Part shown: piece by piece, positions 1 through 64,000 of the stretch
Numbering within the stretch: position 1 is the first letter of the stretch
Layout of the letters: each line of letters begins with the position of its first letter
Assembly: GCF_000374025.1 (NCBI RefSeq)
Contig: NZ_KB893173.1
Location: forward strand, 1-64,000
Direction of reading: 5' to 3'
Source of the DNA: Spirosoma panaciterrae DSM 21099
Lineage (GTDB): Bacteria; Bacteroidota; Bacteroidia; Cytophagales; Spirosomataceae
Length of the DNA: 64,000 nucleotides
Position numbers and translations under genes: made by a program
The notes under the pieces: model-generated
The model's database searches: none
What the model saw: only the letters and a program-made list of their open reading frames with translations
Told to the model about the DNA's origin: nothing

Positions 1-265
<265 letters not shown>

Positions 266-350
266 AAATAATTGTGTGAAAGACCAGCTTCCACGATGTT
301 GTTCAACCGGGACGCGAACGTCCCCAGGTTGAGTCCTTGTTGTGCTGTCA

Positions 351-364
351 GTTTGTCAAAGAAC
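351..364 (-). promoter_or_regulatory. rRNA leader boxA-like antitermination element
   Basis: On the minus strand this reads GTTCTTTGACAAAC, close to the boxA of rRNA leaders (TGCTCTTTAACA in E. coli), which loads the NusB-S10 antitermination complex. It lies about 85 nt upstream of the mature 16S 5' end and downstream of both promoters, as expected for a leader element. The call rests on motif and position only. Confidence 0.6.
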
Positions 365-433
365 TTGGCGCCAGACCCGTTGGTCGAAGCGTGGTGAGAA
401 GTTGTTTTGTGTGCTTCTCGATGTTTGGGAGTG

Positions 434-464
434 CAAAGGTACGAGACTTTTTGCGGTTTGTCAA
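434..464 (-). promoter_or_regulatory. rRNA operon promoter P1 (proximal)
   Basis: Minus strand: TTGACAAA (457-464), 17 nt after TTGACA, then TACCTTTG (434-441), followed by CA. The downstream box matches the Bacteroidota -7 consensus TAnnTTTG exactly, and the upstream box is a full TTGACA. Transcription would start near 428 and give a leader of about 160 nt containing the boxA-like site. Spacing and both boxes are identical to P2. Confidence 0.85.
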
Positions 465-575
465 GTGAAATCTGAAAATATTTTTTTGACTTGATTTTCA
501 GGGGTTTGCACTTAACTCACTGACTGCCAGGTGTTTGCCTATTTGATCAGCGCCATTTCTTTCGATTTGGGACTG

Positions 576-606
576 CAAAGGTAGGGAGCTTTTTCACCCT
601 TGTCAA
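576..606 (-). promoter_or_regulatory. rRNA operon promoter P2 (distal)
   Basis: Minus strand: TTGACA (601-606), 17 nt, TACCTTTG (576-583), then CA. It has the same boxes, the same spacing and the same bases after the -7 box as P1, 142 nt further upstream. Tandem promoters are usual for rRNA operons. It lies just after the presumed tyrS terminator, so the rRNA operon starts independently of tyrS. Confidence 0.85.
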
Positions 607-617
607 GACCTCATTCT

Positions 618-664
618 AAAATAATTGGGGCGCCCACCAAACATTATTTGGCAAGTACCCCAAT
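618..664 (-). terminator. intrinsic terminator after tyrS
   Basis: On the minus strand, arms ATTGGGG (658-664) and CCCCAAT (624-630) enclose an inner CCAAA/TTTGG stem with a 5-nt loop, and are followed by TATTTTAG. It lies 28-75 nt after the tyrS stop, between tyrS and the rRNA promoters. Confidence 0.55.
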
Positions 665-691
665 ATCAGCCAGTTAGTAGAAATAAAATTT

Positions 692-1993
692 TTAAACTTT
701 TTTCAAAAGATGATTTTTCTTGCCCTTTGAGACCAGAACATATCGCTCTTGCAGCCATTCTAACGCTACAGGAGCCGCAGGATCGGACACTTTTATTTTA
801 TTCAGACTGACCGCGTTTTGTGTAATCGCTCGACGAGCTTCTCCTTTCGAGGCATATACTTCGCCCCGGCTAGCCACCGAAAGTAGATCGGTGATATCCT
901 TGCAATCGGCTAATTCATCGGCCGTGATCTCGGTTTGTGGTACCCCTTCAAAGATAACGTCGAACTCATCCGATTCAATGGAACGTAAGGTATCGAGTGT
1001 AGCCTTTCCAAATAGAACCTCTGAGGCTTTTACAGCCAGCTCATAACCAGCCTGCGAATGAACCCGAATGGTGACGTCTTTAGCGATGGCCTTTTGTAAA
1101 ATTCGCAAATGGGGAGCTTCGGCATGCTGTCGTTCCAACTCTTCTATTTCCTCCTTAGGTAACAACGTAAACACCCGGATTAGCCTTGGACAATCATCAT
1201 CCGTTGCATTGAGCCAAAATTGGTAGAACTGATAAGGGGAGGTCATGGCAGGATCAAGCCATACGTTGCCCCCGGCCGATTTACCAAACTTAGTTCCATC
1301 TGCTTTTGTGATCAACGGGGTTGTGAGTGCATAGGCCAGATGTTCTACAGAAGGATCCGCTGACCCACTTTCTTTGCGTCGGATCAGTTCGGTACCCGTT
1401 GTTATATTGCCCCACTGGTCTGAACCACCCATTTGCAGGCGAACACCTTTGTTTTTGTAAAGCCAGTAAAAATCGTACCCTTGCAATAGCTGGTAAGAGA
1501 ATTCCATAAACGACAGTCCGGTTTCCAACCGTTTTTTTACCGAATCCTTGGCTACCATATAATTTACGGTAATGTGCTGCCCTGCTTCCCGTAGAAAGTC
1601 CAGAAACGACAATTCCTTAAACCAATCATAATTGTTGACCATTTCGGCGGCATTTTCGCCAGAATCAAAATTCAGAAACCGAGTCAGTTGCGCCCGGATT
1701 CCTTCCTGATTTCGACGTAATGTTTCTTCTGACAGATAATCTCGTTCCGTCGAGCGGCCTGATGGATCACCGATCATTCCGGTAGCTCCACCTACCAGTG
1801 CGAATGGTTTATGCCCTGCCCGCTGTAGGTGTACCAGCAGCATGATCGTAGCCAGGTTACCAATGTGCAGTGAGGCTGCCGTAGGGTCGAAACCGATATA
1901 ACCAGCCGTCATTCCTTTTTGTAATTGTTCTTCGGTGCCGGGGGTCATGTCGTGCAACATGCCACGCCAGCGCAGTTCTTCGATAAAATTCAT
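692..1993 (-). CDS. tyrS: tyrosine--tRNA ligase
   Basis: Charges tRNA-Tyr with tyrosine in the cytoplasm. The protein has 433 residues from the ATG at 1993; the ORF can be extended three codons to a TTG, but the ATG is preferred. Class I signatures are present: HIGN at residues 43-46 and the KMSKS loop variant KFGKS at 235-239. The tyrosine-pocket region GGSDQWGN (189-196) is typical of bacterial TyrS, and the C-terminal ~80 residues form an S4 RNA-binding domain. Length matches the family. It follows queA on the same strand but has its own -7 box (2107-2114), and its leader contains a large octamer-repeat hairpin. A terminator candidate follows the stop. Confidence 0.97.
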
Positions 1994-2000
1994 AATTGTC

Positions 2001-2100
2001 AAAGAGTGAAAGAGTGAATGAGTGAAAGAGCGAAAGAGTGGCTGACGCGAAAACTGTTCGCTCTTTCACTCTTTCGCTCTTTCGCTTTATCACTCTTTAA
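2001..2100 (-). repeat. octamer-repeat hairpin in the tyrS leader
   Basis: The plus strand at 2001-2040 is five tandem 8-mers of the type GAGTGAAA/GAGCGAAA. The stretch 2059-2098 is the reverse complement of a near-identical 5-unit array, so the two 40-nt arms can pair along most of their length, with wobbles where T and C differ. The element starts 8 nt upstream of the tyrS ATG and fills the leader between the -7 box and the start codon. It belongs to the same structural class as the elements at 41480, 42581, 43751 and 59520. Confidence 0.85.
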
Positions 2101-2106
2101 GAATCG

Positions 2107-2114
2107 CAAAGTTA
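2107..2114 (-). promoter_or_regulatory. tyrS promoter -7 box
   Basis: Minus strand TAACTTTG matches TAnnTTTG. It lies 114 nt upstream of the tyrS ATG, between the queA stop (2120) and the octamer hairpin. No clear -33 TTG is visible, so confidence is moderate. If used, the transcript would start near 2100 and the whole hairpin would be in the 5' leader. Confidence 0.5.
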
Positions 2115-2119
2115 ATTTT

Positions 2120-3343
2120 TTATGGTAAAAGCAGCGATGAATCACCGTAACTCAGAAATCGATAGTCGTTTTGCAGCGCTTCGTTGTAAACCTTCTTCCA
2201 GTCATCACCGATTAGGGCAGCAATGAGCAGAATGAGTGTCGAACCAGGTTGATGAAAGTTCGTAATAATCCCTTTGCACAGTTTAAGTTTATAACCAGGT
2301 GTGATGTAAATACCTGTGTGGGCCACGAGTGATTCCTGGTTTCTTTCAAGCATATACTGCCATACAGCCGTTAACGATGCCTCTACCGACGGCTGATCTG
2401 ATGCTGGGAGTTGATACGCATACTGCTGATCCAGAAAGAACGGTTCCGACTCCTGATGAATCAACCTGGCCCCCATCCAGTACAAACTTTCCAGCGCCCG
2501 CATTGAGGTGGTACCTACAGGAATAATCGTTTCCAGATGTTGAAGCAGCGTTTGCAGGTTTTGCCGGGTATACACAACCTGCTCAGTGTGCATATGATGC
2601 TGCCGGACATCCTCTGTTTTGATCGGCTGAAAAGTGCCTGCTCCTACATGCAGGGCTAGATAATCATGATCGATTCCCTGCTTAAGCAGATTATCAAATA
2701 CAGCAGCCGTAAAATGCAGCCCGGCTGTTGGCGCAGCTACCGCTCCTTCCTGTTTTGAATAAACCGTTTGGTAGGTATCTCGATCGGCCTCTGTGGGGTC
2801 ACGTTTCAGGTAGGGTGGTAGCGGAATTTCTCCAGCGTTCTGTATGACCTGGGCAAATGTCAGGTCAGCCGGTTGCCAGCTTAATCTGACCAATGACTGG
2901 TCGTAGTCGTACCAGGAAACTGACATGTCGATACCCTGTTGTTCCCCTTTTCCGGGCAGTTGCAAAACCAACGTTTCGTCCCGCTTCCAGCGTTTACGAT
3001 TGCCGATCATCCCCTGCCAGATTGCCGATCCGGTCATTTCCATTGACTGGCTAATGGGTAAATCGCCAGGAAATGGGCTTAAAAGAAACAACTCGATTAC
3101 TGAGCCGGTCGGTTTTGTAAAATACAATCGGGCCGGAATAACTTTGGTATTATTGAAAACCAGAAAGCTTCCCTTTGGCAACAATGCAGGTAAGTTGGCA
3201 AAGGTCTCATGACTTATTTGCCCTTTTCGGTAAACGAGAAGTTTTGAGGCATCGCGCTGTGCCAATGGAAACCGAGCAATTCGCTCATCGGGCAGATCAT
3301 ACTGGAATTGGCTCAACAGCCATTCATTCGATTCAGTCATCAT
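2120..3343 (-). CDS. queA: S-adenosylmethionine:tRNA ribosyltransferase-isomerase
   Basis: QueA transfers the ribosyl part of SAM onto 7-aminomethyl-7-deazaguanine in tRNA, giving epoxyqueuosine. The 407-residue product has recognisable QueA stretches: YDLPDERIA near the N-terminus, VFNNTKVIPARL (about residues 59-70), GAVAAPTAGLHFT and HVGAGTFQPI in the middle, and NFHQPGSTLI near the C-terminus. It is somewhat longer than the roughly 345 residues of E. coli QueA. Two ATGs in a row (3341-3343, 3338-3340) make the start uncertain by one codon. The start overlaps the stop of the upstream membrane-protein gene by 11 nt, suggesting translational coupling. No other queuosine gene is in the window. 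Confidence 0.95.
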   Translation of the reverse strand: MMTESNEWLLSQFQYDLPDERIARFPLAQRDASKLLVYRKGQISHETFANLPALLPKGSFLVFNNTKVIPARLYFTKPTGSVIELFLLSPFPGDLPISQSMEMTGSAIWQGMIGNRKRWKRDETLVLQLPGKGEQQGIDMSVSWYDYDQSLVRLSWQPADLTFAQVIQNAGEIPLPPYLKRDPTEADRDTYQTVYSKQEGAVAAPTAGLHFTAAVFDNLLKQGIDHDYLALHVGAGTFQPIKTEDVRQHHMHTEQVVYTRQNLQTLLQHLETIIPVGTTSMRALESLYWMGARLIHQESEPFFLDQQYAYQLPASDQPSVEASLTAVWQYMLERNQESLVAHTGIYITPGYKLKLCKGIITNFHQPGSTLILLIAALIGDDWKKVYNEALQNDYRFLSYGDSSLLLP

Positions 3344-3839
3344 TGCCGGGTTTCATGAACAAACGCACGGGTAATCCTGCCAGTACAGCAATCAAAATAA
3401 CTGTGCTGAGGGGTAGCAACCAGGCATAGTCGAACGGTTGCAGGCTCCGGTCAGCGCGGTTTACCAGCGACAGAACAAACAAACCCATCGCCAGGATTGT
3501 ATTAATGGCAGCGATCAGCGCAAAAAACCAGTTGGTAAAAATCTCGTTAAGCAACGGACGGTGACTTGCCCATACGCCTGCGGGCACAGGAATCTGAGCA
3601 GTGGGCACGCGTAGAAACAGTTTTGAAATGGCTCTTAAAACCGTATTGGCAATAAGAAAGATGGCGACCGAAAGGTAGAAGATCGTTTCTCGATTTATGG
3701 TCTGAATGGGCTGTTTGAGGTCATCGAATCGGACCGCTACTTCTTCAGGATACGAGATATAACTGGCAAATAATGAACCGACAAATCCGATTATAGACAG
3801 AATGCGCCACGTTCGGACAAAAAAAGTACCTGCTTTCAT
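3333..3839 (-). CDS. small integral membrane protein, unknown function
   Basis: A 168-residue protein with about four hydrophobic segments (roughly residues 8-28, 55-75, 102-125 and 138-158) and a C-terminal basic patch. I do not recognise a family. The ATG at 3839 is chosen because the longer ORF would start inside an octamer-repeat element. It overlaps queA by 11 nt and is probably co-transcribed with it. A -7 box TACCTTTG lies at 3916-3923, so this gene is the likely first gene of a two-gene unit. Confidence 0.75.
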   Translation of the reverse strand: MKAGTFFVRTWRILSIIGFVGSLFASYISYPEEVAVRFDDLKQPIQTINRETIFYLSVAIFLIANTVLRAISKLFLRVPTAQIPVPAGVWASHRPLLNEIFTNWFFALIAAINTILAMGLFVLSLVNRADRSLQPFDYAWLLPLSTVILIAVLAGLPVRLFMKPGNDD

Positions 3840-3842
3840 GTA

Positions 3843-3870
3843 AAAGAGTGAAAGAGCGATAGAGCGAAAG
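3843..3870 (-). repeat. single-arm octamer repeat upstream of the membrane gene
   Basis: The plus strand reads three tandem 8-mers (GAGTGAAA, GAGCGATA, GAGCGAAA), the same unit type as the left arm of the element at 2001-2100. No complementary arm follows. It begins 4 nt upstream of the ATG at 3839, the same position relative to a start codon as the complete hairpins. It may be a decayed or half element. Confidence 0.65.
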
Positions 3871-3915
3871 GACAACTAACCCAACCTCTTTAATCGACTC
3901 GTTAAAATCAGGGGG

Positions 3916-3923
3916 CAAAGGTA
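3916..3923 (-). promoter_or_regulatory. -7 box for the membrane gene-queA unit
   Basis: Minus strand TACCTTTG followed by CC, an exact TAnnTTTG match, 77 nt upstream of the ATG at 3839. No TTG is seen at the expected -33 distance. The leader would contain the single-arm octamer repeat. Confidence 0.55.
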
Positions 3924-4080
3924 CGGCTGGAATGGGTGAAATCCGTTAGTTTCGCCCACTCGATTCGTAGAACTATCTTCGGATGCTGGTAGCAGTCAAC
4001 CCATTTATTCCCTGGCAAATCCTTCAGACTCGCCAATGTCCGCTCATTTGCTCATGCATATTTTCACGCTTTAATCACTG

Positions 4081-4632
4081 ATGAAGATTTACACAAAAAC
4101 GGGAGACAAAGGCCAGACCGGACTAATTGGAGGCCGCCGGGTCAGTAAGGCTGATTTACGGATTGACACCTATGGAACCATCGATGAACTGAACGCCTGG
4201 CTGGGTCTGGTTCGCGATCAGCCTGTGAATGAGAGTCGAAAAGACATCTTGAAGGACATACAGGATCGGTTATTTACGATGGGGGCTGAACTGGCTACCG
4301 ATCCCGAAAAGGCCTCCAAACGACCTATACCTAGTATAACTGCTGACGATATTCAGGTGCTTGAACTAGCGATGGACAATATGGATGCCGAACTACCGGA
4401 ATTGCGTGCCTTTATTCTGCCGGGTGGTCATCAGGCCGTTTCGTTCTGTCATCTGGCCCGAACCGTTTGCCGGCGGGCCGAACGACTGGTCATTACCCTG
4501 CACGAACAATCGCCGGTAGACGAACGGGTGCTCCAGTATATCAATCGATTATCTGATTATTTATTTGTTCTGGGCCGGAAAATGGCACAGGAATTGAGTT
4601 CCGAAGAGGTTATCTGGAAGCCAAAAGTTTAA
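4081..4632 (+). CDS. cob(I)yrinic acid a,c-diamide adenosyltransferase, PduO type
   Basis: Transfers the adenosyl group of ATP to the cobalt of reduced corrinoid, making adenosylcobalamin. The 183-residue protein starts with the PduO signature KIYTKTGDKGQTGL, which binds ATP, followed by GGRRVSKAD and the DELNAWLG helix. Near the C-terminus are CRRAERLV (about residues 139-146) and INRLSDYLFVLGR. Length and motif order fit the single-domain trimeric family. No other cobalamin gene is nearby, so it probably serves salvage or a distant pathway. It runs in the same direction as ilvE, 114 nt upstream of it, but ilvE has its own -7 box. Confidence 0.95.
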   Translation: MKIYTKTGDKGQTGLIGGRRVSKADLRIDTYGTIDELNAWLGLVRDQPVNESRKDILKDIQDRLFTMGAELATDPEKASKRPIPSITADDIQVLELAMDNMDAELPELRAFILPGGHQAVSFCHLARTVCRRAERLVITLHEQSPVDERVLQYINRLSDYLFVLGRKMAQELSSEEVIWKPKV

Positions 4633-4661
4633 CTTTTTCATTCGATGAAAAAAAAGTTGTC

Positions 4662-4700
4662 TTGACAACTAAATTTAGTCGATCTTATTTTTTAGCTTTG
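4662..4700 (+). promoter_or_regulatory. ilvE promoter candidate
   Basis: TAGCTTTG at 4693-4700 matches TAnnTTTG and is followed by CC, 46 nt upstream of the ilvE ATG. A TTGACA lies at 4662-4667, but the 25-nt gap is longer than the 17 nt of the rRNA promoters, so it may not be the true -33 box. Confidence 0.5.
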
Positions 4701-4746
4701 CCGAAGCCTGATCTTCAGCAGGCTAACTCATTAACCACAAGCTGTT

Positions 4747-5817
4747 ATGACGACGGACGTATTGCAAATTGAATTGCGGAAAGCGGAAAGCTCCCGCCTT
4801 CAGGAGGTAGATTTTAACCATCTGCCTTTCGGAAAACATTTTTCGGACCACATGTTCGTGGCCGATTTCGTCAATGGTGAATGGCAGAACCAGATGATTG
4901 TGCCATTCGACAATTTCACGCTAAGCCCTGCTCTGTCGTCACTACATTATGGTCAGTCGATTTTTGAAGGTCTGAAAGCATTTAAAAATGAAGCTGGCGA
5001 GGTGTTGATGTTTCGGCCACACGCCAACTTTGAGCGGATGAACGAATCGGCTCGTCGGATGTGCATGGCTACGCTGACCGAAGAGGTGTTTATGGGTGGT
5101 CTGGAAGCGCTGCTGCGGATCGATGCAGGCTGGGTGCCGAACACGCCCGATAGCTCGCTGTATATTCGGCCGTTCATGTTTGCCACTGATACCTACCTGG
5201 GCGTGGCTCCATCAAAAACCTATCGATTCTGCATTTTCACGGGTCCTGTAGGGGCTTATTATACCAATCCTCCCAAACTGAAAGTGGAAACCGAATACAT
5301 TCGTTCGGCCCCGGGTGGAGTTGGTTATGCCAAATGCGCTGGCAACTACGCTGGTTCGATGTACCCAACCATGCTGGCTCAACAGCAGGGTTACGATCAG
5401 TTGATCTGGACCGATGCCCGCGAACACAAATACATTGAAGAATCGGGTACGATGAACATTATGTTTGTGATCGACGGGAAACTCGTTACCCCTGCCACAT
5501 CCGACTCAATTCTGAAAGGCGTTACCCGCGATACCATCATCCAGATTGCCCGCAGTTGGGATGTACCTGTTGAAGAACGTCGGGTATCGATTGAAGAAAT
5601 AATCAGTGGCATTGAAACCGGGCGATTGACCGAAGCATTTGGTGCGGGGACGGCCGTAGTCGTATCGCCTTACTCGCTCATCGGCTACAATGGCAAAGAT
5701 TATATGCTACCGGAATTCGCGCCAGAAAATTCGTTTGCCGTTCGGGTCAAAAATTACCTGACCGATTTACGGACGGGTAAGATTACCGATCAGTTCGGAT
5801 GGGTATACAAAGTATAA
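4747..5817 (+). CDS. ilvE: branched-chain amino acid aminotransferase
   Basis: A fold-type IV PLP enzyme that transaminates leucine, isoleucine and valine with 2-oxoglutarate. It has 356 residues, the length of the class II (eukaryote-like) BCAT group. Visible features are the HYGQSIFEGLKAF stretch (67-79), FRPHANFERMN (89-99), the PLP lysine in GYAKCAGNYAGS (Lys196) and the phosphate-binding ESGTMN region further on. It stands alone, with no other ilv or leu gene nearby. It has its own promoter candidate and is followed 15 nt later by a strong terminator. Confidence 0.96.
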   Translation: MTTDVLQIELRKAESSRLQEVDFNHLPFGKHFSDHMFVADFVNGEWQNQMIVPFDNFTLSPALSSLHYGQSIFEGLKAFKNEAGEVLMFRPHANFERMNESARRMCMATLTEEVFMGGLEALLRIDAGWVPNTPDSSLYIRPFMFATDTYLGVAPSKTYRFCIFTGPVGAYYTNPPKLKVETEYIRSAPGGVGYAKCAGNYAGSMYPTMLAQQQGYDQLIWTDAREHKYIEESGTMNIMFVIDGKLVTPATSDSILKGVTRDTIIQIARSWDVPVEERRVSIEEIISGIETGRLTEAFGAGTAVVVSPYSLIGYNGKDYMLPEFAPENSFAVRVKNYLTDLRTGKITDQFGWVYKV

Positions 5818-5832
5818 TTCGTTATTACCTCG

Positions 5833-5878
5833 ATAACTAAAAATACCCCGGTCGGCTGGCCGGGGTATTTTTAGTTAT
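5833..5878. terminator. strong terminator after ilvE
   Basis: Perfect 19-bp inverted repeat (5833-5851 and 5860-5878) with an 8-nt loop. The arms end in A/T runs, so the hairpin can act in both directions. It starts 15 nt after the ilvE stop. Confidence 0.85.
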
Positions 5879-6228
5879 ACCCCTCAACCAGTTGTCGAAT
5901 CGTAGCAAGGAAGTTCACAAAAATCGAAATTAACTAAGATTTAATTGACCTTAAGTACCCAAAGTAGTTATTGAATCAATCAATCTTCACTGCCTAATTA
6001 TCTGCATTTTTTACAACTATCATGAACTCCGCTCCCTCGCTTCTATCACGCCTTGCCGGGGCTACTGGTACCAGTGATCTCAAGGAATGTTCCGTCACCT
6101 TCGACTGGTTTCCTGCGGACGCATATTGTATGTATGTCTCATGAAGGGTAGTTTCGATGTACTACTTCATTTTCGGGATACCACACCAACCCATGTACTT
6201 CCCTGACGTTACGTAAATCGATTTTCGT
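5879..6228. other. 350-nt intergenic region, one 40-codon ORF
   Basis: No clear promoter or RNA gene is visible. A plus-strand ORF at 6022-6144 (ATG to TGA, 40 residues, starting MNSAPSLLSRLAG) is too short and featureless to call a gene. It could equally be chance or the remnant of a lost gene. Confidence 0.4.
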
Positions 6229-8238
6229 ATGAGAGCCATTTGGGTACTGTTTTTCACACTTTACAGCCTTCAGTCGGTTGCGCAGTCGCCCCGACCCCTC
6301 CGACGCTATTTTGGTATGCATTTCGATTTCCACGCTACGGAAAACGATACCACCATTGGCAGGAACCTCTCCGAGAAATCGCTTGACTCGCTTCTGACGG
6401 CCATTAAGCCCGATTTTATCCAGGTTGACTGCAAAGGTCATCCAGGTATCAGCAGCTACCCCTCAAAGGTACCTACGGCTACATCGGCTCGCCACATTAC
6501 GGGAGATCCACTTGCCTTTTACCGAACCGTGACCCGCAAACATGGTGTGGATTTATATCTGCATTATTCGGGTGTATTTGATGTTGCGGCTATCGAGAAG
6601 CACCCAAACTGGGCTGTGGTGAAAGCTGATGGCTCTATCGACAAATCGAAAACTTCGGTTCATGGCCCGTATGCCGATTCGCTCCTGATTCCTCAACTGA
6701 ACGAGCTGGCCAGCTACGGGGCCGATGGTGTTTGGGTCGATGGCGAATGCTGGGCTACCGTCCTTGATTACTCACCGACGGCACTTCAGCGTTTCCGTGA
6801 AGAAACCGGAATTACTACCGTCCCCCGTTCCAGCAAAGACCCTGGTTATGAAGCCTTTCGAGAGTTTGCGCGTCGTTCGTTCGTGAAGTATCTGGGTCGA
6901 TATATAGATAACGTCCATCAGAAACATCCCACATTCCGCATTGCCTCCAATTGGGCTTATTCATCCATGATGCCCGAGCCCATCACTACGAACGTCAATT
7001 TTCTTTCGGGCGACCTGACCCCGGGAAACAGCGTTAATTCGGCAGCGCTGGAAGGACGGATTCTGGCAGCCCAGAGCCAACTCTATAAAAAGCCCTGGGA
7101 TATTATGTCGTGGAGCTTCTGGTACAGTTTTACCCCCAATCGACAGGGAGACCAGAAAACGGCTGTCCACCTGATGCAGGATGCGGCTCAGATTCTTTCG
7201 CTGGGTGGCGGATTTCAGGCCTATTACCAACAAAGCAATACTGGCGCTATCCCCCTGCGTTCCTTACCCGTCATGGCCGAACTTAGCCGTTTCGTTCGAG
7301 CCCGACAACCGTTTTGCGAGGGGTCTACGCCCATTCCTCAGGTGGCAGTTGTCTATGCGAACACGACTGTCCGGAACTATAATCAGTCCCTTTTCGGCAA
7401 TGGCCAGACACAGCGCATCAATGGTGTGTTGACCGCCCTGCTCGATGCCCAGTTTCCTGTTGAAGTTCTGTCGGAGCAGCATTTGCAGGGGCGTATGAGC
7501 CAGTATCCGCTCATTGTGGTGTCCCAGCAGGATTCACTTAACCCAGCTTTTCGACGGGCCTTGCTCGACTATACCCAGCAAGGGGGCCATTTGCTTATTG
7601 TAGGCGCCCGCAACACCCAACAGTTTGCCAACGAACTGGGTGTAACGCCAGGAGCCATTCAAACGTCGGGCCCGCCTAAAACCATTTTACTGAACGGTAA
7701 GACTCTGATGCTCAGTGGCCCTTTCCTACCCATTCGGCCCATAAACAAAACGGCTCAACCGATCGGTCGATTTCTGGCCTCAGAAGCCAACGAACTGGTT
7801 GGTGGTGTAGTCGCATCTGAAACCCCGTATGGAAAAGGAAAGCTTACAGCGATCTATGCTGACGTAAGTGCCGATTATCGCATTCATCAGTCGCCTGGAC
7901 TGCGCGATTTTATAGCCTCTCTGGCCAAACCTCTCCTACCTAATCCGCTCGTCGAGGTGAGTGGCTCCCATCTTGTCCATGTCGTTCTGGGACAACAACG
8001 CAATCGGCTCACCGTAAACCTGATCAATACCGGGGGCCGCCATGCCGATCCGCAGGTATTCACCTACGACGAGGTGCCTCCCCTCACCAACCTCACTGTA
8101 CGTATACGCACCGATCACAAACCCAGACGAATTATACAACAACCTGAAAATCGGCAATTAGCCGTTCAGTATGCCAATGGTATCGCTACCGTGACTGTTC
8201 CGCAACTAACCATTCATTCGGTGCTGGTTGTAGATTAA
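6229..8238 (+). CDS. secreted glycoside hydrolase-like protein (TIM barrel plus GATase-like domain)
   Basis: The 669-residue protein has a signal peptide (about residues 1-19, cut after VAQ). Residues 25-370 look like the (beta/alpha)8 barrel of alpha-L-fucosidase and alpha-amylase-like hydrolases: RYFGMHFDFH (27-35), a KPDFIQVDCKGH strand and DGVWVDGECW (167-175), whose acidic residues are nucleophile candidates. Residues 370-480 resemble the GATase-like trimerisation domain of GH42 beta-galactosidases, with the strands PQVAVVYAN and YPLIVVSQQD. A beta-rich C-terminal part follows. It probably degrades plant or microbial glycans in the periplasm. I cannot fix the GH family or the substrate. 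No SusC/D pair is adjacent. Confidence 0.7.
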   Translation: MRAIWVLFFTLYSLQSVAQSPRPLRRYFGMHFDFHATENDTTIGRNLSEKSLDSLLTAIKPDFIQVDCKGHPGISSYPSKVPTATSARHITGDPLAFYRTVTRKHGVDLYLHYSGVFDVAAIEKHPNWAVVKADGSIDKSKTSVHGPYADSLLIPQLNELASYGADGVWVDGECWATVLDYSPTALQRFREETGITTVPRSSKDPGYEAFREFARRSFVKYLGRYIDNVHQKHPTFRIASNWAYSSMMPEPITTNVNFLSGDLTPGNSVNSAALEGRILAAQSQLYKKPWDIMSWSFWYSFTPNRQGDQKTAVHLMQDAAQILSLGGGFQAYYQQSNTGAIPLRSLPVMAELSRFVRARQPFCEGSTPIPQVAVVYANTTVRNYNQSLFGNGQTQRINGVLTALLDAQFPVEVLSEQHLQGRMSQYPLIVVSQQDSLNPAFRRALLDYTQQGGHLLIVGARNTQQFANELGVTPGAIQTSGPPKTILLNGKTLMLSGPFLPIRPINKTAQPIGRFLASEANELVGGVVASETPYGKGKLTAIYADVSADYRIHQSPGLRDFIASLAKPLLPNPLVEVSGSHLVHVVLGQQRNRLTVNLINTGGRHADPQVFTYDEVPPLTNLTVRIRTDHKPRRIIQQPENRQLAVQYANGIATVTVPQLTIHSVLVVD

Positions 8239-8429
8239 TACTTAATGAACAGTCCCATCGGAATACGGCAACTTTATACCTTCTCTATCACGATCAATAG
8301 TCTCAGAACATAGCTCTTTCTGGCAAGAAATTTAAATTAATAGCTATTTAATTGAATTTTTTAAATACAAGTAATCATTTGTATAATTTAGCCACCTGAA
8401 AATTTATCTACATCCAAATGTATATTCGT

Positions 8430-9032
8430 ATGAAACCCACTATCCTGCTAATTACTCTACTGAGTATCACACTCCTGTTCAACGCTTGCAAAAAAGAAGA
8501 GGCAACCCCACAAGCGCCTGTCAATCTTGTTAAAAACGGTGATATGGAATCTTACCCTTGGCAAGACTGGGTGCCCTATTTTGGCTATAATCTGACTAGT
8601 AACCCAAATGGCTATACAAATGCCTATACCCTAGAAGCCGCCACATCGGGCACTCATTCAATAAAGGCTAGTTGTACAAGCGTTAAAAACGACTCTACTT
8701 TTTATATGTTCGTACAGCAGTTCTTCCCCCAGACGCTTAAGGTGGGTGATAAGCTTACCTTAAAGGCCAAAATCAAAACGGATAACCTGGCAGGGCAAGG
8801 CGTTTCACTGGTCATACGAGGTGATCAAATCGTAAATGGCAAGTCCAATATGGTATTCTTTACAACTTCACAAGGCAAAACAGTTATTAATGGAACCGGA
8901 GCTTTTAAGGAGTATGCTGTTACCCTAGATTCGTATCCTGGTACTGCCGATTATATTTCCGTTTATCTGATTTATCTACCCCAAACTACAGGTACTGTCT
9001 ATTTCGATGATGTTTCGCTGACGGCCAATTGA
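8430..9032 (+). CDS. lipoprotein with carbohydrate-binding-like jelly roll
   Basis: A 200-residue product from the ATG at 8430 (an ATG four codons earlier, at 8418, is also possible). It has a lipoprotein signal ending in the lipobox LFNAC, followed by KKEE. The mature part has the layout of CBM4/9-like beta-sandwich modules: VNLVKNGDMES at the start, SGTHSIKAS in the middle, and TGTVYFDDVSL at the very end. Such domains bind glycans, but no ligand can be named. The gene follows the glycoside hydrolase-like gene in the same direction, which supports a glycan role. Its AT-rich upstream region differs from its neighbours, though I see no clean promoter. Confidence 0.7.
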   Translation: MKPTILLITLLSITLLFNACKKEEATPQAPVNLVKNGDMESYPWQDWVPYFGYNLTSNPNGYTNAYTLEAATSGTHSIKASCTSVKNDSTFYMFVQQFFPQTLKVGDKLTLKAKIKTDNLAGQGVSLVIRGDQIVNGKSNMVFFTTSQGKTVINGTGAFKEYAVTLDSYPGTADYISVYLIYLPQTTGTVYFDDVSLTAN

Positions 9033-9097
9033 GCTTCTCACTACAGCGATATTATATAGGGTTTATTATCGGGCCATTTTCTCTTATTTAGGCATTG

Positions 9098-10450
9098 ATG
9101 AACTGTCTATCCTACTCCATCCGTTGTTTCTTACTGCTGAGTTTTTGCACCTTGTGTATTTGTTGCAAACCATCTGAGGAAGATTTACTTAAGGATTTAT
9201 CGACCGATCAGATTGCCATAGTACAAGCCTTGAACAAGGCAATAGCCCCAATTCAGGATGCTGATCCGGAACGCGATTTTTCAGAGTTGGCTCCGCTCGA
9301 TACGGCCCTGGCAAACGCGCAGGTAGTCGGGATGGGCGAAGGCACCCATGGCACAAGGGAGTTTTTTCAGATGAAAGACCGACTGTTTCGATATTTAGTA
9401 CAAAAACATGGATTTCAGGCCATTGCCTTTGAAGCCAATTTTGGTCGTTCGGTTATCGTGAATCGATATATACATGGCCAAACAACTAACCTGAGCACGG
9501 CTGCCCAGGCAGCAAAAAGCATGTACTTCTGGACTTGGTCAACTGATGAGGTACGCGAATTACTACAATGGATGAAGGATTACAATACCGGAAAACCAGC
9601 CAGTCAACAACTGTCTTTCTACGGTTTTGATTGCCAGTATGCGGACGATGAGTTCCCATTGATCCGTGAGTTTTTTTACAAAGTGGAGCCGGGCCTGGTA
9701 TCTAAAGTTGACACCACAGCTAATTTATACACCCTTACCACGAAAAGTACGGCTACCGACTCGGTTCGTGCCCAATATACCCAACGGTTACCCGGCTTGT
9801 ATAATCTGTTTATTACCAATGAGAGTCAATGGGTATCGGCAGGGGGGCGTACCGATTATGAAATTGCCCGACAGGCTGCCCGTGTCCTGATCCAACAGGC
9901 GAATATTATAGCTGGTGATGCTTGCAATGCCACCATTAAACGAGATATGTACATGGCCGAAAATGTACAGTGGCTCTTAACCAGAATGAATACGGGCAAG
10001 CTAAGCTTATGGGCGCATAATTACCACATTTCGACACTAACGTATGGCAATTGCAGCCAACCTTCCATGGGTGGCTATTTAAAACAAAAGTTAAAAGACA
10101 AGTATCTAACGGTCTGCACCTTGCTAACCAATGGTACGTTTACGGTCCGTGATGCATCGAAAAGTGATACACCGTTGACCCAATTATCAGTACATACGGC
10201 GGATGTAAAAACATCCTACAATTACTTATTGGGCAAAGCTCAGTATCCCAATTTTATATTCAAGGTAAATCAATCGGGATTAGCTCCTTCGCTAACAAGC
10301 TGGTTAGGGGCAAATCATCCATTATTTGAAACAGGATCCGGTTTTAATGAGTCCCGTGCTGAGCAGTATTACAGTATTGCTGCCCTTACCGGACGATTCG
10401 ACATTCTCATCCATTTTCGGGATACATCGCAATCGCAGCTACTTCCCTAG
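9098..10450 (+). CDS. erythromycin esterase family lipoprotein
   Basis: The 450-residue product from the ATG at 9098 has a cysteine-rich lipoprotein signal (LCICCKPSEE). The mature part matches the EreA/EreB-like hydrolase fold: MGEGTHGTREFF with the conserved glutamate and histidine, FEANFGRS, an FYGFDCQ stretch and the late WAHNYHIS histidine. Family members hydrolyse macrolide lactones, but many chromosomal homologues have no known substrate. Calling it a resistance gene would be unsafe. It is 65 nt downstream of the lipoprotein gene, same strand. An 8-bp hairpin (10441-10465) follows the stop but lacks a U-run. Confidence 0.85.
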   Translation: MNCLSYSIRCFLLLSFCTLCICCKPSEEDLLKDLSTDQIAIVQALNKAIAPIQDADPERDFSELAPLDTALANAQVVGMGEGTHGTREFFQMKDRLFRYLVQKHGFQAIAFEANFGRSVIVNRYIHGQTTNLSTAAQAAKSMYFWTWSTDEVRELLQWMKDYNTGKPASQQLSFYGFDCQYADDEFPLIREFFYKVEPGLVSKVDTTANLYTLTTKSTATDSVRAQYTQRLPGLYNLFITNESQWVSAGGRTDYEIARQAARVLIQQANIIAGDACNATIKRDMYMAENVQWLLTRMNTGKLSLWAHNYHISTLTYGNCSQPSMGGYLKQKLKDKYLTVCTLLTNGTFTVRDASKSDTPLTQLSVHTADVKTSYNYLLGKAQYPNFIFKVNQSGLAPSLTSWLGANHPLFETGSGFNESRAEQYYSIAALTGRFDILIHFRDTSQSQLLP

Positions 10451-10588
10451 TTTCGTCAGGGAAGTAGGATAACAACCCAACTTACTATTCTTTTAAAGTT
10501 AATTTTGGAATGGCACAAATAAAATACGCCCAATATTTTGTTCGATAAATACCATTTGCTTACTTGAGCCATCTTTCTATCTACTCCT

Positions 10589-11722
10589 ATGAAGCTCCCA
10601 ATTCTTTTTCTCCTATTCACTGTATGGGTAAGTAATGCCTTCGGGCAGTTCACTGTTTATCAGAACGACAATGGGCAGCTTTTTACGACGTTTGAAACCT
10701 ACTCAAGCGGTGTCAACGCCGGTGCCCGAACGCAAACGACCTACCAGGGTAGCCCATTTTTAACCTTTCCAATCTGGCAGCCCGGCACGGTTCTTTTAGA
10801 TAAACATGGGAAACAGATAGATGCCGAACTAGCCTATAATGTGGTCAACAATCAGGTACTTTATCGCTTCCCAGGCGATTCAGCCGTTCAGATTATCACC
10901 CCGGAAACGTTTACTATAAATTCGGATCGTTTTATTCATCCTCAGGGCACTATATCGGCTACTACTTTTCGGCCTTACTTAATGGTGCTGTCCGACGGCC
11001 CCACCAAACTACTCAAAGGCATTAGTCGGCAACTCAGAGCCAATACCCGGCTCGATAGTTATAGCAAGGATATCTATACGCTTGGCGCGTACATCACCAA
11101 AACTGATTATTACATTCAGAAAGGAGAAGCCAAACCGGAGTTGGTCAATCTGGCCAAGCCCAATTCTATACTGGCCGTTTTGTATGAACAAACCGACAGG
11201 ATAAAGGCCCAATTACCCGACAAGCCGCTAACACCGGAAGTCCTCATCCCAATTCTGGATTACTACGACAATTTGATGGCTGCCGACCGTACGACCAAAT
11301 CACCTTTGATGGGGAATCTGACCTTTACGCAAGTGCTTCATCAAAAGATCACCTATCCGAGCTATGCACAAAGTCAGGGTATATACGGACGGGTTTATGC
11401 GGGTTTTGACATCGATAATCAGGGAAATATAAAAAACGTAACCATTTTGAGCCCCGAGAATGCCGGTTTCCGGTTCGATATACTCGTCAGGAATACACTG
11501 GAAAAAATGCCCCCGGTCAACCCCGACTTACGAGGCACATATGTTTTGCCCGTTACCTTTATCCTCACCAACACCAAAGAGTCGAGCGAACCCCATATTC
11601 CGGTTAATCAACTCTCCGACGATCGCCTGAGCGGCAAGACGGTACTGGACGAATTCACGGTTAAAACCACCATCTCAAAACCCGGCATTACATCGCGTGA
11701 AGTGTGGGGGTATTATAAGTGA
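10589..11722 (+). CDS. secreted protein with TonB C-terminal-like domain
   Basis: A 377-residue protein with a signal peptide (about residues 1-19, ending NAFGQ). Residues 20-235 are not recognised. Residues 245-325 have the TonB C-terminal pattern: YPSYAQSQGIYGRVYAGFDID, then GNIKNVTILSPENAGFRFD and a helix before PPVNP. It lacks the N-terminal membrane anchor and Pro-rich linker of true TonB, so it is more likely a periplasmic or surface protein reusing this domain, as is common in Bacteroidota. It runs in the same direction as the esterase gene, 138 nt downstream, and is convergent with the lipoprotein gene at 11745. Confidence 0.7.
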   Translation: MKLPILFLLFTVWVSNAFGQFTVYQNDNGQLFTTFETYSSGVNAGARTQTTYQGSPFLTFPIWQPGTVLLDKHGKQIDAELAYNVVNNQVLYRFPGDSAVQIITPETFTINSDRFIHPQGTISATTFRPYLMVLSDGPTKLLKGISRQLRANTRLDSYSKDIYTLGAYITKTDYYIQKGEAKPELVNLAKPNSILAVLYEQTDRIKAQLPDKPLTPEVLIPILDYYDNLMAADRTTKSPLMGNLTFTQVLHQKITYPSYAQSQGIYGRVYAGFDIDNQGNIKNVTILSPENAGFRFDILVRNTLEKMPPVNPDLRGTYVLPVTFILTNTKESSEPHIPVNQLSDDRLSGKTVLDEFTVKTTISKPGITSREVWGYYK

Positions 11723-11744
11723 TCCCGTTCTCTGGCTAACTACC

Positions 11745-12329
11745 TTACTTTACGGAAGCGGTGGCGGCCGCATTGGTAAGAGCCAGCTTGATTTTCAGAC
11801 CGAAATCTTTACCTTTCGATACGTCGCTCATGGTGGCCACAACCCCATGGCCACTAATCCACTGACTACCTTCTTTACCTGGCTTCGGGGCTCCGTAACG
11901 GGCCGTGAAATAGGCTTCCAGCTCTTTCTGATAGGCACTTACCGATTCCCGATTGTTCAGAAATAAGTCTACATCGATGGCCGATACTTTTTTGGCCGTT
12001 TGATAGTAGAGCATATCAGCCGATTCAAGGTTTTTAAACTCAATGGTGTATCCGATATGGTCATCATCACTTTCGAAGGGTTCACCTTTCTCCATTCCCT
12101 TCACCTTCTCAAAATCATCTCCCAGATTGATACCGCGCCAATCGCTGTCGGCCGTCAGTCCTAACTCGGCCAGGTGATCGGTGATAACCACGTCGGTCCC
12201 GTTAGCCGATGGAACAGAAGCCGTTGTTGTATCGGCAGTTTGGGTATTTGTCTGTTTGCCATTTTTGCAAGCCTGCTGACTGAGTACGAAGGCTAAACTG
12301 AAGAGGAGAAGTAGCGTAGTTTGTTTCAT
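11745..12329 (-). CDS. lipoprotein of unknown function
   Basis: A 194-residue product with a lipoprotein signal (LSQQAC, then KNGK) and a Thr/Ser-rich linker to about residue 48. The rest is a mixed alpha/beta domain with an acidic patch (EPFESDDD) and no motif I recognise. It follows the ABC exporter genes on the same strand, separated by a 65-nt gap that holds a near-perfect 15-bp inverted repeat. It may share their transcript. Confidence 0.75.
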   Translation of the reverse strand: MKQTTLLLLFSLAFVLSQQACKNGKQTNTQTADTTTASVPSANGTDVVITDHLAELGLTADSDWRGINLGDDFEKVKGMEKGEPFESDDDHIGYTIEFKNLESADMLYYQTAKKVSAIDVDLFLNNRESVSAYQKELEAYFTARYGAPKPGKEGSQWISGHGVVATMSDVSKGKDFGLKIKLALTNAAATASVK

Positions 12330-12338
12330 AGATGTAGC

Positions 12339-12388
12339 GCAGGTGGCAACCCGCGTCCATGGTTTTTACCGAACGGGTTGCCACCCGC
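12339..12388. repeat. GC-rich inverted repeat between ABC and lipoprotein genes
   Basis: Arms 12339-12353 and 12374-12388 pair at 14 of 15 positions (GCAGGTGGCAACCCG against CGGGTTGCCACCCGC), with a 20-nt loop. It starts 10 nt upstream of the lipoprotein ATG. There is no U-run. It looks REP-like, but I see no second copy in this window. Confidence 0.65.
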
Positions 12389-12394
12389 ATTTTC

Positions 12395-14158
12395 TTAACT
12401 GACCCGTTTACCCTGCAACAACATGTCGACGGCATCGCCAAACGAACCCGCACGGATCATTTCTCCAGAGTTGATGAAGAAAATTTCGTCGGCACTTTCA
12501 ATGGTGTTCAGCCGGTGGGCAATGATGATTCGGGTGGTGGATTCGGGCAGGTTTTTTAGTATTTCTTCCAGCAATTGTTCGGTAACCGTGTCAATATTGG
12601 CAGTGGCTTCGTCCAGAATGAGCAATTCGGGATTGCGTAAAACGGCCCGGATGAACGCGATCAATTGTTTTTGTCCCAGGCTAATCGAATCGCCGGTCGA
12701 CTGTACTTTCGTTTCCAGTCCTTCATCGAATCGTTCCAGCAACCCCTCCAGATTGGCTTGTCGGATTACGTCGATCAATTGCTCGTTGGTATATTGCCGA
12801 TATGCTTCATTGCCATACAGGATATTGTCGCGAACGGTACCCGTAAACAAAAACGGCTCCTGTAAAATAAACCCGATCTTCTGCGTCCGCTCTTCAGCGG
12901 TATAAGCCCGTATATCTTTACCATTGAGCAATACGGTTCCGCTGGTTGGGTCATACAGTCGGGCAATGAGCGAAGCGGTTGTGGTTTTGCCGCCCCCCGT
13001 TGGCCCTACCAGGGCGTAGGTCTTTCCCCGTTCGAGAGTAAAGCTGATGGAATGCAGTACTTCATGGCCATTGGGATAGCTAAACGAAACGTTCTGAAAC
13101 GACAGCAGGGATGTGATTGGTAGGGTCAGTGGGTTTTCAATCGTCGGCAGGTTCGATTGCATGGTCAGCAAGTACGAAATGCGGTCCCAACCCGCCATTG
13201 CCACCTGAAAGCTGGCCCATAAGGCGGCCAATTGCCGGAGGGGGTTATAAAAATGGGTTACGTACGATAAAAAGCTAATCAGCAATCCGATGGTAAATCG
13301 ATCGGTCGAGATCAGATAGATGCCAAAGGTGAGCACCACCACTTGCCCCATACTAGCCACAAAGCCATATACGGGCAGAAAAATAGTATTGGCGATCCCT
13401 GCCCCTATCGCAGCCTGATAATTCTCTTCATTGGCCTCTTCAAACCGTTTGCGAAAATAATCGCGTCGGTTAAAGGCAATGATTACCTTAAAATTAGTCA
13501 GGCTTTCCTGAATTTCGGCACTCATACCGCCCACCGTTTTCAGGCTGGCCGCGTTTTTCCGCTTCACCCAGGGTGACGTAATCTGGGTAAACAACCAGAT
13601 CAGAATGGCAGGTGCCAGAGCAGCCGCTCCCAGTGGTAAATCAATAAAGAGCAGGAAGAGTCCAGCACCAATCATGGTCACGATACTTCCCACAAAATTC
13701 ATCAGCGACTGGGAGAAAAACTGATTTAGCTTATCAGTGTCGTTATTGATGCGCGAAATTAAATCCCCGGCTTTATTCTGATTAAAAAATGCGACGGGCA
13801 ATTCCTGCAATTTACTGAACACAGCGTTTCGTAGTTTGAACAGCATCCGCTGTCCTACGCCCCCCATGAGCCGGGTCTGTACATAGCTGGTTCCGAGCGT
13901 ACAGGCATACATCGCCAGTAAAATACTACCGTATACCAGTAACCCATGAAATTGTTTTGCCCGAACGTAGGTGTCTACAGCCCGGCCGATCAATACCGGA
14001 CCCAGCAGGTTCAGGCTTGAATTGATTACAATAGCCGCAAAAGCCAGGAGCAGCGTCTGACGCTCATCATTGATGAAAGACAGGAGCTTGCGGAGGGCTT
14101 TTGTCGTGGCATTTTTCTCTTCCTTCTGCCCGACAAACTGATTAAGATCGTAGTTCAT
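12395..14158 (-). CDS. ABC exporter half-transporter, subunit B (canonical Walker B)
   Basis: A type I ABC exporter subunit of 587 residues: six TM helices (about residues 35-320) and an ATPase domain (355-587). Walker A is GPTGGGKTT (385-393) and Walker B LLILDE keeps the catalytic Glu517. The H-switch His548 is intact (IIIAHRL). The signature motif is altered to SLGQK (493-497) instead of LSGGQ. The partner encoded just upstream has the complementary defects, so the pair should form a heterodimer with one degenerate site, as in TM287/288 and BmrCD. The start overlaps the partner's stop by 17 nt. The substrate is unknown; lipid or drug export is the usual role. Confidence 0.92.
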   Translation of the reverse strand: MNYDLNQFVGQKEEKNATTKALRKLLSFINDERQTLLLAFAAIVINSSLNLLGPVLIGRAVDTYVRAKQFHGLLVYGSILLAMYACTLGTSYVQTRLMGGVGQRMLFKLRNAVFSKLQELPVAFFNQNKAGDLISRINNDTDKLNQFFSQSLMNFVGSIVTMIGAGLFLLFIDLPLGAAALAPAILIWLFTQITSPWVKRKNAASLKTVGGMSAEIQESLTNFKVIIAFNRRDYFRKRFEEANEENYQAAIGAGIANTIFLPVYGFVASMGQVVVLTFGIYLISTDRFTIGLLISFLSYVTHFYNPLRQLAALWASFQVAMAGWDRISYLLTMQSNLPTIENPLTLPITSLLSFQNVSFSYPNGHEVLHSISFTLERGKTYALVGPTGGGKTTTASLIARLYDPTSGTVLLNGKDIRAYTAEERTQKIGFILQEPFLFTGTVRDNILYGNEAYRQYTNEQLIDVIRQANLEGLLERFDEGLETKVQSTGDSISLGQKQLIAFIRAVLRNPELLILDEATANIDTVTEQLLEEILKNLPESTTRIIIAHRLNTIESADEIFFINSGEMIRAGSFGDAVDMLLQGKRVS

Positions 14159-15896
14159 ACTGGTTGGTGCTCCGCTGCGACTGATAAATCTGAACGTATT
14201 CGGGGCTAGTGGCCATCAGTTGGGTATGCGTACCCTGATCGACAATTTCGCCTTCCATCAGTAAAATAATCTGCTCATAATGCGCAATGGAAGCAATCTT
14301 TTGCGTCACCGAAATCAGGGTCATACCCGGGTAATTTTGCTGCACATTGGCCAGAATTTTCTGCTCGGTACTGGTATCGACCCGCGCGGTAAAATCATCC
14401 AGGAGGAGTACTTTCGGGTTGAGTGCCAACGCGCGAGCCAGCATAATCCGCTGCTTCTGCCCCCCCGACAGGCTATTCCCCCGCTCCGACACAATGGTTT
14501 CGAGTTTATCGGGCAACGAATCAACAAAATCCTGTAATTCGGCCGTGGCTATGGCTCGGCTCATGGAGGCTTCTGTAACCGTTTCGTTAAAAGCTATGTT
14601 CTCGCGCAGGCTCATATTGAAGATAATACTGTCCTGAAAGACAAATCCAACCTGCTGATGAAAGGCGTCTTCGTTGTAGTCGTCAATTGGTTGCCCATCA
14701 AACAGCACCTGACCCGATGTGGGTTTGATCAGGCCCGTCAACAGAAACAAGAGCTGGCTCTTACCCGCAGCCGTTGGCCCTACGATAGCGGTTCGCGTTC
14801 CTGCCCTGACCGCAAACGAAACCGCTTTCAAAACTGGCTTTTCTCCGTAGTTGATCGATACGTTCTGAAGCGCCACATCGCCTTTCAATGCCACATCCAT
14901 GGTCCCACTCTTCGCTGTTTCGGGAGCCTGCAACACCTGATTCACCCGCATGTACGAAGCCGAAGCCTGAGCAATAACGTTACTCATGAACCCAATGAGG
15001 ATGATTGGAAAAATAAGTAGAGCCAGGTAGCTGTTGAAAGCCGCAAAATCGCCCAGAGACATCTGCTCTGTTATCACAAAATGGCCACCCAGCACCAGAA
15101 TCGTAAGCGCAGCCATGTTGGCCGTGAACGTAATTACGGGGATGAGTCCGGCAAATAACCGAAGAATACCAATTCCTAAATCCTTTGCCTGGGTGTTGGC
15201 AGCCAGAAACTTGTCGTATTCCAGTTGTTGTGAATGAATCACCCGAATCAGGGCTGATCCCAGAATGCTTTCGTTGATGACCTTGTTGAGCCAGTCGATT
15301 ACCTCGCGGCTTTTGATGAACAGGACACGAACTTTTTTGAGGACCAGAAAAAACGTGACCCCAATGATAGGAACAATCGACAGTACAGCCAGGCCCAGTT
15401 GCCAGTTGATGTTAATGAGCAGAATACTCGCTCCGACAATGATGCAAAGCGATGATACAATGGATACAATGGCCTGCGAAACAAACGTTTTGACGGAGTC
15501 GATATCTGAAGTCAGATTGGTAAGCAGTTTGGCCGGGTTCGCTTCCTGAATGTAGGTAAAGCTCTGTCGTGAGATTTTATCGGCTAGTTTCGTTCGAAGG
15601 TCTTTAGCAACCCGTTCTGAGGCCCGAGTTTGGACAATGCTCTGGAGGTAGGTAAACAGAAAAACAACCAATGCGGCCCCCATAAACTGAACCAGCGTTG
15701 TTTTCAGCACGTAATGGCCTGCATTATACCCATCAATCGCGTGTGCGATAATCATCGGCAACACCAGGTTGATTCCGTTGCTGGCCAGCGCCAGGAAGAT
15801 CAGTAAAAAAATCGTTCTGGAATAGGGTTTTAGCAAACCCAACAAGGGCGAAGGGGGTTTCTTTGCGGCTTCTTTTTTGGGTACAGGTTGGCTCAT
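14142..15896 (-). CDS. ABC exporter half-transporter, subunit A (degenerate ATPase site)
   Basis: A 584-residue type I ABC exporter half: TM region about residues 25-310, ATPase domain 340-584. Walker A is GPTAAGKS (373-380) and the signature LSGGQ (476-480) is perfect. Walker B reads LLLDD (497-501) with Asp501 in place of the catalytic Glu, and the H-switch is Gln532 (SVTQK) instead of His. These are the marks of the degenerate half of heterodimeric exporters. The ATG at 15896 is chosen over a 24-codon extension because a -7 box (15922-15929) lies inside the extension. First gene of the pair. Confidence 0.93.
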   Translation of the reverse strand: MSQPVPKKEAAKKPPSPLLGLLKPYSRTIFLLIFLALASNGINLVLPMIIAHAIDGYNAGHYVLKTTLVQFMGAALVVFLFTYLQSIVQTRASERVAKDLRTKLADKISRQSFTYIQEANPAKLLTNLTSDIDSVKTFVSQAIVSIVSSLCIIVGASILLININWQLGLAVLSIVPIIGVTFFLVLKKVRVLFIKSREVIDWLNKVINESILGSALIRVIHSQQLEYDKFLAANTQAKDLGIGILRLFAGLIPVITFTANMAALTILVLGGHFVITEQMSLGDFAAFNSYLALLIFPIILIGFMSNVIAQASASYMRVNQVLQAPETAKSGTMDVALKGDVALQNVSINYGEKPVLKAVSFAVRAGTRTAIVGPTAAGKSQLLFLLTGLIKPTSGQVLFDGQPIDDYNEDAFHQQVGFVFQDSIIFNMSLRENIAFNETVTEASMSRAIATAELQDFVDSLPDKLETIVSERGNSLSGGQKQRIMLARALALNPKVLLLDDFTARVDTSTEQKILANVQQNYPGMTLISVTQKIASIAHYEQIILLMEGEIVDQGTHTQLMATSPEYVQIYQSQRSTNQYELRS

Positions 15897-15921
15897 AGAC
15901 AGCCTTGGGTGAAGGATACCA

Positions 15922-15929
15922 CAAAGGTA
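15922..15929 (-). promoter_or_regulatory. -7 box of the ABC exporter operon
   Basis: Minus strand TACCTTTG, an exact TAnnTTTG match, 26 nt upstream of the ATG at 15896. The -33 region is weak (TTTAACC near 15951-15957). Its position fixes the gene start. Confidence 0.65.
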
Positions 15930-16005
15930 GCAAAAAGCGTATCGGTATGGGGTTAAAAGTTTGAACACGAAGGTGCCTTTACACTTTTAATCCCATACCG
16001 ACTGT

Positions 16006-17967
16006 TTATTTATCCCCTGCTTTCGGCTCTACGGCTTTGGTCACATCCACAATTTTGGTAACCTTTCCCGTTTTGCGCTCTTCTATTTGCTCCAGCAGTT
16101 GTAGTCCCATCAGCCCATTCAGAGAGCCCTCGGAGCTATTGCCTGCACCGTTGATGACAATATCGGGTATGATGCGAATCTGGCCTTTGCCAATCTCTTC
16201 GGTGATTTTGAAGCGGGTAAAGTTATCGTCGCCCATTGCCCGTACCTGCAATTCATAGGCTTCAGCAGTCGAACGGCCAATTGCCAGGATTTTCTCAGCT
16301 TCGGCATTCCCCGTTTTGGCAATACGCTCAGCTTCAGCATCGGCGGTAAGTTTGGTAGCCTCCGCATCGGCGCCAGCCTGACGACGACGGGCCTCGGCAT
16401 TTGCTTCGGCTCTCACTTTGGTAGCTTCCGCTTCGGCAGCCACCTGCAATTTCAGACTTCTGGCCTCCCCTTCCGATTTTTTCACGGCGGCATCGGCCGT
16501 CCGCTGGGCAATTTCGACACTTTGCTGAGCTTTCACCACTTCGCGCTGAATATCGGCCAAAGCCGTTTCGCGTTCCATGCCCTGCCGTTTCTCCTGCGCC
16601 ATCCGCTGCGTTTCGTAGGTTTTTTCCTCCTCCTGCGCAATCTTCCGGTCGGTGAGGGTTTTCATCAGGCTATCGGGCGGCACAATATCACCAATCAGTG
16701 TATCGACCGCGTTCACGTTATATACTTCCAGTACCGCACGGATATGTTCGCGGGCGGCCTCCTGCCGCTCTTTCCGGGTGCTCAGGAAGGCAATCACATC
16801 GGAATCCTGCGCTGAGTTACGAAAGTAGTTACCAATGGTTGGCTCCAGTACCTGCGATACCAGGTTGGTCATACTGCCAAAGCGGGCGATCACTTTCGGA
16901 GCCTCGGCCGATGGGATGTGGATGATCTGCGCGACATCAAGGTTAAAGGGGAACCCATCTTTCGAGCGTACCGTAATGGTCGACAGGTTTCGGTCGAGGG
17001 CGTGGGCCTCCGTTCGGGCATTGGCCCAGTTGAGGACCAGGTTCGTTGTCGGTACGCCTTCCACTTTCATGGTGTATGTGTTGATCGGATATTTGCCCGG
17101 CCCCAGCGGCTCCATCCAGACACCCCGAAAGCCTTTACGTACAATGTTGCCATGTTTGAATGATTCGCCTGTGAGGTCTTCGCCATCTTCACCAATGTAG
17201 GAAATCACGACACCCACATGCCCAATGGCTACCTCGGTCATCGGTATTTCTTCGATCTGCACGGCCCAGGGGTTGATATAATAGGAACCCGCCAGCACAA
17301 CCTGTGGCTGAAGCCCCCGATTACCGCCATATTTAAGGAAGCTGTCGACGTCCTGGAAGTTGTTATGACCCTCTATGGTTTTACCGGCAATCTGCCCCGG
17401 CTGTAAAGGAGCGCCGTCGAGCGTGGTAATAATACCAACCATGTTTTCACGTATAACGGTCATGTCGGCGATGGTTATCGTAAACGCGAAGGTATTGATC
17501 CGGTATGTACCGGGTGTCAACAAAGCCGTTTGACGACCTTTTTGGCCTCCAGTGGCCAGAAAGCGCTCGGTATCCTGAAAGTTATCACAATCGACACGAC
17601 GCGCCAGAATATTACCGGTTGGTAGCTCAGCCCCATCGTTGGAAAGGACAAGGCCAATTTTTCCTTCAGGAATAACCGTAAACGGCTGCATCGTTATCCC
17701 ATACTGCCAGGGCCACATCCACCAATATAAACCCGGAGCCAGGGTCTGCGCCTGATACCCGGCTTCGCCTTTGGTAGCAATGATTCGCCCATCTGGCAAG
17801 CCTTTTTCGGCACCCACCAATACGTATTTTTTCGTTACCAGACCAATTCGGTCTTCGGGGACAATGACCATCCCGAACAGGAAGCGAAGTACCCATTTAT
17901 AGAGTACAACAGCCATAAAAAGTAGGGCAACCCAGCCCCATGTGGATACAAGTGGTAAAAATTCCAT
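16006..17967 (-). CDS. SPFH/flotillin-like membrane protein
   Basis: A 653-residue protein with one N-terminal TM segment (about residues 10-33). Beta-rich repeats follow, in which the motif of a P.G.IG.V strand plus an NFQD stretch recurs (about residues 38-110, 125-180 and 190-260). An SPFH/band 7-like domain comes next (about 265-430). A long Ala/Glu-rich coiled coil (about 435-600) is typical of flotillins, and a short C-terminal tail ends the protein. Such proteins oligomerise into membrane microdomain scaffolds. The repeated pre-SPFH segments make it longer than ordinary flotillin (about 500 residues). No NfeD-type partner gene is adjacent. The next gene downstream is the ABC exporter, same strand, separated by the latter's own promoter. 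Confidence 0.85.
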   Translation of the reverse strand: MEFLPLVSTWGWVALLFMAVVLYKWVLRFLFGMVIVPEDRIGLVTKKYVLVGAEKGLPDGRIIATKGEAGYQAQTLAPGLYWWMWPWQYGITMQPFTVIPEGKIGLVLSNDGAELPTGNILARRVDCDNFQDTERFLATGGQKGRQTALLTPGTYRINTFAFTITIADMTVIRENMVGIITTLDGAPLQPGQIAGKTIEGHNNFQDVDSFLKYGGNRGLQPQVVLAGSYYINPWAVQIEEIPMTEVAIGHVGVVISYIGEDGEDLTGESFKHGNIVRKGFRGVWMEPLGPGKYPINTYTMKVEGVPTTNLVLNWANARTEAHALDRNLSTITVRSKDGFPFNLDVAQIIHIPSAEAPKVIARFGSMTNLVSQVLEPTIGNYFRNSAQDSDVIAFLSTRKERQEAAREHIRAVLEVYNVNAVDTLIGDIVPPDSLMKTLTDRKIAQEEEKTYETQRMAQEKRQGMERETALADIQREVVKAQQSVEIAQRTADAAVKKSEGEARSLKLQVAAEAEATKVRAEANAEARRRQAGADAEATKLTADAEAERIAKTGNAEAEKILAIGRSTAEAYELQVRAMGDDNFTRFKITEEIGKGQIRIIPDIVINGAGNSSEGSLNGLMGLQLLEQIEERKTGKVTKIVDVTKAVEPKAGDK

Positions 17968-18195
17968 GAATGAAACAATGATAAATGGTTAAGAAATAAA
18001 ATCGGAAAGCGCCTGGAGTCGAACGACTCCTCTAGCAAGCGAAGAATGAAGACATTAGGTCTACATTGGTGTAGGGGTTTGACTGTCGGATTGACGCGTC
18101 AAATGTATAGCGTGACCTGATTTCCGTGTATCGAAAATCGGATGATTGGTTACGGTGAGACTGGATTGGAGCCGGGGATTGATGAGCGGCCTGAC

Positions 18196-19632
18196 CTACA
18201 GCTCCTGTGCCAGATTGAAGAAAAATCCGGTGGTGCCCTGTGCATTGATGGTACCACTGAACCGAAGTACCAGATTGTAGAATGTAACTACATCGAGGCT
18301 CAACCCCGTTCCGGCCAATAGCTTATTAGCCAGGCGACTCTGGTACTGTTCGGCTACGGTACTATGTACATAACCCGCATCGCCAAAAGCAGTCAGATAG
18401 GCCGCTATCGGAACGGTATTGAACTGGCGAACGTGGAGCCAGTTTAGTTGCTTGCGCACATTGAATAATTGATACCGTAGACTATTTCGCCAGATAGCCG
18501 TCCGCTGTCCATCAATCACATATAACTCATAACCCCGAATCATATCGCTCGAATTGCCGAGTCCCCGCAGGTTGTAATAGGGCTGATGGTTCGGCCAGGT
18601 GGAGCGTCCCCGGAAATTGACCGCACCGTAGAATTTGCCGCCCAACGGCCAATAACGGGTAATGGATGCAGATACATCCAGAAATCGAAAGTTATCGCTG
18701 GGCAATAAACCCGATGCCGTCAGTCCACCCACAAATAGCGTTCCCTGCAACGGATATACGATGTTGTCGCGTCGGTCGTATCGATAGCTGTAGCCTAGTG
18801 ACGAGTAGTGCTGGGTGGTTTGTCCGTACAGAAAATAATCGGGGTTTAGTTTGGCAATGGTATCAGCGATGGTATTTCGGGTATAGGTGGCATTGAGGGT
18901 ATGGTAATGATAAAGTCCCCGGCGATGCGTCAGAATCACAGTCGCGTAAGCCCGTTCACGCAGGACATCTTCTGACTTGGCATACACCCATTTATCGAAC
19001 TGGGTCCGGTACGGAATTTCTTTATTGGTCACGTAAACCAGATCGGCCCGCAAGCCAATCTTTTGAGCCTTGTCGATGTATGGTGTGGCATACGACAATA
19101 CAGTACGTTGCAGAAACCCTCGTTCAATGGCTATCTGGAGCCGATCATTGGTTCCCGTTACGTTTCGATAACTCAGTCGCCCTCCATAGATTACCCGGCT
19201 AAAATCACGCCCCCGGTCGTACCACCACTCATTGAAATTACGATCGGCCAGATCGAAAACCGGGTAAGCGATGAAATACCAACGCTCTTTCATCGTCACC
19301 GTCAGGTCAAGTTGTGCGGGTGTGATCGGGTCCGACGAGGGTGTAAGCGATGTGGTTATATCGACCGTTATAAACAGGGTTGTATTATTAATGTTTCGCT
19401 GATCCCAGGCGATGCGGTCCGGTAAGTCGGCCAAACGAACAGAATCTCCAACGTGCAGCGTCATTTCGCGGGTCACGATCCGATCTTTCGTACGGTAATT
19501 ACCTTTAAGGGTGATGGAACGTATCACGACTGTCTGTGTCGAATCGGTCGCCGAATCAGCGAAAGCAAATTGAAAAGACATCAGAAACACCGCTACGACC
19601 TGCATAACGGACGGCCACATTTTGGGAATCAT
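18196..19632 (-). CDS. Omp85-family outer membrane protein with one POTRA domain
   Basis: A 478-residue product from the ATG at 19632 (the ORF extends two codons to a TTG). A signal peptide (about residues 1-26) is followed by a single POTRA-like domain (about 33-115; VVIRSITLKGNYRTKD start) and a beta-barrel of the BamA/TamA surface antigen type with alternating aromatic strands. It ends in LAQEL rather than a terminal Phe. Full BamA has five POTRA domains, so this is an accessory member, perhaps involved in outer membrane insertion or secretion. It is one of two Omp85-like proteins here; the other (57382) has no POTRA. Confidence 0.85.
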   Translation of the reverse strand: MIPKMWPSVMQVVAVFLMSFQFAFADSATDSTQTVVIRSITLKGNYRTKDRIVTREMTLHVGDSVRLADLPDRIAWDQRNINNTTLFITVDITTSLTPSSDPITPAQLDLTVTMKERWYFIAYPVFDLADRNFNEWWYDRGRDFSRVIYGGRLSYRNVTGTNDRLQIAIERGFLQRTVLSYATPYIDKAQKIGLRADLVYVTNKEIPYRTQFDKWVYAKSEDVLRERAYATVILTHRRGLYHYHTLNATYTRNTIADTIAKLNPDYFLYGQTTQHYSSLGYSYRYDRRDNIVYPLQGTLFVGGLTASGLLPSDNFRFLDVSASITRYWPLGGKFYGAVNFRGRSTWPNHQPYYNLRGLGNSSDMIRGYELYVIDGQRTAIWRNSLRYQLFNVRKQLNWLHVRQFNTVPIAAYLTAFGDAGYVHSTVAEQYQSRLANKLLAGTGLSLDVVTFYNLVLRFSGTINAQGTTGFFFNLAQEL

Positions 19633-19755
19633 TCTCAAAAATACGTCTTTTCAAAAAAATAAGACAAGAATATCTCCATATCCTGCAAATAGCTATGTAT
19701 AATTGCTAGCGCGTGAGCGAACACCTATGATGATTCTTTAAAGATACTACAATCG

Positions 19756-21135
19756 ATGCAAACGGGAACTGTTCAAAAATCCTCCACAAAGGCTAAACCA
19801 AACCTAAGTTTCTGGCAAATCTGGAACATGAGCTTTGGCTTTTTTGGCATTCAATATGGGTTTGGTCTTCAACAGGCCAATATGAGTCCTATTTTTCGCT
19901 ATTTACAGGCCGACGAAGCAAACATCCCTATACTCTGGCTGGCCGGACCAATTACCGGACTGATTGTACAACCCATTATCGGCTCCATTAGCGATCGTAC
20001 CTGGTCGTCGCGCTGGGGGCGTCGTAAACCGTTTTTCCTGATCGGTGCCATCGTAACCAGCCTAGCTCTTTTTCTGATGCCCAACTCGTCAGCTCTCTGG
20101 ATGGCAGCTAGTTTGATGTGGATTCTGGACACAGGGCTTAACATTACCCAGGAACCTTTTCGCGCATTCATCGGCGATAAATTAAACGATCAGCAACGGG
20201 ATTTAGGGTTTGCCGTACAAAGTTTTTTTGTCGGTTTCGGCCAAACGCTGGCCAACCTGATGCCCACCATTTTCCGGCTGCTTGGGCTAACAACTACTGC
20301 TGCCGTTGCGGTCAACGTTATCCCCAATAGCATTAAATACCCCTTCTATCTGGGCGGACTTGCTGTTTTGCTGGCGGTGATCTGGACGGTGTATACGACT
20401 GACGAATATCCGCCCGACGACATGAAGGAGTTTGAGCGGATGAAAAAAGAAGGCAGCGGTATTGGGGGGGCTTTTTCAGAAATATTCCATGCTTTCAAAG
20501 AAATGCCCAAAACCATGAAGCAGTTGTGGTGGGTCAAATTCTTCACCTGGTTCGCTTTGCCGCTCATGTGGCAATACCTGACGCTGGCCGTAGCCCGACA
20601 TGCCTTCAACGCCCCCACCGCTGAGTCGCCGGGTTTTCAGGAAGGTACCGAATGGGGAAATATCTGTTTCGCTATGTTCAACGTCGGTTGCTTTACGATT
20701 TCGTTCTTCCTGCCAGCTATTGCCGAACGGATTGGCCGACGGGCTACCCATGCTGTTTTCCTGACCATCGGAGGCCTGGGTTTTCTGTCGATGTTACTCT
20801 CCAACGATAAGTACATCTTCTTTGTGGGTATGACCCTGGTGGGTCTGGCCTGGGGTTCGATTCTGTCCATGCCCTATGTATTGTTGTCCAGTTCCGTTCC
20901 GGCCGAACGCATGGGGGTTTATATGGGTATTTTCAATGGCTTTATCGTTGTGCCGCAGATCGTTAACAACCTGACGGTGCGATTCTTTTATCCGACGTTG
21001 CTGAACAATGACCCACGAAATGCTTTAGCTCTGGCCGGTGTGTGTCTATTGCTGGCCGCCGGAGCCTGTTTTCTGGTGAAAGAGAATCGGCGGAGCGAGG
21101 AAGCGGCCTTCCCCATTGAACCGGGTGGCAACTAA
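19756..21135 (+). CDS. MFS transporter, sucrose/maltoside symporter-like (GPH/SLC45 type)
   Basis: A 459-residue protein with about 12 TM helices. The N-terminal half carries SFGFFGIQYGFGLQQANMSPIF, characteristic of the sugar transporters related to plant SUC and SLC45. The loop between helices 2 and 3 has the MFS signature GSISDRTWSSRWGRRKPF. A PfkB-type sugar kinase follows 99 nt downstream, so a role in uptake of a disaccharide or fructoside is likely. The exact sugar cannot be read from the sequence. It is divergent from the Omp85 gene. Confidence 0.88.
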   Translation: MQTGTVQKSSTKAKPNLSFWQIWNMSFGFFGIQYGFGLQQANMSPIFRYLQADEANIPILWLAGPITGLIVQPIIGSISDRTWSSRWGRRKPFFLIGAIVTSLALFLMPNSSALWMAASLMWILDTGLNITQEPFRAFIGDKLNDQQRDLGFAVQSFFVGFGQTLANLMPTIFRLLGLTTTAAVAVNVIPNSIKYPFYLGGLAVLLAVIWTVYTTDEYPPDDMKEFERMKKEGSGIGGAFSEIFHAFKEMPKTMKQLWWVKFFTWFALPLMWQYLTLAVARHAFNAPTAESPGFQEGTEWGNICFAMFNVGCFTISFFLPAIAERIGRRATHAVFLTIGGLGFLSMLLSNDKYIFFVGMTLVGLAWGSILSMPYVLLSSSVPAERMGVYMGIFNGFIVVPQIVNNLTVRFFYPTLLNNDPRNALALAGVCLLLAAGACFLVKENRRSEEAAFPIEPGGN

Positions 21136-21234
21136 AATAGCGTACGAAATGGGGGACGGATTACCAATTATTGGCAACGACTGCCATATTCGCACTTCCA
21201 ATTAATCGTAACTCGTATTCCGTCAATCACTGAC

Positions 21235-22182
21235 ATGAACTCCCCCGACCGCCCTTACGCACTGCTTTCCGTTGGCGAACTCCTGGCCGACTTCATTGGT
21301 CATCACGTATCTACTAATCTGGTCGATGCCCAGGACTTTCGCCGATATCAGGGTGGCAGTCCAGCCAATATGGCTGCCAACATGGCTCGTCTTAACAATA
21401 AAGTGGCCCTGGTAGCCTGTGTTGGCAACGACAGTATTGGCAAATACCTTACCCGCGAAATTAAAGAATCGGGAGTCGATACGCAGTTCATTACTGCCGA
21501 CCCGCTTGAGCCGACCACCATCGTGGTCGTATCGCGCACAGCTGGTACGCCCGATTTTGTGGCATACCGCCACGCTGACTGCCAACTTCGCTCCGAACAG
21601 ATTCCTGACTCACTCCTGGCTCAAACTCAGCTCTTTCATACCACCTGTTTTGCCCTCAGCCGTCAACCAGCTCAGGAGGTGATTGTCGATGCCGCACGGC
21701 GGGCACAAAAGGCAGGCTGTCAGGTTAGTATCGACGCCAACTATGCTCCGACCATCTGGCCCGACCGTCAGCAGGCCTGGCGGGTTTTGGCAGACTATTT
21801 TGCGGCTGGCGCACTGGTAAAAGTTAGTGAAGACGATGCAGAACGGCTTTACGGTGAGCGTCAGTCACCGGAAAAAGTCATTCAGGACTTTCACCAGATG
21901 GGCGCGCCCATGATCTGCATGACCTTGGGCGCTGATGGCAGTCTGGTTTCATATGATGGAGGGGCCAAACAGGCTCGTATTCCAGGCAAAAAAATCGATG
22001 TTGTCGATGTAACGGGTGCGGGCGATGCGTACTGGGCTGGTTTTCTGACAGCTTACCTGGATGGGTACGCCCCTGGCAATTGTGCGCATGCGGGAGCCGT
22101 TTTAGCCAAAATGAAGCTGACCCGTCAGGGCCCACTTCCCGAAAAGGTAGATCGGAAATTACTCTACGAGCAGTTTGAGTAA
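21235..22182 (+). CDS. PfkB-family carbohydrate kinase (fructokinase-like)
   Basis: A ribokinase-fold sugar kinase of 315 residues. The N-terminal half has the substrate-lid elements YQGGSPANMAANMARL (about residues 38-53) and a VGNDSIGKYL motif. The C-terminal signature DVTGAGDAYWAGF supplies the catalytic Asp and anion hole. The family phosphorylates fructose, ribose, 2-keto-3-deoxygluconate and related sugars. The adjacent sugar MFS gene makes fructokinase the best guess. The gene ends at a terminator shared with the convergent lipoprotein gene. Confidence 0.9.
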   Translation: MNSPDRPYALLSVGELLADFIGHHVSTNLVDAQDFRRYQGGSPANMAANMARLNNKVALVACVGNDSIGKYLTREIKESGVDTQFITADPLEPTTIVVVSRTAGTPDFVAYRHADCQLRSEQIPDSLLAQTQLFHTTCFALSRQPAQEVIVDAARRAQKAGCQVSIDANYAPTIWPDRQQAWRVLADYFAAGALVKVSEDDAERLYGERQSPEKVIQDFHQMGAPMICMTLGADGSLVSYDGGAKQARIPGKKIDVVDVTGAGDAYWAGFLTAYLDGYAPGNCAHAGAVLAKMKLTRQGPLPEKVDRKLLYEQFE

Positions 22183-22207
22183 AATTCGCTCCAGGCATAT
22201 AGGATAC

Positions 22208-22246
22208 AAAAAGGGTAGGTTGACGCGAATCAAACCTACCCTTTTT
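22208..22246. terminator. bidirectional terminator between kinase and lipoprotein genes
   Basis: Perfect 14-bp stem AAAAAGGGTAGGTT (22208-22221) with its complement at 22233-22246, ending in TTTTT on either strand, 11-nt loop. It sits between the convergent genes ending at 22182 and 22271. Confidence 0.88.
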
Positions 22247-22270
22247 GATTTGTATAATACAAGTGATACC

Positions 22271-22900
22271 TTATTTGAGGGCACCCACCTTATCGAGATC
22301 GAGGTCTTCGAGAACCGATTTCAGCTTATCCATACTCACCCCATGTCCTTTTGCCGAGACAATAAATCGTTTATTTACGAGCACGTTTATTTCCCCATCT
22401 TTGCTGGCGTTATCGTACTTCTCATACGACTTATTATCGCCCATCGTACTTGTTTTTTCATACCCATTGTCGGTTTCCTTATCAATTTCGACCATCGACC
22501 AGGCGGCCAGACCAATCATCATGGCCGACCCTCCTCCATCGACAATGGATAGTTCGATGCTTTCACTACCGTCGTCGTTCGAATATTTCCCATTGGCCGT
22601 TGAAATTACCATGCCTGCCGCGCCATTTTTCTCCCCGGTAGCTTCTTTACGAGGTAGTCCATCGGCATCAGCCGGGAGTAGCTCTTTCAACTTACGGAAA
22701 TCGACGGTTTCGACAGGTCCGTTTTTCTGCAACTCTTCCGCCTTCGATGCCATTTCTTTTAGGGCCCCAACGGCTCCTATTGCCGAAACTGACTCGTCAT
22801 CTTTTTTTTCTTCTTCCTCTTTTTCTTTACTTCCGCCACAACCCACCACCAACATCACCGGCAGCAATCCGGCCCATAACCAATGTCGATTTATTTTCAT
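22271..22900 (-). CDS. lipoprotein of unknown function
   Basis: A 209-residue product from the ATG at 22900. The lipoprotein signal ends MLVVGC, followed by GGSKEKEEEEKKDDE, a highly charged linker. The mature domain (about residues 60-209) alternates strands and helices and ends with a helix rich in Asp and Lys (LKSVLEDLDLD). No family is recognised. It is convergent with the PfkB gene and shares its terminator. Confidence 0.75.
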   Translation of the reverse strand: MKINRHWLWAGLLPVMLVVGCGGSKEKEEEEKKDDESVSAIGAVGALKEMASKAEELQKNGPVETVDFRKLKELLPADADGLPRKEATGEKNGAAGMVISTANGKYSNDDGSESIELSIVDGGGSAMMIGLAAWSMVEIDKETDNGYEKTSTMGDNKSYEKYDNASKDGEINVLVNKRFIVSAKGHGVSMDKLKSVLEDLDLDKVGALK

Positions 22901-23056
22901 AGTCAAAATAGATAAGAATGGGGTAAAGGTTTAATGAACAGAAAGCTACGGTTTTAACCAATACGAAAGCGAATCTATTGAGTAAACGTAATTCGGATTT
23001 AATCCAGAATTAACCCGCTATTGTCTGTCCAGTTGTTTGTACTCGTCTGATTACAC

Positions 23057-24718
23057 CTACTCAACACGCTTACAGTTTACATAGTAGTTTGAATCGGGCA
23101 ACAGCGAAGTAATTTCTTTGACCGAAATCGTTTTCCACTGCGTAGTTGGTTGTAGCTGCTGAAAGGGTCCGGTTTCATTGTAACACACCCGAACCGGCAT
23201 CGAAAATCCGGCAATGCAGTTTGCCCATCGGTATTGCACTCCTCCGGCCACCAGTTTGTATTCGAGTACGGGAATGCGAACATCGCGCAGATACTGATCA
23301 AAAACCGGCTTCAGATTCAATCCCGTTTGTTGAATCATGTATTGTTCAATCTGAGCACTCGTCACCGTCTGATGGTAAAAGGTTTTGTTCATACCCCGCA
23401 GGAGCTGCCGCCATTTCGCATCGTCGCCAACCAGTTGCCGGATCATATGGAGCATGTTTCCGCCTTTGTAGTACATATCTGCCGAGCCTTCGTAGTTGAC
23501 GTTGTAAATACCGATGATCGGTCGGTCGTTGCGGATGTTGGCCCGACAGCCGACTACATACTGCGCCCCAGCGTCTTTACCGTAGTAGTATTCGGTAAAT
23601 AGGTTCTCCGAATAATTGGTAAAGCTCTCATGAATCCACATATCGGCAATATCCTTGTAGGTTATGTTGTTGGCAAACCACTCATGACCTGATTCATGAA
23701 CGATAATAAAATCCCATTTTAAGCCCCAGCCCGTTCTGGATAGGTCACGCCCTAAATAACCATTTCGAAAATGGTTACCGTAGGTTACCGAACTTTGATG
23801 TTCCATGCCCAGGTAAGGGGTCTCGACCAGTTTATAGCCATCTGCATAAAATGGATAGGGCCCGAACCAGTATTCGAACGCTTTCAACATTTTAGGCACC
23901 TGCTGAAACTGTACTTTTGCCGAATCCAGATGCTCGGGCAATACATAGTAATTCAGGGAAAGTGGTCCTTTTTCACCCGCGTACGTTTCTTCCCAATGCG
24001 CATAACGTGCGATGTTCAGATTGACTCCATAGTTGTTGATGGGATTCTGCACATACCAATCAAAGGTGCGGGTGTGATCGGGGTTGGTCGTTACCTGCCG
24101 AAGTCGTCCATTCGATACATCCGTCAGATCTTCGGGCACGGTTACACTGATTGCCATCGAGTCAGGCTCATCGTACATATGGTCTTTGCAGGGCCACCAC
24201 GCGCTGGCTCCCAATCCTTGGCAGGCTGTAGCGATAAACCAGTTGCCCGCTTTATCGTGTTTCCAGACCATCCCCCCATCCCAGGGTGGACGTTTGGCCA
24301 CGCGTGGCTTGCCCGAATAGTGCACCGTAATCGATTCGTTTTTTCCCGGCGTCTGCGGTTTCGACAGCGTCACAAACCAGGCATTGCCATCCTGCCGAAC
24401 GGATAACGGTTTGCCATCCTGCTCCACACGGGTTATGCGTAGTGGTCGTTGCAGATCAACCTGCATAACCTTATTAGCCTTCAGCACTCGATACCTTATC
24501 GTTGTTGAACCGATCAGCGTACTATCAGTAGGCTGTACACGAACCTTAAGGTGGTAAAAGGTAAGATCCCACCAGGCTCTTTCGGGCGTAATCGACCCAC
24601 GCAGCGTATCATCGTGCGTAAATTCCATACGCTGCGCCGATGAAAAGAGCGGCAAAAGGAGTGGGCCGAACATCAGCAGCCGGAATAGTATTGAACGATT
24701 AATCGTAGTTTGTTGCAT
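23057..24718 (-). CDS. M1 family metallopeptidase (aminopeptidase N-like)
   Basis: A secreted zinc aminopeptidase of 553 residues with a signal peptide (about residues 1-29). It has the gluzincin signature HESGH followed, 18 residues later, by the third zinc ligand Glu in WIHESF. The exopeptidase GAMEN loop is represented by GMEHQ, typical of bacterial M1 members. An N-terminal beta-sandwich (about 40-230) precedes the catalytic domain. It lacks the long C-terminal helical domain of PepN, so it belongs to the short M1 group. It probably trims peptides in the periplasm together with the S9 peptidase encoded 70 nt upstream on the same strand. Confidence 0.93.
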   Translation of the reverse strand: MQQTTINRSILFRLLMFGPLLLPLFSSAQRMEFTHDDTLRGSITPERAWWDLTFYHLKVRVQPTDSTLIGSTTIRYRVLKANKVMQVDLQRPLRITRVEQDGKPLSVRQDGNAWFVTLSKPQTPGKNESITVHYSGKPRVAKRPPWDGGMVWKHDKAGNWFIATACQGLGASAWWPCKDHMYDEPDSMAISVTVPEDLTDVSNGRLRQVTTNPDHTRTFDWYVQNPINNYGVNLNIARYAHWEETYAGEKGPLSLNYYVLPEHLDSAKVQFQQVPKMLKAFEYWFGPYPFYADGYKLVETPYLGMEHQSSVTYGNHFRNGYLGRDLSRTGWGLKWDFIIVHESGHEWFANNITYKDIADMWIHESFTNYSENLFTEYYYGKDAGAQYVVGCRANIRNDRPIIGIYNVNYEGSADMYYKGGNMLHMIRQLVGDDAKWRQLLRGMNKTFYHQTVTSAQIEQYMIQQTGLNLKPVFDQYLRDVRIPVLEYKLVAGGVQYRWANCIAGFSMPVRVCYNETGPFQQLQPTTQWKTISVKEITSLLPDSNYYVNCKRVE

Positions 24719-24788
24719 GTATCATCCTTTTCTGAAAACCACCCTCCTAAATACCAATGCTTCATCCGGAACTTTCCAGTTCATTGCC

Positions 24789-26972
24789 TCAACGAGGACC
24801 GGGAGGGCAGTATTTCAGCAGGTAATTGGTATACAGGGTTCGTAAGTGCAGGTTGGTACCGGGGCCCTCCGAAATGCTATGCGTTCGGTTGGGATAAGGC
24901 ATTACCTGAAACTGCTTATTGTATTTCACCAGTTCGTTGATGAGCACCTCAGCGTTGTCGTAATGCACATTATCGTCGCCAGTGCCATGAATATACAATA
25001 GATTTCCCCGCAAATTTTTGGCATAGGTCACCGGCGATCCATTCACGAAATCCTCGCGGTTCTCCTGCGGTAACCCCATGTACCGTTCCTGATAAATGTT
25101 ATCATAAAACAACTGATTCCCAACGGCCGCAATGGCAATCCCCGTTTTATAGATGTCGGGATACTGAAAAAGCAGATGCAGGGTTGTGGAACCTCCCCCA
25201 CTCCATCCCCATACGGCGACCCGGCTGGTATCCATGTAGGCATGCTGGCTCAGCAGTTTTTTGGCCCCCATGGCCTGATCCCGGATGTTGAGACGACCAA
25301 TTTGCCGATAAATCGACTTGCGCCAGGCAGCCCCTTTCAGATTAGGTGTCCCCCGATTATCGAGTGCTACATAGAGGTAACCTGCTTTGGCCATATCGCC
25401 ATTGAAAAGCCGATTTTGCCCTACCGAAAATACATCATTTACTGTACTACTGGCCGGTTCGCCATAGACGTAAAAAACAACCGGATATTTTTTGGTGCTG
25501 TCAAAATCTAAGGGTTTTGCCATCCAGCCGTCCAACGTTACGCCATCCTCGGTCGTGACGGTAAAAAAGTTAACGTTAGGCTTCGGAGTCGTATTGATCT
25601 TCAGGCCATTCGAACCATTTACAGGTTTATGGTCAGGCAGGGTCACCCACACACGAAAGGGCTGGGTCTGGTAATTGGTAAACGTATGCTGAGCCAGTCG
25701 GCCATTGGGAGATATGACATAGCTGTTCGTACCCGTCAAATCAGCGGGGGTTACCCGTTCGGCTTTCCCTTTTCCATCCAGCCGGGCACGGTACAGATAC
25801 CGCTGATTGGTATTCTGTGGCGATGCAATAAAGTAAATCAGATTGGCTGGCTCATCGATATGACTAATACTGGCAACATCATACGAACCCGGTGTCAATA
25901 ACGTTTCTTTCTTTCCATCAGCACTGATTCGGTACAGATGCTGCCAGCCATCTTTTTCCGAAAGCCACACAAACGCTTTTCCTGCCTCTACCCATTCCCA
26001 ACTTCCCGGATCATCTTTCGCGTCGATCCAGGCTTTGTCGGTTTCGGTATAGATCGGGGTTATCGACTGTCCTGTTCGTGAACAGACCAGCAATTTACTT
26101 TCATTTTGCTTGCGGTTCAGTTGCTGCACGATCAGGGCGCTGCCATCCGGAGTCCACGCCATTCGGGGTAAATAGTGCTGCTGTGGGTCGCCCGGAATAG
26201 CCAGCCAGTTGGTGGAGCCTCCCGATACAGATACGATACCAATCCGGGCTGGCGACGGAGCCTCCCCTACTTTGGGGTATTCGACCGGGACAACATGCGA
26301 ATACACTGAGTCGGTCGTGTTGAGCATCAGGTAGTCGCGAATGCCGGTGGCATCGACCTGCCAATAAGCAATATACTGGCTATCAGGACTCCACCGAAAA
26401 CCATCCCGGCAGCCAAACTCTTCTTCATAGGCCCAGTCGAAAGTCCCGTTGATGCGTTTACGGGTTCCATCAGCTGTAAGTTGACGTATTTTACCCGTCG
26501 CTACATCCTCCACAAACAGGTTATGCTCGCTGACATACGCTACGTTTCGACCATCGGGCGACAGTTTGGCATACATTAGTGATTGTGACGGCCGCCCCTT
26601 TCCAAGCTGCCGCACCTCACCCGATACCCGATTTACCAAATAATAATCTCCACGCGTGTTGTAGCGCCAGACCCGAGCGGTATTGGTAAAAAGAAGTACA
26701 TTGCTGCTATCGTCGGAGAAGGTAAAATCGGCAAAAGGGGTCGTCTGCCCACGACCGGGCCATTGTAGTTTAGCTTTGGCTAAAAGTACTGCTTTACTAC
26801 CTGTTCGAATGTCTGTCCTTACTACATCACCCTGCTCCAGGGTGATGTATGCATTCCCATCGGACGACCAATGAATCTGACGACCAGGGACCTGCGCCCG
26901 CAATGTGTTGGTCGATAAATAACCTACTAAAGCAATGAAAAAGTAGCAATAAATGCCCGGTGTTGATTTCAC
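24789..26972 (-). CDS. S9 family dipeptidyl peptidase IV-like protease
   Basis: A secreted serine peptidase with an N-terminal eight-bladed beta-propeller (about residues 40-470) and a C-terminal alpha/beta hydrolase domain. The nucleophile is in GWSGGG, the acid in GDDNVHYDN and the histidine in RTHSISEG; the active-site loop GEP is also present. No ATG is available. The GTG at 26972 gives a normal signal peptide of about 27 residues ending LRAQ, and is preferred to the GTG at 27014. It removes X-Pro dipeptides, if specificity follows the family. The M1 peptidase gene follows on the same strand. Confidence 0.92.
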   Translation of the reverse strand: MKSTPGIYCYFFIALVGYLSTNTLRAQVPGRQIHWSSDGNAYITLEQGDVVRTDIRTGSKAVLLAKAKLQWPGRGQTTPFADFTFSDDSSNVLLFTNTARVWRYNTRGDYYLVNRVSGEVRQLGKGRPSQSLMYAKLSPDGRNVAYVSEHNLFVEDVATGKIRQLTADGTRKRINGTFDWAYEEEFGCRDGFRWSPDSQYIAYWQVDATGIRDYLMLNTTDSVYSHVVPVEYPKVGEAPSPARIGIVSVSGGSTNWLAIPGDPQQHYLPRMAWTPDGSALIVQQLNRKQNESKLLVCSRTGQSITPIYTETDKAWIDAKDDPGSWEWVEAGKAFVWLSEKDGWQHLYRISADGKKETLLTPGSYDVASISHIDEPANLIYFIASPQNTNQRYLYRARLDGKGKAERVTPADLTGTNSYVISPNGRLAQHTFTNYQTQPFRVWVTLPDHKPVNGSNGLKINTTPKPNVNFFTVTTEDGVTLDGWMAKPLDFDSTKKYPVVFYVYGEPASSTVNDVFSVGQNRLFNGDMAKAGYLYVALDNRGTPNLKGAAWRKSIYRQIGRLNIRDQAMGAKKLLSQHAYMDTSRVAVWGWSGGGSTTLHLLFQYPDIYKTGIAIAAVGNQLFYDNIYQERYMGLPQENREDFVNGSPVTYAKNLRGNLLYIHGTGDDNVHYDNAEVLINELVKYNKQFQVMPYPNRTHSISEGPGTNLHLRTLYTNYLLKYCPPGPR

Positions 26973-27058
26973 AGATGAAGTGTGATTTACAGTCAGTAAT
27001 CTCCAAAAATACACAGATTTCCGATACGGCTCAAAATGCGTCAGGTAACCGATTGCAC

Positions 27059-27102
27059 AAAAACAGCGATACGGCCGGAGTGCTACTCCGGCCGTATCGC
27101 TG
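27059..27102 (-). terminator. intrinsic terminator after lgt
   Basis: Perfect 18-bp stem (27064-27081 with 27085-27102) and a 3-nt loop. On the minus strand it is followed by TTTTTG. It lies 23 nt after the lgt stop and separates lgt from the S9 peptidase gene. Confidence 0.9.
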
Positions 27103-27124
27103 CAACGGTCAAACTCGTCAGGAA

Positions 27125-27970
27125 TCAGGATTCTATCGGCTTCGGTTTTTCAGAATCAGGCACAACCACGGGGGTCCGGTAGCTACGAATCAGGAAATAA
27201 ACACCCATCAATACCGCCGGAATACTCAACCACTGCCCCATATTTAAGGGTAGGTTGTCTTCAAAAGCGACCTGATTTTCTTTAAGATATTCGTAGAAGA
27301 ACCGCAGGCTAAACACCCAGATCAGAAAAATACCCAGCATGCTTCCTCGCGGAGTACGCTCCTTGCTTCGATTCCAGAACCACAAGAGTACGAAAAACAG
27401 GATCAGACACGAAATCGATTCGTACAGTTGAGCCGGATGGCGGGGTATTTTGGCGTATTCGTTATTATTCATGAAGACAAAGGCCCAGGGCACATCGGTT
27501 GGACGCCCTACAATTTCGGAGTTCATCAGATTACCAAACCGAATGCATGCCCCAGCCAGTGCCACCACAATAACGATTCGGTCGGTCACCCACAAAAAGG
27601 TCTGATTCGTTAACCGACTTTGCTTCCGACGCGAATACAGCCAAAGTCCGGTCAGAATACCAATCGTAGCTCCATGACTGGCCAGTCCTGCAAAAGGTGG
27701 TGTAATAACGGTTAAGGGATGATGCAGTAAAACTTCTGGTTCATAAAAGAGAAAATGGCCAATTCGGGCACCCAGGATAGTAGCTACTACCATGTAAATC
27801 AGCAGCGTATCGGTATCGGCAACCGGCTTATGCTCTTTTTTATAGATGTAGCTCATGATCTGCATACCGATCAGAAACCCCAGTGCAAACAGCAAGCCAT
27901 ACCAACGCACCGAGAATGAACCAATGTGGAAAATTTCGGGATTAACTTCCCAAATAATGTATTGAAGCAT
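27125..27970 (-). CDS. lgt: prolipoprotein diacylglyceryl transferase
   Basis: Attaches diacylglycerol from phosphatidylglycerol to the lipobox cysteine of prolipoproteins in the inner membrane. It has 281 residues and about seven TM helices. The Lgt signature reads IRFGNLMNSEIVG (a variant of GRxGNFxNxExxG with its Arg kept), and the N-terminal RWYGLLFALGF and the YKK region are typical. Its substrates would include the many lipoproteins encoded in this window. It is transcribed divergently from yidD, has a -7 box at 28085-28092, and ends at a strong terminator. Confidence 0.96.
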   Translation of the reverse strand: MLQYIIWEVNPEIFHIGSFSVRWYGLLFALGFLIGMQIMSYIYKKEHKPVADTDTLLIYMVVATILGARIGHFLFYEPEVLLHHPLTVITPPFAGLASHGATIGILTGLWLYSRRKQSRLTNQTFLWVTDRIVIVVALAGACIRFGNLMNSEIVGRPTDVPWAFVFMNNNEYAKIPRHPAQLYESISCLILFFVLLWFWNRSKERTPRGSMLGIFLIWVFSLRFFYEYLKENQVAFEDNLPLNMGQWLSIPAVLMGVYFLIRSYRTPVVVPDSEKPKPIES

Positions 27971-28084
27971 AGAAAGAAAAACGGTTCAGATTAGGGGTTT
28001 CAGGTTTTTCATTATCACCGAATCAGCCGCTCAGCCGATCGTAAACTCGAAACCTAAAACGGCAAACCTACTAACGATCTGCGG

Positions 28085-28092
28085 CAAAGATA
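28085..28092 (-). promoter_or_regulatory. lgt promoter -7 box
   Basis: Minus strand TATCTTTG matches TAnnTTTG, 115 nt upstream of the lgt ATG in the lgt-yidD divergent gap. No clear TTG at -33. Confidence 0.5.
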
Positions 28093-28136
28093 CATATTGC
28101 GGGAAAGTTTTTGACCGTTTTACTGTTTAAGCGTAT

Positions 28137-28349
28137 ATGATAACATCTTTTTTAATTGGGCTGGTTCGGGTTTATCAGGCCGTGGTATCACCTTATTTCC
28201 CTAATGCCTGCCGGTATACGCCAACCTGCTCCCAATATACGATTGAAGCCATTCGTAAACATGGGCCTATACGAGGTACCTGGCTTGGCCTGAAACGCAT
28301 TGGCAGGTGCCACCCCTGGGGAGGGCACGGCTATGATCCTGTTCCCTGA
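28137..28349 (+). CDS. yidD: membrane protein insertion efficiency factor YidD
   Basis: A 70-residue protein with the full YidD pattern: an N-terminal amphipathic or hydrophobic helix ([16 protein letters not shown]), the conserved [15 protein letters not shown] with paired cysteines, and the C-terminal [11 protein letters not shown] and GGHGYDPVP. It helps YidC-dependent membrane insertion at the inner membrane. In many bacteria it lies next to rnpA and yidC; here it stands alone, divergent from lgt. Confidence 0.95.
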
Positions 28350-28416
28350 TGGTTGGCTTTTTTTGAAGCTGGCTGACATTTTGACGCATTTACGCAACTT
28401 GCCCGATTTTTGCCTT

Positions 28417-28500
28417 TGCCGATAATCAATACCCAGAAACCGATATTGACTGACTTCTATTGACTGAAACACATGCTTGGAATCACTGCCGATAATCAAT
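28417..28500 (+). repeat. 14-nt direct repeat flanking the GroES-like gene start
   Basis: TGCCGATAATCAAT occurs at 28417-28430 and again at 28487-28500, exactly 70 nt apart. The second copy lies inside codons 5-10 of the GroES-like gene. A shorter repeat, ATTGACTGA, occurs twice between them (28445-28453, 28459-28467). This looks like a local duplication around the translation start. Confidence 0.6.
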
Positions 28501-28847
28501 TAAAACGCCTTATTGTTGTAGGGGACCGCGTACTGATCAAACCCAAAGACCCTACTGACCGCACCGTCAGTGGCCTTTACTTACCTCCTACTGTTCAGGA
28601 AAAAGAGCAGGTACAGGCTGGCTATGTCATAAAAGTAGGCCCAGGTTACCCAATTCCTGTACCAACCGAAGATGAGCCTTGGAAAGACACCGAAGAAAAG
28701 GTAAAATATATGCCCCTTCAGGCACAGGAAGGCGACCTGGCCATATACCTGCAACGCAACGCCATTGACGTACAATATGAAGGGGAGCAGTATGTCATCG
28801 TTCCGCAATCGTCTATTCTGATGCTGGAACGGGTGGAAGATCTTTAA
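28473..28847 (+). CDS. GroES-like (Cpn10) protein, divergent
   Basis: A 124-residue protein with the Cpn10 fold outline: LIVVGDRVLIKPKDP near residues 13-27, SGLYLPPTVQEKEQVQAGYVIKVGPG (the mobile loop and roof region) and the end IVPQSSILMLE. It is longer than GroES (about 97 residues), with an insertion of roughly 25 mostly charged residues (about 65-90, TEDEPWKDTEEKVKYM) where the dome loop would be. No groEL is adjacent, so it is probably a second, specialised co-chaperone. It may work with GroEL or alone. Confidence 0.85.
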   Translation: MLGITADNQLKRLIVVGDRVLIKPKDPTDRTVSGLYLPPTVQEKEQVQAGYVIKVGPGYPIPVPTEDEPWKDTEEKVKYMPLQAQEGDLAIYLQRNAIDVQYEGEQYVIVPQSSILMLERVEDL

Positions 28848-28867
28848 CCAGAATTACCCTATTTACC

Positions 28868-28917
28868 GAAATAACCTGATTTTGTCAGCAGCTTATCCGA
28901 CAAAATCAGGTTATTTC
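28868..28917. terminator. bidirectional terminator after the GroES-like gene
   Basis: Perfect 19-bp stem (28868-28886 with 28899-28917) and a 12-nt loop, between the convergent genes ending at 28847 and 28945. It includes A/T-rich ends but only short U-runs. Confidence 0.8.
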
Positions 28918-28944
28918 AATTAGCTACCCAATCCTGGTTTCGAA

Positions 28945-29658
28945 TTAGAGCGTATCCAGGTATTTCAACACTCCAGCAAACTCTTTCCAGGACCTGAGTT
29001 TTATTTTCTGCTCAGTCAGATACGCATTTATCTGATCGGCCTTTTGTGGCAATGTATTCAGCAATGACTTTTTGTTGAGAACAACGGATTTCATATCACC
29101 GTCCGACAGTTTTTCAACGTACGTATCTATGGATGGTTTTGCCAATGCCGTCCAGATAAAGTAGTCTTCATGCTGTTCGAATCGTTTCTTACCAAAATCA
29201 TTCGCCATAGTCTCGGTATTCGTTTTGACAACCGATACAATCCGTTTAAGCAGCTTTGTCTGTCGGCCGTCATAAACGAGCTGATAAAAATCGATTGGCG
29301 ACCAGGTGGCTACTGACGGAAACCCTCTACGAAAGCGCAGGGTATCGTCAGTAACAATACCGAATTCAGCTACCGAATTGACCGGGGTAAGTACTTTGCC
29401 GCCTTCTACATACTCGACTTCGCCCGAATAGCTATTGTACCGCAGCCGAGCCGCTACCCGCTTCTGACCGTATACCAGCCAACCGTTCTGAACACTATCG
29501 CCGGGTATAAATGGGGAGCCTTCCACATCATTGTATGGCTTAAAATTCGGCGCATAAATGCGAATGGTACGGCTGTAACCATACTCAACCTGAGCCATAA
29601 CCTTTGTGGCCATCAAATACAGAACTCCTAGTACTATTCGACAGATATAGAAACGCAT
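28945..29658 (-). CDS. secreted protein of unknown function
   Basis: A 237-residue product from the ATG at 29658 (the ORF extends to a TTG at 29670). A signal peptide of about 22 residues ends at VMAQ. The mature protein has alternating strands in its first half (YSGEVEYVEGGKVLTPV; LRFRRGFPSVATW), then a helical, lysine-rich second half ending in WKEFAGVLKYLDTL. No known family is recognised. Its gene is 63 nt downstream of the sialate esterase gene on the same strand. Confidence 0.75.
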   Translation of the reverse strand: MRFYICRIVLGVLYLMATKVMAQVEYGYSRTIRIYAPNFKPYNDVEGSPFIPGDSVQNGWLVYGQKRVAARLRYNSYSGEVEYVEGGKVLTPVNSVAEFGIVTDDTLRFRRGFPSVATWSPIDFYQLVYDGRQTKLLKRIVSVVKTNTETMANDFGKKRFEQHEDYFIWTALAKPSIDTYVEKLSDGDMKSVVLNKKSLLNTLPQKADQINAYLTEQKIKLRSWKEFAGVLKYLDTL

Positions 29659-29720
29659 AACTTCCAGCAAAAAAACAGCAACTACACGAATAGCTTGTTA
29701 TCGGGTATAAATTGATGAAC

Positions 29721-31676
29721 TTATTGTTCTCCAAATTTAGCGGCTTCGGTAATTCCTTTCCAGGTATCGGTTCGAAATGGTACCGCCGGAAAACCTTCCC
29801 GATTGTAGAGATTCACATCTCCGTTGTCGTCGGCCCAGCCATATCGGACGGCTACGGGAGTCGTTACCGAATCGGCATGCACCACCACCGTATTCCCCTG
29901 AACATCGGCTTTCGCATAATAGAATTTCTGATCGGCACCAGCCACTTCAAACCCTTTCAGATAGCCGTACTTATCCTTTACCACCAAACCATCTCCTGCA
30001 TTCTGAAAGCGAATCGTAACCTTATCGCCGTTTACGGTCAGCTTATCAAACATAGGGCCGGCACTTATCCCCGACTTCTGGTAAGCGATTCGCATGGCTT
30101 CGGCGGCCAATCGCTTGCCTACATCCTCCTTATTTTTCGGGTGGATGTCTGACCGTTCGCCAATGTCGGCCGTCACCGCCATACCCGTATTGGGTAATTG
30201 AAGCGTCAGGGTTTGTGCTTCGCGCAATTCGGCCCATGTGCTTCCTTTCCGGCTATCGCCATTCGAGGCATTGAAGCTGGCTAGTTGCACAAACAAAAAG
30301 GGGAAGTCATACCCCCAATGTTTCCGCCAGTCCTGAATCATCAGCGGAAACGATTTCCGATACTGATAGGCCCGTCCGGCGTTTGATTCACCCTGATACC
30401 AGATGGTTCCGGCAATGGCGTATGGGATTAATGGATTCAGCATAGCATTGAACAACTGGGTAGCGTAGGTGTTGGGGCCTGGTTTGTACGACGATTCGCT
30501 CACCGAAGCAATCCGATACTGCCAGTTTCCGGCCAATGGAATCAACACCGACTCGCCCGCTAATCGAAGTTGTTCGGCTTCGCCCATCAAACCACCCGCT
30601 CCACCCGTATCCAGTACCCGCACAGCAATCACATTTCGACCTGGTTTCAGCAACCCATCCGGTATAGCATATGACCTCGGTGATGTCCCTTTACCCGATC
30701 CAACAAGCTGACCGTTTACGTACGTAGAATCCTGATCGTCGACAGGTCCGAATTGCAATTTCATTCGTTTAAGATCACTGCCTTCAGGAATGACTACCTC
30801 CCGACGGAACCAGACAACGCCATCCAGAGTAGGCAATCCTTTCCACTCCCAGTCGCCCAGTACATCCATCCACTTCCATTGCGATGTATTTAGGGCAGGA
30901 TCGGGCCAGGTCCTAATTTCGGCAGCCGTAGGTAAGCCGCCCTGTTGCAATGCAATGAGCTTCTGCGTGCGCTCAGAGCCGCTTTTGATGACCTCTTCAT
31001 AAGTAGCCGGAAGTTTACTGGCAACCAGTCGTAGTTCATCATGCTGGTTAAGAGCCTCCCGGCTGGTCCAGGTTTCGGAGTGAGTGCCACCCCAGGATGT
31101 GTTAATCAAACCAATGGGAACGTTCAGCTCTTTCTGAATTTGTTTGGCGAAAAAATAGCCGACAGCCGTAAAATTCGGGGCCGTTTCGGGCGTGCAAACA
31201 TCCCAATTGCCTTCTATATTGTCTTTTGGCGTCAGACTCATATCTTTTTTCACCAAAAGCTGTCGGATATTCGGATAGTTGGCAACGGGAATTTCGGTTT
31301 TTGCATTCGCGGCTGCCCGTAGTGGCCATTCCATATTCGACTGCCCCGAGCAAATCCAAACCTCACCCAATACTACATCATCGTAGGTAAGTGTATTTTT
31401 CTTTCCTTTTACAATCAGTTGGTACGGGCCACCAGCTTCCATGGGGTCAAGCAAAAGCTTCCACTTACCCTCTTTATCGGCCTTAGCTGTTTTTGTCTGT
31501 CCGTTGAACGTCAGGGTAATTTTTTCGGCAGGATCGGCCCAGCCCCAGATCGGTACAGGCTTTCGGCGCTGAAGAACCATGTGCGAACCAAAAACATTGG
31601 GTAACCGGACATCAGCCAACGCGGCCTGCACACTTAACATAGTGACCAGGTAAACCCACAAAGCAAAACGTTTCAT
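29721..31676 (-). CDS. sialate O-acetylesterase family protein
   Basis: A 651-residue secreted esterase with a signal peptide of about 21 residues. The SGNH-type hydrolase core shows the nucleophile in CSGQSNMEWP (about residue 113), the block INTSWGGTHSETW, and a late DIGERSDIHPKNK carrying the Asp and His of the triad. A beta-sandwich insertion (about residues 250-370, with WFRREVVIP and GRNVIAVRV) resembles the GH2-type sugar-binding domain usual in this family. These enzymes remove acetyl groups from sialic acid or from plant glycans such as xylan. No sialic acid catabolic gene is near, so a plant glycan is as likely. Confidence 0.9.
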   Translation of the reverse strand: MKRFALWVYLVTMLSVQAALADVRLPNVFGSHMVLQRRKPVPIWGWADPAEKITLTFNGQTKTAKADKEGKWKLLLDPMEAGGPYQLIVKGKKNTLTYDDVVLGEVWICSGQSNMEWPLRAAANAKTEIPVANYPNIRQLLVKKDMSLTPKDNIEGNWDVCTPETAPNFTAVGYFFAKQIQKELNVPIGLINTSWGGTHSETWTSREALNQHDELRLVASKLPATYEEVIKSGSERTQKLIALQQGGLPTAAEIRTWPDPALNTSQWKWMDVLGDWEWKGLPTLDGVVWFRREVVIPEGSDLKRMKLQFGPVDDQDSTYVNGQLVGSGKGTSPRSYAIPDGLLKPGRNVIAVRVLDTGGAGGLMGEAEQLRLAGESVLIPLAGNWQYRIASVSESSYKPGPNTYATQLFNAMLNPLIPYAIAGTIWYQGESNAGRAYQYRKSFPLMIQDWRKHWGYDFPFLFVQLASFNASNGDSRKGSTWAELREAQTLTLQLPNTGMAVTADIGERSDIHPKNKEDVGKRLAAEAMRIAYQKSGISAGPMFDKLTVNGDKVTIRFQNAGDGLVVKDKYGYLKGFEVAGADQKFYYAKADVQGNTVVVHADSVTTPVAVRYGWADDNGDVNLYNREGFPAVPFRTDTWKGITEAAKFGEQ

Positions 31677-31710
31677 CTACGTAAAGATTAAGGAATAGAA
31701 TCAGGATGCA

Positions 31711-31737
31711 TAAAAAAGGCGGCTTTACTGGCCGCCT
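31711..31737 (-). terminator. intrinsic terminator after the outer membrane protein gene
   Basis: Minus strand: AGGCGGC (31731-31737), 7-nt loop, GCCGCCT (31717-31723), then TTTTTTA. It lies 30 nt after the stop at 31767 and ahead of the esterase gene. Confidence 0.85.
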
Positions 31738-31766
31738 ACTTCTATAAGTATAGATTGGTTCGTTGC

Positions 31767-32645
31767 TTAGCGAATCTTACTTGACTTTGATTTCCCCTGA
31801 ACTTCCAGAACATTTGACAGGGCCCGTCGGACTGCAAAATTATAGCGCAGTGTAACCCCATAACTCATTCCTGAACCTGCTCCCTGCAACTGAGCCTGTT
31901 GGGCAACTGAACGATTGGCGGTATACGTTACATCGGTGGTTACCGAATTGGCCAGCCCCCATATTTTGCGAACCGACAAGCCCAAATCCACTGCATTGGA
32001 TAAGCGGACATTGTATTCAGCACCGAGTTCGGCCAGAGTTGCCGTTTGGGCGTTTGTTGTGGTCTGTGTAGTCAGTTGAAACGTTTCGGGAGCTTCCCAC
32101 CGGCCTGAGTATCGTTTGCCAGTTGTTATCGATACAACGCCATCCTGCTGGATTGTGTTGGGTACTACCCACATACCTCCGCTTAACCAGAAGCCTGATC
32201 GGAGCCAGGGCTTGCTGGTCGACACGAGCAGATGTTTACCTCGCAGTACAAACGCATTCTGATCATTTGAATAGCGAAATGAAACCCCAGGGGTTGTATT
32301 ACTTATTGACATTTGTGAATGAATTGGCATACGGGAATAGCCACCTTCCACCATCCAGCGTTCGTGGTAGGCCCATCCCAATAAAACACCCCAGTTTACT
32401 TTACCCACCGGATCGCTCTGAATAAGTCCATTCAACGAATTATCGAGGTGTGCCCGGTCCGTCCGGACGAAACTTTCGAGAGATACATACCAGCGGTCGC
32501 GTATCTGCGGCCCTCCATAACGACTCATTAATCGTTTGTATTGCTGCCCGTTTTCGGGCAACCGATAATAGTCAGTTACCCCCTGACCACAAACAGGTAG
32601 TACGGCCAGGCCGAGCAGTACATACAGTAAGTAGTGTTTTATCAT
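31767..32645 (-). CDS. probable outer membrane beta-barrel protein, unknown function
   Basis: A 292-residue product with a signal peptide (about residues 1-20). The rest is made of alternating polar and hydrophobic strands with aromatic girdles (WYVSLESFVR, WGVLLGWAYHERWMVEGGYSR, GFWLSGGMWVV, MSYGVTLRYNFAVR), as in small Bacteroidota porin-like barrels. A basic tail (KSKSSKIR) follows. I do not recognise a named family. It has its own terminator. Confidence 0.65.
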   Translation of the reverse strand: MIKHYLLYVLLGLAVLPVCGQGVTDYYRLPENGQQYKRLMSRYGGPQIRDRWYVSLESFVRTDRAHLDNSLNGLIQSDPVGKVNWGVLLGWAYHERWMVEGGYSRMPIHSQMSISNTTPGVSFRYSNDQNAFVLRGKHLLVSTSKPWLRSGFWLSGGMWVVPNTIQQDGVVSITTGKRYSGRWEAPETFQLTTQTTTNAQTATLAELGAEYNVRLSNAVDLGLSVRKIWGLANSVTTDVTYTANRSVAQQAQLQGAGSGMSYGVTLRYNFAVRRALSNVLEVQGKSKSSKIR

Positions 32646-32895
32646 ACGGGGTTCTGGTTAGATGGTATCGCAAATAACGTGATAAACATTTGTTTGTTAA
32701 TCACTTACAACACTTTTTTTTATAAAAAACGATTAAAATTATTAAACGTACCTGCGCGCATCGACCGCCCTATCTTTTCTGAACAATACCTACTTAAAGA
32801 CAACTCATTAAATTATTCATTTCGACCATAAAACCACCGAGCGAATAGCTTAAGCCGTTACGCTATTTTGACCCGTATGCTATTGTGTAAAAAGC

Positions 32896-32923
32896 AAAAA
32901 CCCAGTTTTTAAAACTGGGTTTT
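32896..32923. terminator. terminator after the DUF2911 gene
   Basis: 13-bp stem (AAAACCCAGTTTT at 32897-32909 with 32911-32923), 1-nt nominal loop that will open in practice. On the minus strand it is followed by TTTTTGC. It lies 43 nt after the stop of the gene at 32966. Confidence 0.8.
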
Positions 32924-32965
32924 CATTACAAAAAACTGATTAACCTTTTCACAGACAGACTGTTT

Positions 32966-33496
32966 TTAGGAGCCATGTTTCATAACGGGCACCGAAATGG
33001 TCATGTTATCCCAGGCAATAGCAATGCTGCTATTCGCTGGCGTAATGGTCAATTTTTCAATCGGTGTTTTATTCATCGAAACAGGGACTTTGATAGCCGC
33101 TACATCGCTGCCTTTAATTTTATCGTAATCGTACGCGCCCCACTGGCCGAGCTGGCTGTTCAAAATGACACTCCACTCTTTCTCACCTGGAATTGTAAAG
33201 AGTGTATAGGTACCGGCCTTTACCATTTTACCACCAAACATCACATCATTTTTAAAGGTAACTTCCGTCGCTTCATTGGCTCCGGTTCGCCACACTTTTC
33301 CATATTTTTCAAGGCTACTTGAGCCTTCAGGGCCAAAGATGACGCGCCCTTTTTTGGATGGCTGTCCATACACAACCTTAATGCTTTTGTCGGGGCTTTC
33401 AGCGGTCATTTTGGGGCTAGCCGGTGCCTGAGCCTGAACATGTGCCCACGTAACCGTAGCCAGCAAGAGTGCAAATACTGCAAATAGTTTTTTCAT
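32966..33496 (-). CDS. DUF2911 family secreted protein
   Basis: A 176-residue product with a signal peptide (about residues 1-23, ending VQAQ). The DUF2911 core is clear: SIKVVYGQPSKKGRVIFG, then KYGKVWRTGANEATEVTF, VKAGTYTLFTIPGEKEWSVILN and a closing beta strand. Function is unknown; the family is widespread in Bacteroidota. A second member with an added helical repeat region is encoded at 51170. It is divergent from the acyl-CoA dehydrogenase gene. Confidence 0.9.
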   Translation of the reverse strand: MKKLFAVFALLLATVTWAHVQAQAPASPKMTAESPDKSIKVVYGQPSKKGRVIFGPEGSSSLEKYGKVWRTGANEATEVTFKNDVMFGGKMVKAGTYTLFTIPGEKEWSVILNSQLGQWGAYDYDKIKGSDVAAIKVPVSMNKTPIEKLTITPANSSIAIAWDNMTISVPVMKHGS

Positions 33497-33650
33497 GGTT
33501 AACTTGGTAAGTAATTTAACTGTCTTTTATAAACAGTCTACAGTAAACGATAGTTTTTCGACCACGGTACAAAATGTAGGCCAAAAGTTGGTATTTTTAT
33601 CCCTGCCAATGGTCAATTATCTGACTATTTATCTAATCCGAAGGCCCAAC

Positions 33651-35483
33651 ATGGCAACTACCTATTTTAGTAAACGTAATCTTCAGTTTTTACTGTTCGA
33701 AGTATTTAAAGCAGACGAACTAACCCAATACGATTATTTCAGCGCCCACGACCGTGAAACGTTTAACATGGTATTGGACTCGGCAACTTACATTGCCGAC
33801 ACCCTAATGTACCCATACCTGAAAGAAGTCGATAAAAATCAGCCAGAACTTAAAGAGGGCAGGGTAACGGTACATCCGCAGATTAAGGCGTACCTCAAAG
33901 CCATGGGCGAAGCCGGACTCATTGGTGCCGGATTCTCATTCGAGCACGGAGGTCAGCAATTGCCCGAGATGATCTGTTCTTCCGTCGGCTTTATTGTGAT
34001 GGCGGCCAACAACGGTATGATGTACACAGGACTCAGTTCGGGGGCCGCCCATCTCATCACCTCATTTGGATCGCCTGCCTTAATCGACACTTATGTGCCC
34101 AATTTGCTGTCAGGAACCTGGCAGGGCACCATGGCGCTTACAGAACCTCAGGCCGGATCATCGCTGTCAGATGTTACGACAACAGCCACCCCACTAACCA
34201 CTAACGATTCCACGGCAACTAGCCAGTCGGGCGTATACCGGATCAAAGGGCAAAAGGTTTTTATTTCGGCGGGTGACCATGATGCCTCTGAAAATATCAT
34301 TCACCTGATGCTGGCCCGGATCGATGGAGCGCCCAAAGGTACCAAAGGCATTTCCCTGTTTGTTGTGCCTAAGTATCGGTTGGACGACCAGGGTAATTTT
34401 GTCGACAACGATGTTACCTCAACCGGGGTTTACCATAAAATGGGACAGAAAGGGGTTCCGGCCATGCACCTGACTATGGGCTCGAACGACGACACCATCG
34501 GGTATCTGGTCGGGCAGCCTAACCAGGGATTATCCTACATGTTCCAGATGATGAATGAAGCCCGTATTGGTGTCGGTATGACAGCAACTGCCATTGCGAC
34601 GGCGGCCTATTATGCGGCTCTTCAATATGCGAAAGAGCGCCCACAAAGCCGTCGTTTGAATGAGAAAAACCATCTGGACTCTCCCCAAATCCCGATCATC
34701 AATCACCCTGATGTCCGTCGGATGCTGTTGTTTCAGAAAGCGGTTACCGAAGGGTCTCTGTCCCTATTGCTTGAGGCCGCCCGACTTTATGATCTCCATG
34801 AAGTAACGGAGGGTGAAGAGAAAGAGAACACCTTTTTGCTCCTCGATTTGTTGATGCCCGTTGCAAAATCCTTTCCTTCTGAAATGGGCGTACAGTCGGT
34901 TAGCCAGAGCCTGCAAACGTTTGGCGGTTATGGCTTTACCGAAGACTTCCCGGTTGAGCAGCTTTACCGCGACATTCGTATCACGCCAATTTATGAGGGA
35001 ACAACGGGCATACAGGCTCAGGATCTGCTTGGCCGGAAAATGACCATGAAAGGTGGCAAAGCTCCCCAATTGCTCTTTGCCGAAATAAGCAAAACCATAG
35101 GCGTCGCCAGCACCTACGATGACCTGAAACCCTATGCCGACCTGCTGACCAATGAGCTAAAACGTACTCAGGACGTATTAGCCAGCCTACTGCCTTATGC
35201 CCAGCAGGGGAACATAGAACGGTATCTATCCGATGCGACTTTATTCCTCGAATTCTTTGGAATTGTAGTGATAGCCTGGCAGTGGCTCAAGCAGGCACTA
35301 GTTGCCAAACAGGCTCTTCTGACCCAAAATCCCGAAGGCGACGAACTAGCTTTTTATGAAGGCAAGATTCATACGATGAAATACTATTTCCATTACGAAG
35401 TCCCCAAAACGCTTGGATTAGCTGTTCGCTTAAAAGACCCCGAAGTTCTGACCATTGTTACAGAGAAAGAGCTAGCCTTATAA
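33651..35483 (+). CDS. acyl-CoA dehydrogenase with extended C-terminus
   Basis: An FAD flavoprotein for alpha-beta dehydrogenation of acyl-CoA in beta-oxidation. It has 610 residues from the ATG at 33651; the open frame begins further upstream, but that part looks non-coding and overlaps the divergent promoter region. The ACAD signature ALTEPQAGSSLSD (about residues 159-171) and the segment with the likely catalytic Glu, TPIYEGTTGIQAQDLLGRK (about residues 445-463), are visible. Compared with short-chain ACADs (about 380 residues) it has an N-terminal extension and a C-terminal helical domain (about 475-610), as in the 600-residue bacterial group. A strong terminator follows. No ETF or thiolase gene is adjacent. 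Confidence 0.93.
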   Translation: MATTYFSKRNLQFLLFEVFKADELTQYDYFSAHDRETFNMVLDSATYIADTLMYPYLKEVDKNQPELKEGRVTVHPQIKAYLKAMGEAGLIGAGFSFEHGGQQLPEMICSSVGFIVMAANNGMMYTGLSSGAAHLITSFGSPALIDTYVPNLLSGTWQGTMALTEPQAGSSLSDVTTTATPLTTNDSTATSQSGVYRIKGQKVFISAGDHDASENIIHLMLARIDGAPKGTKGISLFVVPKYRLDDQGNFVDNDVTSTGVYHKMGQKGVPAMHLTMGSNDDTIGYLVGQPNQGLSYMFQMMNEARIGVGMTATAIATAAYYAALQYAKERPQSRRLNEKNHLDSPQIPIINHPDVRRMLLFQKAVTEGSLSLLLEAARLYDLHEVTEGEEKENTFLLLDLLMPVAKSFPSEMGVQSVSQSLQTFGGYGFTEDFPVEQLYRDIRITPIYEGTTGIQAQDLLGRKMTMKGGKAPQLLFAEISKTIGVASTYDDLKPYADLLTNELKRTQDVLASLLPYAQQGNIERYLSDATLFLEFFGIVVIAWQWLKQALVAKQALLTQNPEGDELAFYEGKIHTMKYYFHYEVPKTLGLAVRLKDPEVLTIVTEKELAL

Positions 35484-35503
35484 GTCACCGTTCTCCTGTC
35501 TAT

Positions 35504-35557
35504 CAACAGCCCGGCCACACCCAGTTTATGGTTGTGGCCGGGCTGTTGATCTTTTTA
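35504..35557 (+). terminator. intrinsic terminator after the acyl-CoA dehydrogenase gene
   Basis: Perfect 16-bp GC-rich stem (35504-35519 with 35533-35548), 13-nt loop, followed by ATCTTTTTAC. It starts 21 nt after the stop. Confidence 0.9.
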
Positions 35558-35685
35558 CATCCGTTCAGTAATTTGAGCTTTAGCCCCCTGCTTTACCAGT
35601 TTTTAAATACGGCTGATGAACTGACCAAATACTGATTTGAAGCTAGCCACAGTTGGTTTTATCAAATTTCAATTCCACCACGACA

Positions 35686-38682
35686 TTAGCGTCCACAGAT
35701 CCCCTTGAAGTCACAGTATTGGCAGGTTTCGAGCCGATCCGTTTTTCGGAATGGCTCATTCAGGTCCAGAATCTGCCGGATGAGCTGCTGTAAAATGTGT
35801 TCCGAATCAGCAATGTATTGACCAGGTTCATCGTTGGCACCGAATCGGACCGGGTTGGTTTTAAACCCACCGTTCAAATCACGGAACGAATAAAACCCGG
35901 CTTCAACCGGCATTCCACCCGCCGGAAATAGCTCTTTTTTCGCTTTATCACGAGGCAATCCCCCCCATTGGCTGATATTTTTGAGCGCCAGATAGCGATA
36001 CATCCACAACTGGCGCATTTTTTCTTCCCGCCCATCTTTCAATAACTTTTCCGTTAAATCGGGTGGGGTTTTATCAGCCAGATCGACTCGGCCGGTTTTG
36101 TAATCGACAATCCGAATCTGTCCGTCGTATTGTTCGATCCGGTCAACCTTTCCGGCAATGCGCACCCGAATAGACACCCCCTTGTCAAGAGGAACATCCA
36201 GATGGGTTTCCAGTGTCTGTTCGGTAGCAATCACCGTTAGGCCCGTAAGTTTGTTCTGTTCACGCTGAAAATCGAGCATGAGTTTTTGCGCCAGTTCATA
36301 CAACAGCAAGTTCATACCGGATTCGATTACCCGCCCCTTCATTGCTATAGCAAATTCCTCTTCCAGCAGATGCCTGATTATAGCTTCGTCGATAGGTCGC
36401 GATTTCAGCCGGTATTCTTTGTCCAATCGTTCCAGCACCATGTGTAGCCAGCTTCCAAACTCAGCAGCTCCCATCTTTTCCTCAATATCCTCTTCTTCGG
36501 CAATATTTACGATCCGGCTGAAATAGAATCGCATGGAGCAGCTGATAAACTGATTCAGGTAAGACGGATACAGGCCTTTCGTTGTCAGCATGGTAATAAG
36601 CTGTTTGCGAATGGCGGCCGTTTTAGGAACACGCAAATCGGTCAGATCGGCCACGGTACTCGCCCCAGCCTTACCAAAGCGCACCGCTGGGTAACTTAGC
36701 CGGATACGCCCCTGAGAAGCAGGCACGAGTTCATGCTCGAGCTGACGGATAAAACGGCTTGGCTCACCTTTACTACTTCCATACGCATCCGTTGATGTGG
36801 TATGCAAAAGCACAATATCGCTCGCTCGCTGGAGAAGTCGGTAAAAGTGGTAGGCCATTACGGCTTCCTGCTCCCGATAGGTCGGCAGTTTCAGTTCAGC
36901 GGCAATATCGAACGGAATCAATGAATTCAGCCGACGAGCCTGTGGTAAAACGCCTTCGTTGACCGACAGGATAATCACTCGATCAAAGTCGAGCGCCCGT
37001 GTTTCAAGCATCCCCATAATCTGCAACTGGCTCTTGCCTTCGCTGGTAAACGGAATACTTGTCTGCCGAATCAACTCATACAAAAACGTACGAAAACTTC
37101 GCACGGTAACCGTTGTCTGGGAAGAAGGCGACCCTTTCAGCCCCTTACCCTCTTCCATTTGCCGTTCGAGAGTAGTTTCGAGTTGCTTGAGCAGGGTAAA
37201 AAACAGATACAGGTACTCGATTTCGATAGCATCCTGACTTACCCGATATACATCCCGAAGCCGTTCGACCAATTCGTAAAAAACCTGAACAGCCTGCATG
37301 GGTTCATTTTCAGGCCATCGAGCAAACATAACCTGTACGAGCGGGTCGTTCTGCCCCAGCATCCTGAGTTCGCTCTCGGTCAGATAGACCCGCTGGTTCT
37401 GAACAATTTCTTTGGCCATCCACTGAAACAGGGGTTCGGGAGGCAGTTCCTCGCCCGACTCAAGTAGCTGACCGGGCCACATAAGCCCTTTAATGCGCTC
37501 ATACTGCTTGACAAACGGGTGATTCAGCAGCTTCACCACATGCCGATGGTGGTACTTAAACACCCGGCCCTCTTTCGTCCGAAAGTCATGCACCGTTCGC
37601 TGCATTTCGAACAGCGTATCGATGAGTGTAAAGAGCAGCGACGAACGTAGCGACAGCCCCATGGTTACGTTCAGATCCGTCACTTTTTCGTCCAGCGCAT
37701 ATAGAACCGGGATTAGCAGCGTTTCATCGGCCAGTACGATTGCGGTTTTAGTTCCGACTCCTCTTGCCCGGCTCTCCTGCCAATCACTGTAAATTTTTCC
37801 GGCTACTTTGGCCTGCATGCTGGCATTGGGCACCCCAACAATCCGAATGTTCTTTTCGGAATTGAGCAGGTTATCCGATAGCTGAGCCAGGTCTTCCCGA
37901 TTCTGTTTGGAGAAAAACCAGCCATTATCCCGGTATCTTCGCAGAAACTCACCTGCCTCCTGCCGCCAGTCGGCTACGTAGTATTGATCAGCATCCCAGA
38001 TCAGTTCAGCTTTCTTCGCATCGATCAGTACCCGAATAATCTGCTCCTCAGCCCGGCTAAGCGCATTGAACCCAACAAAATAGAGTCGCTCATAAGCCAG
38101 ATTATCCCGTATCAACGTATCAACGTTTTGCGCCAGGATTCGATAAGCCATCCCCCGATAGGCTAATCGCTGCTCACCCAATCGGGTATGGAGATTGGCA
38201 TAAGCAATATGCAGATTTTCGAACAGTTTGAAATAGCGGGACGTACCGGGTGTTTCGATGAGGGGTTTCGCCGATGAGGGCCGATCGACCTGCCAGCGCT
38301 CCAGCGCTTTGGCAGCCGTCAAATAACTAAATAACTCCTGGGTATCGATAAGGTACTGATCGATCCGATCAAAATCGGCCAGCAACACGGATGCCCAGCC
38401 AATAAACTGCTCAAACTCAACCTGTGGGTCAATGACTTTGAAGACGTCATACAGTTCAAACAGCAAACTTACCGAATCGATCAATTGAACCCCGGCGGCA
38501 TGAGTGATAAAATCATCGACAGCCAGTGCATGGGGAGCCAGGAAGGGCCGATCGGAGAGCGATGCCAGCTCGTCCAGAAAAACGGAAACCGCCCTACGGG
38601 TAGGTAAAATCACCCAAACATCGCTCAGGCTGGGGCCGTGGGTTTCAAAAATTCGCTGGGCCGTTTGCTGAAGAAATGTCAT
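35686..38682 (-). CDS. AddB/RecB-like PD-(D/E)XK nuclease family protein
   Basis: A 998-residue protein resembling the AddB subunit of AddAB, which processes double-strand breaks for recombination. The N-terminus has the inactivated helicase start VWVILPTRRAV with no Walker A lysine. Motifs such as ALDFDRVIILSVNEGVLP recall the UvrD-like core. The C-terminal nuclease has KVDRIEQYDG and the catalytic IVDYKTG. Four cysteines that could hold the AddB 4Fe-4S staple are one in FISCSMRF and three in CQYCDFKGICG at the end. No AddA-like helicase gene is next to it, so the partner must be elsewhere. Confidence 0.88.
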   Translation of the reverse strand: MTFLQQTAQRIFETHGPSLSDVWVILPTRRAVSVFLDELASLSDRPFLAPHALAVDDFITHAAGVQLIDSVSLLFELYDVFKVIDPQVEFEQFIGWASVLLADFDRIDQYLIDTQELFSYLTAAKALERWQVDRPSSAKPLIETPGTSRYFKLFENLHIAYANLHTRLGEQRLAYRGMAYRILAQNVDTLIRDNLAYERLYFVGFNALSRAEEQIIRVLIDAKKAELIWDADQYYVADWRQEAGEFLRRYRDNGWFFSKQNREDLAQLSDNLLNSEKNIRIVGVPNASMQAKVAGKIYSDWQESRARGVGTKTAIVLADETLLIPVLYALDEKVTDLNVTMGLSLRSSLLFTLIDTLFEMQRTVHDFRTKEGRVFKYHHRHVVKLLNHPFVKQYERIKGLMWPGQLLESGEELPPEPLFQWMAKEIVQNQRVYLTESELRMLGQNDPLVQVMFARWPENEPMQAVQVFYELVERLRDVYRVSQDAIEIEYLYLFFTLLKQLETTLERQMEEGKGLKGSPSSQTTVTVRSFRTFLYELIRQTSIPFTSEGKSQLQIMGMLETRALDFDRVIILSVNEGVLPQARRLNSLIPFDIAAELKLPTYREQEAVMAYHFYRLLQRASDIVLLHTTSTDAYGSSKGEPSRFIRQLEHELVPASQGRIRLSYPAVRFGKAGASTVADLTDLRVPKTAAIRKQLITMLTTKGLYPSYLNQFISCSMRFYFSRIVNIAEEEDIEEKMGAAEFGSWLHMVLERLDKEYRLKSRPIDEAIIRHLLEEEFAIAMKGRVIESGMNLLLYELAQKLMLDFQREQNKLTGLTVIATEQTLETHLDVPLDKGVSIRVRIAGKVDRIEQYDGQIRIVDYKTGRVDLADKTPPDLTEKLLKDGREEKMRQLWMYRYLALKNISQWGGLPRDKAKKELFPAGGMPVEAGFYSFRDLNGGFKTNPVRFGANDEPGQYIADSEHILQQLIRQILDLNEPFRKTDRLETCQYCDFKGICGR

Positions 38683-39089
38683 GAGTCGGTGCGTACATAA
38701 CGGGCTGAACCAGGCAACCCATTAGTAAAGATAACCCACCATCGACCGATTCCGAGTCCAACAGCCCGACAATTTGCTGAAAAACCAACACAAAACCCAT
38801 AAGCCGTTGGCTTACAGATGCCCCCATAAAATGAATTTTGCCGATGGAGTTGAATACCCAAAAGCGAACGAGGTGCCCTGCGGTTCTAGCAATTTAAGCT
38901 AAGCTGACAATTACACTAGGCCAGCAATTCGTTTCGTTAATAGGGTTACTATTTAGGGACTACATTAGTTTGTACAGTAATTACCTGACCAAAATCAACA
39001 ATTTGCATACACCTAGTGTTACTTAATGACAAAAATCAATAAGTATAATTTATGCGAACTGCTCTTTATATGACCAGATAGCCGTAACC
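38683..39089. other. 407-nt intergenic region
   Basis: Two overlapping minus-strand ORFs of about 60 codons here show no protein-like pattern. The right half is AT-rich, with a TATAATTTATG near 39045-39060 that could serve the small ORF at 39090. Nothing else is visible. Confidence 0.4.
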
Positions 39090-39209
39090 ATGAATCGAAC
39101 CAAATCTTTTGACCCTGTTTTAGTCGTTACCTGGCTGGTTGCCATCTTTTTTTCGCTCCTGTGCCACTACTGCATTTTGCGGTTGGTACTCGGCTGGCTT
39201 AAGTCCTAA
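39090..39209 (+). CDS. possible 39-residue single-TM small protein
   Basis: ATG to TAA ORF too short for standard gene finders. It encodes a short charged start (MNRTKSFDP), one strong hydrophobic helix (about residues 10-34) and a final LKS. The end abuts the miaE stop (39210) exactly, with the genes convergent. An AT-rich possible promoter lies about 40 nt upstream. The hydrophobic pattern is convincing, but there is no homology evidence. Confidence 0.4.
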   Translation: MNRTKSFDPVLVVTWLVAIFFSLLCHYCILRLVLGWLKS

Positions 39210-39806
39210 TCAATGCATCCGGTCGCCCCGTACGTCAAGGGTAGCCATGATGTCGGCTTCGACAGCCAGAAATTCTTTCCAGCGCTGGCGAACGCGCTCT
39301 GCCGGCAGATAGGTTTCGGCCAATTCGATAAAATTGCGGTAGTGCCCCGCTTCCGAAATCATCAATTCCCGGTAGAACTTCTGTAGTCCTTCGTCGGCAA
39401 TGTTTTCAGACAGGAGTTTGAATCGCTCACAACTCCGGGCTTCGATGAGCGCATTGATCAGCAGATTATCCATCAACTGCTCATTCCGGTCGCCAATGGG
39501 TCGACGAAGGCGGCTGCGCAATTGGTTCACGTACTCGTCTTTGCGCTGCCGTCCCAATGGAATATTTCGTTTACGGAGTTCTTTCAGCACCCGCTGGAAA
39601 TGCCCCCACTCTTCAGCCACCACGGGTGTCAGTGTTTCAACAATTGCTTCTTTATCAGAGTATTGGACAATGAGCGAGATGCACGATGAGGCCGCTTTCT
39701 GCTCGCAGTAGGCATGATCGATCAAAATATCGCCAATGTTCATTTCGGCAATGTTGACCCAGCGTGGGTCGGTTGGCAATTCAAGCCCTAAGGTTGTCAG
39801 CGACAT
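39210..39806 (-). CDS. miaE: tRNA-(ms2io6A)-hydroxylase
   Basis: A ferritin-like diiron monooxygenase that hydroxylates the isopentenyl group of ms2i6A37 in tRNA. It has 198 residues from the ATG at 39806; the ORF runs further upstream, but a -7 box at 39870-39877 lies within that extension. Diiron ligands are visible as DHAYCEQKAASS, EEWGHFQRV, EARSCERF and SEAGHYRNF. Length is as expected for Bacteroidota MiaE. It needs MiaA and MiaB products, which are not in this window. Confidence 0.92.
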   Translation of the reverse strand: MSLTTLGLELPTDPRWVNIAEMNIGDILIDHAYCEQKAASSCISLIVQYSDKEAIVETLTPVVAEEWGHFQRVLKELRKRNIPLGRQRKDEYVNQLRSRLRRPIGDRNEQLMDNLLINALIEARSCERFKLLSENIADEGLQKFYRELMISEAGHYRNFIELAETYLPAERVRQRWKEFLAVEADIMATLDVRGDRMH

Positions 39807-39869
39807 AAACGTCGAAAGCTGGATTGGGAAATATACGTCTATCCTGTTTAATTCGGGTAGTTCTCCGAG

Positions 39870-39877
39870 CAAAGTTA
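39870..39877 (-). promoter_or_regulatory. miaE promoter -7 box
   Basis: Minus strand TAACTTTG, a TAnnTTTG match, 64 nt upstream of the miaE ATG. It supports the short start. The -33 box is not obvious. Confidence 0.5.
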
Positions 39878-39952
39878 ACCAGTTGGGGCGAAATCGACGG
39901 TTCCATAACCCCATCCCCCACTTTTTTGTTAATTGACTCTAGCCAGTCCATC

Positions 39953-40615
39953 ATGAAATTAGCTTCCAGCTTTATACTGCTTTTTGCGGCTCTCCAGCTA
40001 TCGGCCTGTCATCAACAATCGACCGACAAACCAGCCAATACAACCATCGATATACATCCAGCCCAATTACCTGCTCAACAACCCGGTGAAGCAATAGCTA
40101 CGTTCGCAGGAGGATGTTTCTGGGCCATTCAGGAAGAAATGAAATCACTAAAAGGGGTCAGGATTGCGGTTTCGGGCTATGCCGGTGGTGACCTGGATTA
40201 TCCAACTTATGAGCAGGTCAGCACCGACCAGACCGGGCATGCCGAAACTGTTCAGGTTTACTATAACCCTAAGGTGATTTCGTATGACGTGCTGCTCGAT
40301 GCGTTCTTCGCTGGTCACGATGCCACTCAACTCAACCGGCAGGGGCCCGATAGAGGCAAACATTACCGATCGGCCATCTTCTATCGTACCCCCGATGAGA
40401 AAGCACGAATCGAAGCCGCCATTCGTCGTGAAACCGCGTCTGGGCACCACAAAGGGAAAGTAGTCACGCAGGTTGAGCCGTTCAACGCATTTTTTCCGGC
40501 CGAGGTGTATCATCAGGATTATTACGAGCACAATGATTACAATATGTACATCCAGCTCGTTTCAAAACCCAAAGTCGAAACCTTTCGGGAACGCATGGAA
40601 GCGTGGTTGAAGTAA
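39953..40615 (+). CDS. msrA: peptide-methionine (S)-S-oxide reductase, lipoprotein form
   Basis: Repairs the S epimer of methionine sulfoxide in proteins. The 220-residue product from the ATG at 39953 has a lipoprotein signal (lipobox LSAC, Cys19), then a spacer and the catalytic domain with GGCFWAIQEE (nucleophile Cys55), SGYAGGD and a GHAE motif. The C-terminal YHQDYYEHND contains the conserved tyrosines. No resolving cysteine is obvious near the C-terminus. Attachment to a membrane suggests repair of envelope proteins. An open frame extends upstream but has no signal-like start. Confidence 0.95.
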   Translation: MKLASSFILLFAALQLSACHQQSTDKPANTTIDIHPAQLPAQQPGEAIATFAGGCFWAIQEEMKSLKGVRIAVSGYAGGDLDYPTYEQVSTDQTGHAETVQVYYNPKVISYDVLLDAFFAGHDATQLNRQGPDRGKHYRSAIFYRTPDEKARIEAAIRRETASGHHKGKVVTQVEPFNAFFPAEVYHQDYYEHNDYNMYIQLVSKPKVETFRERMEAWLK

Positions 40616-40721
40616 TCGACACGCAGCATAAACCGAAACCCGTAAATCGTAAACCTTTGCTAACATTCGACCCGTTCTACGACCATTTCCCCATTCCCGC
40701 AACCGTTCGGCCTAATCTGAT

Positions 40722-40753
40722 ATTGTGGGATTCGGTCGAACCTTGTAACATTG
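40722..40753 (+). promoter_or_regulatory. promoter candidate for the four-gene membrane cassette
   Basis: ATTG (40722-40725), 20 nt, TAACATTG (40746-40753), one mismatch from TAnnTTTG. It lies 30 nt upstream of the ATG at 40784. Confidence 0.4.
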
Positions 40754-40783
40754 TTCTGTCTTTCAACTAACTGACTGACTCCT

Positions 40784-41476
40784 ATGCCAGACTCTGATAA
40801 ATCCATTGGGCGTAAAATTCTGAGTTTCTTCATTAAAGAAGAAGAACCGGGGGTAGCAACGGGCTCCACACCGGCTACTAGCCCCGCTTCACCCCGGCCA
40901 GCTCCTACCCAGTCGGCTCCAGCAACCCCAACGCCAGAACCAGTAGCAACAGGCTCTATCGACTCAAAGTTTGCCGAGCACTTTGCAACCGTACTGGCGC
41001 AGAACAATCCGCCCGGCCCCGACTATTTTGAGTTTCGGGAAGCTTTACGCAGCCTGTCGAACCTGGGATTACCCGAAGATAAGCAGTATCAGGCGGCCTG
41101 GGCCAGCTTTAAGGCAATGGGAGGAAGTACCGATATGGCCACTTTGACCAATACGGCAAATGGTTATATTGCAGCACTCAGCAAAGATCGGGATGCCTTT
41201 GGTAAAAGTGTGGAAGCAGCCCTGGCCGAACGTGTTGGTGGATTGCAAAACGAGCAAAAACGACTGCAGACGGAAAACGAGTCGCTGGCTAAACAATTGA
41301 TCGAGATTCAGAAACAGATTGACGCTAATACGGCCCGACTGACCAGTATCAGTGGAGAAATTACCGAGCAGGGAGGCAAAATCACACAGAATAAACAGAA
41401 TTACGAAACCACGTTTGCCCACTTTGTTGATCAGATTAAAGGCGATATCGCCAAAATGACACAGTATTTAAAATAA
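40784..41476 (+). CDS. coiled-coil protein, first gene of an uncharacterised cassette
   Basis: A 230-residue soluble protein. A short basic N-terminus (KSIGRKILSFF) is followed by a Pro/Ala/Thr-rich linker (about residues 20-58). A compact helical domain (about 59-145, with FAEHFATVLAQNNPPGPDYFEF) and a long coiled coil (about 150-230, QNEQKRLQTENESLAKQL) complete it. No known family is recognised. It begins a set of four co-directional genes (to 44347) and is separated from the next by an imperfect hairpin of the octamer class. It may act as an adaptor between the membrane proteins and cytoplasm. Confidence 0.75.
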   Translation: MPDSDKSIGRKILSFFIKEEEPGVATGSTPATSPASPRPAPTQSAPATPTPEPVATGSIDSKFAEHFATVLAQNNPPGPDYFEFREALRSLSNLGLPEDKQYQAAWASFKAMGGSTDMATLTNTANGYIAALSKDRDAFGKSVEAALAERVGGLQNEQKRLQTENESLAKQLIEIQKQIDANTARLTSISGEITEQGGKITQNKQNYETTFAHFVDQIKGDIAKMTQYLK

Positions 41477-41479
41477 CAG

Positions 41480-41550
41480 ATGATGTCGGATGTATGGCGT
41501 AGGCAAAACACCCTATCCCAATACATCCTCCATTATACATCTTACATCAT
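41480..41550. repeat. imperfect octamer-class hairpin between cassette genes 1 and 2
   Basis: The left arm (about 41480-41504) reads ATGATGTCGGATGTATGG; the right arm (about 41511-41550) is the complement of a longer version with one extra 15-nt unit. Pairing is strong at the base (ATGATGT..GATGTAT) and partial above. It starts 4 nt after one stop and ends 11 nt before the next ATG (41562). Confidence 0.6.
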
Positions 41551-41561
41551 ACTTCGAAAAC

Positions 41562-42575
41562 ATGGCAACTCCTGATTTTTCTCAACTGAGTAGTGGGTCT
41601 GGCCCCGAAAAGAAATCGTTCTGGAACCGCCCCGAAGGGGTACTGGGCATGATTGTGCTGGCCGGAATCGCTGGCTTTGGCCTCTGGCACCTCAATGATA
41701 TTCTGGAATTTCTGATCCGGGCGACCTCAAACCTACTCGAATTGTCGCTGCTGCTGGGTGCGTTGGGTGTGCTAATCTTCCTGTTTACCAGCAAAGATGT
41801 TCGGACGGCGGTCTTCTTCCTGTTCAAATCGCTGATGCGCAGTCTGACAGGTACAGTAATTCAACTCAACCCGATCGCCATCATGAAAATCTACATTCAG
41901 GATTTGAAAGATAAACGCGAAAAAATGCAGGGGCAGATCAATACCCTGGCCGGGCAGTTGGTGAAGTTGAACAAACGGATCAACGAAAACAACGAAGCCA
42001 TCAAACAGAAATTTGCGGAAGCCAATAAAGCCAATTCCATGACCGAAAAGCCGGGCATGCGTGAAGCGGCTCAGCTTGCCACTATCGAAGGGGCGGGTTT
42101 GCAGGAAATGAATGAGAAACTGCTGCCCTTGCAACGCAACATGAAACAGGTACTGGCTTTCATGGAAAAAGTCAACCAGAGCGCCGACTACATTATTAAG
42201 GAAACCGAAATCAAGGTCCGGCTGAAAGAAACCGAATATCAGATCGTGAAGGAGAGTTCCAACGCGCTGAAAACGGCAGTCAGCCTATTCAAGGGCGACC
42301 CCGACAAGAAATTCTATTTCGACCAGTCGATGGAGTATATTCAGGACGACATGAGTAACAAACTGGGTGAAATGAAACGAGCTATGGACCTGTCGATGGA
42401 CTTCATCAACGGGGTGGATATTCAGAATGGTATCCTGTCCGATAAAGGCCAGGCTCTGCTGGAAGCCTATAATAAAGGCGAGTTCAAAATGGTTCAACTG
42501 GATGCGCCACCCCAAACCGTAAACCTCGGCCCTGCCCCGCAGAAAGACGCCGGTTACAAGAATTTGCTGGACTAA
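41562..42575 (+). CDS. two-TM coiled-coil protein, PspA-like outline, unknown function
   Basis: A 337-residue product from the ATG at 41562. Two hydrophobic helices (about residues 27-45 and 58-77) are followed by a long charged helical region (about 100-310). This begins QLNPIAIMKIYIQDLKDKRE and then shows QGQINTLAGQLVKLNKRI, an order of features recalling PspA/IM30 membrane-remodelling proteins. A short Pro-rich tail ends the chain. PspA itself has no TM helices, so the likeness is an inference from pattern only. Neighbours are a coiled-coil protein and an ASKHA-like protein in the same direction. Confidence 0.75.
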   Translation: MATPDFSQLSSGSGPEKKSFWNRPEGVLGMIVLAGIAGFGLWHLNDILEFLIRATSNLLELSLLLGALGVLIFLFTSKDVRTAVFFLFKSLMRSLTGTVIQLNPIAIMKIYIQDLKDKREKMQGQINTLAGQLVKLNKRINENNEAIKQKFAEANKANSMTEKPGMREAAQLATIEGAGLQEMNEKLLPLQRNMKQVLAFMEKVNQSADYIIKETEIKVRLKETEYQIVKESSNALKTAVSLFKGDPDKKFYFDQSMEYIQDDMSNKLGEMKRAMDLSMDFINGVDIQNGILSDKGQALLEAYNKGEFKMVQLDAPPQTVNLGPAPQKDAGYKNLLD

Positions 42576-42580
42576 TAGCC

Positions 42581-42686
42581 AATTTTGAATGAGTGAATGA
42601 TAGAATGTCCCGATACAGCACATGGCCTCTTCTTCCATTCACTCATTCTTCCATTCACTCATTCTATCATTCAATCAGTCAAAATT
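42581..42686. repeat. octamer-repeat hairpin between cassette genes 2 and 3
   Basis: Arms 42581-42607 and 42660-42686 pair at 25 of 27 positions. The units are 8-mers of the type GAATGANT. Two further copies of GAATGAGT-like units (complement strand, 42634-42659) sit in the loop. It fills the gap between the stop at 42575 and the ATG at 42696. Confidence 0.85.
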
Positions 42687-42695
42687 AACATTCCT

Positions 42696-43751
42696 ATGCA
42701 ACGTTTAACCGTAGCCGGTCGGCTGCTTATTACGGTCTTGATTTTGGCCGCCATCTTTTTCGCTTTCCGTTACTTTGGTGGCAACGATGCCCTGAAAAAG
42801 CTTCAGTCGAAAGACAAAGACAAGGAATATACGGAGTCGCAGACCATGCCCCGTGCCGACGACAAAACGGCCGAAGAGGCTATCGACGAGTCGAGTGCTT
42901 CCTCATCCGGTTCATCGGATGAAGCGAGCAGTAGCGCTCAGCCTCAAAAGGATTTTTCGTATACCGCACCTGAGCCTCAAAATGGTGTTCTGAAAGGGGT
43001 GGTTGAACTGGGAGCCAGTGGATTCAACTCGTTCGTCGTCCGGATCGACGATCAGAAACGCTGGAAACTTGAAAAGGCTGAGTTTGGCAATAGCCTCGTA
43101 CTGGAAAACATGGCTACTGACAATGACGTGCGGACCGGCCTGAAAAGTTATATCGGCAAAATGCTGGACTTTGGGGTTGGTGGCCGTAATATTCATTTTG
43201 TGGTAAGCTCAGGGGCTGTTAAAGCCGAAGGCACACAGAAGATCATTAAGGTGCTGAAATCCCTGAATTACTTCGTCAATACGGTAACTCCCGAACAGGA
43301 AGGAAGTCTGGCCCTGCGCGCCGTACTGCCCGAATCGTACGAAGGCAACTCGTTTGTTACCGACATTGGCTCCGGCAATACGAAAATTTCGTGGAAAGAT
43401 GGAGGCTCCATCAAGGCTCTGGAAACATACGGTTCAAAATACTACAGCGAAGGCACGAGTGATGCCACCGTGTACGATGAAGTAAAGGCAAAAGCCAAAC
43501 AGGTTCCATCCGACCACCGTCAAACCTGCTTTATCATCGGTGGGGTTCCTTTCGAATTGGCTAAATCAGTGCGCAAAGGCAAAGAACGCTATACCGTGCT
43601 GGATGCACCAGCCGCTTATAAACTGGAAAGTGCCAAATCGAAAGCTGGCCTTAACGTGTACAAAGCCATTGCCGACGCCACCGGCTGCAACCAGTTCGTT
43701 TTCGACTGGGATGCTAATTTCACCATCGGCTATCTGTTGACTCTTAAATAA
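42696..43751 (+). CDS. membrane-anchored ASKHA-fold (actin/Ppx-like) protein
   Basis: A 351-residue product from the ATG at 42696. One TM helix (about residues 8-26) is followed by a Ser/Glu-rich low-complexity linker (38-95) and a domain at about 98-350. The domain shows the ASKHA pattern: phosphate-1-like VVELGASGFNSFVV (102-115), a Ppx-like VVSSGAVKAEG (169-179), phosphate-2-like DIGSGNTKISW (223-233) and adenosine-like CFIIGGVPFE (278-287). The usual first Asp is Glu104. It could bind ATP or polyphosphate, or be a filament-forming or pseudo-enzyme. It is the most informative member of the cassette. Confidence 0.75.
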   Translation: MQRLTVAGRLLITVLILAAIFFAFRYFGGNDALKKLQSKDKDKEYTESQTMPRADDKTAEEAIDESSASSSGSSDEASSSAQPQKDFSYTAPEPQNGVLKGVVELGASGFNSFVVRIDDQKRWKLEKAEFGNSLVLENMATDNDVRTGLKSYIGKMLDFGVGGRNIHFVVSSGAVKAEGTQKIIKVLKSLNYFVNTVTPEQEGSLALRAVLPESYEGNSFVTDIGSGNTKISWKDGGSIKALETYGSKYYSEGTSDATVYDEVKAKAKQVPSDHRQTCFIIGGVPFELAKSVRKGKERYTVLDAPAAYKLESAKSKAGLNVYKAIADATGCNQFVFDWDANFTIGYLLTLK

Positions 43752-43834
43752 TGATTGAGTGATCGAATGACTGAATGATTGAATAGGAGATGAGTCCTCT
43801 ATTCAATCATTCAGTCATTCAATCACTCAATCAT
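43751..43834. repeat. octamer-repeat hairpin between cassette genes 3 and 4
   Basis: 36-nt arms (43751-43786 and 43799-43834) pair at 35 of 36 positions, with a 12-nt loop. The units are 8-mers GATTGART/GACTGAAT. The left arm begins at the last base of the stop codon, and the right arm ends 9 nt before the ATG at 43844. Confidence 0.92.
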
Positions 43835-43843
43835 TTCCTTGCC

Positions 43844-44347
43844 ATGACCCTTCGTGATGTATTTCAGGCGATTTCGGGCCAGCCTGCTTTGTTATTTGTG
43901 CTCCTGATGGCTGTTCCCACAGGGGCTTTTTTGGTGAATTTGTGGTCGGGTAGCACAGCCGAGGAAATTATTAAGTGGAAGTATGCTTATGCTGTACTTG
44001 TGTACCTGGCCTGCATTCCAGGCGTATTTGCCGTAACGTTGAATATCTACCTGTTTCTGTTCGAGCGGCAAAGTGTATGGGATATGAACCTGGCCCTTCA
44101 GATCCTGCCCATACTGACCATGATTGCCACGCTCATGCTCATCCGCCGAAAAATCCCCTTTGCCTATGTCCCAGGCTTCGGCAAACTGTCGGGGTTCCTG
44201 ACGTTGATTGCCGCCATTATCGGGATTATGTGGTTCATCGACCGAACACGTATTTACGCAGTCACCTATATCCCGTTTACCTATATTGCCGTTGGATTCA
44301 TTGCGCTTCTGGTCATTATCCGCTTTGCCTGGAGCCGCATTTTTTAA
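43844..44347 (+). CDS. five-TM membrane protein, last gene of the cassette
   Basis: A 167-residue product from the ATG at 43844, with about five hydrophobic helices (residues 12-33, 46-72, 82-100, 113-131 and 138-160). Short charged loops (RRKIPF, DRTR) separate some of them. No family is recognised. It probably acts at the inner membrane with the products of the preceding three genes. It is convergent with the EamA gene, and no terminator is visible in the 52-nt gap. Confidence 0.75.
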   Translation: MTLRDVFQAISGQPALLFVLLMAVPTGAFLVNLWSGSTAEEIIKWKYAYAVLVYLACIPGVFAVTLNIYLFLFERQSVWDMNLALQILPILTMIATLMLIRRKIPFAYVPGFGKLSGFLTLIAAIIGIMWFIDRTRIYAVTYIPFTYIAVGFIALLVIIRFAWSRIF

Positions 44348-44399
44348 CCCTACTTTCCACAGTTCAGAGCAATCGGTCCTTTGAAACCAGTGCCCTCGA

Positions 44400-45380
44400 T
44401 TATCGATCTGTCGACAAGGCTAATCGTTTAGCTTCTACCTGCCTTGCAGCTCGCTCCTGTCTGTATTTGGGCAAATTGATTAGCAATACGCTGCCTAAGA
44501 TGACAATTAAACCAGCGATTTGGACCCAGGAAATTGGTTCATTGGCAAACAACACACCCAGAATAACCGCAATCACCGGATTCACATACGCATACGTACT
44601 TACCTGTGTAGCAGGTCGTACCTGAAGGAGCCAAACATAAGCACTATAGGCAATGATCGATCCGAACAGGATCAGATACCCCAACGCCAGCCAGGCACGA
44701 ACGGGCACCTGTGTCCACTGAACCTGTTCAAATTCCTGATTGAGAAGGCTAGCGGGTAAAAACACCAGCCCAGCTATAATCATCTGCCAGGCCACATTGA
44801 CCGTCGACCCGCCCTCCGATGGATTGTGCTTCGAATACAGCGACCCCGACGACCAGGCTATCGAACCGCCAATCAGCAGAAGCATACTTATATTTTTTGC
44901 CGAATCCGCATGGCCACTAAACAGATCACCTAGCTGCTCACTAAACAACAGAATCACTCCGGCGAAGCCGATCAATAAGCCCGCCAGCGTGGCCTGACTT
45001 TTAAAATTCGTTTTCCAGTTGGGTTTATCGAGCAGAACAAACCAAAGTGGAGCTGATGAAACCATGATGGCGACCAGGGCACTGGGCAAACTCTGTTCCA
45101 CCCATATGACGGCCCCGTTCCCTCCGACCAGTAATAATACACCAACGATCGCTGAATTCAGCAGGCTTTTTTTATTCACCAATGGCTCGCCTTTCAGGAC
45201 CCCCCATAGCAACATCAGCAGGCCAGCCGCCAAAAATCGCATGGCGCCCATCAGCATCGGTGGAAAATCCTGAATAGCCATCTGAATAAAAAAGTAGGTT
45301 GACCCCCAAACTATATAAACAACCGCAAACGCACTGATTACCAGTAGCGGTGAAACGGTTTTGGTACTGGTGTGATTCAT
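44400..45380 (-). CDS. EamA/DMT family transporter
   Basis: A drug/metabolite transporter of 326 residues with ten predicted TM helices and two EamA repeats. The first repeat has IVWGSTYFFIQMAI and PPMLMGAMRFLAAGLLML; the second has SIAWSSGSLYSK and AYVNPVIAVILGVLFANEPIS. Such proteins export amino acids, metabolites or drugs. The basic C-terminal tail (QERAARQVEAKR) is cytoplasmic. It is divergent from a LysR regulator with a shared 111-nt control region, so the LysR product probably controls it. Confidence 0.92.
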   Translation of the reverse strand: MNHTSTKTVSPLLVISAFAVVYIVWGSTYFFIQMAIQDFPPMLMGAMRFLAAGLLMLLWGVLKGEPLVNKKSLLNSAIVGVLLLVGGNGAVIWVEQSLPSALVAIMVSSAPLWFVLLDKPNWKTNFKSQATLAGLLIGFAGVILLFSEQLGDLFSGHADSAKNISMLLLIGGSIAWSSGSLYSKHNPSEGGSTVNVAWQMIIAGLVFLPASLLNQEFEQVQWTQVPVRAWLALGYLILFGSIIAYSAYVWLLQVRPATQVSTYAYVNPVIAVILGVLFANEPISWVQIAGLIVILGSVLLINLPKYRQERAARQVEAKRLALSTDR

Positions 45381-45422
45381 AGCTTTTTTCGTCTTTCAGG
45401 TGTTATTTACTGTTCCTATTGC

Positions 45423-45430
45423 CAAAGGTA
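45423..45430 (-). promoter_or_regulatory. eamA promoter -7 box
   Basis: Minus strand TACCTTTG (exact TAnnTTTG), 43 nt upstream of the eamA ATG. The palindrome at 45441-45450 lies in its spacer region. Confidence 0.65.
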
Positions 45431-45436
45431 AGGCAC

Positions 45437-45467
45437 TTTGATTCATGAATAAAGCGAATTATTTTTG
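45437..45467 (+). promoter_or_regulatory. lysR promoter with palindromic operator in the spacer
   Basis: TTTG (45437-45440), exactly 19 nt, TATTTTTG (45460-45467): a perfect fit to TTTG-N19-TAnnTTTG. The spacer starts with the perfect palindrome ATTCATGAAT (45441-45450), and a related half-site AATCATGAAT lies at 45472-45481. The palindrome falls in the spacers of both divergent promoters, suiting control of both genes by the LysR product. Confidence 0.7.
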
Positions 45468-45491
45468 TAGAAATCATGAATTTTACTCATC

Positions 45492-46421
45492 ATGGAAATC
45501 CGGCATCTGCAAATGGTGAAAGAGGTTGCCTCCAGTGGTAACCTGACGAAGGCTGCTGATCGACTGTTCCTCACCCAGTCGGCTCTAAGCCACCAGTTGA
45601 AAGAAATTGAGACCTATTTCAATACGCAGCTTTTCATTCGCGACAAAAAACAGATGCTACTTACCCAGGCTGGTGAGGTGGTGTTGCAGGCAGCCGAAAA
45701 AATCCTTCTGGAAGTTGCCGAAACCCGAGCCAAAGTCCGTTGCCTCACCGACTCCGAATCGGGCGAAGTGCGGCTGTGTACTCAGTGTTACACTTCCTAC
45801 CATTGGCTGGCGGGTTTTCTGCGTGAATACCAGACCATTTACCCCAAAGTCGATGTAAAGGTTGAGCTGGAAGCCCCCTTTCATGCCGCTGATCAATACC
45901 TGCTTACTAACAAAATTGACGTGGCCATTACGGAAGGTGACGAAAACCCAAAGTTTGCCTATACGCCACTTTTTCAGGATGAGTTTGTCGCGGTTGTCGC
46001 TCCGGACCATCCCTGGGCTCAGCGTTGCTGGGTCGAGATCGACGAATTCGCTGAGTACAATTACATCATGTATAACATACCTGACGAGGAAAGCGCCAAT
46101 TTCATGATGTTTTTCAAGCACCGTAGACCTGCCAAAGTCTACAAGATTACGCTGACGGAAGCCATCCTGGAAATGGTTAAGGCAGGGCTGGGAGTAGCTG
46201 TCCTGCCAACCTGGGTTATTAAACCCTACATCCAGTCGGGGCAGTTGGTCACGGTTCGGGTTACGGAGCAGCGAATTCTGCGTACCTGGTATGCGGCTAC
46301 GTTGAAAAACAAACAGCTTCCCCCCTACACAACTGCTTTTATCGAACAGCTGGCATCGTACATGAGAACACACGAGGGGTATGCCTTTACGGACGAACTA
46401 ATGCCTGGCTATTATGCCTAA
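45492..46421 (+). CDS. LysR-type transcriptional regulator
   Basis: A 309-residue regulator with an N-terminal winged helix-turn-helix (about residues 1-62; GNLTKAADRLFLTQSALSHQLKEIE) and a periplasmic-binding-protein-like effector domain (about 90-295). The SALSHQLKEIE recognition helix and the effector start VRLCTQCYTSYHWL resemble the MetR-like branch. It lies divergent from eamA and likely controls both genes through the palindrome between them. The effector is unknown. Confidence 0.94.
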   Translation: MEIRHLQMVKEVASSGNLTKAADRLFLTQSALSHQLKEIETYFNTQLFIRDKKQMLLTQAGEVVLQAAEKILLEVAETRAKVRCLTDSESGEVRLCTQCYTSYHWLAGFLREYQTIYPKVDVKVELEAPFHAADQYLLTNKIDVAITEGDENPKFAYTPLFQDEFVAVVAPDHPWAQRCWVEIDEFAEYNYIMYNIPDEESANFMMFFKHRRPAKVYKITLTEAILEMVKAGLGVAVLPTWVIKPYIQSGQLVTVRVTEQRILRTWYAATLKNKQLPPYTTAFIEQLASYMRTHEGYAFTDELMPGYYA

Positions 46422-46433
46422 TCCGTTCCATCC

Positions 46434-47135
46434 ATGAAGCCTTTCCATCTAATTACACACGCCCTTCTCTTCTTTTCCGTACTTCTATCCATCTCCTGCC
46501 AACCGGCTTTACAGGAGCCTGTTTCGTCAGATTATGCGTATTTCCCCCTCGAAACGGGTCGATACTGGATATATGACGTACAGGAAGAACGCTATACAGC
46601 AACAACCTCGCCTTTACAGCGAACTTACCAGCTAAAGGAACTGATTGGACTACCCTATTCGGATGTGACGGGGCAACAGGCTTACCGATTGATTCGCTAT
46701 AAACGAATCGACGAGGCCCAGGTTTGGCAACCCGACTCAGTATGGTCGGTCCGGTTAGTCAATAACCAGGCTATACGTTCTGAGAACGGCAAAGAATTTG
46801 TTAGCTTGTTATTTCCAATCAGCGATCAATCACGTTGGAACGGTAATCAGCTTGCGGGTTTGGATTCGGATGAGTACATAGTCCGCAACGTCGGACAGCC
46901 TTATCGCGTACTGGCTAAACAATTCGACGATACGGCAACCGTCGTCGCTCAGGATGACTCCACGCTGGTTTCGCAGGATAAGCGGATCGATGTATACGCC
47001 CGAGGGGTTGGATTAGTGTATAAGGAACGAACCCATGTGCAGTTTTGTACGGCTACACCAACCTGCATTGGGCATCAACAGATTGATTATGGCACTCGAC
47101 AGATTTACCGCATCCAATCGTACGGCACTGACTAA
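46434..47135 (+). CDS. lipoprotein of unknown function
   Basis: A 233-residue product with a lipoprotein signal (LSISC, then QPALQEP). The mature part begins YFPLETGRYWIYDV, a start often seen in Bacteroidota surface lipoproteins, and is built mainly of beta strands. It ends in an IQSYGTD tail. The C-terminal 47 nt overlap the start of the S8 protease gene in another frame. The two are probably co-expressed. Confidence 0.75.
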   Translation: MKPFHLITHALLFFSVLLSISCQPALQEPVSSDYAYFPLETGRYWIYDVQEERYTATTSPLQRTYQLKELIGLPYSDVTGQQAYRLIRYKRIDEAQVWQPDSVWSVRLVNNQAIRSENGKEFVSLLFPISDQSRWNGNQLAGLDSDEYIVRNVGQPYRVLAKQFDDTATVVAQDDSTLVSQDKRIDVYARGVGLVYKERTHVQFCTATPTCIGHQQIDYGTRQIYRIQSYGTD

Positions 47136-48765
47136 ACTAGCCGGACTGCTCTTTCTTTTCTTACTATCTCACCCTGATAGCTTTGGCCAATCCCGAAAAT
47201 ACCTGGTTCTGCTACGCGACAAAGCCAATTCGCCTTACCGGGTTGATCAGCCAGATCAGTTTTTATCGCAGCGCTCCATCCTGCGTCGCCAGAAACAGAA
47301 TATCCCCGTTTTAGAACGTGACCTTCCCGTTAACCCTGGCTACTTAAGTCAGCTTCAACAGACCGGAGCCAAAATCTGGTTTACGTCGCGCTGGCTCAAT
47401 GCGGTTCTGGTCGAAGCCAGCGAGGCTACCCTTACGGCTATCCAGCAATTGTCGTTTGTGAAAGGTCTGGAGTTTGGACGTTCGCTGGCCAATGCCCGTA
47501 TCAGTGTCGCAGACTCAGTTCTATCGTCAGCGAATGAAGTCGATACGCCCGGCAAATTTGGGGATGTACAACCCCTCAGCTATGGCTCATCCCTGGCTCA
47601 GATCACCCAGATTGGTGTCGACAAAATGCATCAGCAGGGTTATCACGGTGAAGGTATGTTGATCGGAGTGCTCGACGCCGGATTTCAAAACGCGAATAAG
47701 GTGGCTTTTTTAAAACCACTTTTCGATGAAAAACGCGTGCTGGCCACCTACGATTTTGTCAAAAAAGAGACGAGTGTTTACGAAGATGACTCGCATGGGT
47801 TGTCCTGTCTGTCGGCAATTGCCGCCACTGCCGACAATCAGCTCTATGGCACTGCCTACAAAGCCTCATTTATCCTGTTGCGCACCGAAGATGCCGCCAG
47901 CGAACGACAGATTGAAGAAGCCAACTGGCTATTTGGTGCCGAATATGCCGATAGTGCCGGGGTCGATGTCATTAGTTCCTCTCTGGGATATACACAGTTC
48001 GACGATGCATCGACCAGTTATACCTATCAGAATATGAATGGGAAAACGGCACTTAGCAGCCGGGCAGCCCAAATCGCTACCGAAACGGGAATGGTGGTTG
48101 TGGTAGCGGCTGGCAATGAAGGCAACAATGGCTGGCATTATCTTTCGGCCCCCTCCGATGCTGCGTCTGTACTAGCCATTGGCGCTGTCGGCACAACAGG
48201 CCAGCGAGCCTCCTTTAGTTCGTTTGGCCCATCGGCCGATGGCCGGGTCAAACCTGATCTGGATGCCCAGGGGCTAGGTACAACCGTGGGCTATCCAACG
48301 GGTTCGATTGCATCGGGCAATGGTACATCATTTGCCACACCGTTGATTGCCGGGCTGGTAGCCGGATTCTGGCAGGCGCACCCGCGCCTAACGGCTGCTC
48401 AGGTAACCGATGCCCTCCGACGATCTGGCAGTCTATATGGTACGCCAAACGATCAATTGGGCTACGGCATTCCTAATTTCGAGCGGGCCTCGTCCTTTTC
48501 CGGCGACTACAATGCCTTGTTTGTCTATCCAAATCCATTCAGCGATGGTCAATCGCTGGCTGTACAGTGGGGCGAAATTCAGGAGAACACTCCGCTCGAC
48601 GCTACCCTGACCAACCTGACCGGGCGGGTCGTCTGGCAAAATCGGTATGTTTCACCTGGACTAGCGGCTTTTCGCCTTCCTAATTTAAATTTATCCGCCG
48701 GTGTTTATATCATGACCCTCGTAGCGGGCGATAAAAAACGAACCCTGAAGCTGGTAAAACAGTAA
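47089..48765 (+). CDS. S8 family (subtilisin-like) peptidase with T9SS sorting domain
   Basis: A 558-residue secreted protease. A signal peptide (about residues 10-34, ending FGQ) is followed by a prodomain (to about 165) and the subtilase domain with catalytic Asp196 (GVLDAGF), His236 (DDSHGLS), oxyanion Asn343 (AAGNEGN) and Ser414 (GNGTSFATP). Residues 475-558 form a type A C-terminal sorting domain (FVYPNPFSDG to GVYIMTL...RTLKLVKQ), which directs export by the type IX system. The ATG at 47089 is chosen because it gives the signal peptide. Overlaps the previous gene by 47 nt. Confidence 0.93.
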   Translation: MALDRFTASNRTALTKLAGLLFLFLLSHPDSFGQSRKYLVLLRDKANSPYRVDQPDQFLSQRSILRRQKQNIPVLERDLPVNPGYLSQLQQTGAKIWFTSRWLNAVLVEASEATLTAIQQLSFVKGLEFGRSLANARISVADSVLSSANEVDTPGKFGDVQPLSYGSSLAQITQIGVDKMHQQGYHGEGMLIGVLDAGFQNANKVAFLKPLFDEKRVLATYDFVKKETSVYEDDSHGLSCLSAIAATADNQLYGTAYKASFILLRTEDAASERQIEEANWLFGAEYADSAGVDVISSSLGYTQFDDASTSYTYQNMNGKTALSSRAAQIATETGMVVVVAAGNEGNNGWHYLSAPSDAASVLAIGAVGTTGQRASFSSFGPSADGRVKPDLDAQGLGTTVGYPTGSIASGNGTSFATPLIAGLVAGFWQAHPRLTAAQVTDALRRSGSLYGTPNDQLGYGIPNFERASSFSGDYNALFVYPNPFSDGQSLAVQWGEIQENTPLDATLTNLTGRVVWQNRYVSPGLAAFRLPNLNLSAGVYIMTLVAGDKKRTLKLVKQ

Positions 48766-48850
48766 CCTAAAGTTTGTGGTTTTGCGGTTAAAGATTGACT
48801 TGCTGACCGGCCGACTGGCAACACTTGTCTACAACTCCTAAATTTTCCGT

Positions 48851-49366
48851 ATGCCAACCTTACACATCGTTCAGGGCGATATTACGAAATTGGCCGTTGA
48901 TGCCATCGTGAATGCAGCCAATAGTAGTTTACTGGGTGGCGGAGGGGTAGATGGGGCCATTCATCGGGCGTCAGGCCCCGAACTGGTCTTTGCCTGCCGA
49001 ATGCTGAACGGATGTAAAACTGGAGAAGCAAAACTGACCAAGGGGTTTCGTTTACCAGCTACTTACATCATTCATGCGGTAGGTCCAGTCTGGCGGGGAG
49101 GAGCGCATGGAGAAGCCGACCTACTGGCAAGTTGTTACCGACGATCGCTTGAAATTGCCGATGCGCATACTCTTCAACGAATTGCATTCCCGAACATCAG
49201 CACGGGCATTTATGGTTACCCAAAGGACCAGGCAGCCGAGGTAGCCATTGCCGCTGTCAGTAGATTTCTGGAAAAGCCAACATCCATTCAGGAAGTTACC
49301 TTTGTTTGCTTCGATGCCGAAAATCGTACGATTTACGAGCAGATACTACAATCGCAAAATCAATAG
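48851..49366 (+). CDS. macro domain protein (O-acetyl-ADP-ribose deacetylase-like)
   Basis: A 171-residue stand-alone macro domain of the MacroD/YmdB type. It removes ADP-ribose from acidic residues or acetyl from O-acetyl-ADP-ribose. The key residues are visible: GDIT (9-12) with Asp10, [23 protein letters not shown] (16-38) with Asn21 and Asn24 and Asp34, and STGIYGYP (117-124). A methyltransferase gene follows after a hairpin. No ADP-ribosyltransferase is seen nearby. Confidence 0.94.
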
Positions 49367-49402
49367 AACGCAGATGGTTGGCTAACCAGCTCGTTCTATT
49401 TT
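49362..49402 (+). terminator. hairpin terminator after the macro domain gene
   Basis: Arms AATAGAACG (49362-49370) and CGTTCTATT (49392-49400), with an inner TGGTT/AACCA stem, followed by TT. The left arm overlaps the stop codon. U-run is short. Confidence 0.55.
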
Positions 49403-49420
49403 ACCTAATCAGTCAGCTTT

Positions 49421-50008
49421 ATGGATCAAACGTTACACGATTTTCTGGATCAACTGGCCCAATTTGGTAAAACCAACGATCGGCAGGCAACCCAGCGCCG
49501 TGAACGAATGCTCAACATCACCCCCGATACGGGGCCATTCCTCGCTATTCTCATCAAAGCCACAAAAGCCAAAGCGGTTCTCGAAATCGGCACATCAAAT
49601 GGCTATTCGACAATCTGGCTGGCCGATGCCGTTCGCACTACAGGTGGGCACGTAACCACTATCGAAATGGACCCCTGGAAAGCCGAACAGGCACGTCTGA
49701 ATTTCCAAAAAGCTTCTGTCGATGTTGTCATTACGCAGATTTTGGCCCTGGCCGAAGCATACCTGCCAGCCTGTTCACCCGCTAGTCTGGATTTCATTTT
49801 TCTGGATTCTGAGCGGAGTCAGTATACAGGCTGGTTGTACCAACTGCTCAGCCTTCTACGGCCTGGGGGTTTGCTCGTAGTCGATAATGCTGTATCGCAC
49901 GAGGCCGAACTCGCTGAATTTACCAGCCTGGTCCAGCAAATCCCCGGCCTTGATTCGTCTTTAGTACCCGTTGGTAACGGTGAGTTGCTTCTCTGGAAAC
50001 ATGCTTGA
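49421..50008 (+). CDS. class I SAM-dependent O-methyltransferase
   Basis: A 195-residue cytoplasmic methyltransferase of the COMT/caffeoyl-CoA type. Motif I is AVLEIGTSNGYSTIWLA (about residues 48-64), motif II HVTTIEMDP, and the metal-binding acidic motifs LDFIFLDSERSQY and GGLLVVDNAVSH. The acceptor substrate is unknown. It follows the macro domain gene by 54 nt and is convergent with a small secreted-protein gene. Confidence 0.9.
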   Translation: MDQTLHDFLDQLAQFGKTNDRQATQRRERMLNITPDTGPFLAILIKATKAKAVLEIGTSNGYSTIWLADAVRTTGGHVTTIEMDPWKAEQARLNFQKASVDVVITQILALAEAYLPACSPASLDFIFLDSERSQYTGWLYQLLSLLRPGGLLVVDNAVSHEAELAEFTSLVQQIPGLDSSLVPVGNGELLLWKHA

Positions 50009-50009
50009 A

Positions 50010-50045
50010 TAAAAAAACGAACCACCTGGTTGCGGGCGGTTCGTT
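50010..50045 (-). terminator. intrinsic terminator after the small secreted-protein gene
   Basis: Minus strand: AACGAACC (50038-50045) with GGTTCGTT (50016-50023), extended by two more pairs across one mismatch, then TTTTT. It serves the minus-strand gene ending at 50067. Confidence 0.75.
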
Positions 50046-50066
50046 CTGAAGCAGATACAGTCATAC

Positions 50067-50486
50067 CTAATCCTCGCCTACGGCGGTACTGTCCGACTTC
50101 TTATTGCGTTTTTTAACCATGTAGTCCGTAGCGGTCGATCCTTCGCGAGGTTCACTTACCCGTTGAATCTTGTAGTTCCTGTCGGCCAGACTCATCGTTG
50201 GCGTATGATCGACCGAAACGCCCCCAACGGGCTGCACGGCTGGGTGCTGATTTTTATAGTTAGCTAGCTGAGCATCCGAGGGCGCAGGTTTCTGGACCGC
50301 TACCCCCGTTTTTTTCTCCCATCGACTCGCTGCTGCAGCCATATTGGGGTGCTTGTAGTTGGCAGTCGAATACATAGGATTGTTCAACGGTTTTTTCTGA
50401 CCATCATCCCGATTTGTCTGTGCTCTGGCCTGACCGACGATCGACAGGATGCCGATGCCGACAAGCAAAAAGGTTAGCGATTTCAT
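50067..50486 (-). CDS. small secreted protein of unknown function
   Basis: A 139-residue product with a signal peptide (about residues 1-22, ending ARAQ). The mature part is hydrophilic and probably mostly disordered, rich in Asn, Lys and Pro. It contains the repeat-like stretches STANYKHPNMAAAASRW and LANYKNQHPAVQP. It ends in a basic run (KKRNKK) followed by acidic residues. No family is recognised. A -7 box and a 16-bp palindrome precede it. Confidence 0.75.
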   Translation of the reverse strand: MKSLTFLLVGIGILSIVGQARAQTNRDDGQKKPLNNPMYSTANYKHPNMAAAASRWEKKTGVAVQKPAPSDAQLANYKNQHPAVQPVGGVSVDHTPTMSLADRNYKIQRVSEPREGSTATDYMVKKRNKKSDSTAVGED

Positions 50487-50500
50487 CGTTTTTTTCTGGT

Positions 50501-50520
50501 TTTGTTGTACAACAAAGTTA
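50501..50520 (-). promoter_or_regulatory. -7 box with downstream 16-bp palindrome
   Basis: Minus strand TAACTTTG (50513-50520) matches TAnnTTTG, 27 nt upstream of the ATG at 50486. Overlapping it and extending to the start of transcription is the perfect palindrome TTTGTTGTACAACAAA (50501-50516), a plausible operator. Confidence 0.5.
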
Positions 50521-50571
50521 ACACCTCGTCAGATTAAAAAACGATTAAAATAACTACTAGGTTTTTAGTTT

Positions 50572-51105
50572 TTATATTTTCTTACGCAATAACCGTAGGA
50601 TTGACTCAGATTCGGTTAACGAATCGACCTTTTCGAGCGAAATCCATTGAATATTCGTTCTTTCGTCAGAAATGCCAAACGGTTCTTTAGGGTCGGCTTC
50701 AAATAGAAATCGGATGTCGTAATGTAGATGTTCAGGCACATCGTCCCGTTTGGGAATCGTATGTATATTCACGTCGAAAATAGCTGGGCTGAGTAATCGG
50801 ACCGATTGCAGTCCAGTCTCTTCCTGAGCTTCTTTCAGGGCGACAGCCGCTACATCTGGATCACCGTCAGCGTGCCCACCGGGTTGGAGCCAACGGTCTA
50901 GTTTACGGTGATGAAGTAACAGTGTCTGCTTGCGGTCGGGGCTAACAATCCACGCTGAACCCGTGATATGGCCAATCAGCAACGACCGCTCAAAGCAATC
51001 GGGATGTTGCCTGACAAACGCCACGGTGGCCTCTGTCATAGCCTTTTCTGTGGCATCGGCTGGTGTATGATGAGAAAGTAAACTTAATAGCGGCTGACGA
51101 TACAT
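50572..51105 (-). CDS. Nudix hydrolase
   Basis: A 177-residue product from the ATG at 51105; a longer start would overlap the divergent gene at 51170. The Nudix box is GGHADGDPDVAAVALKEAQE plus ETGL (76-99): the metal-binding EExG is intact (Glu95, Glu96), the first box Glu is replaced by Pro83, and the usual Arg is Lys91. The surrounding WLQPGGHAD and a C-terminal IQWISLEKV are typical of Nudix enzymes acting on nucleotide diphosphates linked to another moiety. The altered box leaves the substrate open. Confidence 0.88.
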   Translation of the reverse strand: MYRQPLLSLLSHHTPADATEKAMTEATVAFVRQHPDCFERSLLIGHITGSAWIVSPDRKQTLLLHHRKLDRWLQPGGHADGDPDVAAVALKEAQEETGLQSVRLLSPAIFDVNIHTIPKRDDVPEHLHYDIRFLFEADPKEPFGISDERTNIQWISLEKVDSLTESESILRLLRKKI

Positions 51106-51169
51106 TCGTTGTTTTTGTTCGGTAAAAACTGCAATTTGCTTCCGTTTTTTCAATACTCTATCGACTATT

Positions 51170-52069
51170 ATGCACAAGTTAACGCTTACAGCCGTAACCC
51201 TTTGTCTGGCAGCTCAGTTAGCCACCGCTCAAATTAAATTGCCCTCTCCAAGCCCTGGTGCCTCAGTTATGCAAACGGTGGGCACTACCGATATGACCAT
51301 CACGTATTCGCGCCCAAGCCTGAAAGGTCGTCAGCCCTTTACATCGTCATTTGTTCCGCTTGGAAAAGTATGGCGGACGGGTGCCAATTCGCCTACTCTG
51401 TTTACAACCACAACGGATGTAATGGTCAATGGTAAAACCCTTGCGGCTGGTAGTTACGCCGTTCTATCGATTCCCGAAGAAGGTTCCGCCACGCTGATTT
51501 TCAGCAAAAACAAGACGAGTACGGAGCAATCGTACAAACAGGAAGAAGATGCGCTACGCGTGAACCTGACCCCGATGGAAAACAGTGAGAAAGTAGAAAC
51601 CTTTACCATTGGCTTCAGTGATGTGACTGACAGCACCGCCAAACTGAATTTCATCTGGGCCAATATTAAAGCCGTTGCTGATCTGAAAGTAGATGTCGCT
51701 GCTAATTCGGCGGCCAACGTCGATAAAGCTGTTGCCGAAAAACCCAATGATCCAGCCGTACTACAGGCTGCCGCCAGCTATAACCTCTCAAAAGGCCGCA
51801 ATCTGGATCAGTCGTTAAGCTGGATCGATCAGTCGATTGCGGCAGGCGAAAACTACCGGAATCTGTATGTAAAGTCGCAAATTCTGGGCAAAATGGGCAA
51901 ATATGCCGAAGCACTACCACTAGCTCAAAAAGCACTATCATTAGGTCAATCGTCCAACGATGGTGCTTTCCCTTTCTTCAAAGATGGCATTGAGAAAAGC
52001 ATTTCGGAGTTTACCGCTAAAGTTCCTGCCTTGCCTGCTATCAAAGGCAAAGGCAAGAAAAAGGCATAA
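51170..52069 (+). CDS. DUF2911 protein with C-terminal helical repeats
   Basis: A 299-residue product with a signal peptide (about residues 1-20). The DUF2911 domain (about 21-170) has MTITYSRPSLKGRQPF, LGKVWRTGANSPTLFTTTTD and LAAGSYAVLSIPE. The remaining part (about 180-299) is helical, with TPR-like spacing (DPAVLQAAASYNLSKG, KYAEALPLAQKALSLGQ). It ends in a basic GKGKKKA. The shorter paralogue is at 32966. Function unknown. Confidence 0.88.
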   Translation: MHKLTLTAVTLCLAAQLATAQIKLPSPSPGASVMQTVGTTDMTITYSRPSLKGRQPFTSSFVPLGKVWRTGANSPTLFTTTTDVMVNGKTLAAGSYAVLSIPEEGSATLIFSKNKTSTEQSYKQEEDALRVNLTPMENSEKVETFTIGFSDVTDSTAKLNFIWANIKAVADLKVDVAANSAANVDKAVAEKPNDPAVLQAAASYNLSKGRNLDQSLSWIDQSIAAGENYRNLYVKSQILGKMGKYAEALPLAQKALSLGQSSNDGAFPFFKDGIEKSISEFTAKVPALPAIKGKGKKKA

Positions 52070-52092
52070 TGCCAAACCTTATTTTTCTTGAT

Positions 52093-52131
52093 AAACACAA
52101 CTGCAGACCAGGCCGGTCTGCAGTTGTGTTT
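52093..52131. terminator. inverted repeat after the DUF2911-repeat gene
   Basis: Perfect 17-bp stem (52093-52109 with 52115-52131) and a 5-nt loop, 23 nt after the stop. No clear U-run on the plus strand. Confidence 0.7.
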
Positions 52132-52282
52132 AGAACGATTTCCAAACCAGTTTTATAACTCAGTTTATTAAAGGGAATAAAGGCCGAAGCCATCTTGAGT
52201 TTTTTCAAGATTGTTTCGGGGAATAGTATCATATTCCAACCCTTACCTCAGAAGTTAAGTCATAGGATAAAATCGCTGTCTT

Positions 52283-52651
52283 ATGAAAATACTCCTTCTG
52301 GCTACCCTTTGCTTACTTCTCTACACGCTGGTAGTCAATTGTCGCCAGTCAGATATTCCCCCGTCCTGTAACGTATCAAACCCGTTGGAAGAACTAGATT
52401 GGTTAAAGGCAATTGTAGCCGACACAGTAGCCACTAAAGATCAGAGTTTGTCTATTCAGCAAGCTACTTATAAAAACCAAACGGTTTATCTCGTTTACAT
52501 CACTCCTGGCCCAGACAGGGGGGTAACTACCTTGTATGACTGTCAAGGAACAGCCCTTTGCAAGGGGTATACAACTATTGCAGGTTTACAAACGGAGTGT
52601 AAATCTGTATTTAATGAGACACAAGCAGGCCCAGTGTTGTATAGCCGCTAG
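52283..52651 (+). CDS. small lipoprotein of unknown function
   Basis: A 122-residue product with a lipoprotein-like signal (LVVNC, then RQSDIPP). The mature part contains paired cysteines (DCQGTALCKGY) that could form a disulfide, and the pattern NPLEELDWLKAIV followed by short strands, seen in small Bacteroidota lipoproteins. No name can be given. Isolated, with no co-directional neighbour. Confidence 0.7.
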   Translation: MKILLLATLCLLLYTLVVNCRQSDIPPSCNVSNPLEELDWLKAIVADTVATKDQSLSIQQATYKNQTVYLVYITPGPDRGVTTLYDCQGTALCKGYTTIAGLQTECKSVFNETQAGPVLYSR

Positions 52652-52724
52652 CTATTGTATAAGTCCCGATATGGTAATCCAAAACCCGAGAATAGAGTAT
52701 AGAACCTAACTATTCATAGGGAAC

Positions 52725-52817
52725 CTACCACAAGTCGATAAGAATTAGAATAACAAAGAAGAGAACAATTAATATGCATATCAGTATACCAGTACCTAGA
52801 GCTTTTAATAACTGCAT
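52725..52817 (-). CDS. possible 30-residue hydrophobic peptide
   Basis: ATG to TAG ORF 80 nt downstream of the symporter gene, same strand. MQLLKALG is followed by a nearly unbroken aliphatic helix rich in Ile, Leu and Val to the final DLW. A peptide of this kind could be a membrane microprotein or a chance ORF in AT-rich DNA; no further support. Confidence 0.3.
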   Translation of the reverse strand: MQLLKALGTGILICILIVLFFVILILIDLW

Positions 52818-52899
52818 AGCTGTTGCATGATCCAATTGTTTACTAACCCCAAAAACTTAGCATTCGCTCATTCAATTCTTTCTTATCTATCTGAATACT

Positions 52900-54582
52900 T
52901 CATTGGCCCCACACACGCTGCAATATCCAGGCAATCCCCACAACCAGCAGGCAACCAATGGCGTTGAGCCAGAGAAAAGCGGTTAGGTCGAAGTACCAGC
53001 TTAAAATAACCAGAACCTCAGCGATGATGGCTCCCCAGAACGTAGCCTTGCCCCCTATGGCTTTGACGTAAAAGGCGACAACAAACACCCCCAGAATAAC
53101 CCCGTAAAACAAAGACCCCAGGATGTTGACGGCTTCGATCATACTGCCAAACTGATTGGCAAACTGGGCCACGATAATGCAGAAAATACCCCAGCCAATA
53201 GTAACCCATCGCGATGCCTGTACATAAAAGGTATCGTCGCCGTCGGGTCGAAGTAAGCGTTTATACACATCGATTACCGTGCTGGAAGCCAGCGAATTGT
53301 AAGCCGAAGCAATCGACCCCATCGAAGCTACAAAAATGACGGCAATCAGTAGCCCGATCAATCCGTGCGGGAGGTAGTCCAGTACAAAACGCAGAAATAT
53401 ATAATTCACATCGTTGGTATCGGCCGCAGGGTTAGCCTTTTTAATGAGCTTGGTTACGTCAGTCTTTACCCCTTTCAATGCGTCGTCGGTTTCACGGATT
53501 CGCGTTCCAGCCGCATCCTGCCCCGCCTGATCGTCGGTTTTCAGAGCCGCCTGCATATCCAGAACTGCCCGCTGCCGCTGGGCGGTCAGATTCTGATGTT
53601 TGATTTCGGCAAGCTGGTATTCGCGGGCGTAGGCACTCTGCTTTAATCGATCGGTTTCCTGTTTGTTGAAAAAGATGGGCGAAGGATTGAACTGGTAAAA
53701 TACAAATACCAGTACCCCCACCAACAGAATCAAAAATTGCATAGGCACCTTCAACAAGCCGTTCATCAGCAGGCCGAGTCGACTTTGCCCGATGGTTTCG
53801 CCCGTCAAATACCGCCCCACCTGCGACTGGTCGGTGCCGAAATAAGACAGTTGCAGAAAAAAACCGCCAATCAGTCCCGACCAAATGTTGTACCGGCTAT
53901 TGGGATCGAATTTAAGGTCGATCAGATTCATGCGTCCTGCCTTACCCGCTACATGCAGTGCATCCACAAAGCCAATCCCGTCAGGCAGCAGCTTTACGGT
54001 TAGGTATCCCGCCAGCGCCATCGCAAAGGTTACAATCGCCATTTGCTGCAAGTGCGTATAGGATATTGCCTTGGTACCGCCTGTAACGGTGTATACCAGT
54101 ACAATGCCTCCCATTATCAAGTTGGTCAGGTAGATATTCCAGCCCAGAATAGTCGACAGAATGATGGAAGGGGCATAAATCGATAAGCCCGTCGATAAGC
54201 CCCGCTGGAGTAAGAACAGCCCCGCTGTCAGGGTGCGAACCCGCGTATCGAAGCGAGATTCCAGGAACTCGTAGGCCGTAAAAATCTTCAGCCGATGAAA
54301 GATCGGCACAAAGGTTACCGACAAAACCACCATCGCCAGTGGAAGCCCAAAATAGAACTGCACAAACCGCATTCCGTCGGTAAACCCCTGCCCCGGTGCC
54401 GACAAAAACGTAATGGCGCTGGCCTGGGTAGCCATCACCGAAAGCCCAACGTGATACCACGGCAGCGAATGACCCGCCAGCAGGTAATCGTTCATACTAC
54501 GGCTACCCCGACTCCGTACAATGCCGTAGGTAATGATACCCACCAGCGTGAACACTAATACGCTCCAATCAAGAACACTCAT
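52900..54582 (-). CDS. sodium:solute symporter (SSS family)
   Basis: A 560-residue transporter with about 13 TM helices. Family features include MNDYLLAGHSLPWYHVGLSVMATQASAITFL in the first helices, AYEFLESRF, TGGTKAISYTHLQQM and QLSYFGTDQSQVGRYL. A charged insertion of about 90 residues (roughly 300-395) sits between two TM helices, with a helical Gln/Lys/Asp-rich sequence. The solute cannot be inferred. A 41-residue membrane gene immediately upstream overlaps its start in an ATGA junction, so the two products are likely made together. Confidence 0.92.
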   Translation of the reverse strand: MSVLDWSVLVFTLVGIITYGIVRSRGSRSMNDYLLAGHSLPWYHVGLSVMATQASAITFLSAPGQGFTDGMRFVQFYFGLPLAMVVLSVTFVPIFHRLKIFTAYEFLESRFDTRVRTLTAGLFLLQRGLSTGLSIYAPSIILSTILGWNIYLTNLIMGGIVLVYTVTGGTKAISYTHLQQMAIVTFAMALAGYLTVKLLPDGIGFVDALHVAGKAGRMNLIDLKFDPNSRYNIWSGLIGGFFLQLSYFGTDQSQVGRYLTGETIGQSRLGLLMNGLLKVPMQFLILLVGVLVFVFYQFNPSPIFFNKQETDRLKQSAYAREYQLAEIKHQNLTAQRQRAVLDMQAALKTDDQAGQDAAGTRIRETDDALKGVKTDVTKLIKKANPAADTNDVNYIFLRFVLDYLPHGLIGLLIAVIFVASMGSIASAYNSLASSTVIDVYKRLLRPDGDDTFYVQASRWVTIGWGIFCIIVAQFANQFGSMIEAVNILGSLFYGVILGVFVVAFYVKAIGGKATFWGAIIAEVLVILSWYFDLTAFLWLNAIGCLLVVGIAWILQRVWGQ

Positions 54583-54704
54583 GATAACCAGCGCATTAGT
54601 CCATAAAACAGAAGCATTTCGACAACCAGGCTACCCATTACGATAGCGTAGAGCTGGGGCCAGGAACGAGCAAAAGGGGGTAGATCAGATGGGTTACGGG
54701 TCAT
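54579..54704 (-). CDS. 41-residue single-TM protein, partner of the sodium symporter
   Basis: ATG at 54704 to TGA at 54579, overlapping the symporter ATG as ATGA. A hydrophilic start (MTRNPSDLPPFARSW) leads into one TM helix (about residues 17-37) and a short RWLS end. The tight coupling and the TM pattern suggest a small accessory subunit, as seen with other SSS carriers. It is below the length cut-off of many gene finders. Confidence 0.75.
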   Translation of the reverse strand: MTRNPSDLPPFARSWPQLYAIVMGSLVVEMLLFYGLMRWLS

Positions 54705-54831
54705 GAATGCATGGGTTGTCGAGTCTATAACGGCGAAATTAGCAGAAATAGATGTATCGACTTCGATTAACGCAAAGGAATGGCTTATTTCTCCTTATCC
54801 TGTACAAACGAAATGCCAGATTCCTCTCGGC

Positions 54832-56028
54832 CTACTCACGCCCGATCGAAAGGTTATAACTTAAATAGGGCAACATTCGGAATGGCAGCTCTTTATATTT
54901 CAGCCCATCTCTGAAAATCTGGCTATAGAACCCCAGATCGAAGGCATGCCGATGGCGATCGATCCGCAACGCAAATGATAAAGAAACCCGCTCCCCAAAA
55001 TCGTTCGGATAATAGGAATAGTCCCCTAAATTAACCCGATTGTCACTAAGCACAGTCAGACTTGGCGATACTTTCTGCATCAGGCCCATAGTTATGTACA
55101 GTTGATTTTCGATGGGCGTATCCAGATAGTAAGGATACGACATTGGGTTGGCGTAATAGTATCGTCGTTTACCACGTTCAACAAACCCAAATCCTGCCGT
55201 CACGTTGCGCTGGGCACTCCCAAATGTAGCCAATGCATTGAACGTCAGAGGCCCCCTTGTATAGTAACCTAACTTACTTTTATCCTGATACATGACATTC
55301 AGGCCCATCCGAACCTTATTGCCTAACGGCACACTGAGTTTAGTGTATAACCGGGAAGTGGTTGGCAGGAAGCCCTCGTAGAAAAAAAGATCATCTGAAT
55401 CCAGGTCCACCGAAGGTATTGGTGTGACAAAACTTGCTCCTATACTCCAGAACCGGGTAATCCCATAATCAAATGCATTATATAACCAGGTGTTGCGGTA
55501 ATAAAATCGACCTTTTTCAGCATTAATCGCCGTAGGGTTGAGTAACATAAACGGAGAAAACCGATTCACAAAACCATCTGGATTCGAGCGGCTGGTTTGG
55601 CTCATCTCATTCCATACCGTATCGACCCGAACGAGTAACTCTGGCTCAAAGTAGGTTAACTGACCGTTCGGCTTTCGGACCGTAATCATGGTTTCATTCT
55701 GCTTGACAAAGGTGCCTGGCAGGCGGGTGCCATCCCGTAGCAGAAATACGGCCGAAGCGATTCGTTCATGCATTTCAGCCTGCTCTTCCTTCGGGCGTTC
55801 TGCCAGTATTTTCACGACCTGATCGGCCTCTACATAAGACAGATCGCCCCCACGTACCCGAACGGTAATCAAGGAACTGTCCTGTCGAACAATTTGTCCA
55901 CGAACAACTGAACCATCCCGCATGAGTAGGTAAGAATGTTTTCGGAACGTATCTTCAGGCGTTACTTTTAGGAATTGTGCCTGCACTATAAATGGACACA
56001 GGCATAGCAGAAATAGAACTGTTTTCAC
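54832..56028 (-). CDS. secreted protein with two Sm-like repeats and a putative beta-barrel
   Basis: A 398-residue product starting at a GTG (56028), with a signal peptide of about 17 residues. Residues 30-75 and 90-135 are tandem copies of one pattern: LLMRDGSVVRGQIVRQDSS and FLLRDGTRLPGTFVKQNET, each followed by a strand with VR and a GxLxYxE motif. This resembles Sm-like or SH3-like small beta domains. The remainder (150-398) has barrel-like strands with aromatics. Function unknown, likely envelope-located. Confidence 0.7.
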   Translation of the reverse strand: MKTVLFLLCLCPFIVQAQFLKVTPEDTFRKHSYLLMRDGSVVRGQIVRQDSSLITVRVRGGDLSYVEADQVVKILAERPKEEQAEMHERIASAVFLLRDGTRLPGTFVKQNETMITVRKPNGQLTYFEPELLVRVDTVWNEMSQTSRSNPDGFVNRFSPFMLLNPTAINAEKGRFYYRNTWLYNAFDYGITRFWSIGASFVTPIPSVDLDSDDLFFYEGFLPTTSRLYTKLSVPLGNKVRMGLNVMYQDKSKLGYYTRGPLTFNALATFGSAQRNVTAGFGFVERGKRRYYYANPMSYPYYLDTPIENQLYITMGLMQKVSPSLTVLSDNRVNLGDYSYYPNDFGERVSLSFALRIDRHRHAFDLGFYSQIFRDGLKYKELPFRMLPYLSYNLSIGRE

Positions 56029-56072
56029 AGCAGTAGACGTTAAGGTTGAAGAATTGGCGTTGATATTTTCTT

Positions 56073-57275
56073 ATGCAAACGGTTACACACCGACAATTAT
56101 TTTTTCAGCATATAGCTCAGACCTCCGATTTTCCGTTAGGGTTGGAAATCGACCGGGCCGAAGGCATTTATTTATATGAAACCAGCGGCAAACGCTATAT
56201 CGACCTCATTTCAGGCATTGGGGTGAGCAACGTAGGGCATCGGCATCCGCGCGTATTGGAAGCCATCCATCAGCAGTTGGATAAGTACATGCACCTGATG
56301 GTATACGGTGAATATATTCAAACGTCGCAGACGCAGTTGGCTCAGGCTTTAAGCCAAACCTTGCCACCGAGTCTGAATAACGTATATTTCACCAACTCAG
56401 GAACCGAAGCTGTTGAAGGAGCTATGAAACTGGCGAAGCGATATACGGGCCGTTCTGAACTCATCAGTTGCTTCAATGCCTACCACGGCTCAACCCAGGG
56501 TGCTCTTTCCCTTTCGGGCGACGAAAATTTCAAACGTAATTTTCGCCCACTCCTACCCGATGTTCGGCACATCCGCCACGGCAATCCGACCGATCTTGAG
56601 CAAATTACCCATCGAACAGCGGCTGTAATAATCGAAGTAGTTGCGGGCGAAGCAGGTGTTCGTGTGCCGGAAGCAGCCTATTTTCAGGCGCTTCGGCAGC
56701 GTTGTACGGAAATGGGAGCCTTGCTTATTTTTGATGAGATTCAGACCGGCTACGGACGCATAGGCACTTTTTGGGCATTTGAGGGCGTTTCGGTTGTTCC
56801 CGATATTCTGCTATGTGCCAAAGGTATGGGAGGAGGTATGCCTATCGGGGCATTCATCAGCTCCGATGAATTGATGAGTGTGTTTAAAAACAATCCGATT
56901 CTGGGCCATATCACCACCTTTGGTGGCCACCCGGTTTCGTGTGCCGCTTCATTAGCCACCTTGCAGGTTATACAGGAGCAGAAGTTACACGAACAGGCAG
57001 AGGCCAAAGGACAACTATTCAGACAGTTGCTGAGCCATTCGTCTATACGGGAAATACGCGGTAAAGGCCTGATGCTGGCTGTTGAATTCGATTCGTTTGA
57101 CGTGTTAAAACCCATTATCGATCGTGCCATCGACAACAGTCAGAAAGGGCTGGGGGTTATTACCGACTGGTTTTTATTTTGTAACAATTCCATGCGGATA
57201 GCCCCCCCGCTCATCATTACGGAAGCCCAGATTCAGGAAGCGTGTGGAGTAATTCTGGAAGCGATTCATGCTTAG
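56073..57275 (+). CDS. class III aminotransferase (acetylornithine/ornithine aminotransferase-like)
   Basis: A fold-type I PLP enzyme of 400 residues. Visible are the SGIGVSNVGHRHP block (47-59), YFTNSGTEAVEGAMKLAKRY (105-124), the aromatic stacking YHGSTQGALS, Asp221 in IFDEIQTGYGR and the PLP lysine Lys250 in LCAKGMGGGMPIGAF. Members transfer amino groups from omega positions of N-acetylornithine, ornithine, GABA or succinylornithine. No arginine gene is near, so the substrate is unresolved. It is divergent from the gene at 54832. Confidence 0.9.
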   Translation: MQTVTHRQLFFQHIAQTSDFPLGLEIDRAEGIYLYETSGKRYIDLISGIGVSNVGHRHPRVLEAIHQQLDKYMHLMVYGEYIQTSQTQLAQALSQTLPPSLNNVYFTNSGTEAVEGAMKLAKRYTGRSELISCFNAYHGSTQGALSLSGDENFKRNFRPLLPDVRHIRHGNPTDLEQITHRTAAVIIEVVAGEAGVRVPEAAYFQALRQRCTEMGALLIFDEIQTGYGRIGTFWAFEGVSVVPDILLCAKGMGGGMPIGAFISSDELMSVFKNNPILGHITTFGGHPVSCAASLATLQVIQEQKLHEQAEAKGQLFRQLLSHSSIREIRGKGLMLAVEFDSFDVLKPIIDRAIDNSQKGLGVITDWFLFCNNSMRIAPPLIITEAQIQEACGVILEAIHA

Positions 57276-57350
57276 TCATACGGGGTCATGAATGGCCATT
57301 TGCTCAAGCGGTTGCGAAGTACCCTGAAAACTATTCATGGCCCTGTATGA
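57276..57350. terminator. inverted repeat between convergent genes
   Basis: 18-nt arms (57276-57293 and 57333-57350) pair fully if two G-U wobbles are allowed, around a 39-nt loop. It begins directly after the aminotransferase stop codon and lies before the convergent gene at 57382. Possibly a terminator, but without a U-run. Confidence 0.45.
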
Positions 57351-57381
57351 TTAAAAAATGTCGCCACGCAAATGCCTTCGG

Positions 57382-58521
57382 TTAAAATGCTTCTCCCAGT
57401 TGAAAATATAAACCGTTCGATACACTTTGCCCAATACCCCAACCGTAATCGACACGAAGATTTAAGCGTTCTTTCTGATTCAGAGACAGTCGGAGCCCAC
57501 CGCCAAACGAGTATTTAAGTTCCTGAAAATTCAGTTCCCGCAGGTTATCCCCTACATTACCCACCCCAAAAAAACCGACCGCACCCAATCGCCAGAACAA
57601 CGGCACCCGATACTCGGCCTGAGCCACGATCTGGTCTTCGCTTCGATAGCGTCCATCATAAAAGCCCCGCATGCTGTTGGAACCCCCAAAGCTGGCCAGG
57701 CTTCGTAAGGGCGTCTTGCCCCCATTAAAAAAACCATAGGCCTGGATAGCCAGCACATGCTGTCGGTAAATCGGCAGAAACCGCCGAAAATCAACGACAT
57801 AGTTGGTATATCGAAAATCTGAGCCGAACATTGGGTTAAAATGATTGAAGTAAACTTGTAGAAACCCTCCCCGATCAGGGGCAAATGCGTTATTCCGCGA
57901 ATCGTACGTAAGACTTAGCCCTGCCCCGGAGATGTGATAGGGCTGGCGGCCAATCACCTGCAACTGGTCGAAAAGGCCGCCCGACTGATAATCTATATCC
58001 AGGAGTCGCTGGTATTCATAAACGAGTCCTGCGAAAAAACGCTCCTTTAGCTTCCGCTGAAAATGCAGATAAATATAGTATTGCTTGAAGGTATAGGGTT
58101 CCATATGCTCATCAGGCGCGTCCTTTCCAAGCCCCCAGAACCGATCGGGGAAATAGCTGTACGATAATTGATAATTTAGGATAATTCGTTCGCCCGGAAA
58201 ATAAGTTGTTCCATTCACAGCCGCAATAAATTGCTTGCGAAGGGAGTATAATGCCAGCGCCTGGGTGTTTGACGTACGAGTAAGGGTATCGTGCTTATTG
58301 AACCGAAACGTGAATGAGCCCGCCAGGCCAAAAGACCAGTCGGTTTCGATTGAACGGGCTACCAAAGGCAAAATCAGCGTATTTCGGGTACGAATTAGTT
58401 GACTTGGAATGGGTTCTCGAGGAACACGGATGCTATCGGGCTGGGCTCGAAGGGCTTGCCCCAGGCTCATTAATTGGCTGATTAACAGCAAAACCAACCT
58501 TTTATCAAGTAAAACCGACAC
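57382..58521 (-). CDS. Omp85-family outer membrane protein without POTRA domain
   Basis: A 379-residue product from a GTG start (58521), with a signal peptide of about 26 residues. The barrel sequence has the surface-antigen pattern of BamA/TamA proteins: GAGLSLTYDSRNNAFAPDRGGFLQVYF (about 200-226), ASFGGSNSMRGFYDGRYRSEDQIVAQAEYRVPLFWRLG and a C-terminal LRVDYGWG. No POTRA segment precedes it. It may insert in the outer membrane as an independent barrel. The paralogue with one POTRA is at 18196. Confidence 0.87.
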   Translation of the reverse strand: MSVLLDKRLVLLLISQLMSLGQALRAQPDSIRVPREPIPSQLIRTRNTLILPLVARSIETDWSFGLAGSFTFRFNKHDTLTRTSNTQALALYSLRKQFIAAVNGTTYFPGERIILNYQLSYSYFPDRFWGLGKDAPDEHMEPYTFKQYYIYLHFQRKLKERFFAGLVYEYQRLLDIDYQSGGLFDQLQVIGRQPYHISGAGLSLTYDSRNNAFAPDRGGFLQVYFNHFNPMFGSDFRYTNYVVDFRRFLPIYRQHVLAIQAYGFFNGGKTPLRSLASFGGSNSMRGFYDGRYRSEDQIVAQAEYRVPLFWRLGAVGFFGVGNVGDNLRELNFQELKYSFGGGLRLSLNQKERLNLRVDYGWGIGQSVSNGLYFQLGEAF

Positions 58522-58699
58522 TGTAATCGAATTAACCGTTAATTAAACTCGCATTAATTAAATTGCGGCAAAGTAATCCTAAAATTGTAAATTTCGTAGA
58601 TTTGGGCTTTTATTAACCGATACAGTCTGCGCCCAATCAACAGGGGGCAGCCGACGGGTTGGCATCAACTACGGAACCTCCGATTTGTAAACCACCGAT

Positions 58700-59515
58700 A
58701 TGAGCAAATTAAACTTACCGCCCTTTACGTTAGGCGAATCTATCACTCCAGAACAACGCCAGTTTTTTAACAAATATGGTGTCATTGTATTTCGTAACTT
58801 CATTGAACCCGAAACAGTTAAACTTTTTATCAGTGAAACGGAGCGGATCGAAAAACAATGGCTCGATGAAGGGCGTGATAAGGTAAACGGCGTTCCATTA
58901 AAATTTGGTAAGGATGAGGCTGGAAATTCCATGATTCAGCGGATGTGCTTCCTGTCGCAGCACAGTACAGCACTCCATGAATTTTTGCAGGACCCCCGCC
59001 TACAGGCTGTCGTAGACCTTCTACAACCTTACGAGGGGCGCATTGCTGAAATTGAAAAAGATGGCCTCATTCTGAACCACTACGTTCGTACTCCCAACAG
59101 CAAATTCTCGCAAATGGGCTGGCATACCGATAGCCCGCGCGACATTTTTCTGGGGCAACGCATTATGCCGATGCTCAACGTGGGCATTCACCTCAATTCG
59201 ACACCTTACGAAAGTGGTGGCCTTCGGGTGATTCCGGGTACGCATAAGCAGGGAATTCTAAAAATGCTCTTCCGCAAAAAATATTTTGTCGACAACGAGC
59301 CCGATAAGCACGAAGTTGGCTTCGACATCAATGCGGGCGACCTGTCGGTCCACGACGGACGGCTTTGGCACCGGGCGCAGCAGTCGCCTTACTTCGGTGA
59401 AGCCAGCCGTCGACGTGTCATGTATGTGCCGGTCGTAACTGGAAAGTACATGCCTAAAGATGAGAACAGCAAAACGCCGTTCTATCACCGTTTCATTTCC
59501 AAAGTCAATATTTAA
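58700..59515 (+). CDS. phytanoyl-CoA dioxygenase family protein
   Basis: A 271-residue non-haem Fe(II)/2-oxoglutarate oxygenase. The iron facial triad is visible as His142 and Asp144 (WHTD) and the distal His224 (LWHRAQ). The double-stranded beta-helix is marked by MLNVGIHLNSTPYESGGLRVIPGTH, and a conserved GRIAEIEKDGLILNHYVR precedes the HxD motif. Substrate unknown. It runs in the same direction as the SDR gene, from which it is separated by a 29-bp perfect hairpin. Confidence 0.9.
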   Translation: MSKLNLPPFTLGESITPEQRQFFNKYGVIVFRNFIEPETVKLFISETERIEKQWLDEGRDKVNGVPLKFGKDEAGNSMIQRMCFLSQHSTALHEFLQDPRLQAVVDLLQPYEGRIAEIEKDGLILNHYVRTPNSKFSQMGWHTDSPRDIFLGQRIMPMLNVGIHLNSTPYESGGLRVIPGTHKQGILKMLFRKKYFVDNEPDKHEVGFDINAGDLSVHDGRLWHRAQQSPYFGEASRRRVMYVPVVTGKYMPKDENSKTPFYHRFISKVNI

Positions 59516-59519
59516 GAAA

Positions 59520-59591
59520 GAAAAAGGAAGAAGGGAAAAAGGAGAAAGCCTTAGGTCGGTCACTTTCTCCTTTTTCCCTTCTTCCTTTTTC
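59520..59591. repeat. purine/pyrimidine octamer-class hairpin upstream of the SDR gene
   Basis: Perfect 29-bp stem: a pure purine arm (59520-59548, GAAAAAGGAAGAAGGGAA and onward) and its pyrimidine complement (59563-59591), 14-nt loop. The units have the period 8 of the other elements (GAAAAAGG, AAGAAGGG, AAAAAGGA). It starts 5 nt after one stop and ends 18 nt before the next ATG (59609). Confidence 0.92.
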
Positions 59592-59608
59592 CATACCTCC
59601 CCACTCTT

Positions 59609-60382
59609 ATGGCCTACGCCCTCATAACAGGAGCCAGCCGGGGCATTGGCCTGGCCATTGCCACCGAACTAGCGCAAAAAAAATTTGACCTGCTTCTGGT
59701 TGCCCGCTCCGAAACATTACTTCGGGAAATCGCCCGGCAGCTTGCCAGTGAGTACGGCATCAAAACAGATTATCTGGCCGCAGACCTTGCCGCCCCCGGT
59801 GCTGCCCAGAACGTAGTATCATGGTGTCAGCAAAAAGGCTATGCCATCCAGATGCTGGTCAACAACGCAGGCTATGGACTTAGTGGCCCTTTCGAAAAAC
59901 ATCCACTGGCCGAACACACGGACATGATGGCTGTAAATATGACCGTGCTGGTTGAGCTAACCTATCTGTTCCTTCCAGCCTTGCGGCAGCAGCCCAAAGC
60001 CTATATTCTGAACATTGGTAGTTCGGCCGCCTATCAGGCTGTACCAGGACTTAGCCTCTATTCTGCCTCAAAAGCGTTTGTACTTCAGTTTAGTCGGGGA
60101 CTACATCAGGAATTAAAACGGTCATCCGTATCGGTTACCTGCGTATGCCCTGGTTCCACAGATACCAACTTTGTTGACCGGGCTCAAATTGGAGAGAAAG
60201 GTCGTAAGGCAGCCCAGAAAGTAAACATGACACCCCAGGCAGTAGCCCGTCAGGCTGTTGAAGCTACCTTAGCTGGTCAGACCGAAGTCGTTACCGGGTT
60301 TCTCAATAAAGCCGGCAAATTCATGGCCTGGCTGCTTCCCAAAGGGCTTGTTGAAAAGACCGCAGGCAGCATTTATGAATAG
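59609..60382 (+). CDS. short-chain dehydrogenase/reductase
   Basis: A 257-residue SDR of the classical type. The cofactor motif is TGASRGIG (7-14) and the structural NNAGYGL comes later. The catalytic Ser is in NIGSSAAYQ and the Tyr/Lys pair in YSASKAF. A basic residue after the Gly-rich loop (RSETLL) suggests NADPH use. Such proteins reduce ketones or aldehydes; the substrate is unknown. It follows the dioxygenase gene. Confidence 0.92.
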   Translation: MAYALITGASRGIGLAIATELAQKKFDLLLVARSETLLREIARQLASEYGIKTDYLAADLAAPGAAQNVVSWCQQKGYAIQMLVNNAGYGLSGPFEKHPLAEHTDMMAVNMTVLVELTYLFLPALRQQPKAYILNIGSSAAYQAVPGLSLYSASKAFVLQFSRGLHQELKRSSVSVTCVCPGSTDTNFVDRAQIGEKGRKAAQKVNMTPQAVARQAVEATLAGQTEVVTGFLNKAGKFMAWLLPKGLVEKTAGSIYE

Positions 60383-60387
60383 TCTTT

Positions 60388-60420
60388 TTTGCATTCCGTT
60401 ACGAAATGGCACTTTATTTG
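60388..60420 (+). promoter_or_regulatory. promoter candidate for the DEAD-box helicase gene
   Basis: TTTG (60388-60391), 21 nt, TTTATTTG (60413-60420), one mismatch from TAnnTTTG. Transcription would start near 60427, leaving a leader of about 90 nt that holds a weak GTTGGA/TCCAAC pairing near its ends. Confidence 0.4.
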
Positions 60421-60516
60421 TCGTGCTATAGTTTTAAACATATAACTATATAAAGACGTTGGATGCTGACCTTATCATAAATCAAGTTTCCTAGCCTGCC
60501 GACGTCCAACCAATTC

Positions 60517-61989
60517 ATGCAATTTTCCGATTTATCATTAATAGATCCTATTCTGAAAGCACTGGCTGAAGAAGGATATACCAACCCAACCCCCATTCAG
60601 GAACAGGCCATTCCCATTTTGTTGCGTCGTCGGGACTTATTGGGCTGCGCTCAAACGGGTACAGGTAAAACAGCCGCTTTTGCTATCCCCATTCTGCAAC
60701 TACTCAGTGACGAACGGGCGAAAACTACCAAAGAGCATCGGCGTATAAAAACACTGGTTCTGACACCCACCCGCGAGTTGGCCATTCAGATCGCTGAAAG
60801 CTTTGCCGCCTACGGCCGCCACCTGAACATACGGCATGCCGTTATTTTTGGCGGGGTTTCGCAACACGCTCAGGTTAATACCTTAAAAGCGGGAATCGAT
60901 GTGCTGATCGCTACCCCCGGTCGTTTGCTCGACCTCATGAATCAGGGGTTCATCAATCTTCGTGATGTGCAGTTTTTTGTTCTCGATGAAGCCGATCGCA
61001 TGCTCGATATGGGCTTTATCCATGATGTAAAAAAAGTACTCGCCCGACTACCCGAACGGCGGCAATCATTATTTTTCTCGGCTACAATGCCGCCTGATGT
61101 GGCCAAACTGGCCGACACGATTTTACATAATCCAGCCAAAGTTGAGGTAACACCTGTTTCATCAACAGCCGATACCATCCAGCAGGCTATGTATTTTGTG
61201 GGGAAAGAAGACAAACGAAAGCTACTGGTTCACATCCTGAACGATCGAAACATTCGGTCTGCGTTGGTCTTTGCCCGTACGAAACACGGAGCCGATCGGG
61301 TGGCTAAAGACTTGCTGAAAGCGGGGATTCAGGCTGAAGCCATCCACGGAAACAAATCCCAGAACGCCCGGCAACGTGCCCTTTCAAATTTCAAAAGTCG
61401 TGAAACGCGCGTGTTGGTAGCTACCGACATTGCCGCCCGTGGTATCGATGTGGATGAGCTGTCTCATGTCATCAATTACGAACTACCTAATATCCCGGAA
61501 ACGTATGTACACCGAATCGGACGAACGGGTCGGGCAGGCCATGATGGCATTGCGCTGTCTTTTTGCGATTCTGAAGAGACGGCTTATCTGAAAGATATCC
61601 ATAAGCTGATTGGCAAAAACGTTCCTGTCGTTACGGATCACCCATATGTACTCGACCTGGCTGTTGCGTCAGTAACCCCTGCTCCAGCCCAACGGCAGGG
61701 GCAAAACCGACGAAATTCTCAGCCCGGAAACCGTCCAAATGGATCAGGGAGTCAGAGCAGGCAGGAAACCCGCCAACGCCCAAATGAGCGGGCGAATCGT
61801 CCGTCTACCTCGTCTGGCAATAAGAGTCAGGGGAACCGGCCTGATGGGCAATTGGATAAAAATCGTTCTTTCGGACGCTCTTCCGAATCGAAACCTTATC
61901 AGTCCAAGTCGAGTGCGCCCCAAAATAAACCGAGTCGTGGCAGTGGCAATAGCCGTTTTCTGAATTTCGGTTCCGACAAAAACTATTAG
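60517..61989 (+). CDS. DEAD-box RNA helicase, RhlE-like
   Basis: A 490-residue ATP-dependent RNA helicase. Core motifs are all present: the Q motif [11 protein letters not shown], motif I AQTGTGKT, motif II DEAD (in VLDEADRML), motif III SAT, and motif [12 protein letters not shown]. The core ends near residue 375. The tail (about 385-490) is low-complexity, rich in Gln, Arg, Asn, Ser and Gly, and likely disordered and RNA-binding. It probably works in ribosome assembly, RNA decay or cold response. The leader is about 90 nt. Confidence 0.95.
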
Positions 61990-62004
61990 TCCATTTCGTA
62001 GGAT

Positions 62005-62047
62005 AAGAGTCGATGTATGGTCTGAGTCAGGCTGTACATCGACTCTT
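62005..62047 (+). terminator. terminator after the helicase gene
   Basis: 13-bp stem AAGAGTCGATGTA (62005-62017) with its complement at 62035-62047, 17-nt loop; only TT and a G follow, so the U-run is weak. Confidence 0.6.
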
Positions 62048-62313
62048 TGCCATTAGCAAAACTACCCAAGTATCAGCCCAAGTTGTGACTAGTTACCTTG
62101 GGAAACCTACTGACTCGTACTGACAAATATCCTGCTTTATGTAGTTGACATTCTGGCACAACCATGGCCTTTGGACACTAATCTACCAGGCAAGACCATT
62201 ACAACTAAAATACAATCAAAGTAAACGCCTATAGCTAAGTCATCATTTTCGCCCACTTTTCATAAACAATTGGGTAATTAGCCCAGTTTATAATACAAAT
62301 AAAATATAACGTT

Positions 62314-62676
62314 ATGAAAATTGCTGTTGAAAAAGGGCAAGATAAATTACTCTTAGCCGATGGTCGCCAGATGGTTACCATTACCCATATTGATGAGGGA
62401 AAAAGCGAACACAAAGGTATCCCCTTTTTTGCCGTCCGCTTTGAAAACAACGAGGGCTATATATCGCACCGATTCTATGAATCTCAGGCTGGTATGCCAG
62501 CCATTGTTAGTCTATTTGAAGAGGTGGGATTACCTGTTGAGTCAGGAAAGGAACTGGATACCAAACAATTGCTGGGTAAACAGCTCACCATTGAAGTCGG
62601 TGAACGATCCTATACGGATCCGGAAAGCCAGAATGAACGTACGCTGAAGCAAGCGGTTAATTTTCTGGTCAGTTAA
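62314..62676 (+). CDS. small protein of unknown function, possibly DUF669-like
   Basis: A 120-residue soluble protein with no signal. Beta strands alternate with a helix (AGMPAIVSLFEEVGLP, about residues 60-75). The order KLLLADGRQMVTITHIDEG, then strands, then LLGKQLTIEVGERSYTDPESQNERTLKQAVNF resembles the single-strand-binding-associated DUF669 proteins of phages. The match is from memory and weak. The gene stands alone on the chromosome with about 270 nt of flanking intergenic DNA on each side. Confidence 0.65.
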   Translation: MKIAVEKGQDKLLLADGRQMVTITHIDEGKSEHKGIPFFAVRFENNEGYISHRFYESQAGMPAIVSLFEEVGLPVESGKELDTKQLLGKQLTIEVGERSYTDPESQNERTLKQAVNFLVS

Positions 62677-62690
62677 TCTACTTACATTTT

Positions 62691-62749
62691 TTGTCGTATC
62701 GGCGAATTAGCTCTGACTTGAATTATTGACTGATTTGCCGATACGACAA
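62691..62749. repeat. inverted repeat after the gene at 62314
   Basis: Perfect 13-nt arms TTGTCGTATCGGC (62691-62703) and their complement (62737-62749) around a 33-nt loop, 15 nt after the stop. Preceded by a T-run (62688-62692), so it may terminate transcription on the minus strand as well. Confidence 0.6.
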
Positions 62750-62958
62750 TAACGCTATGATGCCCGGTGAATGCCGGGTAGGCCAATTTGTAAAAAGGTA
62801 CTATCCGGCAATCGGATTTAGGGCATCTATAGCCTGTCTATCTAATGCAGATTTCTCCTTGCAGAAATCTATTCGTTTCTGGCAGAAGTATAACCTGGAA
62901 TGAAGTTGATAAGACTTCATTGGTTATGGAATGGTACCCTCTGGCCCGAAACAGCCTG
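62750..62958. other. 209-nt intergenic region with several small hairpins
   Basis: Small hairpins can be drawn at 62763-62778 (CCCGG/CCGGG), 62849-62870 (AGATTTCT/AGAAATCT) and 62891-62926 (TAACC..AATGAAGT/ACTTCATTGGTTA). No ORF or promoter is clear. The structure could be an RNA or chance. Confidence 0.35.
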
Positions 62959-63645
62959 TTAGGTTTTTCTTAGAGTTTGAATAGCTTCTACCCATTCTTG
63001 CTGATGACAGCGAGGGCAGACGTGTTGTGCAGTGTTAATTTCCTCAACCTGACCACAAGCTGTGCACGCATAAGCCCCGGGCTGATGAATTTCTTTTTGT
63101 CGGTTCTGATAAACTTTGGGCAGTATGGGTAATCCCGGCTTTACATCTTCATCTGCATAATAGTAAAAACTTACGTTACCACTCGTTTCCAGAATGGCTG
63201 TGCGCACCTGGCCGACATGTTCAATATTTTGCTGACGCATTTCGGCGAAGAACTCGTCTTTGGCATATGTATGATCGGAATGAGCCTGGAGAACAAACTT
63301 ACCTTCTTCAATGATATACAACGGCTCCCCTTCCAGAAGTCGTTCAAAACGCTCTCGTCGTGCCGTTAGCCAGGTTAGCAGGCGATAGAAGAGCAGAATC
63401 GTCACAATGACCACAAACGCAGGCAGAATAGCCTGGTCCTCATTAACCATGGGGTCACCAACCGCTGAGCCTAGCCCAATAATAATCGCGACCTCAAAAA
63501 TGGATAACTGTCGGATTCCTTTCTTGCCCGTCAGTCGTAGAAAGACAAGAATGAGCACAAACATGATCAGCGTTCTGATCACTATCTCAACGGCCATAAG
63601 CCAATCCAGATCACGTAGAAAGAGGTTTTTGAGGTCAAATTGCAT
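62959..63645 (-). CDS. DUF421 (YetF-like) membrane protein with C-terminal zinc ribbon
   Basis: A 228-residue protein. Three N-terminal TM helices (about residues 15-36, 50-66 and 72-92) are followed by the cytoplasmic DUF421 domain (about 98-165, EGEPLYIIEEGKF, FFAEMRQQNIEHVGQV). An added C-terminal segment contains CTACGQ and CPRCHQ, a CxxC...CxxC zinc-ribbon-like pair. YetF-type proteins are linked with envelope stress and spore traits, but the function is unproven. Confidence 0.88.
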   Translation of the reverse strand: MQFDLKNLFLRDLDWLMAVEIVIRTLIMFVLILVFLRLTGKKGIRQLSIFEVAIIIGLGSAVGDPMVNEDQAILPAFVVIVTILLFYRLLTWLTARRERFERLLEGEPLYIIEEGKFVLQAHSDHTYAKDEFFAEMRQQNIEHVGQVRTAILETSGNVSFYYYADEDVKPGLPILPKVYQNRQKEIHQPGAYACTACGQVEEINTAQHVCPRCHQQEWVEAIQTLRKT

Positions 63646-63897
63646 AGAAAGGAATCTGATTCAGCCCTATAACCCCATGTTTGATTCAGCTGTTTTAGCT
63701 GGCTTTGTTAGAATATGTCAAATTCAATCCGTTGTTGACAGTTATAGTTACGCCAGTATCATTCATTCGTCTTTAGCCCCTATACCATCTCTCAACTCAG
63801 TCTATGCTCTGTGGCATCTGGGGGTATTCTATTTGATGGTGACACTATTAGCCTCTACGAAAGGTAAAAAAGTAAGTTACTGCACTAAACACTAGCT

Positions 63898-64000
63898 TTA
63901 GGTCTGAAGGCTAGCATGCCCCCAAAAGGCCAATAACACTGCTACCATCAGGAAAACCCGGTCGACTCGACCTGATATCTGCTGATACTGAGCAAGCAGG
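63898..64000 (-). CDS. partial CDS, C-terminal TM of an unknown protein
   Basis: The frame is open from the right edge to a TAA at 63898. It reads LLAQYQQISGRVDRVF, a TM helix (MVAVLLAFWG) and HASLQT. A hydrophilic stretch followed by a terminal helix is typical of small integral membrane proteins. The start lies beyond the window, so no family can be named. Confidence 0.45.
   Translation of the reverse strand, partial: LLAQYQQISGRVDRVFLMVAVLLAFWGHASLQT

Follow-up and report, generated by a model that had tools for sequence, protein, structure and literature searches.

Transcribed intergenic hairpins that can affect mRNA processing and stability are familiar from the enterobacterial ERIC and the Neisseria NEMIS/Correia elements, which are conserved sequence families, unlike the Spirosoma hairpins described here. 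The closest published parallel that we found is the P6b stem of the group I intron in Nostoc trnL (tRNA-Leu UAA), which is built from degenerate 7-nt repeats of Class I (TDNGATT) or Class II (NNTGAGT); Class II is described as having been replaced by Class I several independent times with a similar secondary structure, and the origin of the repeat classes is given as not known (PMC4476775). The REP/BIME elements and CGTC-tagged REPs are short multicopy palindromes, classified by their sequence family and by an unpaired motif, GTAG or CGTC, at one end, and CGTC repeats are reported from Bacteroidetes too (PMC3733652). Direct heptamer repeats of TAACTGA, tabulated for five Bacteroidetes with one inverted case, are intergenic, lie mostly near start codons in one genome and offer stops in all frames (PMC4679880). 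Finally, template switching has been described as a process in the origin and upkeep of hairpins in RNA genes, changing both sides of a stem in one step (PMC8794818). A literature search covering titles and abstract openings found no description of the hairpins reported below.

Hairpins between neighbouring genes of the window

The window analysed here, a 64,000-nt stretch of Spirosoma panaciterrae DSM 21099, had been given a preliminary description, which listed five intergenic inverted repeats with arms of tandem octamers and a single-arm copy. All six features are real, and lie as follows (queA and tyrS are named from Pfam matches):

1995..2104, minus strand: queA-tyrS hairpin, arms 1995-2038 and 2061-2104, octamer dialect GAGYGAAA; between queA (2120-3343, minus strand) and the tyrS ATG (1991-1993, minus strand)
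2040..2048, plus strand: one-sided copy of the loop core GGCTGACGC in the queA-tyrS hairpin, assigned from sequence
3843..3870, plus strand: unpaired single array in the same octamer dialect as the queA-tyrS hairpin (GAGYGAAA)
41480..41550, plus strand: A-B hairpin, imperfect, heptamer dialect ATGATGT/ACATCTT; between gene A (40784-41476) and the ATG of gene B (41562)
42581..42686, plus strand: B-C hairpin, octamer dialect GAATGANT; gene C ATG at 42696
43750..43835, plus strand: C-D hairpin, octamer dialect GAATGANT; gene C stop at 43749-43751, gene D ATG at 43844
59520..59591, plus strand: PhyH-SDR hairpin, purine dialect; between a PhyH-domain gene (58700-59515) and the ATG of an SDR gene (59609)

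Four of the five hairpins are strong stems by both ungapped and gapped search, and the fifth, at 41480-41550, is imperfect (outer arms 14/16 paired) and absent from the ungapped search list. The queA-tyrS stem, previously placed at 2001-2100, is paired in 36/44 columns; pairing reaches 25/27 in the outer arms of 42581-42686, 36/37 in 43750-43835 and 29/29 in 59520-59591. RNA fold z is -3.9 at 41480 and -4.3 to -11.3 at the other four gaps (-8.2 for queA-tyrS on the transcribed strand, -4.3 for B-C, -11.3 for C-D and -7.9 for PhyH-SDR), and the four strong stems exceed anything in 10 dinucleotide shuffles, which held no ungapped hairpin with a score of at least 14. At the Rfam gathering score none of the window stems gave a match, the sole match in the window being the 16S rRNA. 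The long loop of 42581-42686 carries further pyrimidine units at about 42630-42659.

The tight placement reported earlier was borne out, the 5' stem edge lying between -2 and 5 nt from the stop codon upstream (15 nt at queA-tyrS, or 21 nt for its tighter core) and the 3' edge 1 to 17 nt before the ATG. The octamer description fits three of the five hairpins, which have clear octamers; the arms at 41480 are 7-mers and 59520 is a purine run, whose best gapped period is 7 (another listing gives periods 7 and 8, both with indels). The single array at 3843-3870 lies in a divergent gap, 3 nt from the ATG (3837-3839) of a minus-strand gene, shows no fold (RNA z 0.4), and is embedded in the same flanks in two relatives.

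A class of periodic hairpins in short gaps

Short gaps filled by hairpins are many between neighbouring genes in Spirosoma and some of its relatives. The source genome measures 8.13 Mb; of 205 hairpins of all kinds sampled across 1.58 Mb in three genomes, 54 satisfy a strict test of periodicity (periodicity 0.5 and arm-shuffle p<=0.02), with periods of 8 (29 hairpins), 7 (14), 9 (9), 10 (1) and 11 (1). The gene caller, the hairpin score (+1/-1.5/-3) and the periodicity cut-offs were our own and vary between analyses. Dialect surveys used arm-shuffle p<=0.03; gap-position counts (50 periodic against 77 other co-directional hairpins) and mapped-retention counts used p<=0.05; gap-length counts, the loop core, adjacency, the five ortholog series and the sister-species maps used the 0.5 cut-off alone; and arm-composition and codon counts (137 periodic hairpins) used a cut-off of 0.55.

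The single octamer family first proposed gives way to many dialects, at least seven with units of 7 to 10 nt, octamers being one of these, and the pure octamer view was dropped. Octamer clusters were paired in 41/48 cases. The reversed control of the octamer pattern was about as common as the pattern itself in one genome (G027, 43 control against 47 pattern hits) and frequent in another (G010, 18 against 39). Octamer matches partly guided the choice of f1 and f12 family genomes for the dialect survey, and four f12 stretches were placed on them. Spread of a local dialect to neighbouring gaps was not significant by adjacency permutation (p 0.08-0.37). Two dialects dominate contig c1 at 119-265 kb.

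All five window stems lie between co-directional genes, as had been claimed for every case, but the class as a whole is less confined: the 54 strictly periodic hairpins comprise 40 in co-directional, 7 in convergent and 7 in divergent gaps, against base rates for gaps of at least 80 nt of 62%, 13% and 25% (one-sided p 0.04 for the excess in co-directional gaps and 0.025 for the deficit in divergent ones). Convergent gaps are thus occupied at about the base rate, contrary to a restriction of the stems to non-convergent contexts. Only 1/54 lies more than half within a called gene.

Periodic co-directional hairpins occupy gaps of at most 150 nt in 40/50 cases, in which they stand a median of 4 nt from the stop and 6.5 nt from the start, with 89% occupancy. 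Hairpins scoring at least 14 were found in 36/90 co-directional gaps of 90-110 nt (28 with arm periodicity) and in 0/90 after shuffling; gaps of 20-50 nt held none (0/62), and divergent gaps of 20-130 nt one (1/28). The stem begins within 16 nt of the stop codon in 44/50 periodic co-directional hairpins, a position that, together with some convergent cases, would suit ordinary intrinsic terminators or attenuators with odd stems. We regard this reading as very improbable, since 10/50 periodic against 22/77 other co-directional hairpins carry at least six T among the 12 nt of the 3' edge, and since periodic stems end within 16 nt of the next start in 34/50 cases, whereas other hairpins usually lie far from it (13/77); most short gaps would also leave little promoter room downstream of the stem. 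With few U-tracts and a stem foot that adjoins the start codon, intrinsic termination was rejected as the main reading. Shine-Dalgarno sites are rarely used by these bacteria.

The arms follow a purine-first order: of the octamer hairpins in which both arms match, 33 put the purine arm first and none the pyrimidine arm, and G exceeds C in the 5' arm of 129/137 periodic hairpins. In the same 137 hairpins, 353 start codons fall in 5' arms and 47 in 3' arms, an asymmetry that is base composition; depletion of start codons in the 3' arm beyond composition was rejected, dinucleotide shuffles giving 46.5. Stops in 5' arms number 387, against 334 in dinucleotide shuffles. Loops have a median length of 21 nt and are enriched for the core GCTGACGC with up to one mismatch, which 16/123 of the loops of periodic hairpins carry.

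Hairpins often persist while their sequences are replaced

Across the five orthologous gaps, 122/171 distinct sequences hold a hairpin. These series drew on loci from 30/36 genus genomes per search, rows being missing where either the gene or the partner next to it could not be located, and leave out one genome (L051) that is apparently the same organism as the sister-species genome G021. The PhyH-SDR gap holds a hairpin in 29/30 distinct sequences, in several dialects, and the B-C gap in 36/42. The preset refuting condition, a lack of stems in orthologous gaps, fails at B-C, C-D and PhyH-SDR. It is decided neither way by A-B (20/42) and queA-tyrS (12/29), where the hairpin is missing in many species despite gaps of 62-116 nt. 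A TAnnTTTG motif lies within 30 nt of the stop in 23/29 queA-tyrS gaps, against 1-2 in each other series, so a hairpin there would be a leader. The periodic co-directional hairpins of the source genome were kept in 8/8 mapped gaps of G001 and 7/7 of G021, and a convergent one (C2 334799) is missing in G001.

Within these gaps the sequence itself changes. At PhyH-SDR the dialect label changed at least 15 times among 30 species, counted with nine hand-set labels, including 'non-periodic' and 'no gap', on a tree read without branch support. Between the sister species G001 and G021, 5/17 periodic hairpins of G001 were less than 75% identical to their counterparts although the flanks were 92-100% identical, and all 17 target gaps still held a hairpin that beat 50 shuffles; in the reverse direction 9/19 were below 75% and 18/19 gaps beat the shuffles. 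These figures come from a rerun against shuffles, the hairpin cut of 9 in the first map having been weak, with two 'absent' cases that are N runs set aside. Some of the 'replaced' stems differ only in length within a single dialect and do not represent new dialects. In the C-D gap of G021 another octamer hairpin stands in place of the original. At the PhyH-SDR swap, identity to the sister is 95% and 100% over the 60 nt bordering the hairpin. Further downstream, the second and third 60-nt blocks drop to 78% and 75%, a dip that the source genome shares (78% and 70%). Transfer of the whole region was rejected for this swap, because both these immediate flanks and the flank tree remain sister-like.

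Replacement of this kind might come from a dispersed, REP- or MITE-like family of mobile palindromes whose transposase recognises the core or the fold, and the exact core GGCTGACGC...GCGTCAGCC does occur in 24/36 genus genomes, in up to 27 copies, with a core junction that looks similar within a dialect by eye and a few copies that share a loop (c1 138715 and 163359, 95.5% identical). We nevertheless consider such a family improbable. Only 6 within-genome pairs among the 205 sampled hairpins are at least 80% alike over 80% of their length, the core is in no more than the 16/123 loops given above, and it is the outer parts that vary. The swapped C-D hairpin of G021 had no near-identical full-length copy in its genome (best 82%, 40/63 candidates scored), and the swapped PhyH-SDR hairpin of G001 matched only itself (9/9 candidates scored). 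With two swapped hairpins lacking a near-identical copy and so few alike pairs, recent copy-and-paste inside one genome was likewise rejected. With those few alike pairs and with dialects that differ between orthologous gaps, a conserved palindrome sequence of REP type was not found, and no common GTAG or CGTC tag was seen at the foot of the printed hairpins (by eye, uncounted).

Paired changes and mismatches in the stems

Periodic stems show 26 two-sided changes that keep pairing, against about 4 expected under independence, an approximately six-fold excess; non-periodic hairpins, some of which look like ordinary terminators, show an excess as large (56 against about 7). Transversion-type changes make up 52 of the 93 typed two-sided changes, a set that, unlike the counts of 26 and 56, includes alignments below 60% identity; alignments of replaced stems may inflate both. 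In the C-D stem of three species, 3/37 pairs changed on both sides, which 18/500 shuffles match, and 2 pairs are broken in one species. Together with the dialect changes at kept hairpins, the excess upholds the earlier proposal that the fold or the pairing process, rather than the sequence, persists. Double changes of transversion type are common, which agrees with the further suggestion that one arm is copied from the other as a template but falls short of proof. Whole-hairpin swaps need a further process, which the preliminary description had not foreseen.

Mismatches read in transcript sense in periodic co-directional stems comprise 30 G-U and 56 A-C (p 0.007), a bias that runs counter to the prediction of simple selection for RNA pairing, and G-U asymmetry was accordingly dropped as support for such selection. 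The A-C excess arises because G is avoided in the 3' arm (7 T-G against 26 C-A), so other readings of the mismatch bias are possible.

Much of this would also be seen if the hairpins were functionless, their units grown by slippage and their flanks mirrored by template switching until a stop or start codon is reached. The tight edges on both sides, present in several convergent gaps too, the absent G-U excess, the 52/93 transversion-type changes and the frequent absence of the hairpin in two ortholog series agree with such neutral growth, for which the creation and maintenance of stems by template switching is a published precedent (PMC8794818). We think it unlikely, though a serious contender: hairpins fill 17/17 and, in reverse, 18/19 sister-species gaps and 29/30 PhyH-SDR gaps, so that swaps would have to leave no gap empty, and shared dialects, a repeated core junction and a purine-first order are unexpected from independent local growth.

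A proposed model of hairpin cassettes

Starting from the observed class, its position, its purine-arm-first grammar, its retention at several orthologous gaps and the replacement of its sequence inside gaps whose flanking genes stay as alike as the species pair, we tentatively favour, at somewhat less than even confidence, gap-bounded hairpin cassettes whose arms are copied so as to stay complementary and which probably act as structural mRNA spacers. A cassette would typically open inside the upstream stop codon or a few nucleotides beyond it. Its outgoing arm, rich in purines and G, would consist of degenerate tandem units of 7 to 10 nt. A loop would follow, in some cases with the core GGCTGACGC or with its inner stem, and the complementary return arm, poor in start codons, would stop about 16 nt or less short of the next ATG. 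Template switching at the hairpin as the DNA replicates may keep the arms complementary, and repair or recombination confined to the gap may bring about the swaps, with no visible genomic donor in the two cases inspected; both steps have a moderate footing.

More speculatively, the hairpin could be selected as a structural spacer or insulator in the mRNA, its sequence being free because, under this proposal, only the fold matters. Folding would pack a gap of roughly 100 nt so that stop and start are brought close, the 5' arm could offer stops to stray ribosomes and the 3' arm few false starts, and the hairpin might also provide a site for RNase III-type processing between cistrons. Convergent gaps, which have no start codon, are also filled, a counterpoint to a role at the start codon.

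The cassettes may further constitute an element class defined by fold and place, namely intercistronic hairpins in rival dialects that are exchanged as whole cassettes from one orthologous gap to another, including between species; we put this forward as possible, short of probable. Gap-limited copying of cassettes would then mean that the presence of a hairpin is inherited and its letters are not. Such a class would escape element finding by sequence similarity, it offers a test bed for template switching as a force in stem pairing, and, if the hairpins act in mRNA, it would represent a sequence-independent way of spacing cistrons.

Comparison with known systems

The Spirosoma hairpins resemble REP/BIME elements as short palindromes in many copies, but whereas REPs are described by family sequence and end motif, here the outer stem is free to vary in sequence and any conserved part lies inside. 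With the TAACTGA repeats they share intergenic 7-nt tandem units; those are direct arrays of one exact heptamer as tabulated, in contrast to the inverted pairs in many dialects found here. The template-switch model, in its published form, leaves the shared dialects and the whole-hairpin swaps unexplained when taken alone.

As in the Nostoc P6b stem, both arms consist of pairing degenerate tandem units (54/205 hairpins pass the arm-shuffle test), and the repeat class is replaced at the same locus while the fold is kept, as at PhyH-SDR and in the sister-species swaps. P6b, as described, concerns one intron locus with two classes and one direction of replacement, whereas the Spirosoma hairpins occupy many gaps between protein genes in Bacteroidota, in at least seven dialects of 7-10 nt, some with a core. 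The account of P6b leaves open where interchangeable repeat-built stems originate and why one class replaces another; with many gaps in one genome and dozens of species, the origin, swap rate, donor and effect of such stems become testable in Spirosoma.

Hairpins defined by fold and place

The hairpins of this window belong to a class defined by fold and place, which persists at several gaps and whose sequence is heritable yet replaceable. All five stems of the preliminary description, which had taken them for a family of octamer-built hairpins, were present where it had placed them:

1995-2104, queA-tyrS gap: strong hairpin, 36 of 44 columns paired
41480-41550, A-B gap: weak hairpin, 14 of 16 paired in the outer arms
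42581-42686, B-C gap: strong hairpin, 25 of 27 paired
43750-43835, C-D gap: strong hairpin, 36 of 37 paired
59520-59591, PhyH-SDR gap: strong hairpin, 29 of 29 paired

Ten dinucleotide shuffles of the window yielded no ungapped hairpin scoring at least 14, and the stems matched no Rfam family at gathering score. In 400 kb of the S. panaciterrae genome (8,127,746 bp in total), 52 hairpins scored at least 17, compared with a maximum of 15 in two shuffles of that sequence. At its edge (1-265, minus strand) the window also carries the 5' portion of a 16S rRNA gene, and one of its proteins has its closest named relative in Spirosoma sp. 48-14 (93%).

Unit dialects and their distribution

In a sample of 1.58 Mb (864 kb of S. 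panaciterrae, 400 kb of its congener G001 and 320 kb of its congener G021), 205 hairpins scored at least 16, and a strict arm-periodicity test classed 54 of them as built from tandem units (periodic hairpins). Octamers account for only part of this set, with period 8 in 29 hairpins and periods 7 (14), 9 (9), 10 (1) and 11 (1) in the remaining 25. The unit dialects include GAATGANT, GAGYGAAA, GGTTTACG-like 7-mers, AGTTATAA, AGTCGTC, purine 9-mers and GGGCATA-like 7-mers; the last two dominate positions 119000-265000 of S. panaciterrae contig C1, where several hairpin loops also share a AAGTTGGA-like sequence.

With up to 3 mismatches, the octamer pattern had 364 matches in the S. panaciterrae genome, versus 1 for the reversed pattern. 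Up to 2 mismatches, it was found in all 36 genus genomes (2 to 328 matches each), the reversed control being low in most, with G027 (47 versus 43) and G010 (39 versus 18) as exceptions; at the level of the order, allowing up to 1 mismatch, 66 of 291 genomes had it. We also surveyed about 20 kb per genome in 36 members of the order from beyond the genus. Within the same family, 2 of 9 genomes had periodic hairpins, as did 5 of 10 in family f12 and 1 of 1 in family f15; the survey was not blind, as f1 and f12 genomes were picked partly for octamer matches and four f12 stretches were positioned on such matches (2/6 without those four). None was detected in 16 genomes from ten other families. Among 33 named loci, those with one or more periodic hairpins numbered 19 and came from Spirosoma, a Spirosomataceae MAG, Larkinella, Siphonobacter and Hymenobacter; no periodic hairpin was detected in the other 14, including two Dyadobacter, Flectobacillus, Arcicella, Emticicia, Arsenicibacter, two Saprospiraceae, three Spirosoma and one Hymenobacter locus.

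Other groups of hairpins also occur in S. panaciterrae. Dispersed non-periodic copies with TTTTGTCATSCYGACGAAGGAGSCATCTT-like arms lie at C1 13349, 115810 and 213274 (L031-L050) and at contig C2 243952, the last being absent from both G001 and G021. A second non-periodic family, TCTGAACCGGGATTTATGGGATTTGACGG..., lies at C1 158357, 207685, 237814 and 267083, two copies filling convergent gaps. Hairpins with GAACGCAGATTGTTATGATGATTATGATTTACACAGATC-like arms occur at C1 58088, 63717, 117269 and 295628 and at C2 284075, the C2 copy differing from G001 by six two-sided changes. A CRISPR-like array (repeat ATTTCAATTCCAATCAGGTACGATTAAAAG) is present in G001 and G021 at the site orthologous to window position ~35550; allowing up to 3 mismatches, its repeat matched nowhere in the window.

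Position in the gap and arm grammar

Co-directional gaps held 40 of the 54 periodic hairpins, and convergent and divergent gaps held 7 each, against base rates of 62%, 13% and 25%, so the exclusively co-directional placement of the five window stems does not extend to the whole class. Under a looser periodicity test, 40 of 50 co-directional periodic hairpins sat in gaps of at most 150 nt, where the hairpin begins a median of 4 nt past the stop codon, finishes 6.5 nt before the start codon and occupies a median of 89% of the gap; in the 10 longer gaps, neither side was clearly favoured. A score of at least 14 was reached in 36 of 90 co-directional gaps of 90-110 nt (0/90 after shuffling) and in none of 62 gaps of 20-50 nt.

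The arms follow a consistent order. Octamer clusters were paired in 41 of 48 cases, and where both octamer arms matched, the purine arm came first in 33 and second in none. G-first hairpins made up 129 of the 137 periodic hairpins drawn from the samples. In these 137, start codons numbered 353 in 5' arms and 47 in 3' arms, an asymmetry due to base composition; stop codons were enriched in 5' arms (387 versus 334 in dinucleotide shuffles).

Short words recur inside the hairpins. GCTGACGC (at most 1 mismatch) was enriched in periodic loops (16/123, compared with 2/154 other hairpins and 1.3% of random segments), and the exact inner stem GGCTGACGC...GCGTCAGCC was found in 24 of 36 genus genomes, in up to 27 copies, its reversed control matching in two genomes. 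In the 44 core-bearing examples inspected (24 across genomes, plus 20 of the 27 G011 copies), outer stems of 2-47 bp in various dialects enclose the core, the junction looking alike by eye within a dialect. Some hairpins also contain a second word, the GC-rich CCGNNCGGGCGGCCCC, which was present in 34 of 36 genus genomes; it or a near variant is nested in hairpins of two B-C gaps (L055, L078), one PhyH-SDR gap (L260) and at G001 g1 247920.

Persistence at orthologous gaps

We compared distinct orthologous sequences of the five gaps, drawn from 30 genus loci each and, for A-B, B-C and C-D, 32 further named loci, counting a hairpin where the score was at least 10 and exceeded 20 shuffles of the same gap. 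Hairpins were present in 71% (122/171) of the sequences. Orthologous gaps mostly kept the stem at B-C (36/42), C-D (25/28) and PhyH-SDR (29/30), but not at A-B (20/42) or queA-tyrS (12/29). Hairpin-free gaps were all at most 59 nt long at C-D and PhyH-SDR, as were 4 of 6 at B-C; many at A-B and queA-tyrS spanned 62-116 nt, which argues against a strict requirement for the hairpin.

In 23 of the 29 gaps of the queA-tyrS series (window 1994-2119 and relatives), TAnnTTTG, the Bacteroidota -7 consensus, lay no more than 30 nt from the queA stop (2/42, 1/42, 1/28 and 1/30 in the other series); these comprise 11 of the 12 hairpin-bearing gaps and 12 of the 17 hairpin-free ones. Judged from sequence, this motif is likely the tyrS promoter, in which case the hairpin would be a leader.

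Paired change and replacement

Aligned stems of S. panaciterrae and G001 or G021 contained far more two-sided changes than independently evolving arms would yield: 26 kept Watson-Crick pairing in periodic stems (about 4 expected) and 56 kept it in non-periodic stems (about 7 expected). Of 93 typed double changes, 52 were of transversion type and hence cannot have passed through a G-U step. In transcript sense, G-U mismatches were fewer than A-C (30 versus 56), which argues against selection at the RNA level, although most of the shortage stems from avoidance of G in the 3' arm. Among S. panaciterrae, G001 and G008, the C-D stem had 32 of 37 pairs invariant, 3 changed on both sides (matched by 18 of 500 shuffles) and 2 broken in one species; its loop was not conserved among the three, although 19 of 22 flanking windows (60 nt each) were 67-85% identical between S. 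panaciterrae and G008.

Several dialects are in use at PhyH-SDR. On the tree of flanking genes, a hand-set dialect label of nine states (two being 'non-periodic' and 'no gap') required at least 15 changes among 30 species, fewer than after shuffling (mean 20.5, minimum 17), implying that the dialect is partly inherited.

Replacement was assessed between G001 and G021, sisters on that tree, where we scored a hairpin as replaced below 75% identity to its counterpart. In 37 comparisons from G001 to G021, 12 periodic hairpins were the same and 5 replaced, 15 others were the same and 5 replaced, and none was absent; the targets beat 50 shuffles in 17/17 periodic and 18/20 other cases. Reverse mapping (44 comparisons, two being N runs) gave 10 periodic hairpins the same and 9 replaced (18/19 beating shuffles), and 15 others the same and 8 replaced (21/23). 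Some replacements were length or unit variants within one dialect rather than new dialects. What persists at several orthologous gaps is thus the fold rather than the sequence, in line with the preliminary description.

Flanks of the five periodic replacements from G001 to G021 were 92-100% identical. At PhyH-SDR, S. panaciterrae and G021 share a purine hairpin and G001 carries a AGTTATAA hairpin like that of G008; the adjoining 60 nt on each side are 95% and 100% identical between the sisters, and the next two downstream windows drop to 78% and 75%. Searched within G001, this hairpin matched only itself. For the replaced C-D hairpin of G021, the best near-full-length relative elsewhere in that genome, among the 40 of 63 candidates scored, reached 82%, and one site matched at 97% over 34 nt. 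With sister-like flanks and no close full-length match found in either genome, both swaps look limited to the gap, from a source not visible in the genome.

A possible mechanism and a known parallel

The swaps may proceed by repair or recombination limited to the gap, which hairpin cleavage by SbcCD-like nucleases could readily set off. The arms would stay complementary through template switching, a published mechanism of stem upkeep (PMC8794818). Because short gaps leave little promoter room beyond the stem, transcription of the following gene would either cross the hairpin or begin at a promoter lying further upstream; more tentatively, the hairpin might act in the mRNA as a spacer, insulator or processing site. 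The closest parallel to repeat-built, replaceable hairpins that we found in the published material consulted is the P6b stem of Nostoc trnL, described there as always built from one of two classes of 7-nt repeats, with repeated independent replacement of one class by the other (PMC4476775).
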